64,000 bases of DNA from Streptococcus gallinaceus. GTDB taxonomy: Bacteria > Bacillota > Bacilli > Lactobacillales > Streptococcaceae. The first letter of the stretch is position 1; each line of letters starts with the position of its first letter. The stretch spans positions 186,001-250,000 of the forward strand of contig NZ_JALJXU010000001.1 in the NCBI RefSeq assembly GCF_024170225.1, given 5' to 3'. The translations under genes were made by a program, and so were the position numbers. Shown here in pieces: positions 1-64,000 of the stretch. The notes beneath the pieces were generated by a model. That model saw nothing but the letters and a program-made list of their open reading frames with translations, was not told the origin of the DNA and ran no database searches.

Positions 1-492
1 ATTGGCCCAGCAGGTGTGACCATTGTCATTATCCGTGAAGACTTGTTGAATGACCAGCCTGTTCTTTCAAGCATGTTGGATTACCGCATCCAAGCAGACA
101 ACGATTCTCTCTACAATACACCACCAACATTTGGAATTTACATTGCTAAGTTGGTCTTTGAGCATGTAAAAGCACTTGGCGGTGTGGAGAAAATGGAAGA
201 AATCAATCGTGAAAAATCTGGTCTTCTCTATGATGCCATTGAAAAATCAGATTTCTATTCTAGTCCGGTTAAAAATCCAGCTGACCGCTCTCTTGCCAAC
301 ATTCCATTTGTGACACCAAGTAAGGAATTGGATGCCAAATTCGCCAAAGAAGCAGATGCACTTGGATTTAAAAATATCAAGGGTCACCGTAGTGTAGGCG
401 GTATGCGTGCCAGTCTCTATAATGCCTTTCCACGTCAAGGTGTACTTGATTTGATGGACTTTATGAAGAAATTCGAGGAAGAAAATAAATAA
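1..492 (+). CDS. serC: Phosphoserine aminotransferase, C-terminal part (5' end outside window)
   Basis: PLP-dependent transaminase that converts 3-phosphohydroxypyruvate plus glutamate to phosphoserine, the second step of serine synthesis. The frame is open from base 1 and reads [16 protein letters not shown] at once; in this family that stretch directly follows the PLP-binding Lys-Asn pair, so the Schiff-base lysine should lie just outside the window. About 163 C-terminal residues are present, including the family-typical segment NIPFVTP and the end [14 protein letters not shown]. The stop overlaps the start of the next gene by one base, and serA follows, giving a serC-GNAT-serA operon. Identification is firm; only the upstream boundary is unknown. 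Confidence 0.95.
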
Positions 493-1070
493 TGGACATA
501 CGACTAGCTCATCCAAACGAAGTTGAGTCTATCATGGACATCTTAGAAGATGCCAAGAAAACATTGGCTGCAGCAGGTAGTCCTCAGTGGCAAAACGGTT
601 ACCCAAATTCTGAAATTGTTATTGAAGATATTTTAGAAAATCGTGGTTATGTCGGCATTCTTGATGGGAAGATTGTTGCTTATTCAGCGGTTTATTTGGG
701 CAATCAGCCAGAGTATACAGCCATTTATGATGGTAAATGGAAACATGATCATTATCTCTATGTGACCTTTCATCGTGTTGCTGTGGCCAAGGAAGTTGCT
801 GGACAAAAGGTTGCACAGACTTTTTTGCAGGGCTTGATTGAAGGCCACAAAGGGCCAGATTTTCGTTGTGATACTCATGAGAAAAATCTTGCCATGCAGC
901 ACATCTTAGAAAAATTAGGCTTTGTCTACTGTGGAAAAGTTCCCATCGACGGGGAACGCTTGGCTTATCAGAAAATAAAAAATAAGGCAGAAACCGCTCT
1001 TTACCAAGAACTTTCTGAAAATGACAGCTGGTTACGAGGTGGAGAAGAGGCTGCCTATGCAGAAGAATAA
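492..1070 (+). CDS. GNAT family N-acetyltransferase in the serine operon
   Basis: A 192-residue acyl-CoA-dependent acetyltransferase of the GNAT fold; the substrate cannot be told from sequence. Visible GNAT features are the beta strand VTFHRVAVAKEVAG followed by a Q-K-V-A helix at about residues 95-110 (acetyl-CoA pyrophosphate region) and the late motif NLAMQHILEKLGFVYCG, typical of the C-terminal strand. The ATG overlaps the serC stop by one base and serA starts 12 bases after its stop, so it is translationally coupled inside the serine operon. This placement between serC and serA suggests a link to amino-acid metabolism, which is inference only. Confidence 0.85.
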   Translation: MDIRLAHPNEVESIMDILEDAKKTLAAAGSPQWQNGYPNSEIVIEDILENRGYVGILDGKIVAYSAVYLGNQPEYTAIYDGKWKHDHYLYVTFHRVAVAKEVAGQKVAQTFLQGLIEGHKGPDFRCDTHEKNLAMQHILEKLGFVYCGKVPIDGERLAYQKIKNKAETALYQELSENDSWLRGGEEAAYAEE

Positions 1071-1082
1071 AAGGGGAAATTT

Positions 1083-2258
1083 ATGGTATTTAGCGTCAAA
1101 ACTTATAACAATATCAATCAAATTGGGCTGAAAGAATTGGGAAATCATTTCCAGATTGATGGGGACAAAGCGGAGAATCCAGATGCCTACATCATCCGTA
1201 GTCAAAATCTTCACGGAGTGGAATTTCCAGAAAATCTAAAAGCCATCGCGCGTGCAGGTGCGGGAACCAACAACATTCCTATCGACGCAGCAACTGCGGC
1301 GGGAATTGTTGTTTTTAACACACCTGGAGCCAATGCTAATGCGGTAAAAGAAGCGGTCATTACCTCCCTCCTTTTGTCTGCCCGTGATTATTTGTCTGCT
1401 TCTGCTTGGGCCAATACCTTGTCTGGTGACGATGTACCTAAGCAAATTGAAGCGGGGAAGAGCCAGTTTGCAGGCTCAGAAATTGCCGGAAAAACCTTGG
1501 GTGTTATCGGTCTGGGGGCAATTGGTGCGCGTATTGCCAACGATGCCCGTCGTCTTGGCATGAACGTGTTGGGCTACGACCCTTATGTTTCTATTGAAAC
1601 AGCTTGGAATATTTCCAGCCATGTCAAACGGGTCAATGATTTGAAAGAAATCTTTAGTCAAGCAGACTATATTACTGTTCACGTTCCATTGACACCGGAT
1701 ACTAAGCATACATTTGATGCAGATGCCTTTGCTCTTATGCAAAAAGGGACGACGATTATCAATTTTGCTCGCGCAGAATTAGTGGATAATCAAGCTCTCT
1801 TTGAAGCTATTGAAACAGGTGTGATTAAGCGCTACATCACCGACTTTGGTACAGAAGAATTGCTCAATAAGCCAGGCATTACTGTCTTCCCGCATGTGGG
1901 TGGCTCAACCGAAGAAGCCGAGCTCAATTGTGCCATCATGGCCGGTAAGACTATTCGTCAGTTTATGGAAACTGGTGAGATTACAAATTCTGTAAACTTC
2001 CCAAATATGCATCAACCGCTGAATGCACCTTACCGCATTACCTTAATCAACAAAAATGTGCCAAATATCGTCGCAAATATTTCCACAGCCGTGTCAGAAT
2101 TGGGTATCAATATTGAGAACATTTTGAATCGTGCTAAGGGCGACTATGCCTATACATTGTTGGATTTGAACGAAAGTGACAAGGAAAAAGTGCAAGGTCT
2201 TGTGGAGACTTTCAAACAGTCTGAAAACATTGTGCGCGTGCGCTTGATTGAAGGCTAA
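1083..2258 (+). CDS. serA: D-3-phosphoglycerate dehydrogenase
   Basis: Oxidises 3-phosphoglycerate to 3-phosphohydroxypyruvate with NAD, the first committed step of serine synthesis. It has 391 residues. The N-terminal substrate domain carries RAGAGTNNIPI; the Rossmann motif GVIGLGAIG lies at about residues 140-148; the catalytic arginine is in NFARAELVD (usually ARGxxVD, here Ala replaces Gly) and the catalytic histidine in FPHVGGSTEEAE. A C-terminal ACT domain begins near residue 315 (RITLINKNVPNIVANIS) and normally gives serine feedback. A GGGG-type ribosome site precedes the ATG. It is the last gene of the serC operon and is followed by an intrinsic terminator. Confidence 0.95.
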   Translation: MVFSVKTYNNINQIGLKELGNHFQIDGDKAENPDAYIIRSQNLHGVEFPENLKAIARAGAGTNNIPIDAATAAGIVVFNTPGANANAVKEAVITSLLLSARDYLSASAWANTLSGDDVPKQIEAGKSQFAGSEIAGKTLGVIGLGAIGARIANDARRLGMNVLGYDPYVSIETAWNISSHVKRVNDLKEIFSQADYITVHVPLTPDTKHTFDADAFALMQKGTTIINFARAELVDNQALFEAIETGVIKRYITDFGTEELLNKPGITVFPHVGGSTEEAELNCAIMAGKTIRQFMETGEITNSVNFPNMHQPLNAPYRITLINKNVPNIVANISTAVSELGINIENILNRAKGDYAYTLLDLNESDKEKVQGLVETFKQSENIVRVRLIEG

Positions 2259-2269
2259 GATTAGTAAAG

Positions 2270-2296
2270 GTCCTGAATTGATTTTCAGGACTTTTT
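2270..2296 (+). terminator. Rho-independent terminator after serA
   Basis: An 8-bp stem GTCCTGAA/TTCAGGAC with a 6-base loop is followed by TTTTT. It separates serA from ogt. Confidence 0.85.
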
Positions 2297-2312
2297 AGGT
2301 TATGCTTAGACT

Positions 2313-2789
2313 ATGTTATACCAAGATTTTTATTCGTCTCCACTAGGGGAAATTCGTCTTTTAGCCGATGAAGAAGGGCTTTGTGGGCTGTATTTTGTAG
2401 GACAAAAGTATGAGTTAAGAGGATTCGACAAGGAAGAAATTGCTTGTCAGTCAACTAGCCTGTTAGAAGCTGGCAAAAATTGGCTAGATGCTTATTTTTC
2501 CGGTCAGAATTTGCCAGCAGTTTCTTTGTCCATTTACGGGACGGACTTTCAAAAAAGGGTCTGGGAGGAGTTGCGATTGATTCCAGCAGGAGAGAGTTTG
2601 ACCTACGGTCAACTGGCAGATAGACTGTATTGTAAATCAGCGCAAGCTATTGGCGGAGCCGTCGGAAAAAATCCCCTGTCGCTCATCATCCCTTGTCACC
2701 GTATCCTTGGGGCGGATGGAAGCTTGACGGGCTATGCAGGTGGGCTAGAACGTAAATCTTGGTTACTAGAACATGAGAGAAGGAGTTAA
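2313..2789 (+). CDS. ogt: Methylated-DNA--protein-cysteine methyltransferase
   Basis: Suicide repair protein that moves alkyl groups from O6-alkylguanine (and O4-alkylthymine) to its own cysteine. It has 158 residues, a normal length for the Ogt/MGMT family. The acceptor cysteine is C128 in IIPCHRILGADGSLTGYAGG; upstream lies the DNA-binding segment FQKRVWEELRLIPAGESLTYGQLA and the arginine-finger-like region QAIGGAVGKNPL. It starts 16 bases after the serA terminator with only a weak upstream ribosome site. The Spx/ArsC-like gene begins one base past its stop, so the two are probably co-transcribed. Confidence 0.93.
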   Translation: MLYQDFYSSPLGEIRLLADEEGLCGLYFVGQKYELRGFDKEEIACQSTSLLEAGKNWLDAYFSGQNLPAVSLSIYGTDFQKRVWEELRLIPAGESLTYGQLADRLYCKSAQAIGGAVGKNPLSLIIPCHRILGADGSLTGYAGGLERKSWLLEHERRS

Positions 2790-2790
2790 G

Positions 2791-3144
2791 ATGTATACTT
2801 TTTATGAATATCCAAAATGTACGACCTGTCGTGCAGCCAAGAAGGAATTGACACAGTTAGGTGTGGAGTTTGAAGCTATTGATATCAAGACAAACCCTCC
2901 GCAGGTGGAACTCTTGCGCAGCTTGCTAGAAAATTCACTATTGGAGCTCAAAAAGTTTTTCAATACCTCGGGAAATAGCTACCGTGCACTTGGTTTGAAA
3001 GATAAATTTGATGATTTGGCGGTGGATGAAGCCTTGAGTTTATTGGCTAGTGATGGCATGCTGATCAAGCGGCCGATTTTAATCAAGGATGGGAAAGTTC
3101 TGCAAATCGGTTATCGGACGGAATATAAAGAGTTGGGATTATAA
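2791..3144 (+). CDS. Spx/ArsC/MgsR-family thioredoxin-fold protein
   Basis: A 117-residue protein of the ArsC/Spx superfamily. The N-terminus YEYPKCTTCRAAKKEL has the CxxC motif of Spx-like proteins, and RPILIKDGKVLQIGYRTEYK is the typical C-terminal strand-helix. Spx proper acts on RNA polymerase; YffB/MgsR-like relatives may be regulators or reductases, and the choice cannot be made here. The ATG at 2791 is preferred over the upstream in-frame ATG at 2773 because AGGAG at 2781-2785 has correct spacing to 2791 and this start does not run into ogt. It is the last gene of the ogt unit. Confidence 0.85.
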   Translation: MYTFYEYPKCTTCRAAKKELTQLGVEFEAIDIKTNPPQVELLRSLLENSLLELKKFFNTSGNSYRALGLKDKFDDLAVDEALSLLASDGMLIKRPILIKDGKVLQIGYRTEYKELGL

Positions 3145-3170
3145 AAAACGGTAGAGATACCGTTTTTCTT
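3144..3170. terminator. Bidirectional terminator between the Spx-like gene and the AlkD-like gene
   Basis: A 10-bp perfect stem AAAAACGGTA/TACCGTTTTT with loop GAGA lies between convergent genes; T-runs are present on both strands. Confidence 0.85.
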
Positions 3171-3831
3171 ATATATATTTACTGGCTTCTTTGAGTGATA
3201 GAGGGGCTAGTTTAGCTCGGTGTTCCTCTAGAAAATTTCGCACCCAGGCGGGATTGGTTTTGGAGTAATCTCTCAGTGCCCAGCCAATGGATTTGTTGAT
3301 GAAAAATTCTGAACTACCAAGATTTAATAAGACAATCTGTGCCAGTAGATTGGTATCTGTCTTTTCCTTTCGTCCTAGTTGGTGGTCAATGGCAATGCGC
3401 CGCAACCAAAAATCATCTGATGTGGCAAATTCCAACATCAGTTCTGGAATGCGCTGGTCAGCGATATTTCCAAAAATCCGGTCCAAACAGTCAATGGAAT
3501 CCCACCATTGGTGGCTGGTCGCAAAGTTCATCAAGCGGGGCACATCCTCTAAGGTGAGCAGTTTTTGCTGCGCTTTTAGATAATCACAGACAAAATAATC
3601 GAGTTCCCGATGGGGATGATTCCAAGCAAGCTCGAGCAGCTTCCAGTCGATTTTCTTCTTCTTTTTTTCTGTAGCAATAATGTCCTTATAGAGCAGGCGG
3701 CGTTGAGGAGTGCGGACACCGAAAAAGGTAAATTGATGCTGTAAATAGGCAGACATGGCCTGGGCATCTGTTTCACTGGCAGCAGCCTCAAAACGTTCTA
3801 CTAATAGCTCATATGTTTCTTGACTTGTCAT
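3169..3831 (-). CDS. AlkD-type DNA alkylation repair protein
   Basis: A 220-residue HEAT-like-repeat DNA glycosylase family member (AlkC/AlkD superfamily), expected to remove alkylated bases such as 3-methyl- or 7-methylpurines. Diagnostic stretches are HQWWDSIDCLDRIFGNI, DDFWLRRIAIDHQL and NKSIGWALRDYSKTNPAWV; the W-x-x-R-x-x-I and K-x-I-G-W-A-L-R motifs are family hallmarks, and the Trp/Asp residues around WWDSID fit the AlkD active groove. It lies 11 bases downstream of a VOC-family gene on the same strand, forming a two-gene minus-strand unit. With ogt, nth and exoA close by, the first 7 kb is rich in DNA repair. Confidence 0.88.
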   Translation of the reverse strand: MTSQETYELLVERFEAAASETDAQAMSAYLQHQFTFFGVRTPQRRLLYKDIIATEKKKKKIDWKLLELAWNHPHRELDYFVCDYLKAQQKLLTLEDVPRLMNFATSHQWWDSIDCLDRIFGNIADQRIPELMLEFATSDDFWLRRIAIDHQLGRKEKTDTNLLAQIVLLNLGSSEFFINKSIGWALRDYSKTNPAWVRNFLEEHRAKLAPLSLKEASKYI

Positions 3832-3842
3832 ACTAGACTGTC

Positions 3843-4214
3843 TTAACTCGCCTTCACTGCGATATAATTGCCTTCGTTATCGGCAAAGGTGAAATGCACC
3901 ATTCCTTGGTATTCCATGATGGGATTGGTAGCGACACCAGCTTCTGTGAGGCGTGTATATTCCGCTTCTAAATCCGTTGTTTCCAAGAGAAGACTTGGAA
4001 ATCCGACATTCATACCAGGATTACTGGTAGCGACCCAGTTTTTATCGTGAATACCAAAACTAAATGTAGCCTCTTTACTTGGAGCGATTTCGTAAGAAGT
4101 TGCTTCAGGATGCTCAGCTGTATCAAGTAGGACAAATCCGATTTTTTCTACCCAAAAATCTAATGCAGCTTTTGTGTCTGAAACGTATAACATAGTTGTT
4201 GATTTTGTAATCAT
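3843..4214 (-). CDS. VOC (glyoxalase/bleomycin-resistance) family protein
   Basis: A 123-residue single VOC module pair: N-terminal TTMLYVSDTKAALDFWVEKIGFVL and C-terminal MVHFTFADNEGNYIAVKA are the two beta-alpha-beta-beta-beta halves. Family members bind metal and perform glyoxalase, dioxygenase or drug-sequestering reactions; no specific substrate is evident. The ATG follows a good TCCTCC-complement (GGAGGA) ribosome site on the minus strand, and a TTGACT-17-TATAAT promoter lies just upstream. It is first in a unit with the AlkD-like repair gene, which could point to protection from an electrophile or alkylating agent. That functional link is inference. Confidence 0.85.
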   Translation of the reverse strand: MITKSTTMLYVSDTKAALDFWVEKIGFVLLDTAEHPEATSYEIAPSKEATFSFGIHDKNWVATSNPGMNVGFPSLLLETTDLEAEYTRLTEAGVATNPIMEYQGMVHFTFADNEGNYIAVKAS

Positions 4215-4256
4215 ATTTTTTCCTCCGTGGAACTATCCACAAATTAGTGATAAGGT

Positions 4257-4285
4257 ATTATATGATGAAAAGAATGGCAAGTCAA
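4257..4285 (-). promoter_or_regulatory. Promoter of the VOC-alkD unit
   Basis: On the minus strand TTGACT is followed after 17 bases by TATAAT, with the ATG 43 bases beyond the -10 box. A near-ideal vegetative promoter. Confidence 0.75.
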
Positions 4286-4327
4286 TTGTTTTGTCTAAGC
4301 TGACGGGGCTCTCTTTCACGCGCGTCA

Positions 4328-4336
4328 TGATATAAT
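4328..4336 (+). promoter_or_regulatory. Extended -10 promoter of nth
   Basis: TGA followed by TATAAT (extended -10) lies 17 bases upstream of the nth ATG. No clear -35 box is seen, which is common with extended -10 promoters. AAGGAG at 4342-4347 is the ribosome site. Confidence 0.6.
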
Positions 4337-4353
4337 AGAAAAAAGGAGAAACT

Positions 4354-4983
4354 ATGGTTTTATCAAAGAAACGTGCTAGAAAAGTGCTGGAGGAGATTAT
4401 CACTCTGTTTCCAGATGCTCAGCCCAGTCTAGACTTTAAGAATCATTTTGAGTTAGTCATTGCCGTCCTCTTGTCAGCCCAGACGACAGATGCGGCGGTC
4501 AATAAAGCAACGCCAGCCCTGTTTGCGGCTTATCCGACGCCACAAGCGATGGCGGCAGCCAGTGAAGCAGACTTGGCTAAGTACATTGCCACTTTGGGAC
4601 TCTATCGCAATAAGGCAAAATTTATGAAAAAATGTGCCCAGCAGTTGGTGGATGAATTTGATGGAGTCGTGCCACAAACGCGCAAGGAATTAGAAAGTCT
4701 GGCGGGAGTTGGTCGCAAGACAGCCAACGTTGTTATGTCTGTTGGTTTTGGCATTCCAGCCTTCGCTGTGGATACACATGTGGAGCGGATTTGTAAGCAC
4801 CATGATATTGTGAAAAAATCAGCGACACCTAGAGAAGTGGAAGATACGGTTTGCGCCATATTGCCACCAGAAAAATGGTTGGCTGCGCATCAAGCCATGA
4901 TTTACTTTGGGCGGGCCATCTGTCATCCAAAAAATCCAGAGTGCCATCAATACCCGCAATTGTATGACTTTTCGGATCTCTAG
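4354..4983 (+). CDS. nth: Endonuclease III, lacking two Fe-S cysteines
   Basis: Bifunctional DNA glycosylase/AP lyase of base-excision repair, acting on oxidised pyrimidines. It has 209 residues. The helix-hairpin-helix is LAGVGRKTANVV, containing the catalytic lysine (GVGRKTA), and the catalytic aspartate is in AFAVDTHVERI. The C-terminal 4Fe-4S motif of E. coli Nth is C-x6-C-x2-C-x5-C; here CHPKNPECHQYPQLYDF keeps the first two cysteines but has Tyr and Phe in place of the third and fourth, so a normal cluster is unlikely. Loss of the cluster is known in some Nth homologues. The gene stands alone between its own promoter and a terminator. Confidence 0.92.
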   Translation: MVLSKKRARKVLEEIITLFPDAQPSLDFKNHFELVIAVLLSAQTTDAAVNKATPALFAAYPTPQAMAAASEADLAKYIATLGLYRNKAKFMKKCAQQLVDEFDGVVPQTRKELESLAGVGRKTANVVMSVGFGIPAFAVDTHVERICKHHDIVKKSATPREVEDTVCAILPPEKWLAAHQAMIYFGRAICHPKNPECHQYPQLYDFSDL

Positions 4984-4988
4984 ACAAT

Positions 4989-5019
4989 AAAAGGTTTCAG
5001 TTACTACTGAAACCTTTTT
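4989..5019. terminator. Bidirectional terminator between nth and the XRE membrane regulator
   Basis: A 12-bp perfect stem AAAAGGTTTCAG/CTGAAACCTTTT has a 6-base loop and a T-tract. It lies between convergent genes. Confidence 0.88.
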
Positions 5020-5022
5020 GAA

Positions 5023-5610
5023 TTAACGAATCAACCATAAGACAATGAGGTTGCTGCATAGGGCGAGTGCCATTGCAGCAAGAGTAAAAATGAGAACGAT
5101 AAGCGGTTTTTGGTAGGGATATTTTGCTTTTTCCTCTCTTTTTTCTATGGTATCAAGGGTTCTTCCTTCTGAAACAGCGACAATTTCTTTGTAAGTTTGT
5201 AGGTCGTATTTCTTTTTAAATTGCTCAATCCGATTGGTAACAAAAAAGAGTGGAACAAGAAGGACGCCCCAGATAAGCAAGCCCCACCAGTCTAAAAAGT
5301 ACAAGAGTGGAAAGATACTGATAGAAGATAGGACGAGGAGGATGAGCATGACATAGGTGTCTTTGTTGAAAGTGTCCCGTTCTTCTTGATTGATGATCAT
5401 TTTCATTTCTTCGATGTCTCCTTTTATGAGTGTGTCAAGACTCACTTGGAAAATCTGGCTTAATAAAAGCAAACTGTGGATGTCAGGATAGGTTTTATCA
5501 TTTTCCCAGTTGGAAATGCTTTGCCGGCTAACATATACTTTTTCTGCCAATTCTTCCTGTGAGAGTTGTAGTGATTTGCGGTAGCTGACAATTTGCTGCC
5601 CAAGTTTCAT
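5023..5610 (-). CDS. XRE-family regulator with C-terminal membrane segments
   Basis: A 195-residue protein. Residues 5-60 form a Cro/CI helix-turn-helix (SQEELAEKVYVSRQSISNWE), followed by a linker and hydrophobic segments at about 85-105 and 108-128, then a soluble stretch and a last segment at about 172-192 ending LIVLWLIR. Such membrane-linked XRE proteins are common in streptococci and are thought to sense a membrane or small-molecule signal; no target is evident. The ATG follows AAAGGAGAACAAT on the minus strand. It is a single gene, convergent with nth; its own intergenic region is the likely operator site. Confidence 0.85.
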   Translation of the reverse strand: MKLGQQIVSYRKSLQLSQEELAEKVYVSRQSISNWENDKTYPDIHSLLLLSQIFQVSLDTLIKGDIEEMKMIINQEERDTFNKDTYVMLILLVLSSISIFPLLYFLDWWGLLIWGVLLVPLFFVTNRIEQFKKKYDLQTYKEIVAVSEGRTLDTIEKREEKAKYPYQKPLIVLIFTLAAMALALCSNLIVLWLIR

Positions 5611-5735
5611 ATTGTTCTCCTTTCGACATTATTAGTGTACTCGTAGAGGCTATTTTCGTCTATCAAAAGTCTTTTACATTTACTAAAAACAGCCTTTTTT
5701 ATAGTTTATCACATAGTTGACACGAGGTTGACAAG

Positions 5736-5764
5736 AAAAAATCCCTATCAATGAGATAGGAATT
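5736..5764 (-). terminator. Terminator of exoA
   Basis: Read on the minus strand, AATTCCTATC pairs with GATAGGGATT (one U-G wobble) around a TCATT loop, followed by TTTT. Confidence 0.75.
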
Positions 5765-5768
5765 TTGT

Positions 5769-6596
5769 TTATAACTCAATTTCTAAGACAATAGGTGTGT
5801 GGTCTTGACGTGCGCCAGAGTCAATCATGTCAGAGCGAGTAATCTTGTCTGCTAGTCGTTCTGAAGTGAGCCAGTAGTCAATTCTCCAGCCTGTGTTGTT
5901 GATTTTGGAAGTTTTACTGCGTTGAGCCCACCAGCTATAGGCGTTTAGCACATCACCGTGCATATAGCGGAAGGTATCTGTGAAGCCTTTGGCCAATAAC
6001 TGGGTAAATCCAGCCCGTTCTTCATCGGTAAATCCAGGAGAACGACGGTTGCTATTTGGGTTTGCCAAGTCAATTTCCTTGTGGGCCACGTTATAGTCAC
6101 CTGTTGCAAGAACTGGTTTTTGTGCGTCTAGGGTAGCTAAGTACGTAGCGTATTGAGCATCCCAAACTTGGCGGTCTTCTAAGCGTCTGAGTCCATCGCC
6201 TGCATTTGGCGTATACACTTGAGTGACGAAGAAGTTATCAAATTCCAAGGTGATGATGCGCCCTTCCAAGTCCATGGTTGTAGGTGCACCAATTTCTGGG
6301 AAGGTGATGATTGGTGCCAAGTTTTTACGGTAGAGAAACATGGTTCCTGCATACCCTTTGCGCGCCGGTTCGATAGATGAGCGCCAAGCTACGTCGTGGC
6401 CGGGGAAATAGTCCTGCAAAATCTCCAAGTGTTTTTTAGTCGGACCTTTGGCAGAGAGTTTTGTCTCTTGAATGGCAATGATATCGGCGTTTTCCGCAAC
6501 AAGTGTATCGATAACAGCGCGTGATAAGAGTGCGCGTGGCGAGTCGCTGGTCAAGGCTGCGTTGAGGGAATCAATATTCCAAGAAATGAGTTTCAT
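5769..6596 (-). CDS. exoA: Exodeoxyribonuclease / AP endonuclease (ExoA, exonuclease III family)
   Basis: Metal-dependent AP endonuclease and 3' repair exonuclease of the EEP fold, acting after Nth-type glycosylases in base-excision repair. It has 275 residues. Conserved motifs are MKLISWNIDSLNAA at the start, IAIQETKL (metal-binding Glu), GYAGTMFLYRK, the TGDYNVAH motif (catalytic Asp/Asn) and the C-terminal DHTPIVLEIEL (Asp-His). Length and motif order match Gram-positive ExoA. It is transcribed alone on the minus strand, with a terminator immediately after its stop, and is divergent from sdpR. Confidence 0.95.
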   Translation of the reverse strand: MKLISWNIDSLNAALTSDSPRALLSRAVIDTLVAENADIIAIQETKLSAKGPTKKHLEILQDYFPGHDVAWRSSIEPARKGYAGTMFLYRKNLAPIITFPEIGAPTTMDLEGRIITLEFDNFFVTQVYTPNAGDGLRRLEDRQVWDAQYATYLATLDAQKPVLATGDYNVAHKEIDLANPNSNRRSPGFTDEERAGFTQLLAKGFTDTFRYMHGDVLNAYSWWAQRSKTSKINNTGWRIDYWLTSERLADKITRSDMIDSGARQDHTPIVLEIEL

Positions 6597-6699
6597 AGTT
6601 TTTCCTTTACAATTCAGTATGGATTTATTGTAGCAAAAATCTGACGTCTGTGCGAGTTTCAGGGATTGAAAACTATTTTGAAAAATATCGAAATAGCTC

Positions 6700-6752
6700 T
6701 TGCTTTTTTTAAAAGAAAGGACTACAATCTATTTAGAAATAGTTCTAAATAG
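6700..6752 (+). promoter_or_regulatory. sdpR promoter with overlapping palindromic operator
   Basis: TTGCTT (6700-6705) is followed after 17 bases by TACAAT (6723-6728). Directly after the -10 box lies a perfect 10-bp inverted repeat, CTATTTAGAA/TTCTAAATAG with a 4-base spacer (6729-6752), covering the transcription start. This fits autorepression by the ArsR-family protein encoded 17 bases downstream. Confidence 0.8.
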
Positions 6753-6768
6753 AAAAGGAGGAGGACGA

Positions 6769-7044
6769 ATGAGTTTCGCAAAAACATTCAAGGCTCTGTC
6801 AAATCCAGTTCGTCGTGAAATTCTTGATTTATTGAAATCAGGAGAGCGTTCGGCAGGTGAGATTTCTGAGTGTTTTCATCTGACAGCTGCCACCATTTCC
6901 AATCATCTCAAACTCCTCAAGGAGGCGGATTTGGTACGAGAGCGGCGGGAGAAAAATTTTATTTTTTACGAACTCAACACCTCTGTTTTGGAGGATATTA
7001 TCGCCTGGGTATCGGATTTGAAAGGAGATTCAAATGAAGATTAA
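6769..7044 (+). CDS. sdpR: ArsR-family autorepressor, SdpR-like
   Basis: A 91-residue winged-helix repressor. The sequence FKALSNPVRREILDLLKSGERSAGEIS and the recognition region HLTAATISNHLKLLKEADLV are typical of ArsR/SdpR; no metal-binding cysteine box is visible. In B. subtilis SdpR represses an operon with the membrane signal receptor/immunity protein SdpI, and the same arrangement is seen here: sdpI overlaps the sdpR end by 11 bases. The ATG at 6769 is chosen because AAGGAGGA precedes it at correct spacing; an earlier in-frame ATG at 6700 would lie upstream of the -10 box. A perfect palindrome covers the transcription start. Confidence 0.85.
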   Translation: MSFAKTFKALSNPVRREILDLLKSGERSAGEISECFHLTAATISNHLKLLKEADLVRERREKNFIFYELNTSVLEDIIAWVSDLKGDSNED

Positions 7045-7670
7045 CAAAAAATTATTGTGCATCACCTCCTTGGTGATTTGCTTGCCGATTTTAGTGGGAC
7101 TGTTGGTATGGAAGCAGCTCCCAGCTCAAATGCCGACTCACTTTGGAATCAGTGGTCAGGCGGATGGCTATTCGTCGAAGTTTGAAGCGGTCGTTATCTT
7201 GCCTTTGATTTTGCTGGCTATGCATATTTTCACAGTTGTCCTAACAGTGATTAGCCCCAAGTCTGCTAATGTTGGCTCGAAAATGCTCCAAGTGATTTAT
7301 TGGATGATTCCTGCAGTTGCCCTAGTGGTCCAGCTGTCCACCTTGGTTGTAGCGCTTGGTTATCTCAATAGTCCCAGTGTCCTGATTGCAGCGAGCATCA
7401 GTCTGCTCTTTATGGTGATTGGAAATTATTTACCTAAAATTCATCAAAATTACATCGTTGGTATCAAGTTGCCGTGGACCTTGTATGATGAAGAATTGGA
7501 ATCAGACGCACAGGTTGGCAGGAAAAGTTTGGGTGATTTGTGGAGGCTTGTCCTTTGTGACCAGTTTTATTCCCTTGATCGCACCCTATGTTTTTATGGC
7601 AAGTGTTGTTGTAATGGTCCTTGTGCCGGTTGTGTACTCTTATCGCATGTCAAAAAAGAAGCCTAGTTGA
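7034..7670 (+). pseudogene. sdpI: SdpI-like immunity/signal-receptor membrane protein, frameshifted
   Basis: The first frame (from 7034) gives the SdpI N-terminus with PAQMPTHFGISGQADGY and several membrane segments, up to NYIVGIKLPWTLYDEE. The family motif then continues in another frame as NWNQTHRLAGKVWVICGG and two more membrane segments, ending at 7670. The switch lies at about 7490-7500, near GATGAAGAATTGG; family spacing between PWTL and the Trp suggests loss of two bases, though one extra base would also explain it. As sequenced, the first frame ends in an unrelated tail at 7666. Either a recent mutation or a sequencing error; the coupled repressor sdpR is intact. Confidence 0.82.
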
Positions 7671-7684
7671 CTAAGCTTCTTTTC
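7654..7684. terminator. Bidirectional terminator between sdpI and dak
   Basis: AAAAGAAGC (7654-7662) pairs with GCTTCTTTT (7675-7683). The stem spans the stop codons of both convergent genes and has T-runs in both directions. Confidence 0.7.
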
Positions 7685-8309
7685 GTATGTCTTTCATTTT
7701 TTGAGAAATCATCTGGTAAACTGTATCCCAGTCTTGGTCTTGATGAATGTCTAAGTCGTCTGTATGGATGATCATCTTAGGGCAACGGTCGTAGTCCTGA
7801 TACCATTTTTGGTAGTGGCTGTGCAGCAGACGGTAGTAGTCTTCCAATCCGTTGCAAGGAGTGGGTTGCTCAAAGGAGCGACCACGTTTTTTGATGTTAC
7901 TCAAAATGTGCTCAAAACTGCCATCCAAATAGACCAGCAAGTCAGGTTGTTCTTTTGGGAAATGAGTGATTTCGTGGACGAAGGTTTCCAGCAATCCTTG
8001 GTAGACGCCGTACTCTTCTTGGCTGATTTTTCCTTGCAAGGCATTGATGTAGGTAAAGAGAGCGTCCTCGTAAATCGAGCGGTCTAGGATATTGTTGTCT
8101 TGGGCGTAGGCGGCCTTGACAGACTTAAAACGTTGATTGAGGAAATAGACTTGAAGGGCAAAGCCATACTTATCAGGATTTTCATAATATTTATCTAGAA
8201 TTGGATTGTCATCTACGGGTTCGAAGAATGCCTCGGTACCTAATTCTTGAGCTAAACGAGCACTGTAGGTGGTTTTTCCAACCCCAATCATTCCTGCTAA
8301 AATAATCAT
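7671..8309 (-). CDS. Deoxynucleoside kinase
   Basis: A 212-residue kinase of the dCK/dGK/TK2-like family, phosphorylating deoxynucleosides in the salvage pathway with ATP. The P-loop is GMIGVGKTT at residues 6-14; FFEPVDDNPIL follows, then ILDRSIYEDALF containing the DRS catalytic motif, and a LID-type arginine region IKKRGRSFEQ at about residue 140. Lactic acid bacteria often have two paralogues (dAK/dGK); which base is preferred cannot be told. It is a single minus-strand gene starting 119 bases from metG, which is divergent. Confidence 0.9.
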   Translation of the reverse strand: MIILAGMIGVGKTTYSARLAQELGTEAFFEPVDDNPILDKYYENPDKYGFALQVYFLNQRFKSVKAAYAQDNNILDRSIYEDALFTYINALQGKISQEEYGVYQGLLETFVHEITHFPKEQPDLLVYLDGSFEHILSNIKKRGRSFEQPTPCNGLEDYYRLLHSHYQKWYQDYDRCPKMIIHTDDLDIHQDQDWDTVYQMISQKMKDIRKEA

Positions 8310-8370
8310 CGGATTCTCCTTTTCATAACGTTACCGATTATACCACTGGATGGGGAATTTGACAAATTTA

Positions 8371-8379
8371 TGGTATAAT
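8371..8379 (+). promoter_or_regulatory. Extended -10 promoter of metG
   Basis: TGG followed by TATAAT. A TTGACA at 8359-8364 is only 9 bases from the -10 box, too close to act as its -35 element. Confidence 0.6.
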
Positions 8380-8428
8380 GAATTGTTATACTTAGAATAG
8401 CCTCCCATTAGGGCTGAAAGGAAAAAAT

Positions 8429-10435
8429 ATGACTGAAAAGAATTTTTACATTACCACACCGATTTACTATCCATCAGGAAAATTGCACATCGGTTCTGCT
8501 TACACAACCATTGCCTGCGACGTTTTAGCACGTTACAAACGCATGATGGGCTTTGATGTGCATTATTTGACAGGTCTTGATGAGCACGGTCAAAAAATTC
8601 AGCAAAAAGCAGAAGAAGCTGGCATTACACCTCAAGAATATGTAGATGGTATGGCAGTTGGTGTAAAAGAGTTGTGGAATCTCTTAGACATTTCTTATGA
8701 CCAATTTATCCGTACAACAGACAACTATCATGAAGAAGCTGTTGCGAAAATCTTTGATACATTATTGGAAAAAGGGGATATCTACCTTGGTGAATACACT
8801 GGTTGGTACTCAGTTTCTGACGAAGAATTCTTTACAGAAAGCCAATTGGCAGAAGTGTATCGTGATGAAAATGGCAACATGATTGGTGGGGTGGCCCCAT
8901 CAGGACACGAAGTTGAAAAAGTCTCTGAAGAGTCATACTTCTTCCGCATGAGTAAGTACGCGGACCGTTTGAAGGCCTACTATGCAGAGCATCCAGAGTT
9001 CATTCAACCGGACGGACGCATGAATGAAATGCTGAAAAACTTCATCGAGCCTGGCTTGGAAGATTTGGCAGTTTCTCGTACGACCTTCACCTGGGGGGTT
9101 AAAGTTCCTAATGACCCTAAACACGTGGTTTACGTATGGATTGATGCCCTTTCAAACTATATCACTGCGCTTGGTTACAACAATAGCTTGCCAAATCAAA
9201 TGGATAAATTCTGGGGAAATGATGACCAACATGAAGTGATTCACATGATTGGGAAAGACATCCTTCGTTTTCACTCTATCTACTGGCCAATTATGTTGAT
9301 GGCGCTTGACTTACCATTGCCAACACGCTTGGTAGCGCATGGTTGGTTTGTCATGCAAGATGGGAAAATGTCTAAATCTAAAGGGAATGTTGTTTACCCA
9401 GAAATGTTGGTAGAGCGCTTCGGTCTTGACCCACTTCGTTACTACCTCATTCGTTCGCTTCCAATTGGTTCAGATGGTACTTTCACGCCAGAAGATTACG
9501 TTGGTCGTATCAACTATGAGCTTGCCAACGACCTTGGAAATCTTCTTAACCGTACCGTTGCCATGATTAACAAATACTTTGGTGGTGAGGTTCCTGCCTT
9601 TGCGACGGCTACTGAATTTGATGCTGACTTGGCAACAGTTGTAGCTGATAACATCGCAGCCTACCACAAACAAATGGCAGCAGTGGATTACCCGCGTGCG
9701 CTTGAAGTTGTTTGGAACATCATCTCTCGTACCAACAAATACATCGATGAAACAGCTCCTTGGGTATTGGCTAAGGATGAAGCAGACCGTGATAAACTGG
9801 CGGCGGTAATGGCTCACTTGGCAGCTAGCCTCCGTGTGGTAGCGCATCTTATCCAACCATTCATGATGGAAACGTCAAATGCTATCATGGAACAATTGGG
9901 ACTTGGCTCTGCCTTTGACCTTGAAAACCTTGCATTATCAGGACTTCCAACAGGTATCAAAGTCGTTGCCAAAGGAACACCAATTTTCCCACGTCTTGAC
10001 ATGGACGAGGAAATTGCCTACATCAAAGAACAAATGAACGCTGGCAAAGCGCCTGTTGAAAAAGAGTGGGTGCCAGAAGAAGTCGAATTGACTTCAAGCA
10101 AAGAAACCATTAAATTCGAAGAATTCGACGCTTCGGAAATCCGCGTTGCCGAAGTTATCGAAGTGGAAAAAGTTGAAGGATCAGACAAGTTACTTCGCTT
10201 CCGATTGGATGCGGGAGACGCTGACCACCGCCAAATCTTGTCAGGAATCGCTAAATTCTATCCAAACGAACAAGAACTAGTTGGTAAAAAACTCCAAATC
10301 GTGGCTAACCTCAAACCACGCAAAATGATGAAAAAATACATCAGCCAAGGCATGATTCTCTCTGCGGAACATGATGGTAAGTTGACGGTCTTGACAGTTG
10401 ACCCAAGCGTGCCGAATGGTAGTGTGATTGGGTAA
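8429..10435 (+). CDS. metG: Methionyl-tRNA synthetase
   Basis: Charges tRNA-Met. It has 668 residues. The class I signature is PSGKLHIGS at residues 15-23, the KMSKS loop starts at K313, and the connective peptide has no cysteine knuckles, placing it in the zinc-free subtype of Gram-positive bacteria. A C-terminal EMAP/Trbp111-like tRNA-binding domain occupies about residues 565-668 ([20 protein letters not shown] to [17 protein letters not shown]). An AAAGGA ribosome site precedes the ATG. The last 150 or so bases have a decayed copy at 12913-13029, beyond ahpCF, which suggests that this 3' end was exchanged when ahpCF arrived. Confidence 0.97.
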
Positions 10436-10444
10436 GAGAAAAAT

Positions 10445-10476
10445 AAAAAGTTTGTAGAGTTTTCTGCAAGCTTTTT
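10445..10476 (+). terminator. Terminator after metG
   Basis: AAAAAGTTTGTAGA pairs with TCTGCAAGCTTTTT (G-U wobbles) and ends in T5. Confidence 0.75.
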
Positions 10477-10492
10477 AATATATTTTTATTTT

Positions 10493-10535
10493 TGGAAACG
10501 TTTTAGTGGACTTTTTCTTGATACTTATTTATAAT
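10493..10535 (+). promoter_or_regulatory. ahpC promoter region with a cre-like sequence
   Basis: TATAAT at 10530-10535 lies 26 bases upstream of the ahpC ATG. TGGAAACGTTTTAG at 10494-10507 resembles a CcpA cre site but misses the conserved C near its 3' end. It would overlap the -35 area. Both assignments are tentative. Confidence 0.4.
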
Positions 10536-10561
10536 GAAACTAAATAAAAAGGAGGTAACTT

Positions 10562-11122
10562 ATGTCATTAATTGGAAAACCTATTGTTGAATTTTCAGCA
10601 GATGCTTATCAAAATGGTCAATTTATTACTGTTTCTAATGAGGATTTGAAGGGGAAATGGTCTATTTTCTGCTTCTATCCAGCTGATTTTTCATTCGTCT
10701 GTCCAACTGAATTGGGTGACTTGCAAGAGCAGTATGCTGAATTACAATCCTTGGATGTAGAAGTTTTCGGTGTTTCGACCGATACTCACTATGTTCATAA
10801 AGCTTGGCACGATGACTCGGATGTCGTTGGTACACTGGAGTATGCATTGATTGGGGATCCATCACATCAGCTATCTCTTGGTTTCGAGGTTCTTGGAGAA
10901 GATGGTTTGGCACAACGGGGAACTTTTATTGTAGACCCAGATGGCATTATCCAAATGATGGAAGTTAATGCAGGTGGTATTGGCCGTGATGCAAGTAGCC
11001 TTCCTGATAAGGTCCGTGCTGCTCAATACGTTCGCGCACACCCAGGTGAAGTTTGCCCAGCTAAATGGAAAGAAGGAGAAGAAACCCTTACTCCAAGTCT
11101 TGACCTAGTTGGTAAAATTTAA
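10562..11122 (+). CDS. ahpC: Alkyl hydroperoxide reductase subunit C (2-Cys peroxiredoxin)
   Basis: Reduces hydrogen peroxide, organic peroxides and peroxynitrite; recycled by AhpF. It has 186 residues. The peroxidatic cysteine is C47 in FSFVCPTEL, preceded by FYPADF; the resolving cysteine is C165 in GEVCPAKW. This is the AhpC/Prx1 arrangement, and the C-terminal tail ([11 protein letters not shown]) is of normal length. AAGGAGG lies 8 bases from the ATG. A strong hairpin and a terminator separate it from ahpF, so ahpF may have its own promoter or depend on read-through. The ahpCF block seems to have been inserted beside metG. Confidence 0.96.
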
Positions 11123-11149
11123 GTTTTTTCTCATTTTTAGAAGACTCGG

Positions 11150-11186
11150 CACTCTCTTCCCAAAAGTTCAATTTTGGGGAAGAGTG
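11150..11186 (+). repeat. Long hairpin between ahpC and ahpF
   Basis: CACTCTCTTCCCAAAA pairs with TTTTGGGGAAGAGTG with one small bulge around a short loop. No T-tract follows, so it is more likely a transcript-stabilising or attenuating structure than a simple terminator. Confidence 0.6.
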
Positions 11187-11228
11187 ACCTGGTTTTCGTA
11201 CGAACCTATTACAGACAAATTATAATGG

Positions 11229-11257
11229 TGGGGCGGGGTTTCCCGTCCCATTCTTTT
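11229..11257 (+). terminator. GC-rich terminator or attenuator upstream of ahpF
   Basis: TGGGGCGGG pairs with CCCGTCCCA (one wobble) around GTTT, followed by TTCTTTT. A TATAAT sits immediately 5' (11221-11226). It could stop the ahpC transcript or attenuate a short ahpF leader. Confidence 0.6.
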
Positions 11258-11351
11258 AATGGAACCTAGGCTAGATAAGTTCAGATAAGGTAGAGTTTCT
11301 TGTATGTAGCCCGCTACATCTCTCATTTCATATCGTATGAAAGGATTTTTT

Positions 11352-12884
11352 ATGGCATTAGATGCACAGATTAAGGGGCAGTTTGCCCAGTATTTACAAC
11401 TGTTGGAGGCCGATGTGGTCTTTCAGGTTCAGCTTGGCGAGGATGAATCTTCTCAGAAGGTTCGTGATTTTTTGGAAGAAATTGCAGCAATGAGCGATCG
11501 AATTAGCATTGTTCCTGCTAGTCTTTCTAGAACTCCTAGTTTTAAGATTGCCAAAGTTGGTCAAGAGAGCGGTGTGGAGTTTGCTGGTCTACCGCTGGGA
11601 CACGAGTTTACTTCCTTTGTGATGGCCCTTTTGCAGATTTCTGGTCGTCCACCAAAAATAGAGGATGACTTAGTCAAACGAATCAAGGCTATTCAAAGCC
11701 CGCTTCATTTTGAGACCTATGTCAGTCTATCTTGCCATAATTGCCCAGATGTTGTGCAGGCATTCAATATAATGGCAGTCCTCAATCCAAATATCACCCA
11801 TACCATGGTGGAAGGAGGGATGTTTCAGAAGGAAGTAGAAAGCAAAAAAATCATGGCGGTCCCTGCTGTTTTCCATAATGACAAACTCTTCCATTCTGGT
11901 CGTGCAACTATAGACGAACTGGTGGAGATGGTTGCTGGGCCGATTAGTCAAGATACCTTTGAAGAGAAAGGAATCTTTGATGTATTAGTAGTTGGTGGCG
12001 GTCCTTCTGGAAATAGTGCAGCCATCTATGCTGCTCGAAAAGGGATTAAGACAGGTCTGATTGCAGAAACTTTTGGTGGCCAAGTCATGGAAACAGTTGG
12101 TATCGAAAATATGATTGGTACCCCGTATACTGAGGGTCCTAAACTCATGGCTCAAGTCGAAGCTCATACCAAGGAATATCCAGTTGATATTATGAAAGCA
12201 CAAAAAGCCAAATCTATTAGGAGAACAAACTTGATTGAGGTCGAGTTGGAGAATGGAGCCATCCTCAAGACCAAGACAGCTATCCTTTCAGTTGGTGCCA
12301 AGTGGCGCAATATCAACATTCCTGGTGAAAATGAGTTCCGCAATAAGGGTGTAACCTATTGTCCGCACTGTGATGGTCCTCTCTTTACTGGAAAAGATGT
12401 CGCTGTAATAGGTGGTGGTAACTCGGGTATCGAAGCAGCTATCGACCTAGCCGGTCTAGCCAAGCATGTCTATGTTTTGGAATTTTTACCAGAGCTTAAG
12501 GCAGATCAAGTGTTACAAGACCGCATTGCTGCTTTACCAAATGTGACGGTTCTTAAAAATGTAGCGACTAAGGAAATCGTCGGTGATGAAGAAGTGACAG
12601 GATTGGTGTATATTGACCGAGAAAGTCAAGAGGAGCAGATTATTTCTTTGCAAGGTGTCTTTGTGCAAATTGGCCTAGTACCTAATACAGAATGGCTTTT
12701 AGACAGCGATGTGGCTCTCAACGACCGCCGTGAGATTATCGTAGATAGTCACGGGGCGACCAATGTTTCAGGAATCTTTGCAGCGGGTGATTGTACGAAC
12801 TCTGTCTATAAGCAGATCATCATTTCTATGGGGTCGGGAGCAACCGCAGCTCTCGGAGCCTTTGATTACTTGATTCGTCAGTAA
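11352..12884 (+). CDS. ahpF: Alkyl hydroperoxide reductase subunit F
   Basis: NADH-dependent flavoprotein disulfide reductase that regenerates AhpC. It has 510 residues. The N-terminal tandem thioredoxin-like domain carries the CxxC of LSCHNCPDVV at about residue 128; the FAD-binding motif GGGPSGNSAAIYAARKG is near residue 217, the redox disulfide is CPHCDGP at about 340, and the NAD motif is VIGGGNSGIEAA. The C-terminus has the FAD motif GIFAAGDCTN. The ATG at 11352 is preferred over 11337 because the homologue-like start is MALDAQIK and AAAGG at 11340-11344 has good spacing only to 11352. Confidence 0.95.
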   Translation: MALDAQIKGQFAQYLQLLEADVVFQVQLGEDESSQKVRDFLEEIAAMSDRISIVPASLSRTPSFKIAKVGQESGVEFAGLPLGHEFTSFVMALLQISGRPPKIEDDLVKRIKAIQSPLHFETYVSLSCHNCPDVVQAFNIMAVLNPNITHTMVEGGMFQKEVESKKIMAVPAVFHNDKLFHSGRATIDELVEMVAGPISQDTFEEKGIFDVLVVGGGPSGNSAAIYAARKGIKTGLIAETFGGQVMETVGIENMIGTPYTEGPKLMAQVEAHTKEYPVDIMKAQKAKSIRRTNLIEVELENGAILKTKTAILSVGAKWRNINIPGENEFRNKGVTYCPHCDGPLFTGKDVAVIGGGNSGIEAAIDLAGLAKHVYVLEFLPELKADQVLQDRIAALPNVTVLKNVATKEIVGDEEVTGLVYIDRESQEEQIISLQGVFVQIGLVPNTEWLLDSDVALNDRREIIVDSHGATNVSGIFAAGDCTNSVYKQIIISMGSGATAALGAFDYLIRQ

Positions 12885-12912
12885 AACAAAGGAGCTTGCT
12901 AGTAGTGTACAG

Positions 12913-13029
12913 TTCTCCAAATCGTCGCTAACCTCAACCACGCAAATATATCAGCCAGTGCATGATTCTCTCTGCAAGACATGGTGGTAAGTTGACTCAA
13001 GCGTGCCGAATGGGGCGATTATTGGATAA
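12913..13029 (+). pseudogene. Decayed copy of the metG 3' end
   Basis: This stretch matches the last ~145 bases of metG (about 10292-10435) in order: CTCCAAATCGT-GCTAACCTCAA, CCACGCAAA, then ATATCAGCCA, GCATGATTCTCTCTGC, GTAAGTTGA and CAAGCGTGCCGAATGG before a TAA, with two internal deletions and point changes. No reading frame survives. It is followed by what is probably the old metG terminator (13031-13062). The simplest explanation is that ahpCF entered by recombination at the metG end, leaving the former tail stranded 2.5 kb downstream. Confidence 0.85.
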
Positions 13030-13030
13030 T

Positions 13031-13062
13031 AAAAAAATCAGAGCTTTTGCTCTGATTTTTTT
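13031..13062. terminator. Bidirectional terminator downstream of the metG relic
   Basis: AAAAAATCAGAGC pairs with GCTCTGATTTTTT around TTTT. It lies between the relic and a convergent membrane-protein gene, and is probably the original metG terminator. Confidence 0.85.
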
Positions 13063-13080
13063 GTGCACTATAAAATTTTC

Positions 13081-13326
13081 TTACTTTCCTAAGATAGCTG
13101 GCATGAGGACCAAGTAGGTGTAGAGCATGTTGGCAACCGCGATTGCGATACCGATACCGTTTAGGATGATTTCCAATTTGTAATCATGAGCTGTCGCTTT
13201 TTTGCCGTTCAAGGATAGGACAAGTCCGATAATCCCACAGATAAGACCAACGATTGCAATTAGCAAGCTAAAGATGATTGAGACGATGCCCAAGACAAGA
13301 GGGGCCTTTGATTTAGGTGTTTCCAT
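13081..13326 (-). CDS. Small two-segment membrane protein, DUF4190-like
   Basis: An 81-residue protein with N-terminal METPKSKAP, then the membrane segment LVLGIVSIIFSLLIAIVGLICGIIGLVLSL-type pattern (about residues 10-40), a short charged loop (NGKKATAHDYKLE) and a second segment at about 50-77. The repeating G-I-x-G pattern resembles the DUF4190 group of small membrane proteins; function is unknown. AAAGGAG precedes the ATG on the minus strand, and a TTGACT-17-TATACT promoter lies upstream, so it is a single-gene unit divergent from coiA. Confidence 0.75.
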   Translation of the reverse strand: METPKSKAPLVLGIVSIIFSLLIAIVGLICGIIGLVLSLNGKKATAHDYKLEIILNGIGIAIAVANMLYTYLVLMPAILGK

Positions 13327-13356
13327 TTTTCAAATCTCCTTTGATAAGATAGTTTT

Positions 13357-13385
13357 AGTATAGCAGTTGTTGCTTTGGAAGTCAA
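13357..13385 (-). promoter_or_regulatory. Promoter of the small DUF4190-like gene
   Basis: On the minus strand TTGACT is followed after 17 bases by TATACT, 30 bases from the ATG. Confidence 0.7.
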
Positions 13386-13397
13386 ACAACTTTTAAT

Positions 13398-13405
13398 TAC
13401 GAATA
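13398..13405 (+). promoter_or_regulatory. ComX (SigX) competence box of coiA
   Basis: TACGAATA, the streptococcal late-competence CIN box, lies 19 bases before the coiA ATG. No vegetative promoter is evident, so coiA should be induced only in competent cells. Confidence 0.9.
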
Positions 13406-13424
13406 AGTAGTAAAAGGAGGTTCT

Positions 13425-14375
13425 ATGCTAGTTGCTTACGATAAAATGGGGACGTTGGTCAATCTGGTGCAAACTGTGCCAGCGGATAGAAAAGGGTACG
13501 TTTGCCCAGCCTGTCAAGCTGCTGTTCGTCTGAAACACGGCTCTGTTATGCGGCCGCATTTTGCACATGTCAGTCTGGAGGACTGTCAGTATTTCTCTGA
13601 AAATGAGTCGGCCCAGCACTTGGAGTTGAAGTCAGTCCTCTACCAGTGGGCTAGCCAGACGGCAGAAGCTGGGATAGAAGTGGTTTTGCCAGAAATTCAG
13701 CAAATTGTAGATGTTTTGGTTGATGGTCATTTGGCGCTGGAGGTGCAGTGCTCAAGTTTGTCTATTGACCGGCTGCGTGAGCGGACGACCAGCTATCGCA
13801 AGGCGGGTTATCAGGTTCTCTGGCTTCTCGGAAAAGACTTGTGGCTGAAAAAGTCCTTGAAACCCTTGCAAAAGCAATTTCTATATTTCAGTCAGAACAT
13901 GGGCTTTCATCTCTGGGAGTTGGATGTGGAGAAGAAGGAATTGCGCCTCAAGTACCTGATTCATGAGGATTTGCACGGTCAAGTTCAGTACAGAATCCGG
14001 TCGTTTGCCTTTGGAAAAGGGGATTTGCTGAGCATTCTTCGTTTACCTTATAGTCGTCAACAGTTGGTTTCTTTTGAGGGGAAATTGGATCCCAACATCT
14101 GTCACTATGTGGCGCAGCAGCTTCATTATCAGACACCCAAATGGATGCGACTGCAAGCACAGGCTTATGAAAATGGGAAAAATTTGTTGACCTACAAAAC
14201 AGAAGAATTTTATCCCCAAGTCCGTTTGCCACAGAGCTTCATTGGATTTGCGCAGATTAGTCAGGATTTGTCGGCACTTTATCAAGATTTTAATGCATTT
14301 TACAAAAAAGTAAAGAATAAAAACCACCAAAAACTCTATCCACCAATCTACTATAAAATGTCCTGTAAGCGCTAA
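13425..14375 (+). CDS. coiA: Competence protein CoiA
   Basis: Late competence protein needed for recombination of incoming DNA during natural transformation. It has 316 residues. The N-terminus has a zinc-ribbon-like [15 protein letters not shown] and RPHFAHVS; the central part [17 protein letters not shown] fits a restriction-endonuclease-like D...E-x-Q active site, and [13 protein letters not shown] follows as in CoiA homologues. AAAGGAGG precedes the ATG. The CIN box directly upstream supports both identity and start. pepF follows 44 bases later with its own -10 box; in streptococci coiA is commonly next to this peptidase. Confidence 0.93.
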
Positions 14376-14379
14376 AATG

Positions 14380-14388
14380 TGCTATAAT
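14380..14388 (+). promoter_or_regulatory. Extended -10 promoter of pepF
   Basis: TGC followed by TATAAT, 32 bases upstream of the pepF ATG; no clear -35 box. It lets pepF be expressed outside competence. Confidence 0.6.
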
Positions 14389-14419
14389 AGGAATATTAAG
14401 GTCAAGAAAGGAAATGAAA

Positions 14420-16222
14420 ATGACAAAACAACGTAATGAAATTGATGACAAATACAAATGGGATTTAACCACCATTTTTGCAACGGATCAAGCCTGGGAA
14501 GCCGAACTAGCAGCTATCCAAGAAGAACTTGAAAAAGCCAAAGACTTTGTAGGTCATCTCTTGGACTCAGCAGACTCTCTCTTAGAAATCAGTGAGTTCC
14601 AACTTGGTCTCATGCGCCGTATTGAAAGTCTCTATGTCTATGCATCTATGAAAAATGACCAAGATACGCGTGAAGGCATCTATCAAGAATTCCAAGCCAA
14701 GGCAATGGGAGTTTACTCAGCTTATGGTCAAGTTTTCTCTTTCTACGAGCCAGAATTTTTGCAAATCACTGATGAGCAATTGGCAGCTTTCTTAGAAGAA
14801 GAACCAGCTCTCAAACAGTACAAACACCAATTTGAAACACTTTTGGCACAAAAAGCTCATGTATTGTCTCAAGAAGTAGAGGAAGTCTTGGCTGCAACTA
14901 GTGAAATCTTTGAAGCGCCATCTGAAACTTTCTCTATCTTGGACAATGCCAGCATCCAATTCCCAGAAATCGCGGATGAAGATGGTCACTTGGTGCCATT
15001 GTCACACGGTAGCTACATTTCATACATGGAGTCAAAAAATCGCGACGTTCGTCAAGAAGCTTACGAAGCCATGTATGGTACCTATGAGCAATTCCAGCAT
15101 ACTTATGCGAAGACTTTGCAGTCCAATGTCAAAGTTAATAACCTAAAAGCTCGTTTGCGCAAGTATAGCTCTGCTCGTGAAGCAGCCTTGTCTAACAATT
15201 TCATCCCAGAATCAGTCTATGAAACTTTGGTCGCAGCTGTTAACAAGCATTTGCCACTCTTGCATCGCTACATCAACCTCCGCAAGGAATTGTTGGGCTT
15301 GGATGACTTGAGAATGTACGACATGTACACACCATTGTCAGAAACAGACTACAAGTTCACTTATGAAGAAGCGCTTGCAAAAGCAGCGGATACCTTGAAA
15401 ATCTTTGGCCCAGAATACTCTGCCATCGTGGATAAAGCATTCAGCGAGCGCTGGATTGATGTTCACGAAAATGAAGGAAAACGCTCAGGTGCCTACTCAG
15501 GTGGTGCTTACGATACCAATGCCTTTATGTTGCTCAACTGGCAAGATACCTTGGACAATCTCTATACTTTGATTCATGAGACAGGGCACTCACTCCACTC
15601 TATGTTTACCCGTCAAAATCAACCCTATGTCTATGGACATTACTCTATTTTCTTGGCGGAAATTGCTTCTACAACCAATGAAAATCTCTTGACTGAGAAA
15701 CTCTTGGCAGAAGTGACGGATGAGAAGACACGCTTTGCTATTTTGAACCATTATCTCGATGGTTTCCGCGGCACAGTCTTCCGTCAAACTCAGTTTGCAG
15801 AATTTGAACAAGCAATTTACAAGGCAGACCAAGAAGGTCAAGTCTTGACAGCAGAATTTCTCAACCAATTGTACGCAGATATCAATGCGAAATACTATGG
15901 ATTGTCAGCCGAAGACAACTACGAAATCCAATTTGAATGGGCACGTATTCCGCATTTCTACTACAATTTCTACGTATATCAATACTCAACAGGCTTCGCA
16001 GCTGCTTCAGCCTTGGCCAACAAAATCACATACGGTACAGCTGAAGACAAGGAAAACTACCTCAATTACCTCAAGGCAGGAAATTCAGACTATCCACTCG
16101 AAGTCATCAAAAAAGCAGGCGTGGACATGACAAAAGAAGACTATCTCAACGATGCCTTTGCTGTATTTGAAAAACGCTTGACTGAGCTAGAAGAACTTGT
16201 TGCAAAAGGTGTGCATAAATAA
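14420..16222 (+). CDS. pepF: Oligoendopeptidase F (M3B family)
   Basis: Cytoplasmic zinc metallopeptidase that cleaves medium-length peptides. It has 600 residues from the ATG at 14420; the ATG at 14414 is too close to the AAAGGA ribosome site (14407-14412), and [16 protein letters not shown] is the usual start. The zinc motif HETGH lies in [13 protein letters not shown] at about residue 388, with the third ligand glutamate expected in [11 protein letters not shown]. Length and motif order match PepF/PepB of streptococci. It is followed by a terminator. Confidence 0.95.
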
Positions 16223-16223
16223 T

Positions 16224-16247
16224 AAAAAATCCCTCAGGGGATTTTTT
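16224..16247 (+). terminator. Terminator after pepF
   Basis: AAAAAATCCC pairs with GGGATTTTTT around TCAG/G. Confidence 0.8.
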
Positions 16248-16264
16248 GTCCATTTGGAGGTACT

Positions 16265-16816
16265 ATGGAAATTAGAAGATTAGACTTGGCAGACGAAACG
16301 GCTTTTCTAGAATTTAATCAGCTCTTGCTAGCAGAAAAAGAAGCAGGACAATCCTTTATCGAAACCAAGGAAGTGACAGATTTTGCGGCGTATGTTCAGA
16401 AGTTGACAGGCCAAGAAAGGCTAGTGGAACATCCAGATTGGTCGATGGTCACATCCTATTTTGCCTTTGTTGATGGCCAAGTTGCTGGTAAGATTTCTTG
16501 CCGTTGGGAATTAGAAAAAGGAAACCTGGCAGAAATCGGAGGCCATATCGGTTATGCAACGTCCCCTCGTTTTCGCCGTCAGGGGATTATGAAAGGTCTC
16601 TTGTACTTTGCCTTTGACCGTTACTTGGAGCGCGGTATTGACAAGATTTTTATTACGGCTTTGGAAAATAACCTTCCCAGCCGAAAAACGATTGAAAGTG
16701 TCGGTGGTGTCTTGCAGGATGTGATTGACCTCGAAGACGGAAAGCGACTAGCACGGTACTGGGTAGATATCAGAAAAGGAGGCTATTATGGACATTCGCA
16801 AATTAGAATTGAGTGA
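16265..16816 (+). CDS. GNAT family N-acetyltransferase
   Basis: A 183-residue acetyltransferase. The acetyl-CoA-binding motif is SPRFRRQGIMKGLL (R-R-x-G-x-x-K) at about residues 102-115, preceded by the strand IGGHIGYAT and followed by NNLPSRKTIESVGG, the usual C-terminal element. Substrate is unknown. GGAGG precedes the ATG. Its end overlaps the next gene, a related GNAT, by 29 bases, and a HAD phosphatase follows, so the three appear to form one operon. The two GNAT genes resemble each other in their starts (MEIRRLDL and MDIRKLEL) and in domain order, suggesting an old tandem duplication. Confidence 0.88.
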   Translation: MEIRRLDLADETAFLEFNQLLLAEKEAGQSFIETKEVTDFAAYVQKLTGQERLVEHPDWSMVTSYFAFVDGQVAGKISCRWELEKGNLAEIGGHIGYATSPRFRRQGIMKGLLYFAFDRYLERGIDKIFITALENNLPSRKTIESVGGVLQDVIDLEDGKRLARYWVDIRKGGYYGHSQIRIE

Positions 16817-17313
16817 CCAAGAAGCCTATCGTCGCTACGAAGCAGCTATGTTGTCAGATAAGCAGGGCAATCCTTTTGTCGAGTTGGAATTCGTCGAAGA
16901 CCTAGAACAAGCTATCTTAGATGGGCAACAGTCTGAGGTCAAGCAAGCAGGACAAACCTGGTCTCCCTATTCGACGTATTATGGTTTTATTGATAATGAG
17001 ATTGTAGGGATGGTGCGCTGTTTTTGGGAGGCTGATAATTCTACAGTTCTTGATTTAGGTGAGGTGGGCTACATGGTACATCCCCATTATCGGTGGCAAG
17101 GAATTGCTCAAGCACTTTTGGCATTTGCCTTGGATTTATTTGAGAAAAAGGCTATGAAAAAGTCTCTGTGGCAACCGACCGTGACAATCTTCCCAGTCGT
17201 GGCTTGATTAAAAAAATGGGGGGCAATTGGAGAGCATTAGGCAGATTCACTATTTTGGTCAGTCCATGTTAGCAGCCAAGTATTGGATTTATCTAGGAAA
17301 GGAAAATACATGA
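16788..17313 (+). pseudogene. Second GNAT acetyltransferase, broken by two homopolymer indels
   Basis: The frame opening at 16788 (MDIRKLELSDQEAYRR) reaches the acetyl-CoA motif HPHYRWQGIAQALLAFAL and then shifts at an A5 run (about 17155-17160), where one more A would give VSVATDRDNLPSRGLIKKMGG. A second shift occurs at a G run (17218-17223), where one more G would continue QLESIRQIHYFGQSMLAAKY and WIYLGKENT up to a TGA at 17311-17313. That restored stop overlaps the next ATG as ATGA, supporting the reconstruction. As given, the ORF ends early at 17207. Two single-base losses in homopolymers fit decay or sequencing error. Confidence 0.85.
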
Positions 17314-17933
17314 CAGTAACGTTTGTGTGGGATTTGGATGGGACCTTGATTGATTCCTATCCTGCCATTATGCGGTCTTTAGAGGTCACCTATGCCCATT
17401 ACGGGTGGGAATTTGACGGGGAGAAGTTGCAGGACTATATTTTAGAATTCTCAGTTGGACAACTCTTGGGAGAAATAGCGCAAGAGCATCAGCTGGATGC
17501 CCGTGAGGTCAAGACCTTGTATTCGGCGGATTTGAAAAAGCGTGATCGAGAATTACAACTATTTCCAGAAGCGCAAACTGTTCTCGACTGGACTCGCTCG
17601 AAAGGCATTGCCAATCATATTTATACCCACAAGGGGGACAACACCCAGCATGTCTTAAAAATGTTGGGCATCGAGTCCTACTTTACAGAAGTTCTCCACA
17701 GTCAATCTGGCTTTGCACGTAAGCCGGCTCCAGAAGCTATGGATTACTTGGTGGAAAAGTATGATTTGGATAGGCAGCAGACTTATTATATCGGTGACCG
17801 CAAGTTGGATATGGAGTTTGCTCTCAATAGCGGTGTGCGCAGTATCAGTTTGACGCAGTCGGATAGTCCAGATAATTTTTTTATCCATTCCTTATATGAA
17901 GTACCCCAAAAAATCTCTATTTCTAATCTGTAA
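17310..17933 (+). CDS. HAD-family phosphatase, phosphoglycolate-phosphatase-like
   Basis: A 207-residue haloacid dehalogenase-type hydrolase. Motif I is FVWDLDGTLIDS (nucleophile D8 and D10), motif II lies around HIYTHKGDN, motif III is the lysine in SGFARKPAPEAM, and motif IV is YYIGDRKLDMEFALNSG. A helical cap follows motif I, so this is subclass IA, like Gph/PgmB-type enzymes; the substrate is not known. The start at 17310 (MTVTFVWDLDG) is preferred over 17283, because it overlaps the reconstructed stop of the GNAT gene and AAAGGAAA precedes it. Confidence 0.88.
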   Translation: MTVTFVWDLDGTLIDSYPAIMRSLEVTYAHYGWEFDGEKLQDYILEFSVGQLLGEIAQEHQLDAREVKTLYSADLKKRDRELQLFPEAQTVLDWTRSKGIANHIYTHKGDNTQHVLKMLGIESYFTEVLHSQSGFARKPAPEAMDYLVEKYDLDRQQTYYIGDRKLDMEFALNSGVRSISLTQSDSPDNFFIHSLYEVPQKISISNL

Positions 17934-18115
17934 AACAAAATCTGGCATTTGAATAAGTTCAGGAGTTCTATTGGTGACCGTAGTCCGTTTTGCTCCAAAG
18001 GCGCGAAAGAACTATTCGCCATTTGAGTTCGTATCAGCGCCGGTTATACAAAAAATCTTCCATCGGAGTACAGTAAAGGTGTTTAAGCCTATTGTAAATC
18101 GAAAGGAGAAAAAAT

Positions 18116-18232
18116 ATGGCATAAAAAACGCATAGTTTATCGCACAAAAATTGGATGCGTAAATATCACATTATCTTTACCCCTAAGTATAGGCGAAAAA
18201 TTATCTATAATCACAATACAGAAAAAGTTTAG
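18116..18232 (+). pseudogene. tnpA: IS200-type transposase TnpA, N-terminal relic
   Basis: From an ATG behind AAAGGAG the frame reads M-A-stop-K-T-H-S-L-S-H-K-N-W and then MRKYHIIFTPKYRRKIIYN, the characteristic start of IS200 TnpA (HUH single-strand transposase). There is a TAA at the third codon (18122-18124) and a TAG at 18230-18232, so only about 38 codons remain and the catalytic HUH and tyrosine are absent. Non-functional. Confidence 0.85.
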
Positions 18233-18353
18233 ATGTGCCCTTATTCTGCTTCGTTGAGAAGTTGGTGACGAGTCAAGAACAGAGAGGCTTGAACAAAGTG
18301 AAAGCCAGCGTCTTTAGGTGCTAGCTGGTAATATGGGCTTATAGCCCTTGTAA

Positions 18354-18380
18354 AAACCACCCGTTTTCACGGGTGGTTTT
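18354..18380. terminator. Hairpin between the IS relic and niaX
   Basis: A 10-bp perfect stem AAACCACCCG/CGGGTGGTTT with loop TTTTCA and T-runs on both strands. It probably ends niaX transcription on the minus strand and may be the IS right-end structure. Confidence 0.7.
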
Positions 18381-18384
18381 GACT

Positions 18385-18921
18385 TTATGAAAAGTGAATT
18401 CCAACTCGATGCTTGAGAACACCAAAGAGAGAATGGGCCAAGTAAAAATCAATGATGCCATGAATTAATGATCCCAGTCCGATAAGTACTAATAAGTACC
18501 AAAAGTAATTAGGATTGGGATTTTCAGTAACTGCTATAGCATAGACGACAGCAAATTCAGTCAATCCATGTAACACGTTTAGGAATAGGGCGGAGAAGAA
18601 AGTGAGGGAAGTTTTGTGTAGTAAGAGAGGGTGTTTTTGAAAAATAGAGGCGCCCACTGTAGCAAAGATAAGATGGGAAAGAGCACGCAGGACGATAATC
18701 ATTGGAAAGCCAGCCATAAAAAAGCCAAGTGCTGTCCCTAAGGCAACAATTATAGCAATCGGAAGAGAGAGAAATAGTGCAATGAATAGCGGGACATGGC
18801 TGGCAAGGGTAAATGATGCTGGTCCAATTATTAATTTGATAGGCATAATCATTGGAATTAGAATACCAAATGCAACCAATATTGCAGTAAAAGCGAGCGA
18901 TTTTGTTTGTCTTTTTTTCAT
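18385..18921 (-). CDS. niaX: Niacin ECF transporter S component
   Basis: A 178-residue membrane protein with about five to six hydrophobic segments and the start KSLAFTAILVAFGILIPMIMPIKLI, typical of ECF substrate-binding components. The assignment to niacin (NiaX) rests on its neighbour niaR, the niacin-responsive repressor, and on a NiaR-type operator directly upstream; NiaX in streptococci is of this size. It would use the shared EcfAA'T energising module encoded elsewhere. GGAGATAAACAACA precedes the ATG on the minus strand. niaR lies upstream on the same strand, with a long inverted repeat between them. Confidence 0.85.
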   Translation of the reverse strand: MKKRQTKSLAFTAILVAFGILIPMIMPIKLIIGPASFTLASHVPLFIALFLSLPIAIIVALGTALGFFMAGFPMIIVLRALSHLIFATVGASIFQKHPLLLHKTSLTFFSALFLNVLHGLTEFAVVYAIAVTENPNPNYFWYLLVLIGLGSLIHGIIDFYLAHSLFGVLKHRVGIHFS

Positions 18922-18946
18922 TGTTGTTTATCTCCTTTGTGAAATA

Positions 18947-18994
18947 ATTATAAATAAAAACATTACAAGTGTCAAGACACTTGTAATGTTTTTA
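18947..18994 (-). promoter_or_regulatory. niaX promoter inside a NiaR operator and niaR terminator hairpin
   Basis: An 18-bp perfect inverted repeat (arms 18956-18973 and 18976-18993) has core half-sites ACAAGTGTC and GACACTTGT. On the minus strand its centre forms TTGACA (18970-18975), followed after 17 bases by TATAAT (18947-18952): a consensus promoter whose -35 box is the operator centre. The same repeat, followed by TTTTTATTT on the minus strand, can act as niaR terminator. NiaR binding should block niaX initiation directly. Confidence 0.85.
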
Positions 18995-19513
18995 TTCTTC
19001 ATTCCATAATAAATGTGCGGCTGCCAGGCTCTTCTTAATTTCTTCAAATTGATTTTTGGAAGCACAGGAAATCGTATGAAGATGAAGTCCCTGAGTCAAG
19101 CTTGATAGTAGGGTGGCATTTGAATTCTTCATTTCTTTGATGAAATGATAAACATCCTCACGTGTCTCAATGTTAAGAACAGCAGTCAACATACCATAGA
19201 TAGGATGTTCTACTTGGACATCAAGAATGCTCCCTCCCTGATTGACAATAAGCAGCATTTCTTTTTCTGTATCTAGAGATTGATGGGAGCAGACAACTTT
19301 TCCTAAAAATGCATGTGAGTTCTTTGTCGGGGATAAAAGATAGCCTCTATGTGTGGATAAAATATCATGGTTTTCAGCACGTAACAGAGCAATATCTCCC
19401 ACAATAATTTGCCGGCTCACGGATAAATGTTTCGCCAAATAACTTGCTGATATGGGGCGATTGGCATTTGATAAATAGTCAATAATCAGTTGGCGTCGTT
19501 TTGTAGCTTTCAT
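18992..19513 (-). CDS. niaR: Niacin-responsive transcriptional repressor
   Basis: A 173-residue repressor of NAD precursor genes. The N-terminus is a winged helix (QLIIDYLSNANRPISASYLA and VSRQIIVGDIALLRAENHDI), followed by the 3H domain named for three histidines: SH in VVCSHQS, H in VQVEHPIYGML and H in GLHLHTISCA. The 3H domain binds nicotinic acid as co-repressor in characterised NiaR. It is on the same strand as niaX and separated from it only by the operator hairpin; its stop codon lies at the edge of that hairpin. GGAGGTTCT precedes the ATG. Confidence 0.92.
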   Translation of the reverse strand: MKATKRRQLIIDYLSNANRPISASYLAKHLSVSRQIIVGDIALLRAENHDILSTHRGYLLSPTKNSHAFLGKVVCSHQSLDTEKEMLLIVNQGGSILDVQVEHPIYGMLTAVLNIETREDVYHFIKEMKNSNATLLSSLTQGLHLHTISCASKNQFEEIKKSLAAAHLLWNEE

Positions 19514-19585
19514 AGAACCTCCTAGTCTTTCTTTACATCATATCATAAATGAGATTTTTAGTCGCTAGATTACAAAATGAAAACT

Positions 19586-19614
19586 TTGAAAAAACTACAT
19601 AAATACGCTATACT
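19586..19614 (+). promoter_or_regulatory. Promoter of the O-methyltransferase gene
   Basis: TTGAAA, 17 bases, TATACT. The -10 box ends 7 bases before the likely ATG at 19622, so the transcript would have almost no leader. Confidence 0.65.
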
Positions 19615-19621
19615 AGAAAGC

Positions 19622-20341
19622 ATGGTTGAATCATACAGTAAAAATGCAAATCACAATATGCGACGTCCCGTTGTCAAGGAAGAAATCGTTGATTTTATGC
19701 GGGCGCGCCAGGCTCAAAATCAAGGTTTTCTGAAAGACTTGGAAGACTTTGCTCGTCAAGAAAATATTCCTATTATCCAACACGAGGTGGTAGCCTATTT
19801 TCGCTTACTTCTGCAGACAATGCAGCCTAAGAATATCTTGGAAATCGGTACGGCTATTGGATTTTCAGCGCTTTTAATGGCTGAAAATGCTCCTGAGGCT
19901 CACATTACGACAATTGATCGCAATGAAGAAATGATTGGCTTGGCTAAGAAAAATCTTGCCCAGTACGATAGCCGCAAGCAGATTGAGCTCTTGGAAGGCG
20001 ATGCTTTAGACCTCCTTCCAACCTTGCCAGATAACCAATATGACTTTGTCTTCATGGACTCAGCTAAGTCTAAGTATATCGTCTTTTTACCAGAAGTTTT
20101 GAAAAAGGTAAAAGTGGGTGGTATCATTATTTTTGATGATATTTTTCAAGGTGGAGATGTGGCGCGAGATATTATGGATGTGCGCCGTGGACAGCGGACT
20201 ATTTATCGAGGTCTGCAACGATTATTCGACGCAACCTTGGACAATCCAGACTTGACGGCCAGCTTACTGCCATTAAGTGACGGCTTACTCATGCTTCGGA
20301 AAAATAGTGAGACGATTTCATTGCCTATTCAGGAAAATTAA
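19622..20341 (+). CDS. SAM-dependent O-methyltransferase
   Basis: A 239-residue class I methyltransferase of the caffeoyl-CoA/catechol O-methyltransferase family (Methyltransf_3). The SAM motif is ILEIGTAIGFSAL, followed by the acidic ITTIDRNEEMI and the metal-site-type aspartates FVFMDSAKSKY and IIIFDDIFQGG. The natural substrate is unknown. The gene is next to prsA, a conserved pairing in streptococci. Start choice: the longest frame begins at 19577, but a TTGAAA-17-TATACT promoter lies inside that extension, so MVESYSKNANHN at 19622 is preferred. It would then be nearly leaderless, with no classic ribosome site. Confidence 0.85.
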   Translation: MVESYSKNANHNMRRPVVKEEIVDFMRARQAQNQGFLKDLEDFARQENIPIIQHEVVAYFRLLLQTMQPKNILEIGTAIGFSALLMAENAPEAHITTIDRNEEMIGLAKKNLAQYDSRKQIELLEGDALDLLPTLPDNQYDFVFMDSAKSKYIVFLPEVLKKVKVGGIIIFDDIFQGGDVARDIMDVRRGQRTIYRGLQRLFDATLDNPDLTASLLPLSDGLLMLRKNSETISLPIQEN

Positions 20342-20359
20342 GCAAGTTTTAAGCTTTTA

Positions 20360-20368
20360 TGTTATAAT
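20360..20368 (+). promoter_or_regulatory. Extended -10 promoter of prsA
   Basis: TGT followed by TATAAT, 33 bases upstream of the prsA ATG; AAAGGAG at 20386-20392 is the ribosome site. Confidence 0.6.
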
Positions 20369-20401
20369 GATAGGGTTAACGAAAAAAGGAGTATTTTCAG
20401 A

Positions 20402-21349
20402 ATGAAAACTAAAAAAATTCTAGCAGGTGCGGTGACACTCTTAGCAGCAGTCACACTTGCAGCTTGTAGCTCAAACGGTAAAGACATCATTACGATGAAG
20501 GGTGGTTCTATCACAACTTCTGAGTTTTATGATCGTGTGAAAACTAATTCAAGTGCTCAACAAGTATTGCTTGAATTGGTCATTTCTGACGTTTTTGAAC
20601 AACAATACGGTAAAAAAGTGACCGATAAAGAAGTAGACGAGTACTACAACAAAATCGCAAAACAATACGGCGATTCATTTACCGCGGCGTTGACTTCAGC
20701 AGGTTTGACAACAGACACTTACAAAAAACAAATCCGTGCCAATATGTTGGTGGATTACGCTGTAAAAGAAGCAGCTAAAAAAGAATTGACAGATGCTAAC
20801 TACAAAGCAGCTTATGATGCTTACACACCAGAGGTTTCTGCTCAAATCATCAAATTCTCAGATGAAGCAAAAGCAAAAGAAGTATTAGCCAAAGCACAAG
20901 CTGGTGAAGACTTTGCACAACTTGCAAAAGACAACTCAGAAGACACTGCTACTAAAGAAAAAGGTGGCGAAGTGAAATTTGACTCAACGTCAACAAGTGT
21001 TGCAACAGAAGTGAAAACAGCTATTTTTGCCTTGGAAGAAGGCCAAGTTGGTGCTTCAGTTGTGAAAGTAACCGATGCGTCTACTTACAAAACAAGTTAC
21101 TATGTTGTGAAATTGAACAAGAAAACTGCTAAGTCAGAAAACTGGAAAGATTACAAGAAAGTCTTGAAAGAATCGATCTTGACTTCTAAGCAAAATGACT
21201 ACACGTTCAAAACAAGTATTATTTCAAAAGCCTTGAAAGATGCCAATGTTAAAGTGAAAGACTCTGCATTCTCAAATGTATTGTCAAGCTACATCACAAC
21301 AGACAAAACAAGCAAGAGTTCAACTTCAAGCTCTTCATCAAGCAAATAA
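20402..21349 (+). CDS. prsA: Foldase lipoprotein PrsA (peptidyl-prolyl isomerase)
   Basis: Extracytoplasmic, membrane-anchored foldase that assists secreted proteins after export. It has 315 residues. A lipoprotein signal peptide ends in the lipobox TLAAC with the lipidated cysteine at residue 22. The N-terminal chaperone part is followed by a parvulin-like domain at about residues 145-245 (AQIIKFSDEAKAKEVL to TSYYVVKL). The usual parvulin G-x-x-G-W/F-x-x core is degenerate here (EKGGEVKFDS). The tail is Ser/Thr-rich. It lies between the O-methyltransferase and the alaS T-box. PrsA could help fold the secreted proteins of the pilus region, but no specific link is shown. Confidence 0.93.
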   Translation: MKTKKILAGAVTLLAAVTLAACSSNGKDIITMKGGSITTSEFYDRVKTNSSAQQVLLELVISDVFEQQYGKKVTDKEVDEYYNKIAKQYGDSFTAALTSAGLTTDTYKKQIRANMLVDYAVKEAAKKELTDANYKAAYDAYTPEVSAQIIKFSDEAKAKEVLAKAQAGEDFAQLAKDNSEDTATKEKGGEVKFDSTSTSVATEVKTAIFALEEGQVGASVVKVTDASTYKTSYYVVKLNKKTAKSENWKDYKKVLKESILTSKQNDYTFKTSIISKALKDANVKVKDSAFSNVLSSYITTDKTSKSSTSSSSSSK

Positions 21350-21360
21350 TCATAAGAATG

Positions 21361-21537
21361 GTAGAAAGGAATCTTTCTTCAGAAAATTGGCGGTTGCTGC
21401 GAGCCATGAAAGACCGACTACTTGCTACTTATGACAGGATACAAATGTAAATAATAAGAGGATGACAAGTTCATCGAATGAAGGTGGTACCGCGGTTTTT
21501 CGCCCTTCGTTTGATTGGATTTGTCATTTTCTCGTGA
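21361..21537 (+). promoter_or_regulatory. T-box riboswitch upstream of alaS
   Basis: The region has the conserved T-box GAAGGTGGTACCGCG (21479-21493), pairing element for the tRNA acceptor end, and the upstream TGCGAGCC element at 21397-21404. A terminator can form from GATGACAAGTTCATCG... and the downstream GATTTGTCATTTTC. A GCT at 21424-21426 is the candidate alanine specifier. Uncharged tRNA-Ala should promote read-through into alaS. Confidence 0.92.
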
Positions 21538-21550
21538 AATAGGAGACATC

Positions 21551-24169
21551 ATGAAACAATTATCATCAGCACAAATTCGCCAAATGTGGCTTGATTTCTG
21601 GAAATCAAAAGGTCACTCAGTAGAGCCATCAGCAAATCTGGTTCCTGTTAATGACCCAACCCTTCTCTGGATCAACTCAGGTGTAGCAACCCTTAAGAAA
21701 TATTTTGACGGGTCCGTTATCCCTGAAAATCCACGGATTACCAATGCGCAAAAATCAATCCGTACAAACGACATCGAAAATGTTGGGAAGACAGCTCGTC
21801 ACCATACCATGTTTGAAATGCTCGGAAACTTTTCTATCGGAGATTACTTCCGTGACGAAGCTATCGAGTGGGGCTTTGAGTTGTTGACAAGCCCAGAATG
21901 GTTCGGATTTGACAAAGATAAGTTGTTCATGACCTACTATCCAGCGGATACAGATTCATACAATCGTTGGATTGCTTGTGGTGTTGAGCCATCTCATTTG
22001 ATTCCAATCGAGGACAATTTCTGGGAAATCGGTGCGGGTCCTTCAGGTCCAGACACAGAGATTTTCTTTGACCGCGGAGAAAGCTTTGACCCAGAAAATA
22101 TCGGTATTCGTCTCCTTGCAGAGGACATCGAAAACGACCGTTACATCGAAATCTGGAACATCGTTTTGTCACAGTTCAATGCTGACCCAGCTGTTCCTCG
22201 TAGCGAATACAAGGAATTGCCAAATAAAAATATTGATACGGGCGCTGGTCTTGAGCGTTTGGCAGCCATTTTCCAAGGTGCTAAAACAAACTTTGAAACA
22301 GACTTGTTCATGCCGATCATCCGTGAAGTGGAGAAATTGTCTGGTAAGACCTATGATCCAGATGGGGACAATATGAGCTTTAAGGTCATCGCTGACCACA
22401 TCCGTGCCCTGTCATTTGCCATCGGTGATGGTGCCCTTCCAGGAAATGAAGGTCGTGGTTATGTCCTTCGTCGTCTACTTCGTCGCGCTGTTATGCATGG
22501 ACGTCGTCTTGGTATTAACGAAACTTTCTTGTACAAATTGGTTGTAACTGTTGGTCATATCATGGAAAGCTACTATCCAGAAGTGCTTGAAAAACGTGAG
22601 TTTATCGAGAAAATCGTTAAACGTGAGGAAGAAACATTTGCTCGTACAATTGACGCAGGTAGCGGTCACTTGGATTCTTTACTTGCTGACTTGAAGACAG
22701 CCGGTCAAGATATTCTTGAAGGAAAAGACATTTTCAAACTTTATGATACCTATGGATTCCCAGTTGAGTTAACAGAAGAATTGGCAGAAGATGCCGGTTA
22801 TAAGATTGACCACGAGGGATTCAAAGCAGCCATGAAAGAGCAGCAAGACCGTGCGCGTGCGGCTATTGTCAAAGGTGGTTCAATGGGTATGCAAAATGAA
22901 ACCTTGGCAAGCATCACTGAGGAGTCTGTTTTCAGCTACGAAGCAACAAGCCTTGAAGCGAACTTGTCTGTTATCGTTGCAGACAATGAGCGTACTGAAG
23001 CCGTGTCAGAAGGTCAGGCCCTCCTTGTCTTTAGCCAAACACCATTCTACGCTGAAATGGGTGGACAAGTTGCTGACCACGGTATCGTGAAAAATGACAA
23101 GGGTGACACAGTTGCGCGTGTGATTGATGTCCAAAAAGCACCAAATGGTCAGCCGCTCCATACGGTAGAAGTATTGGCGAGTCTGTCAGTTGGTACCAAC
23201 TACGTACTTGAAATTGACAACAAACGTCGTTTGGCTGTTGAGAAAAACCATACAGCGACACACTTGCTCCACGCAGCCCTTCATCAGATTATCGGTGAGC
23301 ATGCGACTCAAGCGGGTTCACTCAATGAAGAAGGTTTCTTGCGATTCGACTTTACGCATTTTGAAGCGGTAACAGCAGAAGAATTACGTGCGATCGAAAC
23401 ACAGGTTAATGAAAAGATTTGGGAAGCTCTTCCTGTGACAACAATTGAAACAGACGTTGAAACGGCTAAGTCAATGGGCGCAATGGCTCTCTTTGGTGAA
23501 AAATATGGTAAGGTTGTACGTGTCGTTACCATCGGAGATTACTCTGTTGAACTTTGCGGGGGGACTCACTTATCCAACACATCTGAAATCGGCCTTTTCA
23601 AGATTGTCAAAGAAGAAGGAATTGGTTCAGGAACGCGTCGTATCCTTGCCTTGACAGGTCAAGCAGCATTTGAAGCCTTCCGCCAACGTGAAGATGCCCT
23701 CAAAGAAGTAGCACAAACGCTTAAAGTGCCGCAGTTGGAGCAAGTTCCTGCTAAGGTCGTTAGCCTTTCAGAAAATCTACGTGATCTTCAAAAAGAAACA
23801 GCTGAATTGAAAGAAAAAGCTGCAGCAGCCGCAGCTGGTGACATCTTCAAAGATGTCAAAGAGGCAAATGGCTTACGCTACATTGCAAGCCAAGTATCTG
23901 TCTCAGATGCCGGTGCGCTTCGTACTTTTGCAGATAACTGGAAGCAAAAAGACTACTCAGACGTTCTTGTACTCGTCGCAGCTATCGGTGAGAAAGTCAA
24001 TGTTCTCGTGACTAGCAAGTCAGCTGACGCTCACGCAGGCAATATCATCAAGGCCCTTGCTCCAATCGTTTCTGGACGTGGTGGTGGTAAGCCAGACATG
24101 GCCATGGCCGGTGGTAGTGATGCAAGCAAGATTGCAGAACTTCTAGCAGCTGTTCCAGCACAATTTTAA
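21551..24169 (+). CDS. alaS: Alanyl-tRNA synthetase
   Basis: Charges tRNA-Ala and edits mischarged serine/glycine. It has 872 residues from ATG 21551, chosen because AGGAG at 21541-21545 precedes it and [17 protein letters not shown] is the universal start; the upstream in-frame ATG at 21515 lies in the T-box terminator. Class II catalytic domain motifs: [35 protein letters not shown] region at 75-105, [11 protein letters not shown], and [13 protein letters not shown]. The editing domain zinc motif [12 protein letters not shown] and LCGGTH are present. The C-terminal DHHA1 domain ends with [14 protein letters not shown]. Identification is certain. Confidence 0.98.
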
Positions 24170-24175
24170 TGATTC

Positions 24176-24207
24176 AAAAATCCATGTTTTTAAACATGGA
24201 TTTTTTT
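24176..24207 (+). terminator. Terminator after alaS
   Basis: AAAAATCCATGTTT pairs with AAACATGGATTTTT around TTA, followed by more T residues. Confidence 0.88.
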
Positions 24208-24754
24208 GTAGTCCATCATAGTAGATTTCACGAGTGAGGGTAGAAGGATGACATCTAGCTGATGGCTCCTTTCAGTCTAAGATGTGACTTGTTTTTTGAA
24301 GAAAGTGATGCGCCGTCACGGGTCAGATGTGTGGTATCAATATCATACTTTATTGTATAATTAGTAGTAGACATATTGATCATTTTTCTATACTTGGTGT
24401 TCTAACCGTTAGTATAGTGGATAAATATGCCTTTTTTTATGCACTTTATTTTACAATACAGTGAAATTTATTTTTTTATAAATAGAGAAAATGCAAGGGA
24501 AAAATCTTTAAAAAAATGGGGAAAAGGATACAGATTATAGTTGATAATTTATAAATATTTTTATATGTTTATGCCGTTTTCTCATTTTTGGTATTATAAA
24601 TGCGTCGGATTTTGAGAAAAAACACCTAAAACATAGAAGTTAAACGACGGATTTGATGTGTTATAATCTATCAGGGTTGTTTGGTGTAGGCGTTTTCTAT
24701 TTGCTAACACTAAGTAGCTAGTCAAAATAGATGGAAAAGATGGAAAGGGGTCAG
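24208..24754 (+). other. AT-rich intergenic region before the type IV pilus locus
   Basis: About 550 bases with no credible ORF. It has an extended -10 box (TGT then TATAAT, 24659-24667) with a leader of about 80 bases before the SUFU gene, and a GACATCT/AGATGTG inverted repeat at about 24250-24290. A second -10-like TATAAT-related sequence lies near 24355-24360. This is the likely regulatory region of the following genes and the left edge of the accessory block; no flanking repeat was found. Confidence 0.55.
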
Positions 24755-25471
24755 ATGGGATTATTAAACTTTTTAATGAAAAAGCCGAAATCGGAAGAGA
24801 GTATAAATACTTATCAAAATACAGTAAGTGACTCCGCAAAAGAGATGTCATCAGAAAATGAAACATCTCCGCAAAAGATTCCAGCTGGTTGGCAGTCTAT
24901 TACAGATGCTTTTTTATTGTCTTATCCAGGACAAGATAAACCACGACAGTTAAGCGCCAGTCCTTCTCGCTTAGAAGGTGGAAAGCATAGCTTGGAGGGA
25001 ATTACTATCTATGATGCTGGAGATTACTGGCATTTTGTAACCTATGGCTTATCAGATGTATATGATCAAGGGACAGATACGACTAGCTTTGGGATGGAAT
25101 TTACGTATAAGCTGAAAAAATATCCTGACGACAATGAAGAAAAGGTCATCATTGGCACTGCAAACTTATTGAAAAGTTTAGCGAGTTTGACACGTGAAAA
25201 GGGTGAACTCTTTGGTCCATACGAGTATGTCTATACCGGTCAGACAGAGGGAGTTGACGTAGACCAACAGTCCCTGTTGACAGGATTTATCTGTGTTCCA
25301 GATGATACAGTAGAAAAAGTTCAGACGCCAAATGAAGAAGTCCAGTTTATTCAATTTGTCGGAGTAACAGATGCAGAACTACGCAGCTTGACAGATAGCC
25401 AATCGGTGCAACGTCTATATAGTGAGATACCAGATTTTATTACAGACTATCGTAGACAGTCTTTGAGATAA
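24755..25471 (+). CDS. SUFU-domain (suppressor of fused) protein
   Basis: A 238-residue cytoplasmic protein. After a charged, low-complexity first 45 residues (MKKPKSEESINTYQNT) it has the bacterial SUFU domain: ITYDAG-type strand ITIYDAGDYWHFVTYGLSDV, then FGMEFTYKLKKYPDD and a long helix-strand region to the end. Bacterial SUFU proteins are often immunity proteins for polymorphic toxins; here no toxin gene is adjacent, so its role is unknown. The ATG at 24755 is chosen because GGAAAGGGG precedes it; the frame is open from 24731. It directly precedes pilF, 126 bases away, and could be part of the pilus transcript. Confidence 0.8.
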   Translation: MGLLNFLMKKPKSEESINTYQNTVSDSAKEMSSENETSPQKIPAGWQSITDAFLLSYPGQDKPRQLSASPSRLEGGKHSLEGITIYDAGDYWHFVTYGLSDVYDQGTDTTSFGMEFTYKLKKYPDDNEEKVIIGTANLLKSLASLTREKGELFGPYEYVYTGQTEGVDVDQQSLLTGFICVPDDTVEKVQTPNEEVQFIQFVGVTDAELRSLTDSQSVQRLYSEIPDFITDYRRQSLR

Positions 25472-25520
25472 ATACAACACAGCAATCTTCTAACAATTTC
25501 AGTGAGGAATTGTGGTAAAA

Positions 25521-25538
25521 AATTTTGCTAGCAAAATT
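25521..25538. promoter_or_regulatory. Perfect 18-bp palindrome upstream of pilF
   Basis: AATTTTGCTAGCAAAATT between the SUFU gene and pilF. It could be an operator or an RNA hairpin; no clear promoter overlaps it. Confidence 0.5.
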
Positions 25539-25597
25539 GTATCGTTGTTCGGATGCAAAAACACAAGAGTATAAACAAACAAAAATAAAGAAAGGTG

Positions 25598-27280
25598 ATG
25601 AGTGATATAGAAATTTTAGAAATAATGGTCCGTTCGCGCTTAATCAGCGAGGGTGATAGACAAAATATCATAAACGAAATGAAAGAAACGGATACTTCTC
25701 TTGAAAAATATCTTTTGAAAAAAAAGTATGTCAATGAAGAAGATTTGCTGAAAGTGTTAAGTTACTACTACAAAACACCTCAAGTCAACCTTTCTCAGTT
25801 TTCGATTGATAAGGAAGCGGTAGCTAAGGTAACCGAAAAAATCGCACGTCGCCACTGCTTGATTCCAATTGCCTTCACAGAGGATATGGAGCCAAGACTT
25901 ATCGTTGCGATGGCAGATCCAAAAAACTACATCGCCTTGGATGATGTTCGAATTGTATCGAAGATGTCGATTGAACCACACATTGGTTTGAGTGACGATA
26001 TTCAAAAATATATTGACCAGTATTATTCACAGGGTGATGCGGCCCACCAAGCGGCGACAGAGATTGAGGGCTTTGGTGTTGAAGATGATGTCGTAGAAGA
26101 AGATATCTCAATCAAAAATTCACCTGTAGTACGCTTGATTGACTCGATTGTTAGTCAAGCTATCAAAACACGGGTATCAGATATTCACATCGAGCCATTT
26201 GAAAAAGTTGTTCGTGTTCGTTTCCGTGTGGATGGAACACTGGTTGAAAATATGCAATTAAAGGCTTCTACGCATTCTGCTATTGCGACACGGATTAAGA
26301 TTATGAGTGGCTTGGATATTGCTGAACGTCGTATTCCACAGGATGGTCGGATTGAGACTACGATTGATGGACGTGAAGTGGATATGCGTGTGTCTGTTCT
26401 TCCAACTGTTTTTGGTGAGAAGATTGTTATTCGGATTCTGAATCGGAACGCGACTCTTTTGAGTAAGGAAGAACTTGGATTTTCACCGGCCAATGAAAAA
26501 ATCTTTGATGATATCTTGAAAGCACCTGAAGGAATTATTTTGCTGACAGGGCCAACGGGGTCTGGTAAAACGACCACTCTTTACACAGCATTGCGCGAGT
26601 TAAACGATGTTGGAAAAAATATCATCACTGTTGAAGACCCGGTAGAGTATAGACTAGACGGAGTCAACCAAGTGCAAGTGAATGTCAAAGCAGGTTTGAC
26701 ATTTGCCAGTGGTTTGAGAAGTATCTTGCGTCAGGACCCGGATATTGTCCTACTGGGAGAAATTCGGGATGAAGAGACAGCAAGTATCGCTGTTCGTGCC
26801 GCTATTACAGGTCACGTCGTTCTTTCTACAATCCATACCAACGATACAGCTTCTACTGTCAACCGTCTGGTGGATATGGGAATTAAACCTTACTTGGTTT
26901 CAACAGCTACTGTTGGTATTATCGCACAGCGTTTGATTAAGCGGATCTGTCCGAAATGTAAAACGGCTTATACCGTTGAAGGAAATCAATATCAGCACTT
27001 AGGCATCCATCATGGAGACAAGCTTTACAAGGGTGAAGGTTGTAACTATTGCGGTGGGACTGGCTACTATGGTCGTATTGCGATTCATGAAATCATGGCC
27101 GTTACCAAAGAAATAAAAGCCATGATCAACCAAGGTGCGACAACTGCTGAATTGCGCAATCAAGCTCGTTCACAAGGGATGAGAGATTTGTCAGAAGAAG
27201 CAATAGAGACAGCCAAAAATGGGATAACGACAATGGAACAAGCAATGAAGATTGCCTTTAGTCTAGAGGGAGAAGCCTAA
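25598..27280 (+). CDS. pilF: Type IV pilus assembly ATPase
   Basis: Hexameric cytoplasmic ATPase that powers pilus extension (PilF in S. sanguinis naming, PilB in proteobacteria). It has 560 residues. An N-terminal MshEN/GspE-N-like region (about 5-150) precedes the secretion-ATPase core; Walker A is GPTGSGKTTTLY at about 315, the Asp boxes and Walker B follow (DPDIVLLGEIRDEET), then the His box STIHTNDTAS. A zinc tetracysteine is CPKC at about 450 and CNYC at about 481. The start GTG/ATG at 25595/25598 overlaps the ribosome site AAAGGTGATG. pilT starts one base after the stop. Confidence 0.95.
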   Translation: MSDIEILEIMVRSRLISEGDRQNIINEMKETDTSLEKYLLKKKYVNEEDLLKVLSYYYKTPQVNLSQFSIDKEAVAKVTEKIARRHCLIPIAFTEDMEPRLIVAMADPKNYIALDDVRIVSKMSIEPHIGLSDDIQKYIDQYYSQGDAAHQAATEIEGFGVEDDVVEEDISIKNSPVVRLIDSIVSQAIKTRVSDIHIEPFEKVVRVRFRVDGTLVENMQLKASTHSAIATRIKIMSGLDIAERRIPQDGRIETTIDGREVDMRVSVLPTVFGEKIVIRILNRNATLLSKEELGFSPANEKIFDDILKAPEGIILLTGPTGSGKTTTLYTALRELNDVGKNIITVEDPVEYRLDGVNQVQVNVKAGLTFASGLRSILRQDPDIVLLGEIRDEETASIAVRAAITGHVVLSTIHTNDTASTVNRLVDMGIKPYLVSTATVGIIAQRLIKRICPKCKTAYTVEGNQYQHLGIHHGDKLYKGEGCNYCGGTGYYGRIAIHEIMAVTKEIKAMINQGATTAELRNQARSQGMRDLSEEAIETAKNGITTMEQAMKIAFSLEGEA

Positions 27281-27281
27281 G

Positions 27282-28340
27282 ATGAATTTAGATGGATTAA
27301 TCAAACAAGCCATTGAACATGGTGCGTCGGATATTCATTTTACGGTGGGGGCTGAGCCAACGATGCGTTTGCACGGGAAGCTAATGCCCATTACCGATGA
27401 AAAAATGACAAATACGGACACGGTTCGATTTGCCAAAGAAATACTAACAGAAAAACAAATTCAACACCTACTTGAAGTGGGAGAAGTTGACTGTGCCTAC
27501 GAAGTTGATAATGGCTTCCGTTTGCGGGTCAATATCTTTAAACAACGAAACAACTCTGGGATTGCCTTGCGGGTTATTCCAAATCAAATTCCTAGCATGG
27601 AATCCCTCGGATTGCCAGCAGTTATAAAAAAATTGGCTGAAAAGCGTCGGGGGCTGATCTTGGTTACAGGACCAACTGGTTCAGGGAAATCAACGACCCT
27701 AGCCACGATGATCGACTATATGAACGAGCTACGTGATGAGCATATCATCACCATCGAAGATCCGATCGAGTACATGCACACACATAAGCAGTGCTTGGTT
27801 AACCAGCGTGAGCTTGGTGCGGATACACAGAGTTTTGGAAATGCCCTTCGTGGTGCTCTCCGTCAGGACCCGGATGTCATCCTTGTAGGGGAAATGCGGG
27901 ATAAGGAAACCATCGAGATTGCCCTTCGTGCGGCAGAAACTGGTCACTTAGTTCTTTCTACACTCCATACGGTCGGAGCGGTCAATACAATGGACCGTAT
28001 TATTGATGTCTTCCCTGCCGAACAGCAAGAACAAATTCGTGTTCAGCTCTCTGCCGTTGTAGAGGGAGTTGTATCTCAGCAATTGATGCGTACTTTAAAT
28101 GGGAAAGGGCGTGTGGCAGCATTTGAAATTATGCTGGCAACACCTGCGGTTCGAAACCTTATCCGTGAAGGAAAAACTCACCAATTGTTGACGCCAATCC
28201 AAACGGGAGCTAGTCAGGGCATGATTACAATGGACACCTCTCTACTTGGACTCTATCGTCGCAATCTAATTGATCGCAAGACCTTGCTTTCTTACGCAGT
28301 AGACCGTGAGCAAGTTGAAAAAGTAGTCATGATGGGGTAG
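27282..28340 (+). CDS. pilT: Type IV pilus retraction ATPase
   Basis: Hexameric ATPase for pilus depolymerisation, twitching motility and force generation. It has 352 residues. The N-terminal PAS-like domain (ASDIHFTVGAEPTMRLHG) is followed by Walker A GPTGSGKSTTLATM near residue 130, Walker B DPDVILVGEMRDKETIE and the His box STLHTVGAV. The C-terminal AVRNLIREGKTHQL matches the AIRNLIRE motif needed for retraction in PilT, which distinguishes it from assembly ATPases. It follows pilF by one base and precedes pilG by six. The presence of PilT means the pili should be retractile. Confidence 0.95.
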   Translation: MNLDGLIKQAIEHGASDIHFTVGAEPTMRLHGKLMPITDEKMTNTDTVRFAKEILTEKQIQHLLEVGEVDCAYEVDNGFRLRVNIFKQRNNSGIALRVIPNQIPSMESLGLPAVIKKLAEKRRGLILVTGPTGSGKSTTLATMIDYMNELRDEHIITIEDPIEYMHTHKQCLVNQRELGADTQSFGNALRGALRQDPDVILVGEMRDKETIEIALRAAETGHLVLSTLHTVGAVNTMDRIIDVFPAEQQEQIRVQLSAVVEGVVSQQLMRTLNGKGRVAAFEIMLATPAVRNLIREGKTHQLLTPIQTGASQGMITMDTSLLGLYRRNLIDRKTLLSYAVDREQVEKVVMMG

Positions 28341-28346
28341 AAAACC

Positions 28347-29567
28347 ATGGCAATATTTATATGTAAATATCTTGACGAAAAAAATCGAGTTCAAGTTTTA
28401 GAACTGGATGTAGATTCTAAAGGCGAAGCTCTAGCCCAGCTCCGATTAAAAGGTCGTCCCATCAGTGTGGAAGAAAAGGGACTTGGTTCAACCGAGATTA
28501 CACTAGGTGAACCTAAAAAGGTCAAAATAACAGATATTTCCCTTTTCTGTAAGCAGATGTCTGTTATGTTGGAAGCCGGTATTCCGCTTAACAATGCTGT
28601 GGATATCATGGAGCATCAAACGACCTCTAAGCCTCTCAAAGCTGCTCTGAAAAAAATGAGTACTCAGCTCAAAGAGGGGAATCAGCTTTCTCAAACGATG
28701 AAAGCGCAAGGTAAGGTTTTCCCTAATCTCCTTGTCCGTATGATTGAAGCAGGTGAAAAGACAGGTAAAATCGATGAAGTGTTGGAAAAAATGTCCGTTC
28801 ACTATACCAAAGAAGTCAAAATCAATCGTCAGATTACAGGTGCTATGATTTATCCGGCAATCTTGAGTTTGCTAGTTATCGGTGCGGTCTTTGTCCTTCT
28901 CTATGTCGTGGTACCGTCCTTTAAGGATATTTTCGAGAGTGGAGGTGTGGAGTTGCCACTACCGACACGGATCGTCCTCTTCCTCAGTAATTGGGTCCAG
29001 TCCTACTGGTATATCCTCTTGTTGACGATTATTGGTGGAACCTTTGGCTTTCTTAGCTACCGTAAGACAGAGGCAGGGCGCTTTCAGCTTGACCTACTCA
29101 AACTGAACCTTCCGATTATCAAAACTTCTATCCAAAAAATTATCACTGCTCGCTTTTCAAGTACACTAGCGACGCTAACTAGTGCGGGCATTCCATTGGT
29201 AGATGCTTTGGAAGCAGCTGCTTCAACGACCAACAATAGTGTGGTGGTGGATAAGATTGATAAGGCTAGCGAGGGAATCCAAAAAGGTGAAAATCTGACT
29301 GAGATGATTGGCCAAACTGAGCTCTTTCCTCCAATGATGCTCTCCATGGTTAAAATCGGAGAGGAGTCAGGTTCACTAGAGTCCATGCTTCATAAGACCT
29401 CTGCCTACTACGAGGAAGAACTCGAAGCTGCCATTAAGCAGTTGCTCTCCCTCATGGAACCAGCCCTCATCATCATCATGGGGATTGTTATTGGTGGTAT
29501 CGTAGCCTCTATCATGCTTCCATTGCTCGGTCTCGCAGGAGCGGTTGAGTCAGGCGCTGGTCAATAA
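28347..29567 (+). CDS. pilG: Type IV pilus inner-membrane platform protein
   Basis: Polytopic membrane protein on which the ATPases act (PilG in S. sanguinis, PilC in proteobacteria, GspF family). It has 406 residues. Two T2SSF domains are visible: the first at about residues 62-185 (FCKQMSVMLEAGIPLNNAVDI to AMIYPAIL), the second at about 265-390 (FSSTLATLTSAGIPLVDALE to EPALIIIMGIVIGG). Three membrane segments lie near 165-190, 215-235 and 370-395. It ends just before a strongly structured 220-base gap in front of the pilin gene. Confidence 0.94.
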   Translation: MAIFICKYLDEKNRVQVLELDVDSKGEALAQLRLKGRPISVEEKGLGSTEITLGEPKKVKITDISLFCKQMSVMLEAGIPLNNAVDIMEHQTTSKPLKAALKKMSTQLKEGNQLSQTMKAQGKVFPNLLVRMIEAGEKTGKIDEVLEKMSVHYTKEVKINRQITGAMIYPAILSLLVIGAVFVLLYVVVPSFKDIFESGGVELPLPTRIVLFLSNWVQSYWYILLLTIIGGTFGFLSYRKTEAGRFQLDLLKLNLPIIKTSIQKIITARFSSTLATLTSAGIPLVDALEAAASTTNNSVVVDKIDKASEGIQKGENLTEMIGQTELFPPMMLSMVKIGEESGSLESMLHKTSAYYEEELEAAIKQLLSLMEPALIIIMGIVIGGIVASIMLPLLGLAGAVESGAGQ

Positions 29568-29574
29568 AAAACTT

Positions 29575-29752
29575 GGGAGTTGCAAGACCTTCCAATAGAC
29601 AAACAAAACTGGCACTGGAGATGACCATAGGCCATTGATTGAAGGGTGAGACTGGTACAAACTATCCTAGCCTTCCCTCAATTACCTATGGCTCCTCTCA
29701 ACTGCCCCGCTTACTTTGAGAGTTTGTAGAGTCTCTCTAACTATCAAGCGGG
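29575..29752 (+). ncRNA. Structured leader upstream of the major pilin gene
   Basis: The gap between pilG and the pilin gene contains nested complementary arms: GGGAGTTG (29575-29582) with CAACTGCCC (29699-29707), CCATAGG (29625-29631) with CCTATGG (29685-29691), and a separate hairpin CCCGCTT (29706-29712) with AAGCGGG (29746-29752) enclosing GAGAG/CTCTC. The outer and last stems share bases and so may be alternatives. No T-tract follows. It may control or stabilise pilin mRNA; a regulatory role is inferred. Confidence 0.55.
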
Positions 29753-29790
29753 TCAGACCTATACATTTTGAAAAAGAAAAGGAAATAAAC

Positions 29791-30222
29791 ATGCTAAGTA
29801 AATTACAAAACATCCGTCGCAACGCTAAGAAAAAAGGGTTTACCCTTGTCGAGTTGGTCGTAGTTATCATCATCATCGCTATCATCGCTGCGGTAGCCCT
29901 TCCACGTATCGCTTCTTTCCAAGAAAGTGCTCGTAAATCACGTATCCAATCTGAACACCGTCAGTTGGTAACAGCTATTCAATCACGCATTGCCCAAGCA
30001 GCTGAACCAACAACAGAGTATGAAAAAATTACTAAGCTTGACGATCTCAAAGATTATATGAATATCAAAGGTGGAACTGTGACTTCATCTGTTGAGAAAA
30101 ACAATAAACAACCTGCTCACGTAATCGCTGATGGAAAACTAACTTCAACTTATACTAATCCAGGTGATTCTAGCAAAAATGATACATGGGAATATGTTTT
30201 TAGCCCAGCAGGGAAAAAATAA
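29791..30222 (+). CDS. pilE: Major-type type IV pilin
   Basis: A 143-residue prepilin. The class III leader is MLSKLQNIRRNAKKKG, cleaved after G16 by PilD, giving FTLVELVVVIIIIAIIAAVALP with the conserved Glu5 (E21 of the precursor); the mature protein is about 127 residues, with an alpha helix and a small beta-rich head rich in Lys, Thr and Asn. The start at 29791 is preferred because AAAAGG lies 8 bases upstream; earlier in-frame codons run through the leader hairpin. S. sanguinis has two major pilins (PilE1/PilE2); only one such gene is seen here. Hairpins flank it on both sides. Confidence 0.92.
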   Translation: MLSKLQNIRRNAKKKGFTLVELVVVIIIIAIIAAVALPRIASFQESARKSRIQSEHRQLVTAIQSRIAQAAEPTTEYEKITKLDDLKDYMNIKGGTVTSSVEKNNKQPAHVIADGKLTSTYTNPGDSSKNDTWEYVFSPAGKK

Positions 30223-30251
30223 ATAATAAAAAATAATCTATAAAACTCTAC

Positions 30252-30312
30252 CCCGACGTTTCGTCGGGTCTTATCAAAGGTCTGATACACCTCATCAGGC
30301 CTTTGATAAGAC
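30252..30312 (+). repeat. Tandem hairpins downstream of the pilin gene
   Basis: A 7-bp stem CCCGACG/CGTCGGG (30252-30268) is followed by a 19-bp stem with one wobble: arms 30268-30286 (GTCTTATCAAAGG...) and 30294-30312 (...CCTTTGATAAGAC), loop 7 bases. No T-tract follows, only GAGGAGG for the next gene. It may partly stop transcription or protect the pilin mRNA 3' end. Confidence 0.75.
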
Positions 30313-30328
30313 TATAGAGGAGGAACAT

Positions 30329-30826
30329 ATGATCAAAACTATCCGAAAAAAAAGAAAAGGTGGGACCTTGTCCATGGTGATCGTTATGATGGTCATCGTG
30401 ACAGCCACAGTTGCTCTGATGGCAGGAGTCTTAAGCACAGCCAACCGACAGACCCTACGGAATTATTACTATCTGGATGCCAAGTATGTCGCGACATCGG
30501 GTAGTCAGTTGGCGTTGGGAGCTTTCTTTGAGGGCGATGGCAAACAGTCGGGCCTCTATACAGAATTTTCTAAGCGAGCTAGCAGACAGAAAACTTCAGA
30601 TGAAAAAGTAACAGCTACTCATCAATTTGAACATGGTACAGCAGAGATTACCATGACAGGTGAGTTTAGTCCACAGACTAGCCGTTCTAAAAACGACTAC
30701 TATGTCGTCCTTACGTCAAAAGCAAAAGTTGGAGATAGTGATGATTACTATGTACATACAGTCCGTTTTAATCTGGAAAATCCAGCTTTGAGAACAGAAA
30801 AAAGTGGTATTCGCCACTCCAAATAG
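30329..30826 (+). CDS. Probable minor pilin with atypical leader (PilA/PilX-like)
   Basis: A 165-residue protein with a positively charged start (MIKTIRKKRKGG), then TLSMVIVMMVIVTATVALMAG, a single hydrophobic helix like that of pilins. The cleavage context K-G-G-T-L-S-M differs from the consensus G-F-T-L-x-E: there is no Phe1 and no Glu5, as in PilX/GspK-type or PilA-type minor pilins. The rest is a small soluble domain with YYYLDAKYVATSGSQLALGAFF. Position between the major pilin and the two modular pilins matches minor-pilin order in S. sanguinis, where PilA is a short minor pilin. The name is not assigned firmly. Confidence 0.75.
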   Translation: MIKTIRKKRKGGTLSMVIVMMVIVTATVALMAGVLSTANRQTLRNYYYLDAKYVATSGSQLALGAFFEGDGKQSGLYTEFSKRASRQKTSDEKVTATHQFEHGTAEITMTGEFSPQTSRSKNDYYVVLTSKAKVGDSDDYYVHTVRFNLENPALRTEKSGIRHSK

Positions 30827-30839
30827 AAAGAGGTAATAA

Positions 30840-32198
30840 ATGAAACAGGCAAAAAGAGGGTTCACACTTGTTGAACTTATCGTCTCCATCTCCCTAATCG
30901 CAGTGGTTTCACTTGTGCTAGGTGTCATTTCTCATACGGTCTTTGCTAGCAAGGATTTGGTTGACAAGGAAGCAACTATTCAAGCAGAAGTTCGAACCAG
31001 TATGCAAGCTGTAGATAAAAGTGTTCAAAATGCCACAGCCATCTTCGTCTTAGACGATTCAAAATACGATGGTGATGCTAAAAATTTGAAATCAGGCTGG
31101 AGCTATATCGGTCTCACAAAAGATAAAAAAAATCTAGTCAACTTTTCTTGGAACAAAGCAAAAAATACCTGGGATGAAGTTAAGTTAGGAAATCGCCATC
31201 TCTACGATATTACGATGGACCTCAAGTTCTCAAGTGATGACAACTACCAAGATAACCGCTTGGTGAACTACGAAGTTAAGGGACAGTATACCAATACGAA
31301 TAAAAAATTTGCCTTAGATTCGGCTTCCGTCGCCCTCAATACAAAACAAGTTTTCTCCCACGTTGCTAGAGGCAAGCAAGGGGTCGCCATCGCTTACCGT
31401 AATGACCCTATCGAAGGGCAGATGAATACAGCCATCAGTTTTGTCTTTGATACATCAGGATCGATGGCTTGGGATATTAACGGGGGAAAAAATAATCATA
31501 GCACATCTTCAAATATCAGAATGACTATTTTGAAAGACAAAGCAAAGAATATGATTGATGAATTGACTGACTTGGGTAACGTTAGCGTCAACCTCGTACA
31601 GTTCTCTACTCTGGGAGGCTATATCCAAGAGCAATTTGTTGATTTAAAATCAGGATCAAATACTATCAAGCAAAACATTCAAAATATGCAACCAGATGGA
31701 GGGACCAATCCTGGAGACGGTCTTCGCCACGCTATGGTCAGTCTTCAAAAAAATCCTGCCCAATTCAAATATGTTGTTCTTTTAACAGATGGAGTTCCTA
31801 ATATCTATACAGTAGGAAGCTATACTTCAAAGTATTTACGGTATGGTTACAGAGATGTATATGATTATGGTAATCCAACATTTGACTTGTCTGATAAGCT
31901 AGGAAGCAATGCAAGTAAAGATTTTTACTATGGTGATGGTAAATTTCTTCGAGAAGCTGTGAGATATACACAAGAGGTATCTAAAACCTTTGGGGAAGGT
32001 ATTCGTCGTGTTAGCATGATAGGTTTTTCTGGTGTACCATCTGAAAAAGCTTACGGTCAAGAGCTCACGAATGCTGTTAAGAATGGGAAAGTAGATGCAA
32101 ACTACTATGATGCCTCCAGTGAAGAAGATTTGGCAAAGGTCTTTTCAGATATTAAAAAACAAATTGAACAAGATCTCTGGTTTGTAGTTGGACCATAG
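30840..32198 (+). CDS. pilB: Modular pilin with von Willebrand A domain (PilB type adhesin)
   Basis: A 452-residue minor pilin. The leader MKQAKRG is followed by FTLVELIVSISLIAVVSLVL with Glu5, so it is processed by PilD and joins the filament tip. Residues ~30-190 form the pilin module, after which comes a vWA domain with a complete MIDAS: D204-x-S206-x-S208 (VFDTSGSMAW), T289 (PDGGTNPGDG) and D317 (LLTDGVPN). In S. sanguinis the homologous PilB binds host proteins through this metal site. The gene is 13 bases after the previous minor pilin and is followed 11 bases later by the lectin-type pilin. The C-terminus (WFVVGP) lacks any anchor. Confidence 0.92.
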   Translation: MKQAKRGFTLVELIVSISLIAVVSLVLGVISHTVFASKDLVDKEATIQAEVRTSMQAVDKSVQNATAIFVLDDSKYDGDAKNLKSGWSYIGLTKDKKNLVNFSWNKAKNTWDEVKLGNRHLYDITMDLKFSSDDNYQDNRLVNYEVKGQYTNTNKKFALDSASVALNTKQVFSHVARGKQGVAIAYRNDPIEGQMNTAISFVFDTSGSMAWDINGGKNNHSTSSNIRMTILKDKAKNMIDELTDLGNVSVNLVQFSTLGGYIQEQFVDLKSGSNTIKQNIQNMQPDGGTNPGDGLRHAMVSLQKNPAQFKYVVLLTDGVPNIYTVGSYTSKYLRYGYRDVYDYGNPTFDLSDKLGSNASKDFYYGDGKFLREAVRYTQEVSKTFGEGIRRVSMIGFSGVPSEKAYGQELTNAVKNGKVDANYYDASSEEDLAKVFSDIKKQIEQDLWFVVGP

Positions 32199-32209
32199 TG
32201 GGGGACTGT

Positions 32210-33700
32210 ATGAAAAATGTTAAGAAAAGAAAAGGGATTACTCTCGCGGAGGTTATCATCTCCTTAATTCTGATCTCTGTTATCGTTGTGGGAACCATGA
32301 GCTTTTTCTCAAATTCATTTAATAATGTGTTTGGATTACGAACGCAAAATAAAGTCAACTTCGATATTCAAGAGCAATTTGAAAGTAGAATAGCAGATGT
32401 CAAGAAAAATGGAGGCACAGGTACAGAGGAGCGGGAATTTGTTTATAAAATTGGGAGCAACGCTCCACAAACAGTAAAAGTCAAAGGGACAAATTTGTCC
32501 TATAAAAATGACAAAGCTCCTAAAAAAATTCATCTCTTTGTCGCTAATAATAAAGAAAGTGTCTTGAAAATTCCTGAGGATTTAAAGGTCACTCTTGATG
32601 AAAAACAGGGATCAAAAGGTAAGGCTTATTACTATGTAGGGGATGAGACACCAGATGGACGTGTTCAACTGACTGACAAGTCTACAAGTTCTAAAATCTA
32701 CACCGAAGAAGGCTGGTTCCAAAGCCATTCATCTATAAAAGATAAGGACAATCCAAGTAAGCCAATTGTTTTAGTTGGGAGCTTGGCGGCGATAGGTTCG
32801 ACAGAGTCAAAAGTAGCTCATCCTAAGATGTTGGAAGATTTTAAGCAAATTTCAAAGAAAAATAGTGGATTTAAAATTGAAAAGGAGATGCGTGGCTCTT
32901 ATCTGACTTTTGCTGCTCGCGCCATCAACTCTTTTGGTCGGGTAGGCCAATACCAAGAGGCCGAATATCGTATCTGGGTAATGGGGATCCCAGTTACGAA
33001 AGAATTGGCATTCCATACAGACGCTGATCTTGCTGTGAAAAAAAATGAAGATGGTACACCTTCAGCAATTACAACTGATAGTAAAGAGCATCAAGGGGTT
33101 GAGCTTCTGAACTATCATAATGGTCAAAAAATCACAGATAATGTGGCAGTAAAGAGCATTTTTGATGAGGAAAAACATCAAGCAAGACAAGTATTAGCAC
33201 TAGAACATAATACTTTAGCAATCAAAGATATTAAAGTGCAGAAAGGAACAACCAACTCCTTTTTGCTCACAAAAGAATCTCAGTCAGGTGCCTTAGTTTC
33301 GTATCAGTTTGGGAACCAATTAATTTGGAAGCTAGACATAGGTGACAATGGAGAATTGAAAATAGCAACTAGTGATGCTTCAAATGGCAATTTATCATCG
33401 AATTCTACAGTTACCCAAAAGCTTGTTAAAGACCAAGATAACTCTATTCAAATTGTAAGCCAACCAGTTAACGATTCTCAATTGAAAGTGGAAGTATATT
33501 TGAATGGAGAAAAAATCCATACAGATACACTAACTGTTAAGAATAGAAACCGTAATGGGCAACAACCTATAACAGTTACCTTCGGTGGACAGACCCACAT
33601 CAATGAAATTGCTGTATTTGAACGCTCATTAGGTCAGGATGAGATTAAGTCCATGACTGAATATTTCAAAAATAAATACGAAGTAAAAAAAGAAAATTAA
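32210..33700 (+). CDS. pilC: Modular pilin with lectin-like C-terminal domain (PilC type)
   Basis: A 496-residue minor pilin. The leader MKNVKKRKG precedes ITLAEVIISLILISVIVVG, with Glu5 at precursor residue 14 and Ile instead of Phe at position 1. A pilin module to about residue 280 is followed by a concanavalin/LamG-like beta sandwich (about 300-490) ending INEIAVFERSLGQDEIKSM, the typical last strand and helix of that fold. In S. sanguinis PilC has a glycan-binding module of this sort, so carbohydrate binding is the likely role. ATG 32210 (GGGG upstream) is preferred to GTG 32198, which would overlap pilB. Confidence 0.88.
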   Translation: MKNVKKRKGITLAEVIISLILISVIVVGTMSFFSNSFNNVFGLRTQNKVNFDIQEQFESRIADVKKNGGTGTEEREFVYKIGSNAPQTVKVKGTNLSYKNDKAPKKIHLFVANNKESVLKIPEDLKVTLDEKQGSKGKAYYYVGDETPDGRVQLTDKSTSSKIYTEEGWFQSHSSIKDKDNPSKPIVLVGSLAAIGSTESKVAHPKMLEDFKQISKKNSGFKIEKEMRGSYLTFAARAINSFGRVGQYQEAEYRIWVMGIPVTKELAFHTDADLAVKKNEDGTPSAITTDSKEHQGVELLNYHNGQKITDNVAVKSIFDEEKHQARQVLALEHNTLAIKDIKVQKGTTNSFLLTKESQSGALVSYQFGNQLIWKLDIGDNGELKIATSDASNGNLSSNSTVTQKLVKDQDNSIQIVSQPVNDSQLKVEVYLNGEKIHTDTLTVKNRNRNGQQPITVTFGGQTHINEIAVFERSLGQDEIKSMTEYFKNKYEVKKEN

Positions 33701-33712
33701 AAAGAAAGTAGA

Positions 33713-35017
33713 ATGGGGAGATCAATGTTCTCTGTTAAGAAAAAAAAAGAAACAGGACATATGTCTGATAACGGGAGCGGGAAAAGTTCCTTGCTGACAC
33801 GGTTGAACCAACCCCTTTTTAAGAAAAAAGAGGAGTTGGCAGATGAGGAGTATATGCTAGACAGCGAGCTCCAAGTCTCACAAGCGGCTTCAACTAAGAA
33901 CAAGTCAATCACAAGTTTGTTTTCAACTAAAAAAGGGAAGGGCGGGAAAAATGCCGGTCAGCCTTACACCATGTTTTCAAAGCCCATCAAAGGAAATTTG
34001 TTAGCCATTGATTTTGATGACTATGATTTGACCTTGGTAGTTGCGAAGCAAAAACGCAAAGAATTAGAAATCGTAAAGACGGTCAAAGCTTCTTTACCAG
34101 CAGGGTTGGTACATGATGGTTTGATTATCAACATGGATGCCTTGATTGAGTTCATTGATCATTTGATGAAAGAAAATGATGTCGTAGCTAAGTATGCTTT
34201 TTTTGCAGTCAATAATACAGGGGTTATTGCGCGTCCAGTCATGGTACCAGATGCCGTTGCAGAAGAAGACATCGAAAACTTTATCTCCTTTGAGTTGCAG
34301 CAGTATCTGGATATCGATACAAGCTCATATATCATTGATTATCAATTTAGTCCACAAGCAGATGGTATGATTGAAGAAGGAAGCAAGTCTTTGATTGCCT
34401 ATGCTGTGCCAAAAGCGACAGTAGAGCAACATTATGACTTGGCAGATGCCTTGCATTTGGTACCGTATGTCTTTGACCTGCGTTCCAATACGTATGAAAA
34501 GTGGCTGGAACGTGTAGAAGCGATCAACAATCGTGGCAAGTATTTGACAGAAGGAAATATTGGGATTGTCCAACTAGGCAAGCACAGTATTGATGTCTAT
34601 CTCTATGCGAATGGTCGATTTGTGACAAGTAACCATATGGATCATGGCTATCATGAGATTGAAGACTTAGTAGATACTGAATTGACCATGCGTCATTTTC
34701 ATGAGATTGTCGCTGGTAATATGACAGATTTGTCTCTTAAACGCGTCTTAGATGAATGGTTAAATGAAACAAAAATGCATATTATCAATACCGAGCGATT
34801 TTTCAGCTCAACAACTGGTGAAACGATTGATAAGTTTTATTCTATCGGAGAAGGTGCCCTTTGCTGGCATTTGATTTCAGTATTAAAAACAAAATTTGAC
34901 GGTGATATTGAGGCTGTCGGTAGCGTTGACTCAGAGGATATTGTTTGGGGACCGTATGCAGATAATGATCCTGAAATGATACCAGCTGTAGCAATGTTAA
35001 TTCGGAGGGTCAACTAA
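33713..35017 (+). CDS. pilM: Type IV pilus assembly protein PilM (actin-like)
   Basis: Cytoplasmic actin-fold ATP-binding protein of the PilMNO alignment complex. It has 434 residues. A long charged N-terminal extension of about 90 residues precedes the actin-like core, which begins at GNLLAIDFDDYDLTLVVAKQ (phosphate-1-type strand) and continues through FFAVNNTGVIARPVMVPDAV, a typical PilM region, to GNIGIVQLGKHSIDVYLYANG (second phosphate loop). The extension is unusual for PilM, where the core normally starts near residue 1. Start 33713 is weakly supported; ATG 33725 with GGGGAG nearby is an alternative. Its stop overlaps the pilN start. Confidence 0.88.
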   Translation: MGRSMFSVKKKKETGHMSDNGSGKSSLLTRLNQPLFKKKEELADEEYMLDSELQVSQAASTKNKSITSLFSTKKGKGGKNAGQPYTMFSKPIKGNLLAIDFDDYDLTLVVAKQKRKELEIVKTVKASLPAGLVHDGLIINMDALIEFIDHLMKENDVVAKYAFFAVNNTGVIARPVMVPDAVAEEDIENFISFELQQYLDIDTSSYIIDYQFSPQADGMIEEGSKSLIAYAVPKATVEQHYDLADALHLVPYVFDLRSNTYEKWLERVEAINNRGKYLTEGNIGIVQLGKHSIDVYLYANGRFVTSNHMDHGYHEIEDLVDTELTMRHFHEIVAGNMTDLSLKRVLDEWLNETKMHIINTERFFSSTTGETIDKFYSIGEGALCWHLISVLKTKFDGDIEAVGSVDSEDIVWGPYADNDPEMIPAVAMLIRRVN

Positions 35018-35631
35018 TGATGATGAGAGATTTAAACTTTTTTGCGACATACCATATCCCTCCTGCAAAGACCAGCACAGTTCGCTTGGCTGCGATTACG
35101 GGGAGTATACTAGCCTTAGCAGGGGTATTGCTAGGTACCTTCTATTACTACTCAAGTAACAGTAACTACGAGACAGAAATCAATAAATTACATATGTTGC
35201 TAGAAGCACCTGAAATGACACAGCAATTAGAAGAAATTGAAAAACTTCAAGTTGACAAAGCAACTGTGACAAACGATCAGACCATCTTTAAGAATTTAGA
35301 AGGTGATTTCAAACGGACTCACAAGGTTAATAGAGCTTTCATGGACTTTGTCCAAAACCGTGTGACACGCAATCTAGTCTTTGATGAATTGAGCATTTCA
35401 GATGATAAGGTGTCTATCGTGGGACTCTCAACCGAGAGACTTTCTATCGCAAAATTTGAGGAAGAATTACGAAAAACAGACAAATTTAATCATATTTTGG
35501 TCAGCACGATTGAAAATGTCGACGGTGGTGGTGCTGCAGTTGGTGTAGCAGCCAATGATCCATTTAAGGATGTATATAAATTTACTATCGAAATTGAGAC
35601 AAAGGATGTGGACTTCAGTGAAAAAAAATAA
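35017..35631 (+). CDS. pilN: Type IV pilus assembly protein PilN
   Basis: Bitopic membrane protein that docks PilM through its cytoplasmic N-terminus and pairs with PilO. It has 204 residues. The start MMMRDLNFFATYHIPP is the short PilM-binding tail (RDLNFF resembles the INLLP tail of other PilN), followed by a membrane segment at about residues 25-45 (LAAITGSILALAGVLLGTFYY) and a coiled-coil then a ferredoxin-like domain. It begins at the base where pilM ends (TAATG) and overlaps the pilO start, consistent with coupled translation of a stoichiometric complex. Confidence 0.86.
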   Translation: MMMRDLNFFATYHIPPAKTSTVRLAAITGSILALAGVLLGTFYYYSSNSNYETEINKLHMLLEAPEMTQQLEEIEKLQVDKATVTNDQTIFKNLEGDFKRTHKVNRAFMDFVQNRVTRNLVFDELSISDDKVSIVGLSTERLSIAKFEEELRKTDKFNHILVSTIENVDGGGAAVGVAANDPFKDVYKFTIEIETKDVDFSEKK

Positions 35632-37165
35632 TACTAACAAAACTGATAAGAAACCCGGGCTAAAGCTAAACAAAAAGGAAAAAACTTTGCTTGGTACAGT
35701 TGCTGTCGGTCTCGTTGCATTCGGTTGTTACAATGTTTTAAATGGTTTAGTAACTAAAAATGGTGAGCTATCGGAAGAGTACAACAGGTTGCAGTTGGAG
35801 TTTAACGAAAAATCTGCAAAGGTTGCTCGGAAAGGAGCCTTGGTTCAAGAATTGAAAAAGCTGAACAGTGATACCAATAAAGTTGCTTCTAACTATTACG
35901 GCAATACGAATCAGGGGGAATTTATCTATTTGATTGATCACCTGATTAGTAAAAGTGGCATCACTCTTCAACGGGTTGAATTTGCGGAAACAAAAGAACT
36001 AGAGTTTCCTAAAAAGGCGGATAAGGATGCAGCAGCACAAGAGAAAGATAAGAAGGCTAAAAAAACTGAAACAACTTCCTCAACAACAAGTGCTTCAAGT
36101 ACAGGTACTTCGACGTCAACGTCAACAAGTACAAGTTCTAGTTCTGCTGCTGAAACACAAAAAAGTGCTGCGCCAGCTACACAGTCAGATAACGAGGCAG
36201 AAAACAAGTATGCCAATACGAATATCACACAAATGACAGCTGATATTAGTTTCTCAGGAACCTATTCTCAGGTGTTGGAATTATTGAAAATGATTGATGC
36301 CAATGAGCGTACAATCGTATCAAGTGAATTGGACTTGGGTTCTCCTAAGGCCAAGCAAGAAGTGGATAGAATTGATCCGCTGATTGAAAAAGGGCATATC
36401 AAACTAAGATTTTACCAAGTAGAAGATGTAGAACGGTATGTCAGCAAACCAGCTAGCAATGTAGATAAGACACCGATTCCATTTGCCCATGTGGCTTCAC
36501 CATTTAAGCGTGCATCTTGGTTGTCTATCTCTGAAGATGGTGGTAAAAAATCAGATTCAAAATCAGATTCAACATCGTCAGGTAATTCGTCGGATGTGGG
36601 TTCTGGTTTAGGATCAGCTCCTGGACCAGCTTATCTTCAACAATTGGCCAACTCAACCAGCAATACAGGTGGAATTTCAGCTTACTACAATACCTCAACA
36701 CTTTATCGCTTTGAAACAAACTTAAAATTGAAAAACAAAGCCAATAATGCAGAGACGGACGTTACGGTTGATACCGGTGACTTCCTTGAAGGTACGGGTT
36801 CGAATGTTGTGCAAATTCCTGCAAGCAAAGAAAAAGTCATCTATGAAATGAGATTGCAAGATCCATTTATTACATTAAATGAAAAACCAGATTATATCCT
36901 TTTCGACTTCCATAGTTCTAAAAAATGGGACGGCAGCTTGGGGATGATTGTTGAAAATGCGAACGGTCAAGAAATCCAAGTCGGTTTATTGGAAGGCTTG
37001 AAATGGGAAGGTTGGCGTGAAGCTCGATTTGATCCTGCCAGCGTGGCGAGCTTGACATATCCATTGAAGGTAAAAGGTTTCTACTTTGAAACACCAAATA
37101 CCAATAGTGATGGAACAACCCTAAAATTGGATAATTTTGCTATTCAGAGTTTGATATCCAATTAA
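35618..37165 (+). CDS. pilO: PilO-like assembly protein with long Ser/Thr linkers and C-terminal domain
   Basis: A bitopic membrane protein of 515 residues, much longer than typical PilO (about 200). A cytoplasmic lysine-rich tail (KKNNTNKTDKKPGLKLNKKE) precedes a membrane segment at about residues 27-45 (LLGTVAVGLVAFGCYNVL), a coiled coil and a PilO-like core split by a Ser/Thr tract (36066-36170) and ending near residue 270. A second disordered stretch (DSKSDSTSSGNSS, about residue 310) leads to a C-terminal domain of unknown type. The GTG at 35618 is preferred: it overlaps pilN by 14 bases and gives MKKNNTNK; the ATG at 35606 has a ribosome site too close. Function by context. Confidence 0.8.
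   Translation: MKKNNTNKTDKKPGLKLNKKEKTLLGTVAVGLVAFGCYNVLNGLVTKNGELSEEYNRLQLEFNEKSAKVARKGALVQELKKLNSDTNKVASNYYGNTNQGEFIYLIDHLISKSGITLQRVEFAETKELEFPKKADKDAAAQEKDKKAKKTETTSSTTSASSTGTSTSTSTSTSSSSAAETQKSAAPATQSDNEAENKYANTNITQMTADISFSGTYSQVLELLKMIDANERTIVSSELDLGSPKAKQEVDRIDPLIEKGHIKLRFYQVEDVERYVSKPASNVDKTPIPFAHVASPFKRASWLSISEDGGKKSDSKSDSTSSGNSSDVGSGLGSAPGPAYLQQLANSTSNTGGISAYYNTSTLYRFETNLKLKNKANNAETDVTVDTGDFLEGTGSNVVQIPASKEKVIYEMRLQDPFITLNEKPDYILFDFHSSKKWDGSLGMIVENANGQEIQVGLLEGLKWEGWREARFDPASVASLTYPLKVKGFYFETPNTNSDGTTLKLDNFAIQSLISN
36066..36170 (+). repeat. Low-complexity Ser/Thr coding tract in pilO
   Basis: Imperfect repeats of ACNAGT/TCNACN codons encode a Ser/Thr-rich linker. The tract could vary in length between strains through slippage. 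Confidence 0.7.
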
Positions 37166-37181
37166 AAAGTAAATTTGTGAT

Positions 37182-37211
37182 TCATAGAGCAAGACCAAAC
37201 AACCTCTATGA
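37182..37211 (+). repeat. Hairpin downstream of pilO
   Basis: Perfect 8-bp arms TCATAGAG (37182-37189) and CTCTATGA (37204-37211) with a 14-base loop; no T-tract. The 175-base gap holds no clear promoter. Confidence 0.6.
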
Positions 37212-37340
37212 GTACAACTTACTGTAGCATTTTTTAACTTTTAGTTCATATTGAGTCATGGTTTGAGTTCGTAACACATTTCTCTGTATGTAAAGAAACA
37301 ATGAAAGAACGAACAAGGAATAAAAAAGAAGGAGGAAATA

Positions 37341-38591
37341 ATGGCGTATTTACAAATGTTTGGCCTAACATTCATCATAATTCATACGATTAGTATTATG
37401 TTTGTAGCTAAGTTGGAGATAGCAAAGCGAATCTTTCTAGCGATATGGATGGGAATGTTTGTCTTTTTCCTTCCTAGAATGTATCAATATTTACAAGCAA
37501 GTCCACTCTATTTTGGTGGTCTATGTGCGGGTATTTTTGGTATCTATACAGTCTCACTATTTTCACAAAATATCCGAGACTACATAGAACATTATAAACA
37601 GATTAAGAAAACTAGAGAAACTAGAGAACTATTCTTTGTCAGTGAGACACAAGTAGAGGAATCTTTCATAGAGAATCCTGTATACGGTAGTTTATTGATG
37701 GATAAAACGGAAGCTGTAGAAGATGATACCCAAGAACTGTCTCGCTTGAAATCAAGACAAAAGGATAAAAAGACAAGCACCAAATCCTCTACCGATAAAG
37801 TGATACAGATGCCTTCGAAAAATGTATCACAACCTGCGAAAAAAAACATGCCTTCACGGGAGGAACAAGCATACGATCAACCAAATCGTATGAGTTTAGA
37901 GGAAGAGTTTTTAGCTGTTGATAAAAAAGAAAACACTGATAAAGTTACGCCAATTTCGTACCATTCTTCCACATTTGAACCACAACAAACCTCTATAAAA
38001 GAGGTGGACAATATGGTATCTCAAACCTTATCTAAACTGGACAATTTGTTTTCAGGCAATATGGATAAGGAAGAATCAAATAATTTATTTATTGAAAAAG
38101 AATCTCCTGTGCATCTGGAATCATCGGCAGAACAACCGATGGATGTTACGGTGACGGATGAAGAGGAAGAGATTTTGAGAGAAATTGAAATCATTTTTTC
38201 TCAACATAAGGACCAAGAATCACCAGTTACTGTACATAATAAACAAGCACAAGATGACGTGATTTTAACCGTTAATCCATTGTCGGGCGAGGCGGTTGAA
38301 TGGGTGAAAACGAAGAAAACAGAAGAACCATATTTCAATACTGAGGAACAAATTGATAAAGAAATCTATTTCCGATTCTTATTATTTGAAATTCGTGAGT
38401 TGTTAGTGTTGGGCTTTTATCAGGAAGCGGTGGATTATTTGAAAGAGATTTTGATTGATTCTTACGACAAGGAAATTCGTCAGAATGCCCTTTGTTTATT
38501 GGAGTTAATTCGAGTGGAACTCTATAATCCACATATTAGTGAAACCATAAGAAATGAATATAAGTTTTTAGAGGAGCGTAAAGTATTATGA
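37341..38591 (+). CDS. Membrane protein of the pilus locus, FimV-like architecture
   Basis: A 416-residue protein not matched to a named family. Residues 1-75 hold about three hydrophobic segments (LTFIIIHTISIMFV, IFLAIWMGMFVFFL, FGGLCAGIFGIYTVSLF). A long, charged, probably disordered region (about 95-320, rich in Lys, Glu, Ser and Gln) follows, and the last 90 residues are a helical repeat (FRFLLFEIRELLVLGFYQEA and LKEILIDSYDKEIRQNALCL), like a TPR unit. Membrane anchor, acidic linker and C-terminal TPR is the layout of FimV/TspA polar hubs of proteobacterial pili; this is resemblance of architecture only. AAGGAGGAAATA precedes the ATG. Its stop overlaps the next ATG (ATGA). Confidence 0.75.
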   Translation: MAYLQMFGLTFIIIHTISIMFVAKLEIAKRIFLAIWMGMFVFFLPRMYQYLQASPLYFGGLCAGIFGIYTVSLFSQNIRDYIEHYKQIKKTRETRELFFVSETQVEESFIENPVYGSLLMDKTEAVEDDTQELSRLKSRQKDKKTSTKSSTDKVIQMPSKNVSQPAKKNMPSREEQAYDQPNRMSLEEEFLAVDKKENTDKVTPISYHSSTFEPQQTSIKEVDNMVSQTLSKLDNLFSGNMDKEESNNLFIEKESPVHLESSAEQPMDVTVTDEEEEILREIEIIFSQHKDQESPVTVHNKQAQDDVILTVNPLSGEAVEWVKTKKTEEPYFNTEEQIDKEIYFRFLLFEIRELLVLGFYQEAVDYLKEILIDSYDKEIRQNALCLLELIRVELYNPHISETIRNEYKFLEERKVL

Positions 38592-39778
38592 TTAGTTGCA
38601 AGTCGGTCATTGGAACTGCAGTAATTGAAATTGAAAAAGGTGTGGGACTTGGAGAAATTCATCAAGTTGTCGTGGACAAGGGAGTTACGCTAACTTTTGT
38701 TGTCAAATCACGACAGGAAGACCCATCGCACGCTTTAATGATTGGAAATAATATTTATGGTATTGGTAATTTTGCAGCAACTGTGAAAAATTCAGATGCA
38801 TTGAAGGCCATTACACAAGATGAATTACAACTTCTTGTAGATAAACAAGGTGTGATCATCGATGAAATTGTTATTACTGTCGATGGAAATAAAATTGGTC
38901 GTGTAACAGACTACTTTATTGATAATGAAAATGAAATTGGCTTCTTGCTAGTTGATCCTGAGAATGATGGAGAAGTATTCCAAATTCCTAAATCACAAAT
39001 TTTAATGATTGGAAAAGAGTACATCATTTTAAATGAAGAATGCAACACTGTGGAAGCAAGTGCCCAGGCAAAAATGATTGATGTTCCAGCTAAGCCACGT
39101 CCAGCTTTAGAAAGAGTTGAACAACAAGCTGAGATTGCTGTTCCTCAAAAAGTAGAACCTGTAGCAGAACCTACTTTCAATGAGAAGCCAGCTCCTAAAA
39201 AAGAAATAAATTCATGGATACCTGAAATGGATACTAACATCGAAAATGATCAAAATTTTGATTTAGATGCTATGTTGGCAAATCTAAAAACTAGTGAAGA
39301 TTTTTCAGATTTGAATTCTTCTATGAAAGTTGAAGAAACGATGCCACAGGAAATACCTGCGCTTGAGTCAATGGCAATTGAAAGCACATCTTTGAAACAA
39401 TTGAAAGAAGATGAAGTAACAGCTGAAACACCGAAACAATCATTAGAAGATATCTTTGCATCATTTTCAAACAATGATACTCCAAAAGAAGTCCCAGTAA
39501 AACGCGATGAGTTTCAAATTCCAGTAGAATATGAAACCATTACGGAGCCTGTGATTCACCATCAAGTGGTACCAATGACAGTTGCAACTGATGAAACGAA
39601 GAGTTATGTCGACAATCAAAAACGACTTTTGCTTGGCAAAAAATTGCAAAAAAATCTACTGAACTCAGATGGTAGTGTGCTTCTTTATGCGGGTGAAGTT
39701 GTAACAGAAGAAATGATTGACTTGTTGCGTAGAATTGACAGACGATTGTTGGTTCGTTTGGCAGGGAGTGTAGGCTAG
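38588..39778 (+). CDS. PRC-barrel protein of the pilus locus
   Basis: A 396-residue soluble protein. The first 155 residues contain two PRC-barrel-like units: SVIGTAVIEIEKGVGLGEIH and ITVDGNKIGRVTDYFIDNEN, small beta barrels that bind proteins or RNA in other systems. A long acidic, Pro/Glu-rich linker (about 160-330) follows, and the last 50 residues form a separate module (LLLGKKLQKNLLNSDGSVLL, AGEVVTEEMIDLLRRIDRR) resembling the small strand-turn unit found before HD-GYP domains. No catalytic domain is seen. It overlaps the preceding gene by four bases and is one base from the next, so it is a co-translated component of the pilus operon. Role unknown. Confidence 0.75.
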   Translation: MISCKSVIGTAVIEIEKGVGLGEIHQVVVDKGVTLTFVVKSRQEDPSHALMIGNNIYGIGNFAATVKNSDALKAITQDELQLLVDKQGVIIDEIVITVDGNKIGRVTDYFIDNENEIGFLLVDPENDGEVFQIPKSQILMIGKEYIILNEECNTVEASAQAKMIDVPAKPRPALERVEQQAEIAVPQKVEPVAEPTFNEKPAPKKEINSWIPEMDTNIENDQNFDLDAMLANLKTSEDFSDLNSSMKVEETMPQEIPALESMAIESTSLKQLKEDEVTAETPKQSLEDIFASFSNNDTPKEVPVKRDEFQIPVEYETITEPVIHHQVVPMTVATDETKSYVDNQKRLLLGKKLQKNLLNSDGSVLLYAGEVVTEEMIDLLRRIDRRLLVRLAGSVG

Positions 39779-39779
39779 A

Positions 39780-40823
39780 ATGAAGGGAAGATTTTCAAAG
39801 TATCAACCTTTCATTCCCCTAGGTTTAGTTTTGCTCTTTATGCTTAGCTTGCTGCTATATGTTATGACGATCTATAAACCAAGTTTGCCCATGAGTATAA
39901 ATGACAAAAAGACTCTACATGTTCATTCGAGAAGTGAAGCAGAAGTTGCAGTATACAAAAGCTTACCCTACAAAGCGAGCTTTGAGCTGTCAACAGGGCA
40001 TTCCTTCTCAATGGATATGCGATTGCTAGGATTGAGTTATTTTTCAAAAACGGAATTAGAAAGTTTAGATAAAATTTCGAATACCAATCTATGGGATAAG
40101 TTTGTACCATTTTTTGAAACAAAACAAAATCAACTCTTATCAATCTATTCAAAACGGTTATTTTGGTTGCAATCTTTAGAAAAATCGATTCAAAATTTTC
40201 CGGATTTATTAAAACAAGAACCTGAAACCAATCATTTGATTGCTAGTCCGGATAATCAACTGACGGTATCAGCTCCTGTAGATGGGTACGAAATTCAAGC
40301 TCAAAACTTTATTGCCGCTGCTCAGAATATCAATAAAACAGCTCAATTTGAACATATTCCTTTAGAAGCCAATCTCATCGGTGCCGAGGATCAATCCTGG
40401 AATTTATCTCAATACACACAATTTATTGATAAGGCAGAATTACCGCTTTCAGATGATGCTGTTCAAAAACACAACCAAGAATTAGCATTTCATAAATTGC
40501 AAAATGTGTATATTGCAGCTGGTCAAAGTGTCAATTTTTCAGATGTTATTGGTAAGTTGAACAAGAAATCAGGTTACCTAGCAAGTGTTGTCAATGGGAC
40601 AGAAGTTTATGGAACCGGTGTCGAGTTAGTGGTGGATGCCCTTCAATCACTGACATTTAAACACATGAAAGTAGATTCTTACAAAGGTAAGGCTTTCAGC
40701 ATTGGAGATCCAGGCAAGGAATTCACTCAACTTTCTGTGACAAATACAAGTCAGAACGATGTCGTTCTTTCTCTATCAAAAGAAGGCTCACAATTAACAA
40801 TTGTACTAGCCAGCAAACAATAG
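39780..40823 (+). CDS. Membrane-anchored exported protein, weakly VanW-like
   Basis: A 347-residue protein. A positive start (MKGRFSKYQPF) and one membrane segment at about residues 10-30 (LGLVLLFMLSLLLYVM) place the rest outside the membrane. The C-terminal third, with AAGQSVNFSDVIGKLNKKSGY and VNGTEVYGTGVELVVDALQS, resembles the VanW-like fold core seen in peptidoglycan-associated proteins, although the usual G-G-G-x-C-Q is replaced by G-T-G-V-E-L. Function is unknown; location suggests a role in passage of the pilus through the wall. It starts one base after the PRC-barrel gene. Confidence 0.72.
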   Translation: MKGRFSKYQPFIPLGLVLLFMLSLLLYVMTIYKPSLPMSINDKKTLHVHSRSEAEVAVYKSLPYKASFELSTGHSFSMDMRLLGLSYFSKTELESLDKISNTNLWDKFVPFFETKQNQLLSIYSKRLFWLQSLEKSIQNFPDLLKQEPETNHLIASPDNQLTVSAPVDGYEIQAQNFIAAAQNINKTAQFEHIPLEANLIGAEDQSWNLSQYTQFIDKAELPLSDDAVQKHNQELAFHKLQNVYIAAGQSVNFSDVIGKLNKKSGYLASVVNGTEVYGTGVELVVDALQSLTFKHMKVDSYKGKAFSIGDPGKEFTQLSVTNTSQNDVVLSLSKEGSQLTIVLASKQ

Positions 40824-40831
40824 ACAGTTAG

Positions 40832-40864
40832 GACCGAATCATTTGGTATATCCTTTATTCGGTC
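40832..40864 (+). repeat. Hairpin upstream of pilD
   Basis: GACCGAAT (40832-40839) pairs perfectly with ATTCGGTC (40857-40864), loop 17 bases, no T-tract. It lies in the 136-base gap before pilD. Confidence 0.6.
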
Positions 40865-40959
40865 ATTAACTGGACTTGCCTAGTAGGAAAAGCGAAGGCA
40901 AAAACTACAAAATAAACTCGAGGAGAAGATGTGATTTTAAAACAGAAGAGGAGTATGAA

Positions 40960-41727
40960 ATGGCAGTATTAGTCTTTATCCTAGGGCTCGTATTTGGTAG
41001 CTTTTATAATGTTGTCATTTATAGAGTTCCACTTGAAAAAAGTATCATCAATGGTCGTTCAGCTTGCCCAAACTGTTCACATGTTCTAGGTGCTTTAGAG
41101 TTGATTCCGCTTTTATCCATTGTTATTCAAGGGTTTAAATGCAAACACTGCAAGGTACCGATTTCTCCGCGGTATTTTATCGTGGAATTGCTAACAGGTA
41201 CGCTGTGGTGGGGAGCCTATTTGCTCTTTATTGACCAAGGGATATGGATGGTTATCTCGGCTTGTCTATTGATTTCTCTGGGGATTATCGTAGGCTATAT
41301 TGATTTTGATACCCATTTTATTTCTGATATTGTTCTACTGATATTTTTAGTTGGGCGGTTGAGTTTGATCTGGCTGACAGGGGAATCCTATTTGGAAACC
41401 ATTTGTTCCATGCTCGTAGCTTTAGTGGTCTATGGTGCCATTTATTGGTTGGCAAAATTCTATTATAAGCAAGAAGCATTTGGTCCTGGCGACATTACTT
41501 ATTTGATTACGCTTGGTAGTTGGTTTAGACCGCTTGATATTGCACTGGTCGCGATCGGTTCGTTTTTTATCGCTGGACTGTTACTGCTAGTCATAACGTT
41601 CATTGCAAAACTGAAATTTGATGCGAAGAAGGAAATCCCCTTTGGTCCTGCTATGAGTATTATGGCTATTTTATTCTATTTTTGGGGAGATTATATAAAG
41701 GAGTTATATATTCAATGGGTATTTTAA
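40960..41727 (+). CDS. pilD: Prepilin peptidase / N-methyltransferase
   Basis: Aspartic membrane protease that removes class III leaders of pilins and usually methylates the new N-terminus. It has 255 residues. The cytoplasmic zinc-type loop has C36-x2-C39 (ACPNCSH) and C61-x2-C64 (CKHCK), typical of bifunctional enzymes. The catalytic aspartates are in GYIDFDTH (D115 or D117) and GPGD (D178). About seven to eight membrane segments are visible. The ATG at 40960 is preferred to 40876 because AGAGGAG lies at the right distance and the protein then starts directly with MAVLVFILGLVFGSFYNVVI. The next gene overlaps its end by 13 bases. Confidence 0.94.
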   Translation: MAVLVFILGLVFGSFYNVVIYRVPLEKSIINGRSACPNCSHVLGALELIPLLSIVIQGFKCKHCKVPISPRYFIVELLTGTLWWGAYLLFIDQGIWMVISACLLISLGIIVGYIDFDTHFISDIVLLIFLVGRLSLIWLTGESYLETICSMLVALVVYGAIYWLAKFYYKQEAFGPGDITYLITLGSWFRPLDIALVAIGSFFIAGLLLLVITFIAKLKFDAKKEIPFGPAMSIMAILFYFWGDYIKELYIQWVF

Positions 41728-42335
41728 ATAAAAAAATAAGAGGCATGCACCTGATGACAACAGGCTTGATTGGTGGCTCTCTTGTTATCGGATTGTTATT
41801 TGGTCAGCACATTATGGCCAATCACCAGGAGAAAATTAATCCTGCAGATATTTATATTTCAGAGAATTTTAGTTCAAATGGTGGTGGCGTTATTCTGTTC
41901 TCAGAAGATGTTACGGTTCCTTCAACGGTATCGGCTGATTTTATCAACAGTCGTTTAGAAGGGACAAATATGGCTGGTTTAGGTCAGGCCTTTAAAAAGG
42001 CTGAGAAAAATTATGGCGTAAATGCTATCTTTTTAACTGGATTGGCTATTCATGAATCTGATTACGGAAGAAGTCAAATAGCACAAGTAAAAAATAATTT
42101 ATTTGGTTTTATGGCATATGATTCTAGCCCATTTTCAAGTGCCGGCTACTTTGAATCATTTGATGCTTGTATAGACTACGTTGCACGCTATTTGAGTCAA
42201 CATTATTTGAAACCGGATGGCATGTACTACAACGGAAAGAGTATTGCGGCAATTAATACTCGCTATGCATCCGATAAAGGATGGTCTGAAAAAATTGCTA
42301 TTCGTATCCGTACTTTCTTAAATTTAAATAAATAG
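41715..42335 (+). CDS. Membrane-anchored glucosaminidase-like muralytic enzyme
   Basis: A 206-residue exported protein. An N-terminal membrane segment (TTGLIGGSLVIGLLFG, about 15-30) is followed by a glucosaminidase domain (LytG/FlgJ-like, PF01832-type) from about residue 85: the catalytic glutamate is E114 in LAIHESDYGRS, then KNNLFGFMAYDSSPF and YVARYLSQHYL. It should cleave peptidoglycan glycan strands. ATG 41715 is chosen because MGILNKKIRG starts just after AAAGGAG at 41698 and overlaps pilD by 13 bases. Tight coupling to pilD suggests that it opens the cell wall for the pilus. It is the last gene before the operon terminator. Confidence 0.88.
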   Translation: MGILNKKIRGMHLMTTGLIGGSLVIGLLFGQHIMANHQEKINPADIYISENFSSNGGGVILFSEDVTVPSTVSADFINSRLEGTNMAGLGQAFKKAEKNYGVNAIFLTGLAIHESDYGRSQIAQVKNNLFGFMAYDSSPFSSAGYFESFDACIDYVARYLSQHYLKPDGMYYNGKSIAAINTRYASDKGWSEKIAIRIRTFLNLNK

Positions 42336-42377
42336 TCGTTAAGTAAATGATAGATGATGATTGCCTCGTCAAGAAAG

Positions 42378-42405
42378 AGCTAGACTACTGTTTGGCTTTT
42401 TTTTC
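42378..42405 (+). terminator. Terminator of the pil operon
   Basis: AGCTAGAC pairs with GTTTGGCT (G-U wobbles allowed in RNA) around TACT, followed by eight T residues. Confidence 0.75.
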
Positions 42406-42611
42406 GACAAAAAATACATCATTACTGCGTTTTTTCTTCCTACCAGGAGAGAAAGAGAGTTTTTCTAATCGGTCAAAAGTTCTTTTTATCATGACATTCT
42501 TTTTGAGACATTGCATTATTTCATAAAGTAAAAAATGACGTTTCATTTTTGTAGGCTATGAGGTCAAACCGTTTTTATTCTATTACTGATATACAAAACA
42601 CTTTTTTAAAA

Positions 42612-42654
42612 GGGGGTGGTGCCTATGTTTGTATGAAGTTAAAAGATGCGATCA
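42612..42654 (+). other. Possible relic of a small hydrophobic (holin-like type I) toxin gene
   Basis: GGGGGTGGTGCCT followed by ATGTTTGTATGA resembles the initiation region of small type I holin-like toxins in Firmicutes, whose products begin M-S-V-Y-E or M-F-V-Y-E. Here the frame stops after three codons. The resemblance is from memory and rests on a short sequence only. Confidence 0.25.
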
Positions 42655-42702
42655 CATAAACTACTGTTAATTACTTTTAGTTATTTTAATACTGGAGGAT
42701 GT

Positions 42703-44625
42703 ATGAAGAAAAAGAATATTTTAAAAGGATTATTGTTTAGTACGATGGTTATGGCCTCAGTTGCCGCAGCGCAAGTACATGCAGATGATCATTTTTCTCA
42801 AAGAAGTTATTACACATATGTGAATGAAGAAGGATATCAAGCAACAAGACATTTCCTTAACCAAAAACAAGCAATAATTGAAGATGTAAAAGGCCACATT
42901 AGCTCTCTTGGAGATGTGGCAACTCCACTCCGCGACAAGATCAAAGAAGTCAACCAATCCATTCTTTCATATGAACGCGAAGATCATCAGTTGGTTTATC
43001 AATTAAACTACGGTAACAACACTGCTGATCAATACAACAATGCCGTTCAAAAACGTGAGGGAATTATCCGAAACATTTTTGAAAAGGTTGAAGCTAATAA
43101 AGCGGAGTTGGAAAATATCCGAACAAGTTACCACGATTTATCATATGAACGAACAACATTGATTAATCAAATTTTTTCAATCTTAGGTAAGCCAAGTTCT
43201 CGTAGAATTCATTCTTACAGAGATGCAGAAAATGAACGTGAAAATTTGATTCGTTCTTTGCAACAGTACATGGATCGACTTTTAGTTGTACAGTCTGAAT
43301 TGAGTGCTTTGGCTGGTAGAACAAACGCTATTAAAACGGATGACTTGTCAGCTGAAATTGGAAAATTAAGTGGAATTCTTTTGGAATTGACAGGTGAATC
43401 AGCTGAAGAAACACCCGTTACCCCTCAACCAGCTAAAGAGGAAGAAAAACCGGTTACTCCTCAAGCAGTTGAAGAAGAAGATATTCCAGCAGTACCTCAA
43501 GCGGTTGAAGAAGAGAAGACACCAGTAGCTCCTCAAGTAACAGAAGAGGAAGAAGCACCCGTTACTCCTCAACCAGCTAAAGAGGAAGAAACACCAGTAG
43601 CTCCTCAACCAGCCAAAGAGGAAGAAACACCAGTAGCTCCTCAACCAGCCAAAGAGGAAGAAACACCAGTTAAACCTCAGCCAGCTAAAGAGGAAGCAGA
43701 ACCAGCTAAACCTCAGCCAGCTAAAGAGGAAGCAGAACCAGCTAAACCTCAGCCAGCTAAAAAAGAAGAAACACCAGCACCAACTAAACCAGCAACAAAT
43801 TACAATATTGTAAATGATGCCTTGAATTTAGGAACTATTGCTGATTACACAGCATTGACAAATGGTTTGACACATGCAATTGACAATAAAGTTGGTACCA
43901 TTCGCTATAAAGTTACCTTTAAGTCACGTGAACAGGTAGATGCATATGCGGCTCAATTAAGCAAATTACTTGAGAAATACGCTGATGATGCAGGTACTAT
44001 TTTACGAATCAGAACTTCAAACCAATTGGGTACGTACTACCGTGGTAACTCAGTTTCACACATTGAAGTTGAAACAACACTTCTAATTGACTATACATTG
44101 ATGGCTCATCAAAAAAATCTTGTTGCAGAATACAAAGATTTTGTAAAACAAGTTGTTAAAGAACAAATCACAGATAAAAATATCACTGATGATTATGAAA
44201 AAGCTAAAATTCTTAACCAATTCATCATTGACAACTATGAATATGCCGACCATGAATTGAACACAACTAGCTTAACTCGTTCAGGTATCAGTGTTCACGC
44301 TCCAGAATCATTGTACAAAGACAAACGTGGAGTGTGTCAAGCCTATGCAGTTATGTTCCGAGATTTAGCAGTTGAAGCTGGTCTTAAAGCTTGGTATGTA
44401 ACAGGAGCAACTAACCAAAGTCGCGATGCAAACCATGCTTGGAATATTGTTGAAATCAACGGTGTGAAATACTATGTAGATACTACATGGAATGACGTGA
44501 CAGGTAACTATCGTAACTCGTACTTCTTGGTAGGACGTAATACACTATCAAAAGACCATTCAACTGACCGCGACTATGCAGATTTGTACAATGACATTCC
44601 TGCACAGGACTATGCTCGTCGTTAA
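42703..44625 (+). CDS. Secreted transglutaminase-like protein with Pro-rich repeats
   Basis: A 640-residue secreted protein. A signal peptide (MKKKNILKGLLFSTMVMASV and AAAQVHA, cleaved before DDHF) is followed by a helical, coiled-coil-prone domain (about 25-230), then ten 12-residue repeats of consensus PVxPQPAKEEET (residues ~238-357), and a C-terminal transglutaminase/protease-like domain with the triad C545 (RGVCQAYA), H578 (ANHAWNI) and D593 (YYVDTTWND). No LPxTG or other anchor is present. Such domains act as proteases, cross-linkers or peptidases. GGAGG precedes ATG 42703; the frame is open from 42646. It lies just beyond the pilus operon, which suggests a surface or host-interaction role. 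Confidence 0.87.
   Translation: MKKKNILKGLLFSTMVMASVAAAQVHADDHFSQRSYYTYVNEEGYQATRHFLNQKQAIIEDVKGHISSLGDVATPLRDKIKEVNQSILSYEREDHQLVYQLNYGNNTADQYNNAVQKREGIIRNIFEKVEANKAELENIRTSYHDLSYERTTLINQIFSILGKPSSRRIHSYRDAENERENLIRSLQQYMDRLLVVQSELSALAGRTNAIKTDDLSAEIGKLSGILLELTGESAEETPVTPQPAKEEEKPVTPQAVEEEDIPAVPQAVEEEKTPVAPQVTEEEEAPVTPQPAKEEETPVAPQPAKEEETPVAPQPAKEEETPVKPQPAKEEAEPAKPQPAKEEAEPAKPQPAKKEETPAPTKPATNYNIVNDALNLGTIADYTALTNGLTHAIDNKVGTIRYKVTFKSREQVDAYAAQLSKLLEKYADDAGTILRIRTSNQLGTYYRGNSVSHIEVETTLLIDYTLMAHQKNLVAEYKDFVKQVVKEQITDKNITDDYEKAKILNQFIIDNYEYADHELNTTSLTRSGISVHAPESLYKDKRGVCQAYAVMFRDLAVEAGLKAWYVTGATNQSRDANHAWNIVEINGVKYYVDTTWNDVTGNYRNSYFLVGRNTLSKDHSTDRDYADLYNDIPAQDYARR
43414..43773 (+). repeat. 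Ten tandem 36-bp coding repeats (proline-rich spacer)
   Basis: Each 36-base unit encodes 12 residues of the P-V-x-P-Q-x-x-x-E-E-E-x pattern. Units 6 and 7 are nearly identical in DNA, as are 8 and 9, implying recent duplication. Copy number should vary between strains. Confidence 0.9.
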
Positions 44626-44659
44626 AAAATAGAATTCTAGAAGGGAAAGGTGTTACAGA

Positions 44660-44992
44660 ATGAAAAAATGGCTCAGTATACCAATCCTAATCTGCCTTTT
44701 ATTAGCTGTAGGATGGTCTGTTGTTGCACTAAAAAAAGGAGAGCAGCAACGTCCACAGATAGAAAAATCAACTAGCCGTCGAGAAGACCCTTCTACAAAT
44801 GAAAGAGAAAAAAGTATGCATACAACAAAACAAACTCAACAAGCAGATGTTTCACAAGATACTACGATTCCAAAAACTTCTGATACCCAAGAAAGTAGTC
44901 AAGCACATTCAGCTGTCACTCAAGAAAATGCGGTAATTAAACCAACCATTGAAATGACTACTGAAGAAACGAAAATCAAATTGGAAGATTAA
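44660..44992 (+). CDS. Small membrane-anchored or secreted Ser/Thr/Gln-rich protein
   Basis: A 110-residue protein with a membrane/signal segment (MKKWLSIPILICLLLAVGWS) followed by a hydrophilic tail rich in Lys, Glu, Gln, Ser and Thr (EREKSMHTTKQTQQADVSQD). No lipobox or sorting signal is seen, so it is either anchored by the N-terminal helix or released. No known family. It starts 34 bases after the transglutaminase-like gene, behind GAAAGG, and probably shares its transcript. It may be a partner of the secreted protein or of the pilus surface apparatus; this is inference from position. Confidence 0.7.
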   Translation: MKKWLSIPILICLLLAVGWSVVALKKGEQQRPQIEKSTSRREDPSTNEREKSMHTTKQTQQADVSQDTTIPKTSDTQESSQAHSAVTQENAVIKPTIEMTTEETKIKLED

Positions 44993-45404
44993 TACCAAAG
45001 TAGCAGAGTATTTATCTATTCACTTTTGAGAAACGTTTTATTGCAACTCTCATTTTCGAAAAATCTTTAGGATGTAGACTGAATTTGTATTGTAGTATCA
45101 GAATGAACTTATAAGAAAGTGCACAAAAATTTGATCGCATCAATGCACGGCCTCGATAAGTTAGAATGACCAGTCAAACAATCAGTTCTATGAAAAAAGA
45201 TGAGGGCCCTATACTAAAAAGAGTATGCATAAAACGATCCGATAACTTGCCTATAAATCGTAGTTCTACAGTTATATTTTTCCTATAACTGAACTGCTTA
45301 CTGTTTGTTAAACAGTTAAAAAAAACAAAATAAATAGCCTGATACCTTGATTCTTTGAGGATCAGGTTATTTCATTGTACAATAATAATTGACGGAGAAT
45401 ATCT
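44993..45404 (+). other. AT-rich intergenic region with several hairpins
   Basis: No ORF is credible here. Perfect or near-perfect inverted repeats are CAGTTATA/TATAACTG (about 45268-45292) and CTGTTT/AAACAG (45301-45315). A 12-bp stem AAATAGCCTGAT/ATCAGGTTATTT (about 45333-45370) precedes the regulator gene and overlaps its promoter. It is probably the 3' end of the upstream transcript plus the control region of the Mga-type gene. Confidence 0.5.
45355..45383 (+). promoter_or_regulatory. Promoter of the Mga-family gene
   Basis: TTGAGG, 17 bases, TACAAT (45378-45383). The -35 box lies inside a hairpin that may end upstream transcription. Confidence 0.65.
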
Positions 45405-46919
45405 ATGCTATCTAACTTTATTGAGCCTGCTATTCTGAATAGAATTTTTTTAGTTAATACTTTATTGGAATTTACATATAGTGAGTTTTCTGAACTTGTT
45501 CAGATTACTGGATTTAGTAAAAAAACAATTCGAGAACTAATCACTGAACTTCAGCCACTACTAGAAGATGAACTTCACATTCGCATGGATTCGAAACAGA
45601 TTCACTGCTGTTTATTGTCGAATGCGACGAAGACAGAATGTTTGCAACGTATCTATAGGGAATCCCCTTTTTTACAATGCTTAAGCTTTTTAGTGATGAA
45701 TCAGCAACAACTACCCTATAATGAGTTTATTAAGACTCACTATATGTCAGTTCCATCAGCCTACCGTTTGAAAAAGCGTTGTGATCAGTACCTTGAAACC
45801 ATTGGATTGACGACTGAAAACAATCATGTTGTCGGTGAGGAATTTAAAATTCGTTATCTACTGGCCTTGCTGCAGTGTCATTTTGGTGTTATTTGTTACC
45901 CAATTACAGAAGAAGACCATCTGTTAGTCAGAGAGTTTATGACAGGGTCAAATGCCCGCATGACACAGGAGGTATTGGGATTGATGGAAGAAGAACACTT
46001 GTTCTTTGAGTTTCTCGTGATTTTAACATGGAAGCGACACAGCTTTAGACCGCATTTACCACCGTCACGTCAGTTTGATGCACTGAAAAAATTGTTTATT
46101 TATCCGTTGATTCAAGATTATTCAGAACAAATTCTTGAACCTAGCCTCCAAATGAAATTTGACATAGTTGATTATGATTATCTATTTTTAGTCTATTGTA
46201 CGCGAAATAATCCCTTTGCTGGGGATAAGTGGACACCAGAGAATAATAGAGCATTAGAACAAATCGTGGTGAATGAAACAGATATTGCTACATTATTGCC
46301 ATTATTTGAACAGTTCTTAGATCCTTCCTTAGTATTTTCAGAATCATTTATTACGAGTATGGTTGAGCTGTTTCGAAAATTTCTTTATAACCTTCAGCAG
46401 TTGCTTCCCGAGGATTGTTTGATAGATCGCTATCTCAAAGAGGAGTGTTCACCACTTTATAGAAAAAACAGAGAACTTCTCAGTAAATGGATGACGGAGT
46501 TGGGCTATGTCGGTGAAGTTAGTCCGAAACATCTTAATTTATTAACGGTTCAAATTAGGCAGCTACTGAAAACCCAAATTGACCCTATATCAGTGGTACT
46601 TTGCTCCAACAATGAATCCAATCTAGTTATGTTTAAAGGCTGGCTGCATCAACACCTATCTGAAAAGACGACCAGGATTATTGCTTTTAACCTCAACACT
46701 GAAGATGTTAAGTTGTTAAAAAATATGGGAAATGCAGTCATTATTGCGGATAAAAAATATATTCCTCTGTTAAAAAAAGTATGTGCTACAACTGATAATA
46801 TTATCTTTGAGTTAGCAGTCTATACCAAAGAGTATCGGTTACAAAACATTTGTGAAGCGATTGAAACGCAACGCCAGCAGGCCTACCTCCAGTTTATTAG
46901 CAAACGATTAGGGGTATAG
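45405..46919 (+). CDS. Mga/RofA-like family transcriptional regulator
   Basis: A 504-residue regulator of the Mga (M protein trans-acting positive regulator) family, which controls surface virulence genes in streptococci. The N-terminal helix-turn-helix regions (SELVQITGFSKKTIRELITE, about 28-50, and MSVPSAYRLKKRCDQYLETI, about 112-135) are typical, followed by PRD-like regulatory domains and a C-terminal EIIB-like stretch (SVVLCSNNESNLVMFKGWL, about 395). PRD domains may be phosphorylated by PTS proteins HPr/EI, whose genes lie 11 kb away. GACGGAG precedes the ATG. It is the likely activator of the transglutaminase-like gene and possibly the pilus locus, inferred from position. Confidence 0.88.
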   Translation: MLSNFIEPAILNRIFLVNTLLEFTYSEFSELVQITGFSKKTIRELITELQPLLEDELHIRMDSKQIHCCLLSNATKTECLQRIYRESPFLQCLSFLVMNQQQLPYNEFIKTHYMSVPSAYRLKKRCDQYLETIGLTTENNHVVGEEFKIRYLLALLQCHFGVICYPITEEDHLLVREFMTGSNARMTQEVLGLMEEEHLFFEFLVILTWKRHSFRPHLPPSRQFDALKKLFIYPLIQDYSEQILEPSLQMKFDIVDYDYLFLVYCTRNNPFAGDKWTPENNRALEQIVVNETDIATLLPLFEQFLDPSLVFSESFITSMVELFRKFLYNLQQLLPEDCLIDRYLKEECSPLYRKNRELLSKWMTELGYVGEVSPKHLNLLTVQIRQLLKTQIDPISVVLCSNNESNLVMFKGWLHQHLSEKTTRIIAFNLNTEDVKLLKNMGNAVIIADKKYIPLLKKVCATTDNIIFELAVYTKEYRLQNICEAIETQRQQAYLQFISKRLGV

Positions 46920-46973
46920 AGGGACACGAAGGAAACAATCAGTTGGTTTCCTAGCAGAATAAAATTATCAATG

Positions 46974-46996
46974 AAGAGTCGAAAGACTCTTTTTTT
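46974..46996 (+). terminator. Terminator after the Mga-family gene
   Basis: AAGAGTC/GACTCTT with loop GAAA, followed by T5. Confidence 0.85.
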
Positions 46997-47015
46997 GACA
47001 AAAATCATAACTTTT

Positions 47016-47057
47016 TTGACAATAATTATTGTCAACATTAAAATGATGTGTTACAAT
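47016..47057 (+). promoter_or_regulatory. Promoter with a perfect 20-bp palindromic operator
   Basis: TTGACAATAA and TTATTGTCAA (47016-47035) form a perfect palindrome. TTGTCA (47029-47034) is the -35 box, followed after 17 bases by TACAAT (47052-47057). A repressor bound here would block the -35 box. The ligand and protein are unknown; the XRE protein at 47236 is a candidate. Confidence 0.75.
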
Positions 47058-47098
47058 TCAAGTGTAGAGAAAACAAATATTAAAGGAGTAAAAATACT

Positions 47099-47218
47099 AT
47101 GTCAAAACTATTAGAAAATCTAAAACATCAAAAACATCAAAAACGTCAAAAATGTCAAATGATCAGGAGTGGCTTGGGAGATAATGAGTTGATAATCTCA
47201 AGGAAAACCGTCCTGTGA
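47099..47218 (+). CDS. Short ORF, 39 residues, function unknown
   Basis: ATG at 47099 is preceded by AAAGGAG (47082-47088, spacing 10) and lies 42 bases after the -10 box. The product starts MSKLLENLKHQKHQKRQKCQ and is strongly basic, with a short repeat of (H/R)-Q-K, and ends RKTVL. It is 17 bases before the XRE gene. It may be a small peptide, a leader peptide that couples translation to the XRE gene, or a truncated gene. No homologue recognised. Confidence 0.5.
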   Translation: MSKLLENLKHQKHQKRQKCQMIRSGLGDNELIISRKTVL

Positions 47219-47235
47219 ACTAGGGGGGATCAAGA

Positions 47236-47457
47236 ATGGACTATATCTTAAAAAATCGGCTCAAGGAACTGCGAGCCAGAGATGGTTACAATCAGACTGA
47301 GTTGGCTCAGTTAGCTGGAGTCTCGCGTCAGACCGTTAGCCTGATAGAGCGGGGAGACTACCAGCCGTCGGTGGTGGTAGCCCTGCGGATTGCACAGATT
47401 TTCAATGAATCAGTAGAACATGTCTTTCGTTTAGAGGAGGTTGGGGACAATGAATAA
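47236..47457 (+). CDS. Small XRE-family transcriptional regulator
   Basis: A 73-residue Cro/CI-type regulator consisting almost entirely of a helix-turn-helix domain: LKNRLKELRARDGYNQTELA, then LAGVSRQTVSLIERGDYQPS (recognition helix) and VVALRIAQIFNESVEHVFRL. Single-domain XRE proteins of this kind commonly repress their own operon with membrane protein partners. GGGGGGATCAAG precedes the ATG. It overlaps the following DUF3169-like gene by 8 bases, so the pair is translationally coupled. The palindromic operator 200 bases upstream is a candidate binding site. Confidence 0.88.
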   Translation: MDYILKNRLKELRARDGYNQTELAQLAGVSRQTVSLIERGDYQPSVVVALRIAQIFNESVEHVFRLEEVGDNE

Positions 47458-48205
47458 GAAAAATACAGTATTCAAAAAGCGGATGATTTACTTTGCTATG
47501 TATGGAGTAACCGGCTTGCTATTGGGATATCTTGCTCCTGCTTTGGTAGGAGTTGTGAATGGTATGGAGCTCAGTCTTTCAACCGCTAGAAATACTCTTT
47601 TACTCGTGACAAATTTGGCTTTTGCCTTGACCTTCCTGATGGGAATTGTCTTTTACCAACGTGCAAGAAAGGCTGAAAAAGCATACAATGAAGCAAATAT
47701 GGATGATGACCAGTCTGTCGCTCAGCTTTATACAAGGCTCTACCGCAACATGGAGTATGCTGTGGTGATTGGGAATATCGAAGGAGTTTTAGCAATTTTT
47801 AACCTTATGCTAGGGTCGCAGTTATTATTCCAGTCGACTGGTGCTGAGTTGAGTTTGCCGATGTATGGATTTTTAGAATTGATTTTACTCAGTATTTTCC
47901 AAACTCGCCTTTTCAAGCTGATTGAACGAGTTCGCCAGTATAAATTGTCTGTTTTTTCAACGGCGAGCGAAATCAAAGCCTATGTTAATTCTTATGATGA
48001 GGGTGAGCGCCAGGTCAACTTTGAACAGAGTTTTGTGACACTTTTTAACCTCAATCAGAAAGTGCTACCGATTCTTTATGTAGCTGTCTTTGCCGTTTCT
48101 GTCATCAGCCAGAGCCAGCAGTTGATGGCTTATCTGGTGGTAGCCTTTGTTCATATTTACATTAATCTCAGCCAGTGCCGCATGGTCAAAGAGTATTTTA
48201 AGTAA
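47450..48205 (+). CDS. DUF3169-like membrane protein
   Basis: A 251-residue membrane protein with about six hydrophobic segments: YFAMYGVTGLLLGYLAPALV (10-35), TLLLVTNLAFALTFLMGIVF, EGVLAIFNLMLGSQLLF, and two at the C-terminus (VLPILYVAVFAVSVI and LMAYLVVAFVHIYINLS). It matches my recollection of the DUF3169 group, often encoded after an XRE regulator in streptococci. Function is unknown. ATG 47450 with GGAGG at 47435 is preferred over TTG 47441. It overlaps the XRE gene by 8 bases and precedes the CAAX-type protease gene by 9. Confidence 0.75.
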   Translation: MNKKNTVFKKRMIYFAMYGVTGLLLGYLAPALVGVVNGMELSLSTARNTLLLVTNLAFALTFLMGIVFYQRARKAEKAYNEANMDDDQSVAQLYTRLYRNMEYAVVIGNIEGVLAIFNLMLGSQLLFQSTGAELSLPMYGFLELILLSIFQTRLFKLIERVRQYKLSVFSTASEIKAYVNSYDEGERQVNFEQSFVTLFNLNQKVLPILYVAVFAVSVISQSQQLMAYLVVAFVHIYINLSQCRMVKEYFK

Positions 48206-48214
48206 GGAGTGGGT

Positions 48215-48859
48215 ATGAAAAAAATTATTTCTAGCAGTCTGTTGTTAATTTTGTGGTTGTTTCTCTATATACTAAGTTCAGGGCTGATGCAGGTAGGACC
48301 GCATATGAGGGGACTTCCTTTTCTAGTTTGGGGTATGACTGTGATAGGGATTATGCTGCTGAGCTTGCTTATCTGGTTTTACCATTACATCTACAAGGGC
48401 ATGAAGTGCGATTTGTCTGGTTTGGATGCAAAGTTTCAAAAGGTTTGGGGACCGATTGTTCTCTACGTTCTATTTATGGTGTTGCAAGTGCTTTTCCCGG
48501 TAAAGGCTGGTACCAATCAGCGAGCCTTGATTGATATTATCCAAGCTGTACCGATTCCAGCATTTTTCAATACAGTCATTTTTGCGCCAATCTTGGAAGA
48601 ATACATTTTCCGAGGCATGTTACGTGGCTACTTTTTCCCGGAAATTGCAAGTATGAGACAGGCAATTGTCTATTGTTTGGTATCTGCTAGCTTCTTTTCT
48701 CTCCTTCATATGCCGAACACACCGATTCATTTCTTGATTTATGGGACAATGGGATTTGCATTTTCTTGGCTTTATCTGGCAAAAGATGACCTCCGCTATC
48801 CGATTGGTCTCCATATGGCAAATAATCTTCTCGCTTTTGTGAGTATCCTGCTGGTCTAA
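48215..48859 (+). CDS. CPBP (CAAX/ABI) family intramembrane metalloprotease
   Basis: A 214-residue membrane protein with about six to seven hydrophobic segments. Motif 1 EEYIFRG (in FAPILEEYIFRGMLRGYF) at about residue 129, motif 2 SLLHMPN at about 167, and motif 3 GLHMANN near the C-terminus are the CPBP protease signatures. In Gram-positive bacteria such proteases often give bacteriocin self-immunity or peptide-signal processing. The ATG at 48215 has AAGGAG five bases upstream; GTG 48209 is part of that site. It is the last gene of the XRE operon; a bidirectional terminator separates it from nrdF. Confidence 0.88.
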   Translation: MKKIISSSLLLILWLFLYILSSGLMQVGPHMRGLPFLVWGMTVIGIMLLSLLIWFYHYIYKGMKCDLSGLDAKFQKVWGPIVLYVLFMVLQVLFPVKAGTNQRALIDIIQAVPIPAFFNTVIFAPILEEYIFRGMLRGYFFPEIASMRQAIVYCLVSASFFSLLHMPNTPIHFLIYGTMGFAFSWLYLAKDDLRYPIGLHMANNLLAFVSILLV

Positions 48860-48863
48860 AAAG

Positions 48864-48900
48864 AAAACTCCTTAGAAATTTGATTTCTAAGGAGTTTTTT
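48864..48900. terminator. Bidirectional terminator between CPBP protease and nrdF
   Basis: A 15-bp perfect stem AAAACTCCTTAGAAA/TTTCTAAGGAGTTTT with a T-tract, between convergent genes. Confidence 0.92.
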
Positions 48901-48902
48901 GA

Positions 48903-49862
48903 TTATAAACCGAAATTGTAGTCATCGTCCTGCATGGCTTCAACTGTACCAAGGAGGTAACCGTTTCCGACCTGACTGAAGAAGTCGTGGTTGGATGTTC
49001 CAGTGGAGATACCGTTCATGATGATTGGATTGACATCATCGGCTGAGTCTGGGAAGAGTGGATCTTGTCCCAAATTCATGAGAGCCTTATTGGCGTTGTA
49101 GCGGAGGAAGGTCAACACTTCCTCAGTCCATCCGACTTGGTCGTAGAGGGATTGAGTGTATTTTTCCTCGTTTTCATAAAGTTGGTAGAGGAGATTGTAC
49201 ATCCAGCTACGGAATTCTTCTTGCTCTTCTTGAGGCAATTCATTAAAACCAAGTTGGAATTTGTAACCGATATAAGTCCCGTGAACGGACTCATCGCGGA
49301 TGATGAGTTTGATAATCTCAGCAACGTTGGCTAATTTATTGTTACCCAAGTAGTAGAGTGGAGTGAAGAAGCCAGAGTAGAAGAGGAAGGTTTCAAGATA
49401 AGTTGATGCAACTTTCTTCTGTAGGGCGTTTCCGTTTTCGTAAATATCGTTGATGATACGAGCTTTCTCTTGAAGATACTCATTGTTGTTGGTCCATTCA
49501 AAAATTTCTTCGATTTCAGACTTAGTATTCAAAGTTGAAAAGATTGAAGAGTAGGATTTTGCGTGGACAGATTCCATAAATTGGATATTGTTGAGAACAG
49601 CTTCTTCGTGAGGTGTACGAACGTCGGCACGAATGGCCTCCACACCAGATTCAGACTGCATGGTATCCAAGAGAGTCAATCCCCCGAACACTTTACCGAC
49701 CAAATCTTTTTCCACGGCTGAAAGTTTACGCCAGTCATCCAAGTCATTTGACAAAGGAATACGTGTATCGAGCCAAAATTGCTCCGTCAACTTTTCCCAA
49801 GTAGACTTGTCGATGACATCCTCGATGGCATTCCAGTTTATAGCTTCATAGTAAGTTGTCAT
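48903..49862 (-). CDS. nrdF: Class Ib ribonucleotide reductase small subunit
   Basis: Di-manganese or di-iron tyrosyl-radical subunit that generates the radical for NrdE. It has 319 residues. Metal-ligand helices are visible as FWLDTRIPLSNDLDDW, QFMESVHAKSYSSIF (E-x-x-H), ETFLFYSGFFTPLYYLG, and IRDESVHGTYIGYKFQ (E-x-x-H). The C-terminal tail ends DDDYNFGL, which docks to NrdE. The usual companion nrdI, which activates the Mn cofactor, is not in this window. It is the last gene on the minus strand of the nrdH-nrdE-nrdF cluster and has its own upstream -10 box. Confidence 0.96.
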   Translation of the reverse strand: MTTYYEAINWNAIEDVIDKSTWEKLTEQFWLDTRIPLSNDLDDWRKLSAVEKDLVGKVFGGLTLLDTMQSESGVEAIRADVRTPHEEAVLNNIQFMESVHAKSYSSIFSTLNTKSEIEEIFEWTNNNEYLQEKARIINDIYENGNALQKKVASTYLETFLFYSGFFTPLYYLGNNKLANVAEIIKLIIRDESVHGTYIGYKFQLGFNELPQEEQEEFRSWMYNLLYQLYENEEKYTQSLYDQVGWTEEVLTFLRYNANKALMNLGQDPLFPDSADDVNPIIMNGISTGTSNHDFFSQVGNGYLLGTVEAMQDDDYNFGL

Positions 49863-50140
49863 GAAAATTTTCTCCTAACAGAGTGATACAGTTATTATAA
49901 CATAAATCAAAGAACCCGGATGAAAGCCCTAGGTTCTATGAAAATTCTAGAATTTACAATTTTTCTATTGATAGAGATGAGGAAGCAGAAGCGCTAACTC
50001 CAAGTTTTCTGTGCCTTACGACACGAAGTAAAAGGTGTCGATCATACACCTTTTGCGCAGTTAGTGAGGTAGCTAGCCAATGCACCATAGTGCTTGGCGT
50101 AGAAGGCTTAGGAGCTAAGGCTCCAATCCTTCTTGCTACG
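49863..50140 (-). other. Intergenic region between nrdE and nrdF with several inverted repeats
   Basis: It is unusually long for this operon. TGTTATAAT (extended -10, minus strand; -10 box at 49894-49899) lies 32 bases before nrdF. AAAAGGTGT/ACACCTTTT (about 50030-50055), GCCAA-GCAC/GTGC-TTGGC (50077-50099) and GGAGC/GCTCC (about 50110-50126, likely the nrdE terminator) are hairpins. The density suggests an interspersed intergenic repeat. No ORF is seen. Confidence 0.5.
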
Positions 50141-52300
50141 TCAAATCACACAGCTTTCACATTGGTTTGCGCCGACTTCTTCACCGTCATCTGTAAAGGT
50201 GCGGACATAGTAGATAGACTTAATGCCTTTGTTGAAGGCGTAGTTGCGCAAGATAGAAAGGTCACGAGTGGTTTGTTTGCTTTCGGTTTTCCATTCGTAG
50301 AGTTCTTTTGGCAATTCGCTGCGAAGGAAAAGTGTCAATGAAAGACCTTGGTCCACGTGCTCTGTTGCAGCAGCATAGACATCAATCACTTTACGCATAT
50401 CCATATCGTAAGCCGACTTGTAGAATGGAATAGTTTCAGTTGAAAGTCCAGCAGCAGGATAGTAAATCTTACCGATTTTCTTTTCTTGACGCTCCTCAAT
50501 CCGTTGTGTAATTGGGTGGATAGAAGCAGATACGTCATTGATATAAGAAATCGATCCGTTTGGCGCTACCGCAAGACGGTTTTGGTGGTAAAGACCATCT
50601 GCCATGACTTTGTCACGGAGAGCAGCCCAATCTTGTCCGTCTGGGATGAAGATGCCGTCGAAGAGCCCTTTGACTTTATCAGAATTTGGTTGGTAGGCAC
50701 CAGTTACGTATTTGTCGAAGTAAGTGCCGTTAGCGTAGTCTGATTTTTCAAAGTTAGCAAAAGTTTCCTTGCGTTCGCGAGCAATGTTGTTTGATTCTAC
50801 CAAAGTCCAGTAGTTGAGGAGCATGAAGTAGATGTTTGTAAATTCGACAGCTTCAGCTGAACCGTAGTCCATGAGATTTTGTGCGAGATAAGAGTGAAGT
50901 CCCATGGCACCGAGTCCGATTGAGTGGGCTTGTTTGTTCCCGTGGGCAACAGTTGGTACAGCAACGATGTCAGAATGGTCAGTGATGTAAGTCAAGGCGC
51001 GTGTCATCACACGGATTGATTTTCCAAAATCAGGTGATTGCATCAAGTTGACAATGTTAGTCGAACCCAAGTTACATGATACGTCAGTTCCCATATCCAG
51101 GTATTTTTGAGCGTCATTGATGACACTTGGTTTTTGCACTTGAAGAATCTCTGAACAGAGGTTGGACATGATGATTTTTCCGTCTACTGGATTTGATCTG
51201 TTAGCTGTATCAATGTTGATGATGTATGGGTAGCCAGATTCTTGTTGGAGTTTTGAGATTTCAGTTTCCAAATCACGGGCCTTGATTTTTGTTTTGCGAA
51301 TACGTGGGTTAGCAACGAGTTCGTCATATTTTTCAGTGATGTCAATGTAGCTGTAAGGTACACCGTATTCTAATTCGACTGAGTATGGGCTGAAGAGGTA
51401 CATATCTTCATTTTTACGTGCCAATTCGTAGAATTTATCTGGAACAGTGATTCCGAGGGAAAGGGTCTTAACACGTACTTTTTCATCAGCGTTTTCTTTC
51501 TTAGTAGAAAGGAAGGAGATGATATCTGGGTGGAAGACATCCAGGTAGACAACCCCCGCCCCTTGACGCTGACCGAGTTGGTTAGAGTAGGAGAAGCTAT
51601 CTTCGAACAGTTTCATGACAGGCACGACACCAGATGCGGCTCCGTCGTATCCCTTGATCGGGGCACCAGCTTCGCGCAAATTGCTGAGCGAAATCCCAAC
51701 GCCACCTCCGATACGAGAGAGTTGGAGGGCAGAGTTGATGGAACGACCGATAGCGTTCATATCATCCGTCACTTGGATGAGGAAACAAGATACCAATTCT
51801 CCACGGCGAGCACGACCAGCATTCAAGAAACTTGGTGTCGCAGGTTGGTAGCGCAAGTGGATCATCTCATTTGCCAACTCTTTGGCTAATTCTTCATTTC
51901 CCTCTGCAAAATAGAGAGCGTTGAACAAGACGCGGTCTTCCATGCTTTCAAGGTAGAAGCTACCATCGTTGGTTTTCAAAGCGTATTGGTTGTAGAATTT
52001 ATAGGCCGCCATGAAAGACTTAAATGTAAAGTTTTGTGATTTCAAAAATGCAGCTAATTCTTCAATAAAGTCTGCGCTGTACTGCGCCAAAAATTCACTT
52101 TCAAGATAGTTTTCTTCCAATAAATATTCGATTTTGTCAGCCATAGTATCGAATTTCATGGTATTTGGTTCAACATTTTCCTTAAAAAATGCAGCCAAAG
52201 CATCTTGGTCTTTATGAAGAGGGATTTGTCCGTTTACAGGACGATTGATTTCATTATTGAGACGGAAGTAAGAAACGTCTCCCAAGTTTTTCAAGCTCAT
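50141..52300 (-). CDS. nrdE: Class Ib ribonucleotide reductase large subunit
   Basis: Catalytic subunit reducing ribonucleoside diphosphates to deoxyribonucleotides. It has 719 residues. Active-site cysteines appear in RGELVSCFLIQV, NLCSEILQ (thiyl-radical site) and the C-terminal CESC of ANQCESCVI, which is reduced by NrdH. The N-terminus lacks the long ATP cone of class Ia enzymes, consistent with NrdE. It starts on the minus strand 31 bases after nrdH; an AAAGAAA-type ribosome site precedes the ATG. Expression should follow the NrdR-regulated nrdH promoter. Confidence 0.97.
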   Translation of the reverse strand: MSLKNLGDVSYFRLNNEINRPVNGQIPLHKDQDALAAFFKENVEPNTMKFDTMADKIEYLLEENYLESEFLAQYSADFIEELAAFLKSQNFTFKSFMAAYKFYNQYALKTNDGSFYLESMEDRVLFNALYFAEGNEELAKELANEMIHLRYQPATPSFLNAGRARRGELVSCFLIQVTDDMNAIGRSINSALQLSRIGGGVGISLSNLREAGAPIKGYDGAASGVVPVMKLFEDSFSYSNQLGQRQGAGVVYLDVFHPDIISFLSTKKENADEKVRVKTLSLGITVPDKFYELARKNEDMYLFSPYSVELEYGVPYSYIDITEKYDELVANPRIRKTKIKARDLETEISKLQQESGYPYIINIDTANRSNPVDGKIIMSNLCSEILQVQKPSVINDAQKYLDMGTDVSCNLGSTNIVNLMQSPDFGKSIRVMTRALTYITDHSDIVAVPTVAHGNKQAHSIGLGAMGLHSYLAQNLMDYGSAEAVEFTNIYFMLLNYWTLVESNNIARERKETFANFEKSDYANGTYFDKYVTGAYQPNSDKVKGLFDGIFIPDGQDWAALRDKVMADGLYHQNRLAVAPNGSISYINDVSASIHPITQRIEERQEKKIGKIYYPAAGLSTETIPFYKSAYDMDMRKVIDVYAAATEHVDQGLSLTLFLRSELPKELYEWKTESKQTTRDLSILRNYAFNKGIKSIYYVRTFTDDGEEVGANQCESCVI

Positions 52301-52331
52301 AATTTTTTCTTTCTAAATCTTAAAAAAGGAA

Positions 52332-52553
52332 TTAACCCACAAGGTTTTTCAATTTACTTGGTTGGAATCCAGAGAAACTTTCGGTTTCTGTTTCCACAAC
52401 AGGAGCTGCTGAGAAACCTAAGTCTTTGACGTGTTGGATGAATTCAGGTTGTTCGTCGAGGTTGATTTCCTTAAATTCAATATTTTTTTCATCTAAAAAG
52501 CGTTTTGTCATCTTACATTGGACACAGTTATTTTTTGAATAGACAGTTACCAT
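52332..52553 (-). CDS. nrdH: Glutaredoxin-like NrdH
   Basis: Electron donor to NrdE, reduced by thioredoxin reductase. It has 73 residues (MVTVYSKNNCVQCK), with the redox CVQC at C10 and C13 and the end PSKLKNLVG. The family determinant SGFQPSKL is present as in NrdH. The start MVTVYS at 52553 is preferred to the immediately upstream ATG (52556) because AAGGAG then lies six bases away. It heads the nrdHEF operon on the minus strand; the promoter has NrdR boxes. Confidence 0.95.
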   Translation of the reverse strand: MVTVYSKNNCVQCKMTKRFLDEKNIEFKEINLDEQPEFIQHVKDLGFSAAPVVETETESFSGFQPSKLKNLVG

Positions 52554-52620
52554 CATTTTCTCCTTAAATTTAATACTGTACTAGAATACACTGAAAAAGA
52601 GCAAAAGTCAAATGAGAAAA

Positions 52621-52666
52621 ACTAAATATTGGGTGCTGAAAACAGTATATACACAATATATAGTGC
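52621..52666 (-). promoter_or_regulatory. NrdR-type boxes in the nrdH promoter
   Basis: ACACAATATATAGTGC (52651-52666) fits the NrdR box consensus ACACWATATWTWGTGT. A second, weaker site ACTAAATATTGGGTGC starts at 52621, 30 bases away, about three helical turns as usual for paired boxes. On the minus strand a TATACT -10 box (52644-52649) lies next to the good box, so NrdR bound here would repress nrdHEF. Confidence 0.8.
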
Positions 52667-52777
52667 AAACCTTATTGAATAGGCATTTGTGGCTGACAGA
52701 GAATTTCATGAAAGAGAGGCAGTGTTTTCAAAAGTTATTTATATGTTAGAAATTATAACGCAGAAATCAAAATAATA

Positions 52778-52806
52778 TTGCAATAATTTTCAGAATATTG
52801 TATAAT
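52778..52806 (+). promoter_or_regulatory. Promoter of acn-citZ-icd
   Basis: TTGCAA, 17 bases, TATAAT, 29 bases upstream of the acn ATG. GGAGG at 52823-52827 is the ribosome site. Confidence 0.72.
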
Positions 52807-52834
52807 ATCCCCAATAGAAAACGGAGGTTTTGAG

Positions 52835-55504
52835 ATGATGGAACAGGTAAAGAAAATCATAACAGACGGATCTCGTTCATTTTCATATTTTGATATAGCG
52901 ACTGCTTGCTTAAATGAAGGTGTGCATATTTCTACTCTTCCTTATACAGTACGTATTCTTCTTGAAAGTTTATTACGGAAAGAAGATGGTGTGGATGTTA
53001 CAAAATATAACATTGTTACGCTTATTCGTTACCAGGCGAGTGCACCCAAAGGAGAAGTGCCTTTCAAGCCTAGTCGTGTGATTTTGCAGGACTTTACGGG
53101 GGTTCCAGTGGTGGTGGATTTGGCTTCTATGCGGGATGCGGTTGTTAAACGTGGCGGCAATCCTGACCTTATCAATCCAGAAATTCCAGTTGACTTAGTT
53201 GTAGACCACAGTGTGCAGGTTGATGTGTTCGGCACGGATACGGCTCTAGAGGAAAATATGGCTTTGGAATTCACTCGCAATAATGAACGCTATGAATTTC
53301 TCAAGTGGGCGGAAAATTCTTTTGACAACTATCGTGCGGTTCCACCAGCGACTGGTATCATTCATCAGGTTAATATCGAGTTTTTGAGCGATGTGATTAT
53401 TGAAAAGGATGGTCTACTTTACCCAGATTCTATGTTTGGGACGGATAGCCATACGACCATGATTAACGGGATTGGTGTCTTAGGCTGGGGTGTCGGAGGC
53501 ATCGAGGCCGAAGCGGCAATGCTAGGTGAAGCGTCTTATTTCCCTGTTCCTGAAGTCATCGGTGTTCGTTTGACGGGGCGTTTGCCGAAGATTGCAACTG
53601 CGACGGATTTAGCTTTGAAGGTCACGCAGGTCCTCCGTCAGGAAAATGTAGTCGGTAAATTCGTTGAGTTTTTTGGTCTAGGATTGGCTAGTCTGTCCTT
53701 AGCAGATCGTGCGACAGTTTCAAATATGGCACCTGAATATGGCGCGACGTGTGGTTATTTCCCTATTGATGATGAGACGCTCAACTACATGCGCTTGACC
53801 AATCGTTCGGAGGAGCATATCCGTTTGACAAAAGCCTATGCTAAGGCGAATCATCTCTTTTACGATGAAAATACGACGCCGACCTATACAAAGGTTATCG
53901 AGCTTGATTTGTCGACTATTGTACCAGCAATTTCGGGGCCAAAACGCCCTCAGGATTTGATTGCCCTAACAGATGCCAAGGAAGAATTTCAAGCCAGCTT
54001 AGTGCGTGAGGTCGGTGTTCGTGGCTTTGGTTTGACTGATGACGAAGTTGCCAAATCAGCGACGGTACACTTTGCGACAGAGGACGTGGAAATTTCAACA
54101 GGACACGTCGCTATCGCAGCTATTACTTCTTGTACCAATACTTCCAATCCCTACGTTCTCATGTCAGCGGGACTTCTAGCTAAGAAGGCAGTTGAGCGTG
54201 GATTGCAGGTTTCAAAAGCTGTGAAAACATCGCTGGCACCGGGCTCAAAAGTGGTGACAGGGTACTTGCGCAATTCTGGTCTGCAAGCATACTTGGATCA
54301 ACTCGGCTTCAACTTGGTGGGTTATGGCTGCACGACTTGTATCGGGAACTCGGGTGATCTTTTGCCAGAGGTAGCTGAAGCTATCAAGTCAGAAGATTTG
54401 CTGGTATCTGGTGTCTTATCTGGCAATCGAAATTTTGAAGGACGGATCAATCCGCTTGTCAAGGCCAATTTTCTAGCTAGTCCGCCACTGGTAGTGGCTT
54501 ACGCTCTGGCGGGCACTATCAATATTGACTTGACGACAGGACCGCTTGGATATGATGAGGCTGGACAAGCTGTCTATTTAGACGATGTCATGCCGACGCA
54601 GGAAGAAGTTGCAGCCTATGTGGACAAGTATGTGACCTGTGATTTGTTTGAAGAAGAGTACAAGCAGGTCTTTACGGACAGTCGACGTTGGAATGCCATT
54701 GAGACCAGCACCGGGAAAAATTACGCTTGGAATGAAGCATCGACCTACATCCAAAATCCGCCTTACTTCGATGAGTTAAAGGAAGATTTGACTATTTCTC
54801 CTTTGAAAAATCTAGCGGTTCTGGCTAAGTTTGGAGATACGGTTACCACAGACCACATCTCACCAGCGGGAAATATCGCACGTACCAGTCCTGCGGCTCA
54901 GTACTTGGCTGAAAATGGGGTTGATTACCAAGATTTCAACTCATATGGTAGTCGCCGTGGAAACCACGAAGTCATGATGCGGGGGACATTTGCCAATATC
55001 CGCATCAAGAATGAGCTAGCTGACGGGAAAATTGGTGGCTGGACCAAGTATGATGACGAGATTCTTCCTATATATGATGCCGCTATGACCTACAAGGAAG
55101 CGGGTGTTGGAAGTTTGATTATTGCAGGCAAGGACTACGGAATGGGTTCTAGTCGTGACTGGGCAGCAAAAGGGGCTAGTCTTCTTGGGGTCAAAGCAGT
55201 GCTGGCAGAATCCTTTGAGCGTATCCACCGTTCCAATTTGGTCATGATGGGTGTGCTGCCTCTGCAGTTTTTAGAGGGAGACAGTGTAGCTAGTCTTGGT
55301 CTGACAGGAGCAGAACGATTTGATATTGATGTGACGGAGGAGGTAAGAGTTGGGCAAATCGTCACTGTGCGAGCAGTCAGTGCTGAGGGCGTCAAGGAGT
55401 TTAAAGTTAAAGTACGATTTGATGCAGATGCGGATATTCGCTATTATCGCTACGGCGGTATTTTGCCGATGGTTGTCAAGAAAAAAATGGGGGAATTAGC
55501 ATGA
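52835..55504 (+). CDS. acn: Aconitate hydratase
   Basis: Isomerises citrate to isocitrate. It has 889 residues (AcnA/IRP1 type). The 4Fe-4S ligands are C433 ([12 protein letters not shown]), C499 and C502 ([12 protein letters not shown]). The N-terminal aconitase domain contains [19 protein letters not shown], and the swivel C-terminal domain contains [16 protein letters not shown] [16 protein letters not shown] and [16 protein letters not shown] (catalytic SRDW). It starts at ATG 52835 with GGAGG seven bases upstream; the next ATG is a possible alternative. Its stop overlaps the citZ start (ATGA). It is the first gene of a three-gene citrate arm. Confidence 0.97.
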
Positions 55505-56619
55505 CAGACAGTATGGGTCTTAAGGATATGATTGCCTGTGATACGCGAATCAGTGCCATCGAAAATGATGAATTATCCTATGCGGGCTACAATATTTCTG
55601 AGTTTATGGAGAATAATGCCTCTTTTGAGGAGGTCATTTATCTCTTGTGGAATCTGCATCTGCCAACGCAGATTGAACTCAATCATTTTGAAGAACGCCT
55701 GCGACAGGAGTATGCGATTTCAGATGCAGTGGAGCAGTGCATTCTTATCCAGTCGCGCAAGCACCTCCATCCTATGAGTGTTTTGCGTTCGACGGTTTCC
55801 CTCTTGGGTGTTTACAATATTCATGCGGAGGAAAATTCGATTGAGGCCATGTACGACCAATCCATCCAGATTATGGCCAAGGTGCCGACCATTATTGCTA
55901 CTTTTGCGCGGCTTCGTCAGGGCTTGACTCCCATTGCTCCGAGGGAGGATTTGGGTTTTGCGGCCAATTTTCTCTATATGCTAAAGGGAGAAGAGTCTTC
56001 TGAATTGGAAGTGCGAGCTTTTAATAAGGCGCTCATTCTCCACGCAGACCACGAGCTCAATGCTTCGACTTTTGCGGCGCGTGTGACGGCTTCGACCTTG
56101 ACAGATATCTATTCTTGTGTGACGACAGCTATCGGTACGCTGAAAGGTTCGCTTCATGGAGGTGCCAATGAACGAGTGTTCGACATGCTGGTGGATATTC
56201 GGGAGTCTGGTGATACAGAGAGTTACCTGCGTCAGAAGTTGGATTCTAAAAAAAAGATAATGGGGTTTGGTCATCGGGTTTATAAGACGGTTGATCCGCG
56301 GCAAAAATATTTAAAAGAAATGGCGCTGGCGCTGACTCAAGGAACGGATGATGAAGAGTTTTACAATTTATCCCAAGAAGTAGAAGAGTTTATTCGCCAT
56401 GAAAAGGGCTTGATTCCAAATGTGGACTTTTACTCGGCAACGGTTTATCATGTGCTGGGAATTGACAGTGACATCTTTACCTTGATTTTTGCTATGAGTC
56501 GGATGTCAGGCTGGATTGCTCATGTGCAAGAGCAAAAGAAAAATAACAAACTCATTCGGCCGCGTTCGCATTATGCAGGGCAAAGAGACTTGGTTTATAT
56601 GCCAATCAATCGGAGGTAA
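55501..56619 (+). CDS. citZ: Citrate synthase
   Basis: Condenses oxaloacetate and acetyl-CoA to citrate. It has 372 residues, the short Gram-positive type. The catalytic histidines are in [13 protein letters not shown] and [14 protein letters not shown]; the acetyl-CoA and oxaloacetate site also includes [11 protein letters not shown] and [15 protein letters not shown] (catalytic Asp). It overlaps acn by four bases (ATGA) and is two bases before icd. Together the three enzymes supply 2-oxoglutarate for glutamate; the rest of the TCA cycle is not in this window. Confidence 0.97.
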
Positions 56620-56621
56620 GT

Positions 56622-57803
56622 ATGGCAGAGAAGATTTTCATGAAAGATGGCATTTTGCAGGTGCCTAGTCATCCCATTATCTCCTATATAGAAGGAGATG
56701 GTGTCGGGCAGGATATTTGGAAAAATGTGCAAGAAATCGTTGACAGGGCAGTTGAGAGGACTTATGATGGTCAGTATTCTATTGCCTGGCAGGAAGTTCT
56801 GGCTGGAGAAAAAGCTGTTGCTTTGACAGGAACGTCTTTGCCGACGGAGACTTTGAAAGTTATCAAAGAGAGTCTGGTAGCTATCAAGGGACCGCTTGGG
56901 ACGCCAGTTGGTGAGGGCATGCGTTCGCTCAATGTGGCGCTTCGTCAGGAATTGGATTTATTTGCCTGTGTGCGGCCTGTCCGGTATTTTAAGGGAGTTC
57001 CTAGTCCGCTCAAGGAGCCTGAAAAGGCCAATGTGGTCATTTTCCGAGAAAATACGGAAGATATCTACGCGGGTATCGAGTGGGAAAAAGGAACTGCAGA
57101 AGTAGAGCGAGTTATCCGATTTTTACAAGAAGAAATGGCTGTCACTAAAATCCGCTTTCCAGAGACATCGGCCATCGGAATAAAACCCATTTCCCAAGAA
57201 GGCTCGGAACGCCTGATTCGTTCGGCAATACAGTTCGCCCTTGACAATGACTTGACGACAGTGACTCTTGTTCATAAGGGAAATATTCAAAAGTTCACAG
57301 AAGGTGGTTTTCGTAAGTGGGGCTACGAGTTAGCCCAGCGTGAATTTGCCAGAGAATTAGCAGACGGTCGTCTTCTTGTCAATGACATCATTGCGGATAA
57401 TTTCTTGCAGCAAATTCTTCTTCACCCTGAAAACTTCCAAGTCGTGGCTTTAACCAATCTCAATGGTGATTACGCCGGCGATGCGGTAGCGGCTCAGGTC
57501 GGAGGGATTGGTATTTCGCCAGGAGCCAATATCAACTATATGACAGGTCATGCTGTCTTTGAGGCGACACACGGGACGGCACCAGATATCGCTGGTCAAG
57601 ATAAGGCAAATCCTTGCTCCTTGCTCTTGTCTGCTGTCATGATGATGGATTACCTAGGCTGGAAAGAAGCGGGGCAGCGGATTACACGTGCAGTCGAAGA
57701 GACTATTTTATCAGGGCAAGTCACAGCTGACTTTGCGCAAATGATTGGAAAAGACGCACTTTCCACTTCGGAATTTTCTAAAAAAATCATTGAAAGATTA
57801 TAG
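56622..57803 (+). CDS. icd: Isocitrate dehydrogenase, NADP type
   Basis: Oxidatively decarboxylates isocitrate to 2-oxoglutarate with NADP. It has 393 residues. Substrate-binding residues lie in [13 protein letters not shown] (Ser and Asn of the isocitrate site) and [29 protein letters not shown] is the family hallmark; the metal aspartates are in [12 protein letters not shown] and [12 protein letters not shown]. The NADP specificity pattern follows [15 protein letters not shown]. It is two bases downstream of citZ and completes the citrate arm. The region before ptsH carries a separate promoter. Confidence 0.96.
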
Positions 57804-57853
57804 AGAAATCTTGTTTTCTGAAACTGTAAATTTGAATGTAGCATAGAAAATTC

Positions 57854-57882
57854 TTGAAAATGAAAGTGAGAAATGGTATAAT
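57854..57882 (+). promoter_or_regulatory. Promoter of ptsH-ptsI
   Basis: TTGAAA, 17 bases, TATAAT preceded by TGG (extended), 64 bases before the ptsH ATG. Confidence 0.82.
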
Positions 57883-57886
57883 ATAG

Positions 57887-57922
57887 AATTGTAAGGGTTA
57901 TCACAAGTAACCTACAATTTTT
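57887..57922 (+). terminator. Attenuator-like hairpin in the ptsH leader
   Basis: AATTGTA...GGTTA pairs with TAACC-TACAATT, with a small bulge and loop TCACAAG, followed by TTTT. It lies between the promoter and ptsH, so some transcripts may end here. Confidence 0.6.
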
Positions 57923-57946
57923 GAAAAAACAAAGGAGAAACCAAAC

Positions 57947-58210
57947 ATGGCTTCAAAAGATTTCCACATTGTGGCAGAAACAGGTATCCACGCACGTCCA
58001 GCAACTTTGCTTGTTCAAACTGCTAGCAAATTCGCTTCAGATATTACATTGAACTACAAAGAAAAATCAGTTAACTTGAAATCAATCATGGGTGTTATGT
58101 CACTTGGTGTTGGTCAAGGTGCTGATGTAACAATCACTGCTGAAGGTGCAGATGCTGATGACGCTATCGCAGCTATCTCAGAAACAATGGACAAAGAAGG
58201 ATTGGCATAA
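57947..58210 (+). CDS. ptsH: Phosphocarrier protein HPr
   Basis: Small phosphocarrier of the sugar phosphotransferase system; also the CcpA co-effector when phosphorylated on serine. It has 87 residues. The phosphorylated histidine is H15 in [14 protein letters not shown] and the HPr kinase site is S46 in [13 protein letters not shown] good AAAGGAGAAACC ribosome site lies upstream. ptsI begins four bases past its stop. High translation is expected, since HPr is abundant. It follows the attenuator-like hairpin. Confidence 0.98.
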
Positions 58211-58214
58211 GACT

Positions 58215-59942
58215 ATGACAGAAATGCTTAAAGGGATTGCAGCATCCGACGGTGTTGCTGTTGCTAAGGCATATCTACTAGTTCAACCAGATTTGTCATT
58301 TGAAACTGTTTCAGTTGAAGATACAAATGCAGAAGAAGCTCGTCTAGATGCTGCTCTGGCGGCGTCGCAAGACGAGCTTTCTCTTATTCGTGCGAACGCA
58401 GTAGACAGCCTCGGTGAAGAAGCCGCAGCGGTTTTCGATGCTCATTTGATGGTTCTTGCTGACCCAGAAATGATTGGTCAAATCAAAGAAACGATCCGTG
58501 CTAAGAAAACAAACGCCGAAACTGGTTTGAAAGAAGTAACAGATATGTTCATCGCGATTTTTGAAGGTATGGAAGACAATCCATACATGCAAGAACGCGC
58601 TGCAGATATCCGCGACGTTGCAAAACGTGTCTTGGCTCACCTTCTTGGTGCAAGATTGCCAAACCCAGCAACAATCGATGAAGAGTCAATCGTGATTGCA
58701 CATGACTTGACACCTTCTGATACTGCTCAATTGAACAAACAATTTGTAAAAGCTTTCGTAACAAACATTGGTGGTCGTACAAGTCACTCTGCTATCATGG
58801 CGCGTACGCTTGAAATCGCAGCAGTTCTTGGTACAAACAACATCACTGAAATCGTTAAAGACGGCGACATGCTTGCTGTTAACGGTATTACTGGTGAAGT
58901 CATCATCAATCCTACAGAAGAACAAATTGCAGCATTCAAAGAAGCTGGTGAAGCATATGCTAAACAAAAAGCTGAGTGGGCTCTTCTGAAAGATGCTCAA
59001 ACTGTAACAGCTGACGGCAAACACTTTGAATTGGCAGCCAACATCGGTACACCTAAAGACGTTGAAGGTGTAAACGATAACGGTGCTGAAGCTGTTGGTC
59101 TTTACCGTACAGAGTTCCTTTACATGGATTCACAAGACTTCCCAACTGAAGATGAGCAATACGAAGCTTACAAAGCTGTACTTGAAGGCATGAACGGCAA
59201 ACCAGTCGTGGTTCGTACAATGGATATCGGTGGTGATAAGGAACTTCCTTACTTCGACCTTCCACATGAAATGAACCCATTCCTTGGATTCCGTGCTCTT
59301 CGTATCTCTATCTCTGAAACTGGGGACGCTATGTTCCGCACACAGATTCGTGCCCTTCTTCGTGCATCTGTACATGGTCAACTTCGTATCATGTTCCCAA
59401 TGGTTGCGCTTCTTAAAGAATTCCGCGCAGCTAAAGCTATATTCGACGAAGAAAAAGCGAAATTGGTTGCAGAAGGTGTTGCCGTTGCAGATGATATCCA
59501 AGTAGGTATCATGATTGAAATCCCAGCAGCAGCTATGCTTGCTGACCAATTTGCAAAAGAAGTTGACTTCTTCTCAATTGGTACAAACGACTTAATCCAA
59601 TACACAATGGCTGCAGACCGTATGAACGAACAAGTATCATACCTCTACCAACCATACAACCCATCAATCCTCCGTTTGATCAACAACGTTATCAAAGCAG
59701 CTCACGCTGAAGGTAAATGGGCTGGTATGTGTGGTGAGATGGCTGGTGACCAACAAGCAGTTCCGCTTCTTGTCGGAATGGGCTTGGATGAGTTCTCAAT
59801 GTCAGCTACTTCAGTACTTCGTACACGTAGCTTGATGAAGACTCTTGACACTGCTAAAATGGAAGAGTACGCAAACCGTGCCCTTACAGAATGTTCAACA
59901 GCAGAAGAAGTGCTTGAGCTTCAAAAAGAATATCTTGGTTAA
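58215..59942 (+). CDS. ptsI: Phosphoenolpyruvate-protein phosphotransferase (Enzyme I)
   Basis: Transfers phosphate from PEP to HPr. It has 575 residues. The active histidine is H191 in [16 protein letters not shown]-binding residues lie in [20 protein letters not shown] and [17 protein letters not shown]; the catalytic cysteine is in [11 protein letters not shown]. The ATG at 58215 is preferred; the frame is open from 58146 inside ptsH but the canonical start is [14 protein letters not shown]. It is the second gene of ptsHI, followed by a terminator. Confidence 0.98.
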
Positions 59943-59947
59943 TACAG

Positions 59948-59974
59948 AAACACGGCTTCAGTCGTGTTTTTTTT
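59948..59974 (+). terminator. Terminator after ptsI
   Basis: AAACACG pairs with CGTGTTT around GCTTCAGT, followed by T residues. Confidence 0.8.
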
Positions 59975-60008
59975 TTACTGGTCAAATACAGGATGACAGC
60001 TAGATTTA

Positions 60009-60017
60009 TGGTATAAT
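60009..60017 (+). promoter_or_regulatory. Extended -10 promoter of rnc-smc
   Basis: TGG then TATAAT, 26 bases before the rnc ATG; AAAGGAG follows at 60032-60038. Confidence 0.65.
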
Positions 60018-60043
60018 AAAAGGACTGATGAAAAGGAGTTTTT

Positions 60044-60730
60044 ATGGAAAACTTACGAGAAAAATTAGCGAGAGAATTTGGAATTCACGTACAAGATTTG
60101 AGTCTTTTTGAGACAGCTTTTACCCACACCTCTTACGCAAATGAGCACCGCCTTCTAAAAATTTCACATAATGAACGCTTGGAATTTTTAGGAGACGCTG
60201 TTCTACAACTGATCATATCTCAATACCTGTACAAACGGTATCCTCAAAAACCAGAGGGCGAAATGTCCAAAATGCGCTCTAGCTTTGTGCGTGAGGAGAG
60301 TTTGGCAGGCTTTTCGCGTTCCTGTGGATTTGACGCCTACCTTCTTTTAGGAAAAGGGGAAGAAAAATCCGGTGGTCGGAGCCGAGAAACCATTCTAGGG
60401 GATGCCTTTGAGGCATTTCTAGGAGCTCTTTTGTTGGATCAAGGGGTGGATGTGGTTGAAAAATTCCTCTATCAAGTCATGGTTCCGCATCTGGAAAATG
60501 GCACCTTTGAACGTGTGACAGACTACAAGACGATTTTGCAAGAGATGTTGCAGGTTAATGGCGAAATTGAGATTGCCTACAAGGTTGTCAGCGAGACAGG
60601 ACCAGCACATGAGAAGGTATTCGAAGTGGAAGTCGCTGCCAACAATCAAGTCATCGGTCGCGGAGTTGGTCGTTCTAAGAAGATGGCAGAACAAGCTGCC
60701 GCTAAGAATGCTGTGGAGGCTCGTTCCTAA
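60044..60730 (+). CDS. rnc: Ribonuclease III
   Basis: Double-strand-specific endoribonuclease for rRNA, mRNA and sRNA processing. It has 228 residues. The signature [15 protein letters not shown] (metal-binding Glu and Asp) lies at about residues 41-55, the second acidic pair is in [16 protein letters not shown], and a double-stranded RNA-binding domain occupies the last 75 residues ([20 protein letters not shown] to [15 protein letters not shown]). Its stop overlaps the smc start by one base. The many hairpins of the pil region would be natural substrates, which is inference. Confidence 0.97.
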
Positions 60731-63700
60731 TGTATTTGAAATCAATTGAGATGCAGGGGTTTAAGTCCTTTGCGGATAAGACCAAAGTGGTGTTCGACCA
60801 AGGGGTTACCGCAGTTGTTGGTCCAAATGGTTCTGGAAAATCCAATATCACAGAGAGTCTGCGTTGGGCCTTGGGGGAATCTTCCGCAAAAAGTCTGCGT
60901 GGTGGCAAGATGCCTGATGTAATTTTTGCTGGGACTCAAAATCGTAAGCCGCTCAATTATGCCTCAGTGGCGGTCACTTTGGACAATAGCAAGGGATTTA
61001 TTGCCAATCGTTCAGCTGAAATCAAGGTTGAGCGTCATATTTATCGGTCGGGGGATAGTGAGTATCTGATTGATGGACAAAAGGTTCGTCTGCGGGATAT
61101 TCACGATCTCTTCATGGATACTGGTCTGGGGCGTGATTCTTTTTCAATCATTTCCCAAGGTCGTGTGGAAGCAATTTTCAATTCTAAGCCGGAAGAACGC
61201 CGTGCGATTTTTGAAGAAGCTGCTGGCGTTTTAAAATACAAGACTCGGAAAAAAGAGACAGAGACTAAATTGTCCCAAACTCAAGACAATTTAGATCGTT
61301 TGGAAGATATCATCTATGAGCTGGATAATCAGGTTAAACCGCTTGAAAAGCAAGCTCAAGTTGCGAGACAATTTTTAGAATTAGATGGCAAGCGAAGCGA
61401 GCTTTACTTGGATGTTTTGGTAGAGCAGATTCGTCGTGGACGAGCAGAGTTGACTGCCAAAGAAGAAAGTCTAGCTCAAGTACGTGCTGAGCTGTCAGAG
61501 TACTATGCCCAACGGGATCAACTTGAGAAAGAAAATCAAGAACTCAAGAGCAAGCGGCATCAATTTGCCGAGAAGCTGGATGAAGAGCAAAATAGTTTAC
61601 TGGATGTGACACGTCTGGTGAGTGATTTGGAACGAAAAATTGAAGTTCATCAGCTGGAATCCAGTCAAAATGAATCCAGCAAGAAAGACGCTCAGGAGCG
61701 CCTGGCTGGCTTGGCTGAAAAGCTTGGTCATTTGCAGAAGCAGCTGCTAGAAAAAGAATCTCATGAAGCAGATTTGAAAAAGGATCTGCAGGTAGTACGC
61801 GAGCGCTTGACTCAAGTTTCTCAAGAAATTTTGCATTTTTCAGAGGATTCAGATCAAGTGATTGAACACTTGCGGGAGCAGTTTGTCAAACTCATGCAGG
61901 CAGAAGCTGACCAGTCCAATCAATTAACCAAATTAGAGCAAGAAATCGCCAATCAAATCCATCAGTCTGAAAGCCAGTCTCAAGAATTGGAAAAACTAGA
62001 GGAGAGTCGGCAAAAGACAGAGCAAGAATTAGAAAAAAGCCAAGCAGAATTGACTCTTGCAGAGGAAACTCTTAAGGCGCTTCTTGCTAGTTATGAAACG
62101 ACTCGAGCAGAACTTGTTGATGCGGAAAGCCGGTATCAGCAGGAGCAAGCAAGTATGTTTGATTTGCTGGACCAAGTGAAGGTAAAACGAGCGCGTCAGG
62201 CCAGTCTAGAAGCGATTTTGAAGAATCATTCCAACTTCTATGCCGGTGTTAAAGCGGTCTTGCAAGCCAAGGAACAGCTGGGTGGGGTTATCGGAGCGGT
62301 CAGTGAGCATTTGACCTTTGATACTCAGTATCAAACTGCCTTGGAAATTGCCTTGGGCGGTGCTAGCCAGAATATCATCGTAGAAGATGAAGCGGTTGCC
62401 AAGCGTGCCATTGCTTTTCTTAAACAAAATCGTCAGGGACGGGCGACCTTCTTGCCTGTTACGACCATTAAACCGCGCCAAATTGCGGGCCAGTTTTTAC
62501 AGACATTAGAAGCGACCCAAGGTTATCTGGGGAGGGCGGATGAGTTGGTTTCTTACGAGCCTCGTTTGGCCAATATTTTCCAAAACTTACTGGGGGCGAC
62601 GGCAATTTTTGATACGATTGACCATGCCAACCAAGCAGCGCGAGCTACACGTTTCCAAGTTAGAATAGTAACCTTAGACGGTTCAGAAATCCGTCCAGGT
62701 GGTGCCTTTGCCGGTGGTGCCAATCGCAACCAAAACACAACCTTTATCAAGCCTGAATTGGATGAGTTGTTGGTAGAGATTGAGGCATTATCAACCGACT
62801 TGCGCCGTCAGGAAATACAAGTTGCCGACGTGAAAGATGCCTTGGATGAGGTCCGTACTCGCATAGAATCCATCAAAGAAGAGGGCGAAGCAGCTCGATT
62901 AGCAGAGCAGAAATGCCGCCTATCGCACGAGCAAATTCTTGAGCGGATGTCTGATATTACCCGCTTGTACGAATTGCAAATGGGACAAGTTGCAGGTGGC
63001 AATCTTTCTGAGCTACAAGAATTGAAAGTGTCTACGGAAGCTTCTTTGGTAGATTTTGCACAGAAAAAAGTAGCATTAAATCGACAAATCGAGGAAGTGA
63101 AGCACAATCGCGATGCCATTCAGGAGAGTTTGCAAAAACTACAGAATTCTCAGTCTCAGTTAAAAGTGGAAGAAAATCAACTGACCAGTGAAATCCGATT
63201 TGCCCAGACAGAATCCAAGCGTTTGAGTGAAGAAATTGGTCAAGCTGAACATGAATCTTCTATTTTGCAGACCATTATTGACCAAAAAATCGAGGCTATG
63301 GATGACACGAGCTTAGAAGTGTTGGAAGAGCAGCTTCAGCAGGCTCAAGCTAAGAAAACGGATATCAATCAATCTCTTGTACGCTTGAAATTTGAGCTTG
63401 AGGATATTGAGGGAAGTTTGGAAGATTTGGAAGGTCACTTGGAGCAAGCCCGTCTGAAAAATGATGATCTTATTCGTCGTCAAGCCAAGTTAGAAGAGGA
63501 TGTAGAGCAAGGTGGACAGCGGCTTCGTAGTCTGGTCTTGAATCTGACAGAGAACTTCAAGATGAGTTTTGATGAAGCCGACCAGCAAGCGAAAACTTTG
63601 GAAGACTTGGCTAGTGCTGAAAAGGAACTCAAGGACTTGGAGCGCGCCATTCGTGCCCTTGGACCGGTCAACTTGGATGCTATCGAACAATACGATGAAG

Positions 63701-64000
63701 TCAATAGCCGCCTAGCCTTTCTATCTAGCCAGCGTGAAGATGTCTTGTCTGCGCGTGATTTGCTCTTAGCGACAATCAACGATATGGACGACGAGGTAAA
63801 AGAGCGCTTCAAAGTGACATTTGATGCCATTCGCGAGTCATTCCAATTGACCTTTAAGCAAATGTTTGGTGGCGGTTCGGCAGACTTGATTCTGACTTGG
63901 AGCGACCTTTTGACTGCTGGAGTAGAGATTTCGGTGCAGCCACCAGGTAAGAAAATTCAATCCCTCAATCTCATGTCCGGTGGTGAAAAGGCCTTGTCAG
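60730..64000 (+). CDS. smc: Chromosome segregation SMC ATPase (3' end outside window)
   Basis: Large coiled-coil ATPase of bacterial condensin, working with ScpA/ScpB in chromosome organisation. About 1090 residues are present. Walker A is GPNGSGKSNITESLRWALG at about residues 31-49; Q-loop SIISQGRVEAIF follows; long coiled coils occupy about 165-495 and 680-950, with the hinge between them (VIGAVSEHLTFDTQYQTALE and GGAFAGGANRNQNTTF). The window ends inside the C-terminal ATP-binding signature LNLMSGGEKALS. It begins with ATG overlapping the rnc stop (TAATG), as in other streptococci. The gene has no frame break here. Confidence 0.97.
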   Translation, partial: MYLKSIEMQGFKSFADKTKVVFDQGVTAVVGPNGSGKSNITESLRWALGESSAKSLRGGKMPDVIFAGTQNRKPLNYASVAVTLDNSKGFIANRSAEIKVERHIYRSGDSEYLIDGQKVRLRDIHDLFMDTGLGRDSFSIISQGRVEAIFNSKPEERRAIFEEAAGVLKYKTRKKETETKLSQTQDNLDRLEDIIYELDNQVKPLEKQAQVARQFLELDGKRSELYLDVLVEQIRRGRAELTAKEESLAQVRAELSEYYAQRDQLEKENQELKSKRHQFAEKLDEEQNSLLDVTRLVSDLERKIEVHQLESSQNESSKKDAQERLAGLAEKLGHLQKQLLEKESHEADLKKDLQVVRERLTQVSQEILHFSEDSDQVIEHLREQFVKLMQAEADQSNQLTKLEQEIANQIHQSESQSQELEKLEESRQKTEQELEKSQAELTLAEETLKALLASYETTRAELVDAESRYQQEQASMFDLLDQVKVKRARQASLEAILKNHSNFYAGVKAVLQAKEQLGGVIGAVSEHLTFDTQYQTALEIALGGASQNIIVEDEAVAKRAIAFLKQNRQGRATFLPVTTIKPRQIAGQFLQTLEATQGYLGRADELVSYEPRLANIFQNLLGATAIFDTIDHANQAARATRFQVRIVTLDGSEIRPGGAFAGGANRNQNTTFIKPELDELLVEIEALSTDLRRQEIQVADVKDALDEVRTRIESIKEEGEAARLAEQKCRLSHEQILERMSDITRLYELQMGQVAGGNLSELQELKVSTEASLVDFAQKKVALNRQIEEVKHNRDAIQESLQKLQNSQSQLKVEENQLTSEIRFAQTESKRLSEEIGQAEHESSILQTIIDQKIEAMDDTSLEVLEEQLQQAQAKKTDINQSLVRLKFELEDIEGSLEDLEGHLEQARLKNDDLIRRQAKLEEDVEQGGQRLRSLVLNLTENFKMSFDEADQQAKTLEDLASAEKELKDLERAIRALGPVNLDAIEQYDEVNSRLAFLSSQREDVLSARDLLLATINDMDDEVKERFKVTFDAIRESFQLTFKQMFGGGSADLILTWSDLLTAGVEISVQPPGKKIQSLNLMSGGEKALS

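Follow-up and report, generated by a model that had tools for sequence, protein, structure and literature searches.

Gene content and integrity of the pil locus

The window analysed here, a stretch of 64,000 nucleotides from Streptococcus gallinaceus, carries fifteen genes in the order pilF-T-G-E-A-B-C-M-N-O-I-J-K-D-lyt between positions 25,595 and 42,335, all with open frames and ordered as in S. sanguinis 2908 (Table 1). A preliminary description had listed these genes in this order, which Pfam matches, synteny and motifs confirmed, but it began the locus at 24,755, where a SUFU-domain gene starts; pilF begins near 25,595. Among six loci compared, the SUFU-domain gene was present only in the islands of BSJ31 and X13SY08. 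Three accessory genes, previously left unnamed, match pilI, pilJ and pilK of S. sanguinis in position and sequence, and are not supported as a difference from that species. As described earlier, the locus lies between alaS on the left and nrdF/nrdE on the right, with a transglutaminase-like gene, a small secreted protein, an Mga-type gene and an xre-TM-CPBP trio (names assigned by eye) intervening between lyt and nrdF.

Table 1. Positions of annotated features in the window and the evidence for each
Feature	Position	Strand	Evidence or remark
SUFU-domain gene	24755..25471	+	Pfam SUFU E 9e-20; left edge of high-identity block
pilF, extension ATPase	25595..27280	+	T2SSE E 1e-134, MshEN; Walker motifs; 80% identity to S. 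sanguinis 2908
pilT, retraction ATPase	27282..28340	+	T2SSE; 88% identity to S. sanguinis 2908; AVRNLIREGK
pilG, platform protein	28347..29567	+	T2SSF E 6e-63
Element I, leader hairpin	29715..29740	+	Loop near-invariant UUUGU[A/G]G[A/G]GU; 55 nt upstream of pilE
pilE, single major pilin	29791..30222	+	N_methyl; PDB 8pfb PilE1 E 3e-21
Element II, tandem hairpins between pilE and pilA	30243..30318	+	MFE -40.5, z -8.0; covariation; covariance model
pilA, minor pilin, degenerate signal	30329..30826	+	PDB 7o5y PilA E 1e-24
pilB, vWA modular minor pilin	30840..32198	+	VWA_2; PDB 7b7p PilB E 5e-136; DTSGS motif
pilC, lectin-like modular minor pilin	32210..33700	+	PDB 7oa8 PilC E 3e-96
pilM	33713..35017	+	PilM_2 E 4e-20, above Pfam cut-off
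pilN	35017..35631	+	PilN E 5e-7, above Pfam cut-off; RDLNFF near N terminus
pilO (pilH of Gurung et al.)	35606..37165	+	45% identity to S. sanguinis 2908 orthologue; predicted model
PilO C-terminal module, predicted beta-sandwich	36686..37156	+	Structure models, fold searches
pilI	37341..38591	+	NCBIfam NF049862 SSA_2305_Nterm E 1e-41; synteny
pilJ, PRC-barrel protein	38588..39778	+	PRC E 2e-6; 47% identity to 2908 orthologue
pilK, VanW-like protein	39780..40823	+	VanW, under Pfam cut-off; 47% identity to 2908 orthologue
pilD, prepilin peptidase	40876..41727; likely start near 40960	+	A24_N_bact and Peptidase_A24; CxxC pairs, GxGD
lyt, glucosaminidase-type muralytic enzyme, membrane-anchored or secreted	41715..42335	+	Glucosaminidase E 1e-15
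Secreted transglutaminase-like protein, inside block	42646..44625	+	Transglut_core E 3e-11; at most four candidates scored per genome in one comparison
Small secreted protein, inside block	44660..44992	+	
Mga-type regulator, right edge of block common to X13SY08	45405..46919	+	Mga E 2e-14

The extension ATPase, the platform protein and the prepilin peptidase are all present with their motifs kept, and the motifs inspected were indeed conserved across five aligned loci. PilE carries a class III signal peptide (GFTLVEL, with Glu5), and the structures matched by PilE, PilA, PilB and PilC are solved S. sanguinis-type structures. The type IVa markers are found as well: PilM with PilN, PilT with pilI/J/K, and the minor pilins PilA, PilB and PilC. 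PilT retains its Walker boxes and has AVRNLIREGK at what we take to be the site of the retraction motif, in agreement with the earlier reading of this protein. Gene content thus supports the view, already put forward, of a complete and probably retractile type IVa locus in a Streptococcus other than S. sanguinis, piliation and retraction being predicted from homology.

Competence pili and type II secretion systems had to be considered, as they share families with this locus; the streptococcal competence (Com) pilus has a related ATPase, platform protein and pilins. According to the portions of the literature available, Com pili are devoid of PilT and PilMNO, and a type II secretion system is defined by the lack of PilT. 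The window, by contrast, encodes PilT, PilM/N, PilI/J/K and modular minor pilins, so that neither a comG-type cluster without PilT and PilMNO nor a PilT-free secretion system was found here. A distinct comG-type locus moreover lies on a different contig of this genome (C6), which indicates that the pil locus is not the competence pilus. Either identity, in place of a twitching pilus, is extremely improbable.

Two further alternatives concern the integrity of the locus. The X13SY08 copy has 12 of its 15 genes broken (matches below 60% identity were dropped from this comparison, and 2 of 10 left-flank genes matched part-length only; alaS of that genome, too, is seen in two frames), which shows that at least one lineage can do without the locus and would be compatible with a decaying, non-functional remnant here too. 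That reading is very unlikely, as all 15 frames are open both in the window and in BSJ31, with the inspected motifs kept. Placement of the locus by misassembly or contamination, also foreseen there as a possible refutation, is rejected as scarcely credible: the locus lies inside a 475-kb contig, contamination of the genome is listed as 0.01, and the same neighbours are found in X13SY08, with both sides on one contig, and in BSJ31, with the left side on one contig and the right side on another.

The closest described system is the pil locus of S. sanguinis 2908 (PMC4832360; G187/L035), which shares the 15 genes and their order, in line with the comparison proposed earlier, as well as a large PilO and both hairpin elements described below. 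Apart from PilT and PilF (Table 1), its proteins are 42-67% identical to those of the window, except for pilI (32%). It differs in its chromosomal site and neighbours, and seven named S. sanguinis loci have two or three pilE genes where the window has one. The single major pilin, previously pointed out as a difference, is real but not unique, since it is found also in BSJ31, in X13SY08 and in the locus of G294, a genome from another family in which all 15 genes keep this order; pilE copy number ranges from 1 to 3 among loci. The transglutaminase-like and Mga-type genes were not found in about 35 kb around two S. sanguinis loci; they lie within the same high-identity block in the three related islands. 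A literature search on transglutaminase gave no direct lead. The muralytic gene lyt adjoins pilD in all seven loci compared.

PilO comprises a putative PilO-like N-terminal part, Ser/Thr-rich linkers and a C-terminal module. Its extension had been proposed as a distinctive feature, which is not supported, and the idea that it is peculiar to the strain is rejected: S. sanguinis PilO is likewise large, at 56.6 kDa in the accessible part of its description. Sequence searches of Pfam, NCBIfam and PDB gave no match reaching the cut-off for PilO, nor did Pfam for the C-terminal module. Upon fold re-alignment of whole PilO, matches covered residues 360-517 almost exclusively. For the C-terminal module, the best fold match was the FlaA1 flagellar sheath protein, not a carbohydrate-binding module (CBM), within a common beta-sandwich fold, and FlaA1 together with CBM families 30, 27, 28, 11 and others showed 5-16% identity among the matches listed. 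In structure models, the module is predicted to form a beta-sandwich resembling carbohydrate-binding modules and is a candidate wall anchor. Clostridial type IVa pili (PMC6916266), likened here by their description in the part of that article available, also combine PilM/N/O, including a larger monoderm PilO, with PilT.

Conserved hairpins on either side of pilE

Two structured elements enclose pilE. Element I lies 55-77 nt before pilE in all 16 pil genomes that could be examined, and its exact motif, derived from the loci in which it was later matched, occurred in none of 50 pil-less genomes (G001-G050, out of 268 genomes of the genus without PilM); a reversed control motif gave one match in 67 genomes (G006). 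Element II was recovered in 16 of 17 pil genomes and in none of the same 50 by a covariance model, itself built from 12 of the 16 matched genomes (G190, G191, G192 and G194 not contributing), and 99.3% of cells were paired. Two of the alignments comprised 12 loci, and the Element II covariance search applied stricter filters. Pairing support is weaker for Element I, for which two of five pairing measures were no higher than in shuffles, than for Element II, where stem 2 keeps its pairing though 9 of 19 pairs have changed on both sides.

Searches for known counterparts gave little. No Rfam match exceeded the gathering score between 19,000 and 50,000, and at a relaxed threshold the interval 29,560-30,340 gave weak miRNA, sRNA and thermometer matches far below the cut-offs. 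A consensus promoter scan returned 39 hits, against 50.9 expected from shuffles. In the literature, as far as the retrieved texts extend, nothing on point was found about stem-loops in S. sanguinis pilin genes.

From a mechanistic point of view, Elements I and II would probably act by protecting the transcript, processing it or stopping it in part, which would leave PilE far more abundant than the minor pilins. They could also be ordinary terminators or a DNA operator rather than a dedicated RNA device. The Element I motif indeed doubles as a spaced inverted repeat, which could be recognised by a DNA-binding regulator, hairpins in tandem are able to end transcription, and the shuffle-level pairing measures of Element I are in line with either role. 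By contrast, the long stem is not followed by a U-run in the loci examined, pilA begins just past it, and the double-sided changes in stem 2 preserve pairing. This explanation is, in our opinion, a serious possibility but a tentative one. We give an even chance to the proposal that Elements I and II form a previously undescribed RNA pair clamping pilE, a portable device for the ratio of major to minor pilins that moves together with the locus across species and families, in a system where PilO fused to a glycan-binding module, together with a muralytic enzyme, would answer the problem of the wall.

Distribution and probable exchange of the pil block

PilM was found in 16 of 284 Streptococcus genomes and in 16 of 335 genomes of the family, all 16 being Streptococcus. 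At the order level (395 genomes), one full-length match lay outside Streptococcus, and at the class level (398 genomes) matches outside the genus were only partial, with E values no better than 1.6e-14. Carriers include BSJ31 (deposited as S. gallolyticus), X13SY08, a Streptococcus metagenome-assembled genome and one genome from another family of the same order; protein relatives, from a search that scored the 7,982 candidates with most words in common, carry names such as S. oricebi and S. panodentis, among others. Two articles, in the portions available, report type IV pili among streptococci for S. sanguinis only, and a literature search for type IV pili of S. suis, within the same kind of partial texts, found nothing on point.

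BSJ31 and X13SY08 carry the block, of 22-24 kb, at the same alaS|nrdF site as the window. Over the genes from sufu to lyt, identity at 4-fold sites had a median of 75.7 against BSJ31 (n=16) and 73.7 against X13SY08 (n=16), compared with flank values of 44.7 (n=17, left side only) and 43.1 (n=14, both sides), respectively; matches below 50% identity were left out, as were genes with fewer than 60 or, in a second run, 50 aligned residues, and the medians do not include the transglutaminase-like and mga genes. The Mga-type gene itself reached 69% against X13SY08 and 68% against BSJ31. Identity steps fall at alaS|sufu on the left and, on the right, at tm254|cpbp (BSJ31) or after mga (X13SY08). In G154, a pil-less site reads alaS, a 63-aa ORF, xre, TM, CPBP, a 433-aa ORF and nrdF. 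Outside the block, ptsH-like and ptsI-like genes reach 90.9 and 72.1 against BSJ31, which indicates that high 4-fold identity can also stem from codon bias, and values of 91-96 are reached in another tract, at 18.4-19.5 kb.

These comparisons suggest that the block was likely exchanged horizontally and moved between species as one unit. Vertical inheritance from a streptococcal ancestor, with loss in most lineages and no recent transfer, would account for the shared alaS|nrdF site in three species, and the GC content of the block (36-44%, its right part on the low side) overlaps that of the flanks (39-47%). Such a history is nevertheless very unlikely in view of the steps in identity that border the block in the comparisons with two species, the low frequency of PilM in the genus, the other chromosomal sites occupied in S. 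sanguinis and G239, and the alaS gene, which is as near to the window in pil-less G002 (89%) as in pil-bearing X13SY08 (87%). A recent mobile element with an integrase was also rejected: inspection of the ORF lists by eye revealed neither an integrase nor a transfer gene in the block, and the window holds no tRNA gene.

Proposed working of the pilus and its significance

Taken together, these results make it highly probable that the window holds a complete S. sanguinis-type type IVa locus, which likely entered the alaS|nrdF site by horizontal exchange between Streptococcus species and is predicted to make one retractable, adhesive pilus. In this pilus, PilD would be the peptidase that matures PilE as well as PilA, PilB and PilC, and polymerisation of PilE would fall to PilF, acting on PilG together with PilM/N/O. 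PilB, through its vWA domain, and the lectin-like PilC may act at the tip as adhesins. Retraction and twitching would be driven by PilT with PilI/J/K, and PilT and pilI/J/K are required for motility in S. sanguinis, as stated in the accessible part of that work. The C-terminal module of PilO may tether the machine to wall glycan, and Lyt may open peptidoglycan; by gene count, Lyt would belong to the six members of the 21-gene S. sanguinis locus without a role in piliation or motility reported in the available text.

Monoderm PilO has been speculated, in the published passages at hand, to anchor to the wall or cross it, and the module described here gives this speculation a testable form. The RNA elements offer a concrete, testable proposal for how the amounts of major and minor pilins are set. 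Finally, this locus and its relatives point to a patchy, horizontally exchanged distribution, in contrast with the published restriction to S. sanguinis, and would provide several independent systems in which Gram-positive pili can be compared, among them simpler ones with a single pilin.

Gene content and comparison with S. sanguinis

The ORF list and family scans placed on the + strand a SUFU-domain gene, pilF-T-G-E-A-B-C-M-N-O-I-J-K-D and lyt, in this order, followed by a secreted transglutaminase-like gene, a small secreted protein and an Mga-type gene. A PDB sequence search gave solved-structure relatives bearing the same names for pilA, pilB, pilC and pilE, and pilI matched the NCBIfam model SSA_2305_Nterm. 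The gene list of the preliminary description was indeed borne out, as all 15 pil-type genes are present with open frames (15/15) and carry key motifs as found in four other loci. Agreement with the window was seen for PilF (Walker boxes), PilT (Walker boxes and AVRNLIREGK), PilE (GFTLVEL), PilA (degenerate signal), PilD (CxxC pairs and GxGD), Lyt (Glu region) and PilB (DTSGS, with variation in two of the loci). The C-terminal part of PilJ gave a weak match, far under the cut-off, to a NosR-family response regulator (E 0.0015).

Gene order in S. sanguinis 2908, the comparison proposed in the preliminary description, was identical to that of the window. Identity was highest for PilT (88%), PilF (80%), PilG (67%), Lyt (65%) and PilD (62%), followed by PilE and PilB (55% each), PilN (51%), PilM (48%), PilJ and PilK (47% each), PilC and PilO (45% each), PilA (42%) and PilI (32%). 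Gurung et al. (PMC4832360) list ten proteins required for piliation in S. sanguinis, together with PilT, PilI, PilJ and PilK, needed for motility and not for piliation; all those named there have counterparts in the window. In the same text the remaining genes are named from left to right, with pilH for our pilO, so the three genes after pilO, previously listed as unnamed, are pilI, pilJ and pilK. A large PilO is given as a common monoderm trait in PMC6916266. Neither feature thus distinguishes the locus from that of S. sanguinis, and of the differences first listed only the single pilin and the neighbouring genes still stand. One pilE was found in the window, in its relatives BSJ31 and X13SY08 and in G294, a genome of another family of the order, two in a Streptococcus MAG, and two or three in each of seven named S. 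sanguinis loci. Downstream of lyt, the two distant Streptococcus pil loci (S. sanguinis 2908 and the MAG) both have a SepM-like gene, identified by eye in the sequence; none follows lyt in the window.

Positions of the features discussed (window coordinates unless a locus is named)
Feature	Position	Strand	Remark
Two genes upstream of alaS	18388-19513		outside the block
SUFU-domain gene	24755-25471	+	block start 24,755; ORF list, family scan
Stable fold in pilG-pilE gap	29568-29715		upstream of Element I
Element I	29715-29740		leader hairpin before pilE
Element II	30243-30318		tandem hairpins, pilE to pilA
pilJ	38588-39778	+
lyt	end 42,335	+	last gene of pil series
Transglutaminase-like gene	42646-44625	+
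SepM-like gene, S. sanguinis 2908	L028:4602-5678		third after lyt
SepM-like gene, MAG	L027:6141-7190		directly after lyt

Distribution and probable exchange of the block

PilM was detected in 16/284 genomes of the genus Streptococcus: the window's own, BSJ31 (95% identity), X13SY08 (90-93%, in three pieces), the MAG (47%), eleven genomes at 49%, seven of them named S. sanguinis, and G218, whose contig stops inside pilM. The family gave 16/335 genomes, all within one of ten genera, and the order 10/395, where the only full-length match outside the genus was G294, with the same 15 genes in unchanged order; one further genome among the seven of its genus had a weak, partial match. In the class 89/398 genomes matched; those outside the genus gave only partial matches, with E 1.6e-14 or worse. 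Protein searches added PilO or PilK relatives in S. oricebi, S. panodentis and Streptococcus sp. DD11, sp. 20-1249 and sp. X16XC17.

Relatives lacking pil have short alaS-nrdF intervals, of 4.3 kb in G002 and 3.5 kb in G154, the latter holding an xre-TM-CPBP trio. The block sits between alaS and this trio in the window, and at the same site in BSJ31 and X13SY08. Identity at 4-fold-degenerate sites relative to BSJ31 had a median of 75.7% in the block (sufu to lyt, n=16), against 44.7% for the left flank (17 genes; Mann-Whitney p ~1e-4); relative to X13SY08 the block value was 73.7% (n=16) and that of the flanks 43.1% (n=14; p ~2e-6). On the right, the BSJ31 tract still included tm254 (77%) and dropped at cpbp (23%) and nrdF (48%). 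Local increases in identity also arise through codon bias and other recombination, as the two genes upstream of alaS (91-96% relative to BSJ31, most neighbours being near 45%), likely a separate recombination tract, and two ptsH/ptsI-like genes outside the block (91 and 72%) indicate. An exchange of the block that postdates the split of the species best accounts for the step, given its size, its extent over 16 consecutive genes and its recurrence against two species. The pil locus has other chromosomal positions in S. sanguinis and the MAG, and in S. sanguinis G195 alaS and nrdF lie together on a different contig. Close relatives of the transglutaminase-like protein were found in the three island genomes only; five other genomes of the genus have remoter ones, at 43-47% identity across the C-terminal part. 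Among the loci compared, the SUFU-domain gene opening the block was seen besides the window only in the BSJ31 and X13SY08 islands.

In X13SY08, isolated from a Murray cod eye (PMC4706332), 12/15 genes are disrupted, that is, matched in two or more frames or, for pilO, carrying a stop. The exceptions are pilE, pilD and lyt, the last two being fused in one frame. The transglutaminase-like and mga genes are likewise split over two frames, and the ten genes compared upstream of alaS, as well as nrdF/nrdE, each match in one. The X13SY08 alaS (L078+L024+L025), expected to be essential, also occupies two reading frames, so sequencing error may account for part of the disruptions, and there are hints of assembly errors near the decayed block.

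RNA elements around the pilin genes

Two hairpins (Element II) separate the last pilE from pilA, with an MFE of -40.5 kcal/mol in the window (z -8.0; 0/200 shuffles as low). Over 12 loci, 99.3% of cells were paired with two-sided changes at 10/24 pairs, and the covariation score exceeded 500/500 shuffles and every slid version, the pair types being matched by 2/500. The covariance model found one place in 16/17 pil genomes, including four outside the model-building set, and none in 50 pil-less genomes of the genus; hits on the opposite strand fall on this same palindromic site. Where two or three pilE genes exist, Element II was found after the last one only, and its position between the major and minor pilin genes suggests that it might set their ratio.

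The pilG-pilE gap holds another hairpin (Element I), with loop UUUGU[A/G]G[A/G]GU, 55-77 nt upstream of the first pilE ATG in 12/12 loci measured. Its exact 16-base motif occurs once each in 13/17 pil-bearing genomes and in 0/50 pil-less genomes of the genus; the misses are G189, G193 and G190, with one mismatch each, and G218, whose pil contig stops before pilE. In the helix, 93.8% of cells were paired and both sides changed at 4/8 pairs. Structural support is weaker than for Element II, since 53/500 shuffles reached the count of two-sided-change pairs and 216/500 the pair types. A second stable fold in this gap (z -4.1) occurs in BSJ31 as well and is not obvious in the distant loci.

Significance for the S. 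sanguinis-type pilus

According to two papers, the pil locus is not present in streptococci other than S. sanguinis, and no contrary report was found in the literature searched. The window locus adds a new member to the S. sanguinis-type T4aP, carried in a probably transferred block, and contradicts this one-species restriction. Its most novel parts are the RNA elements, for which an Rfam scan of the island gave no family over the cut-off, and the predicted C-terminal module of PilO; both are relevant to the S. sanguinis model too.
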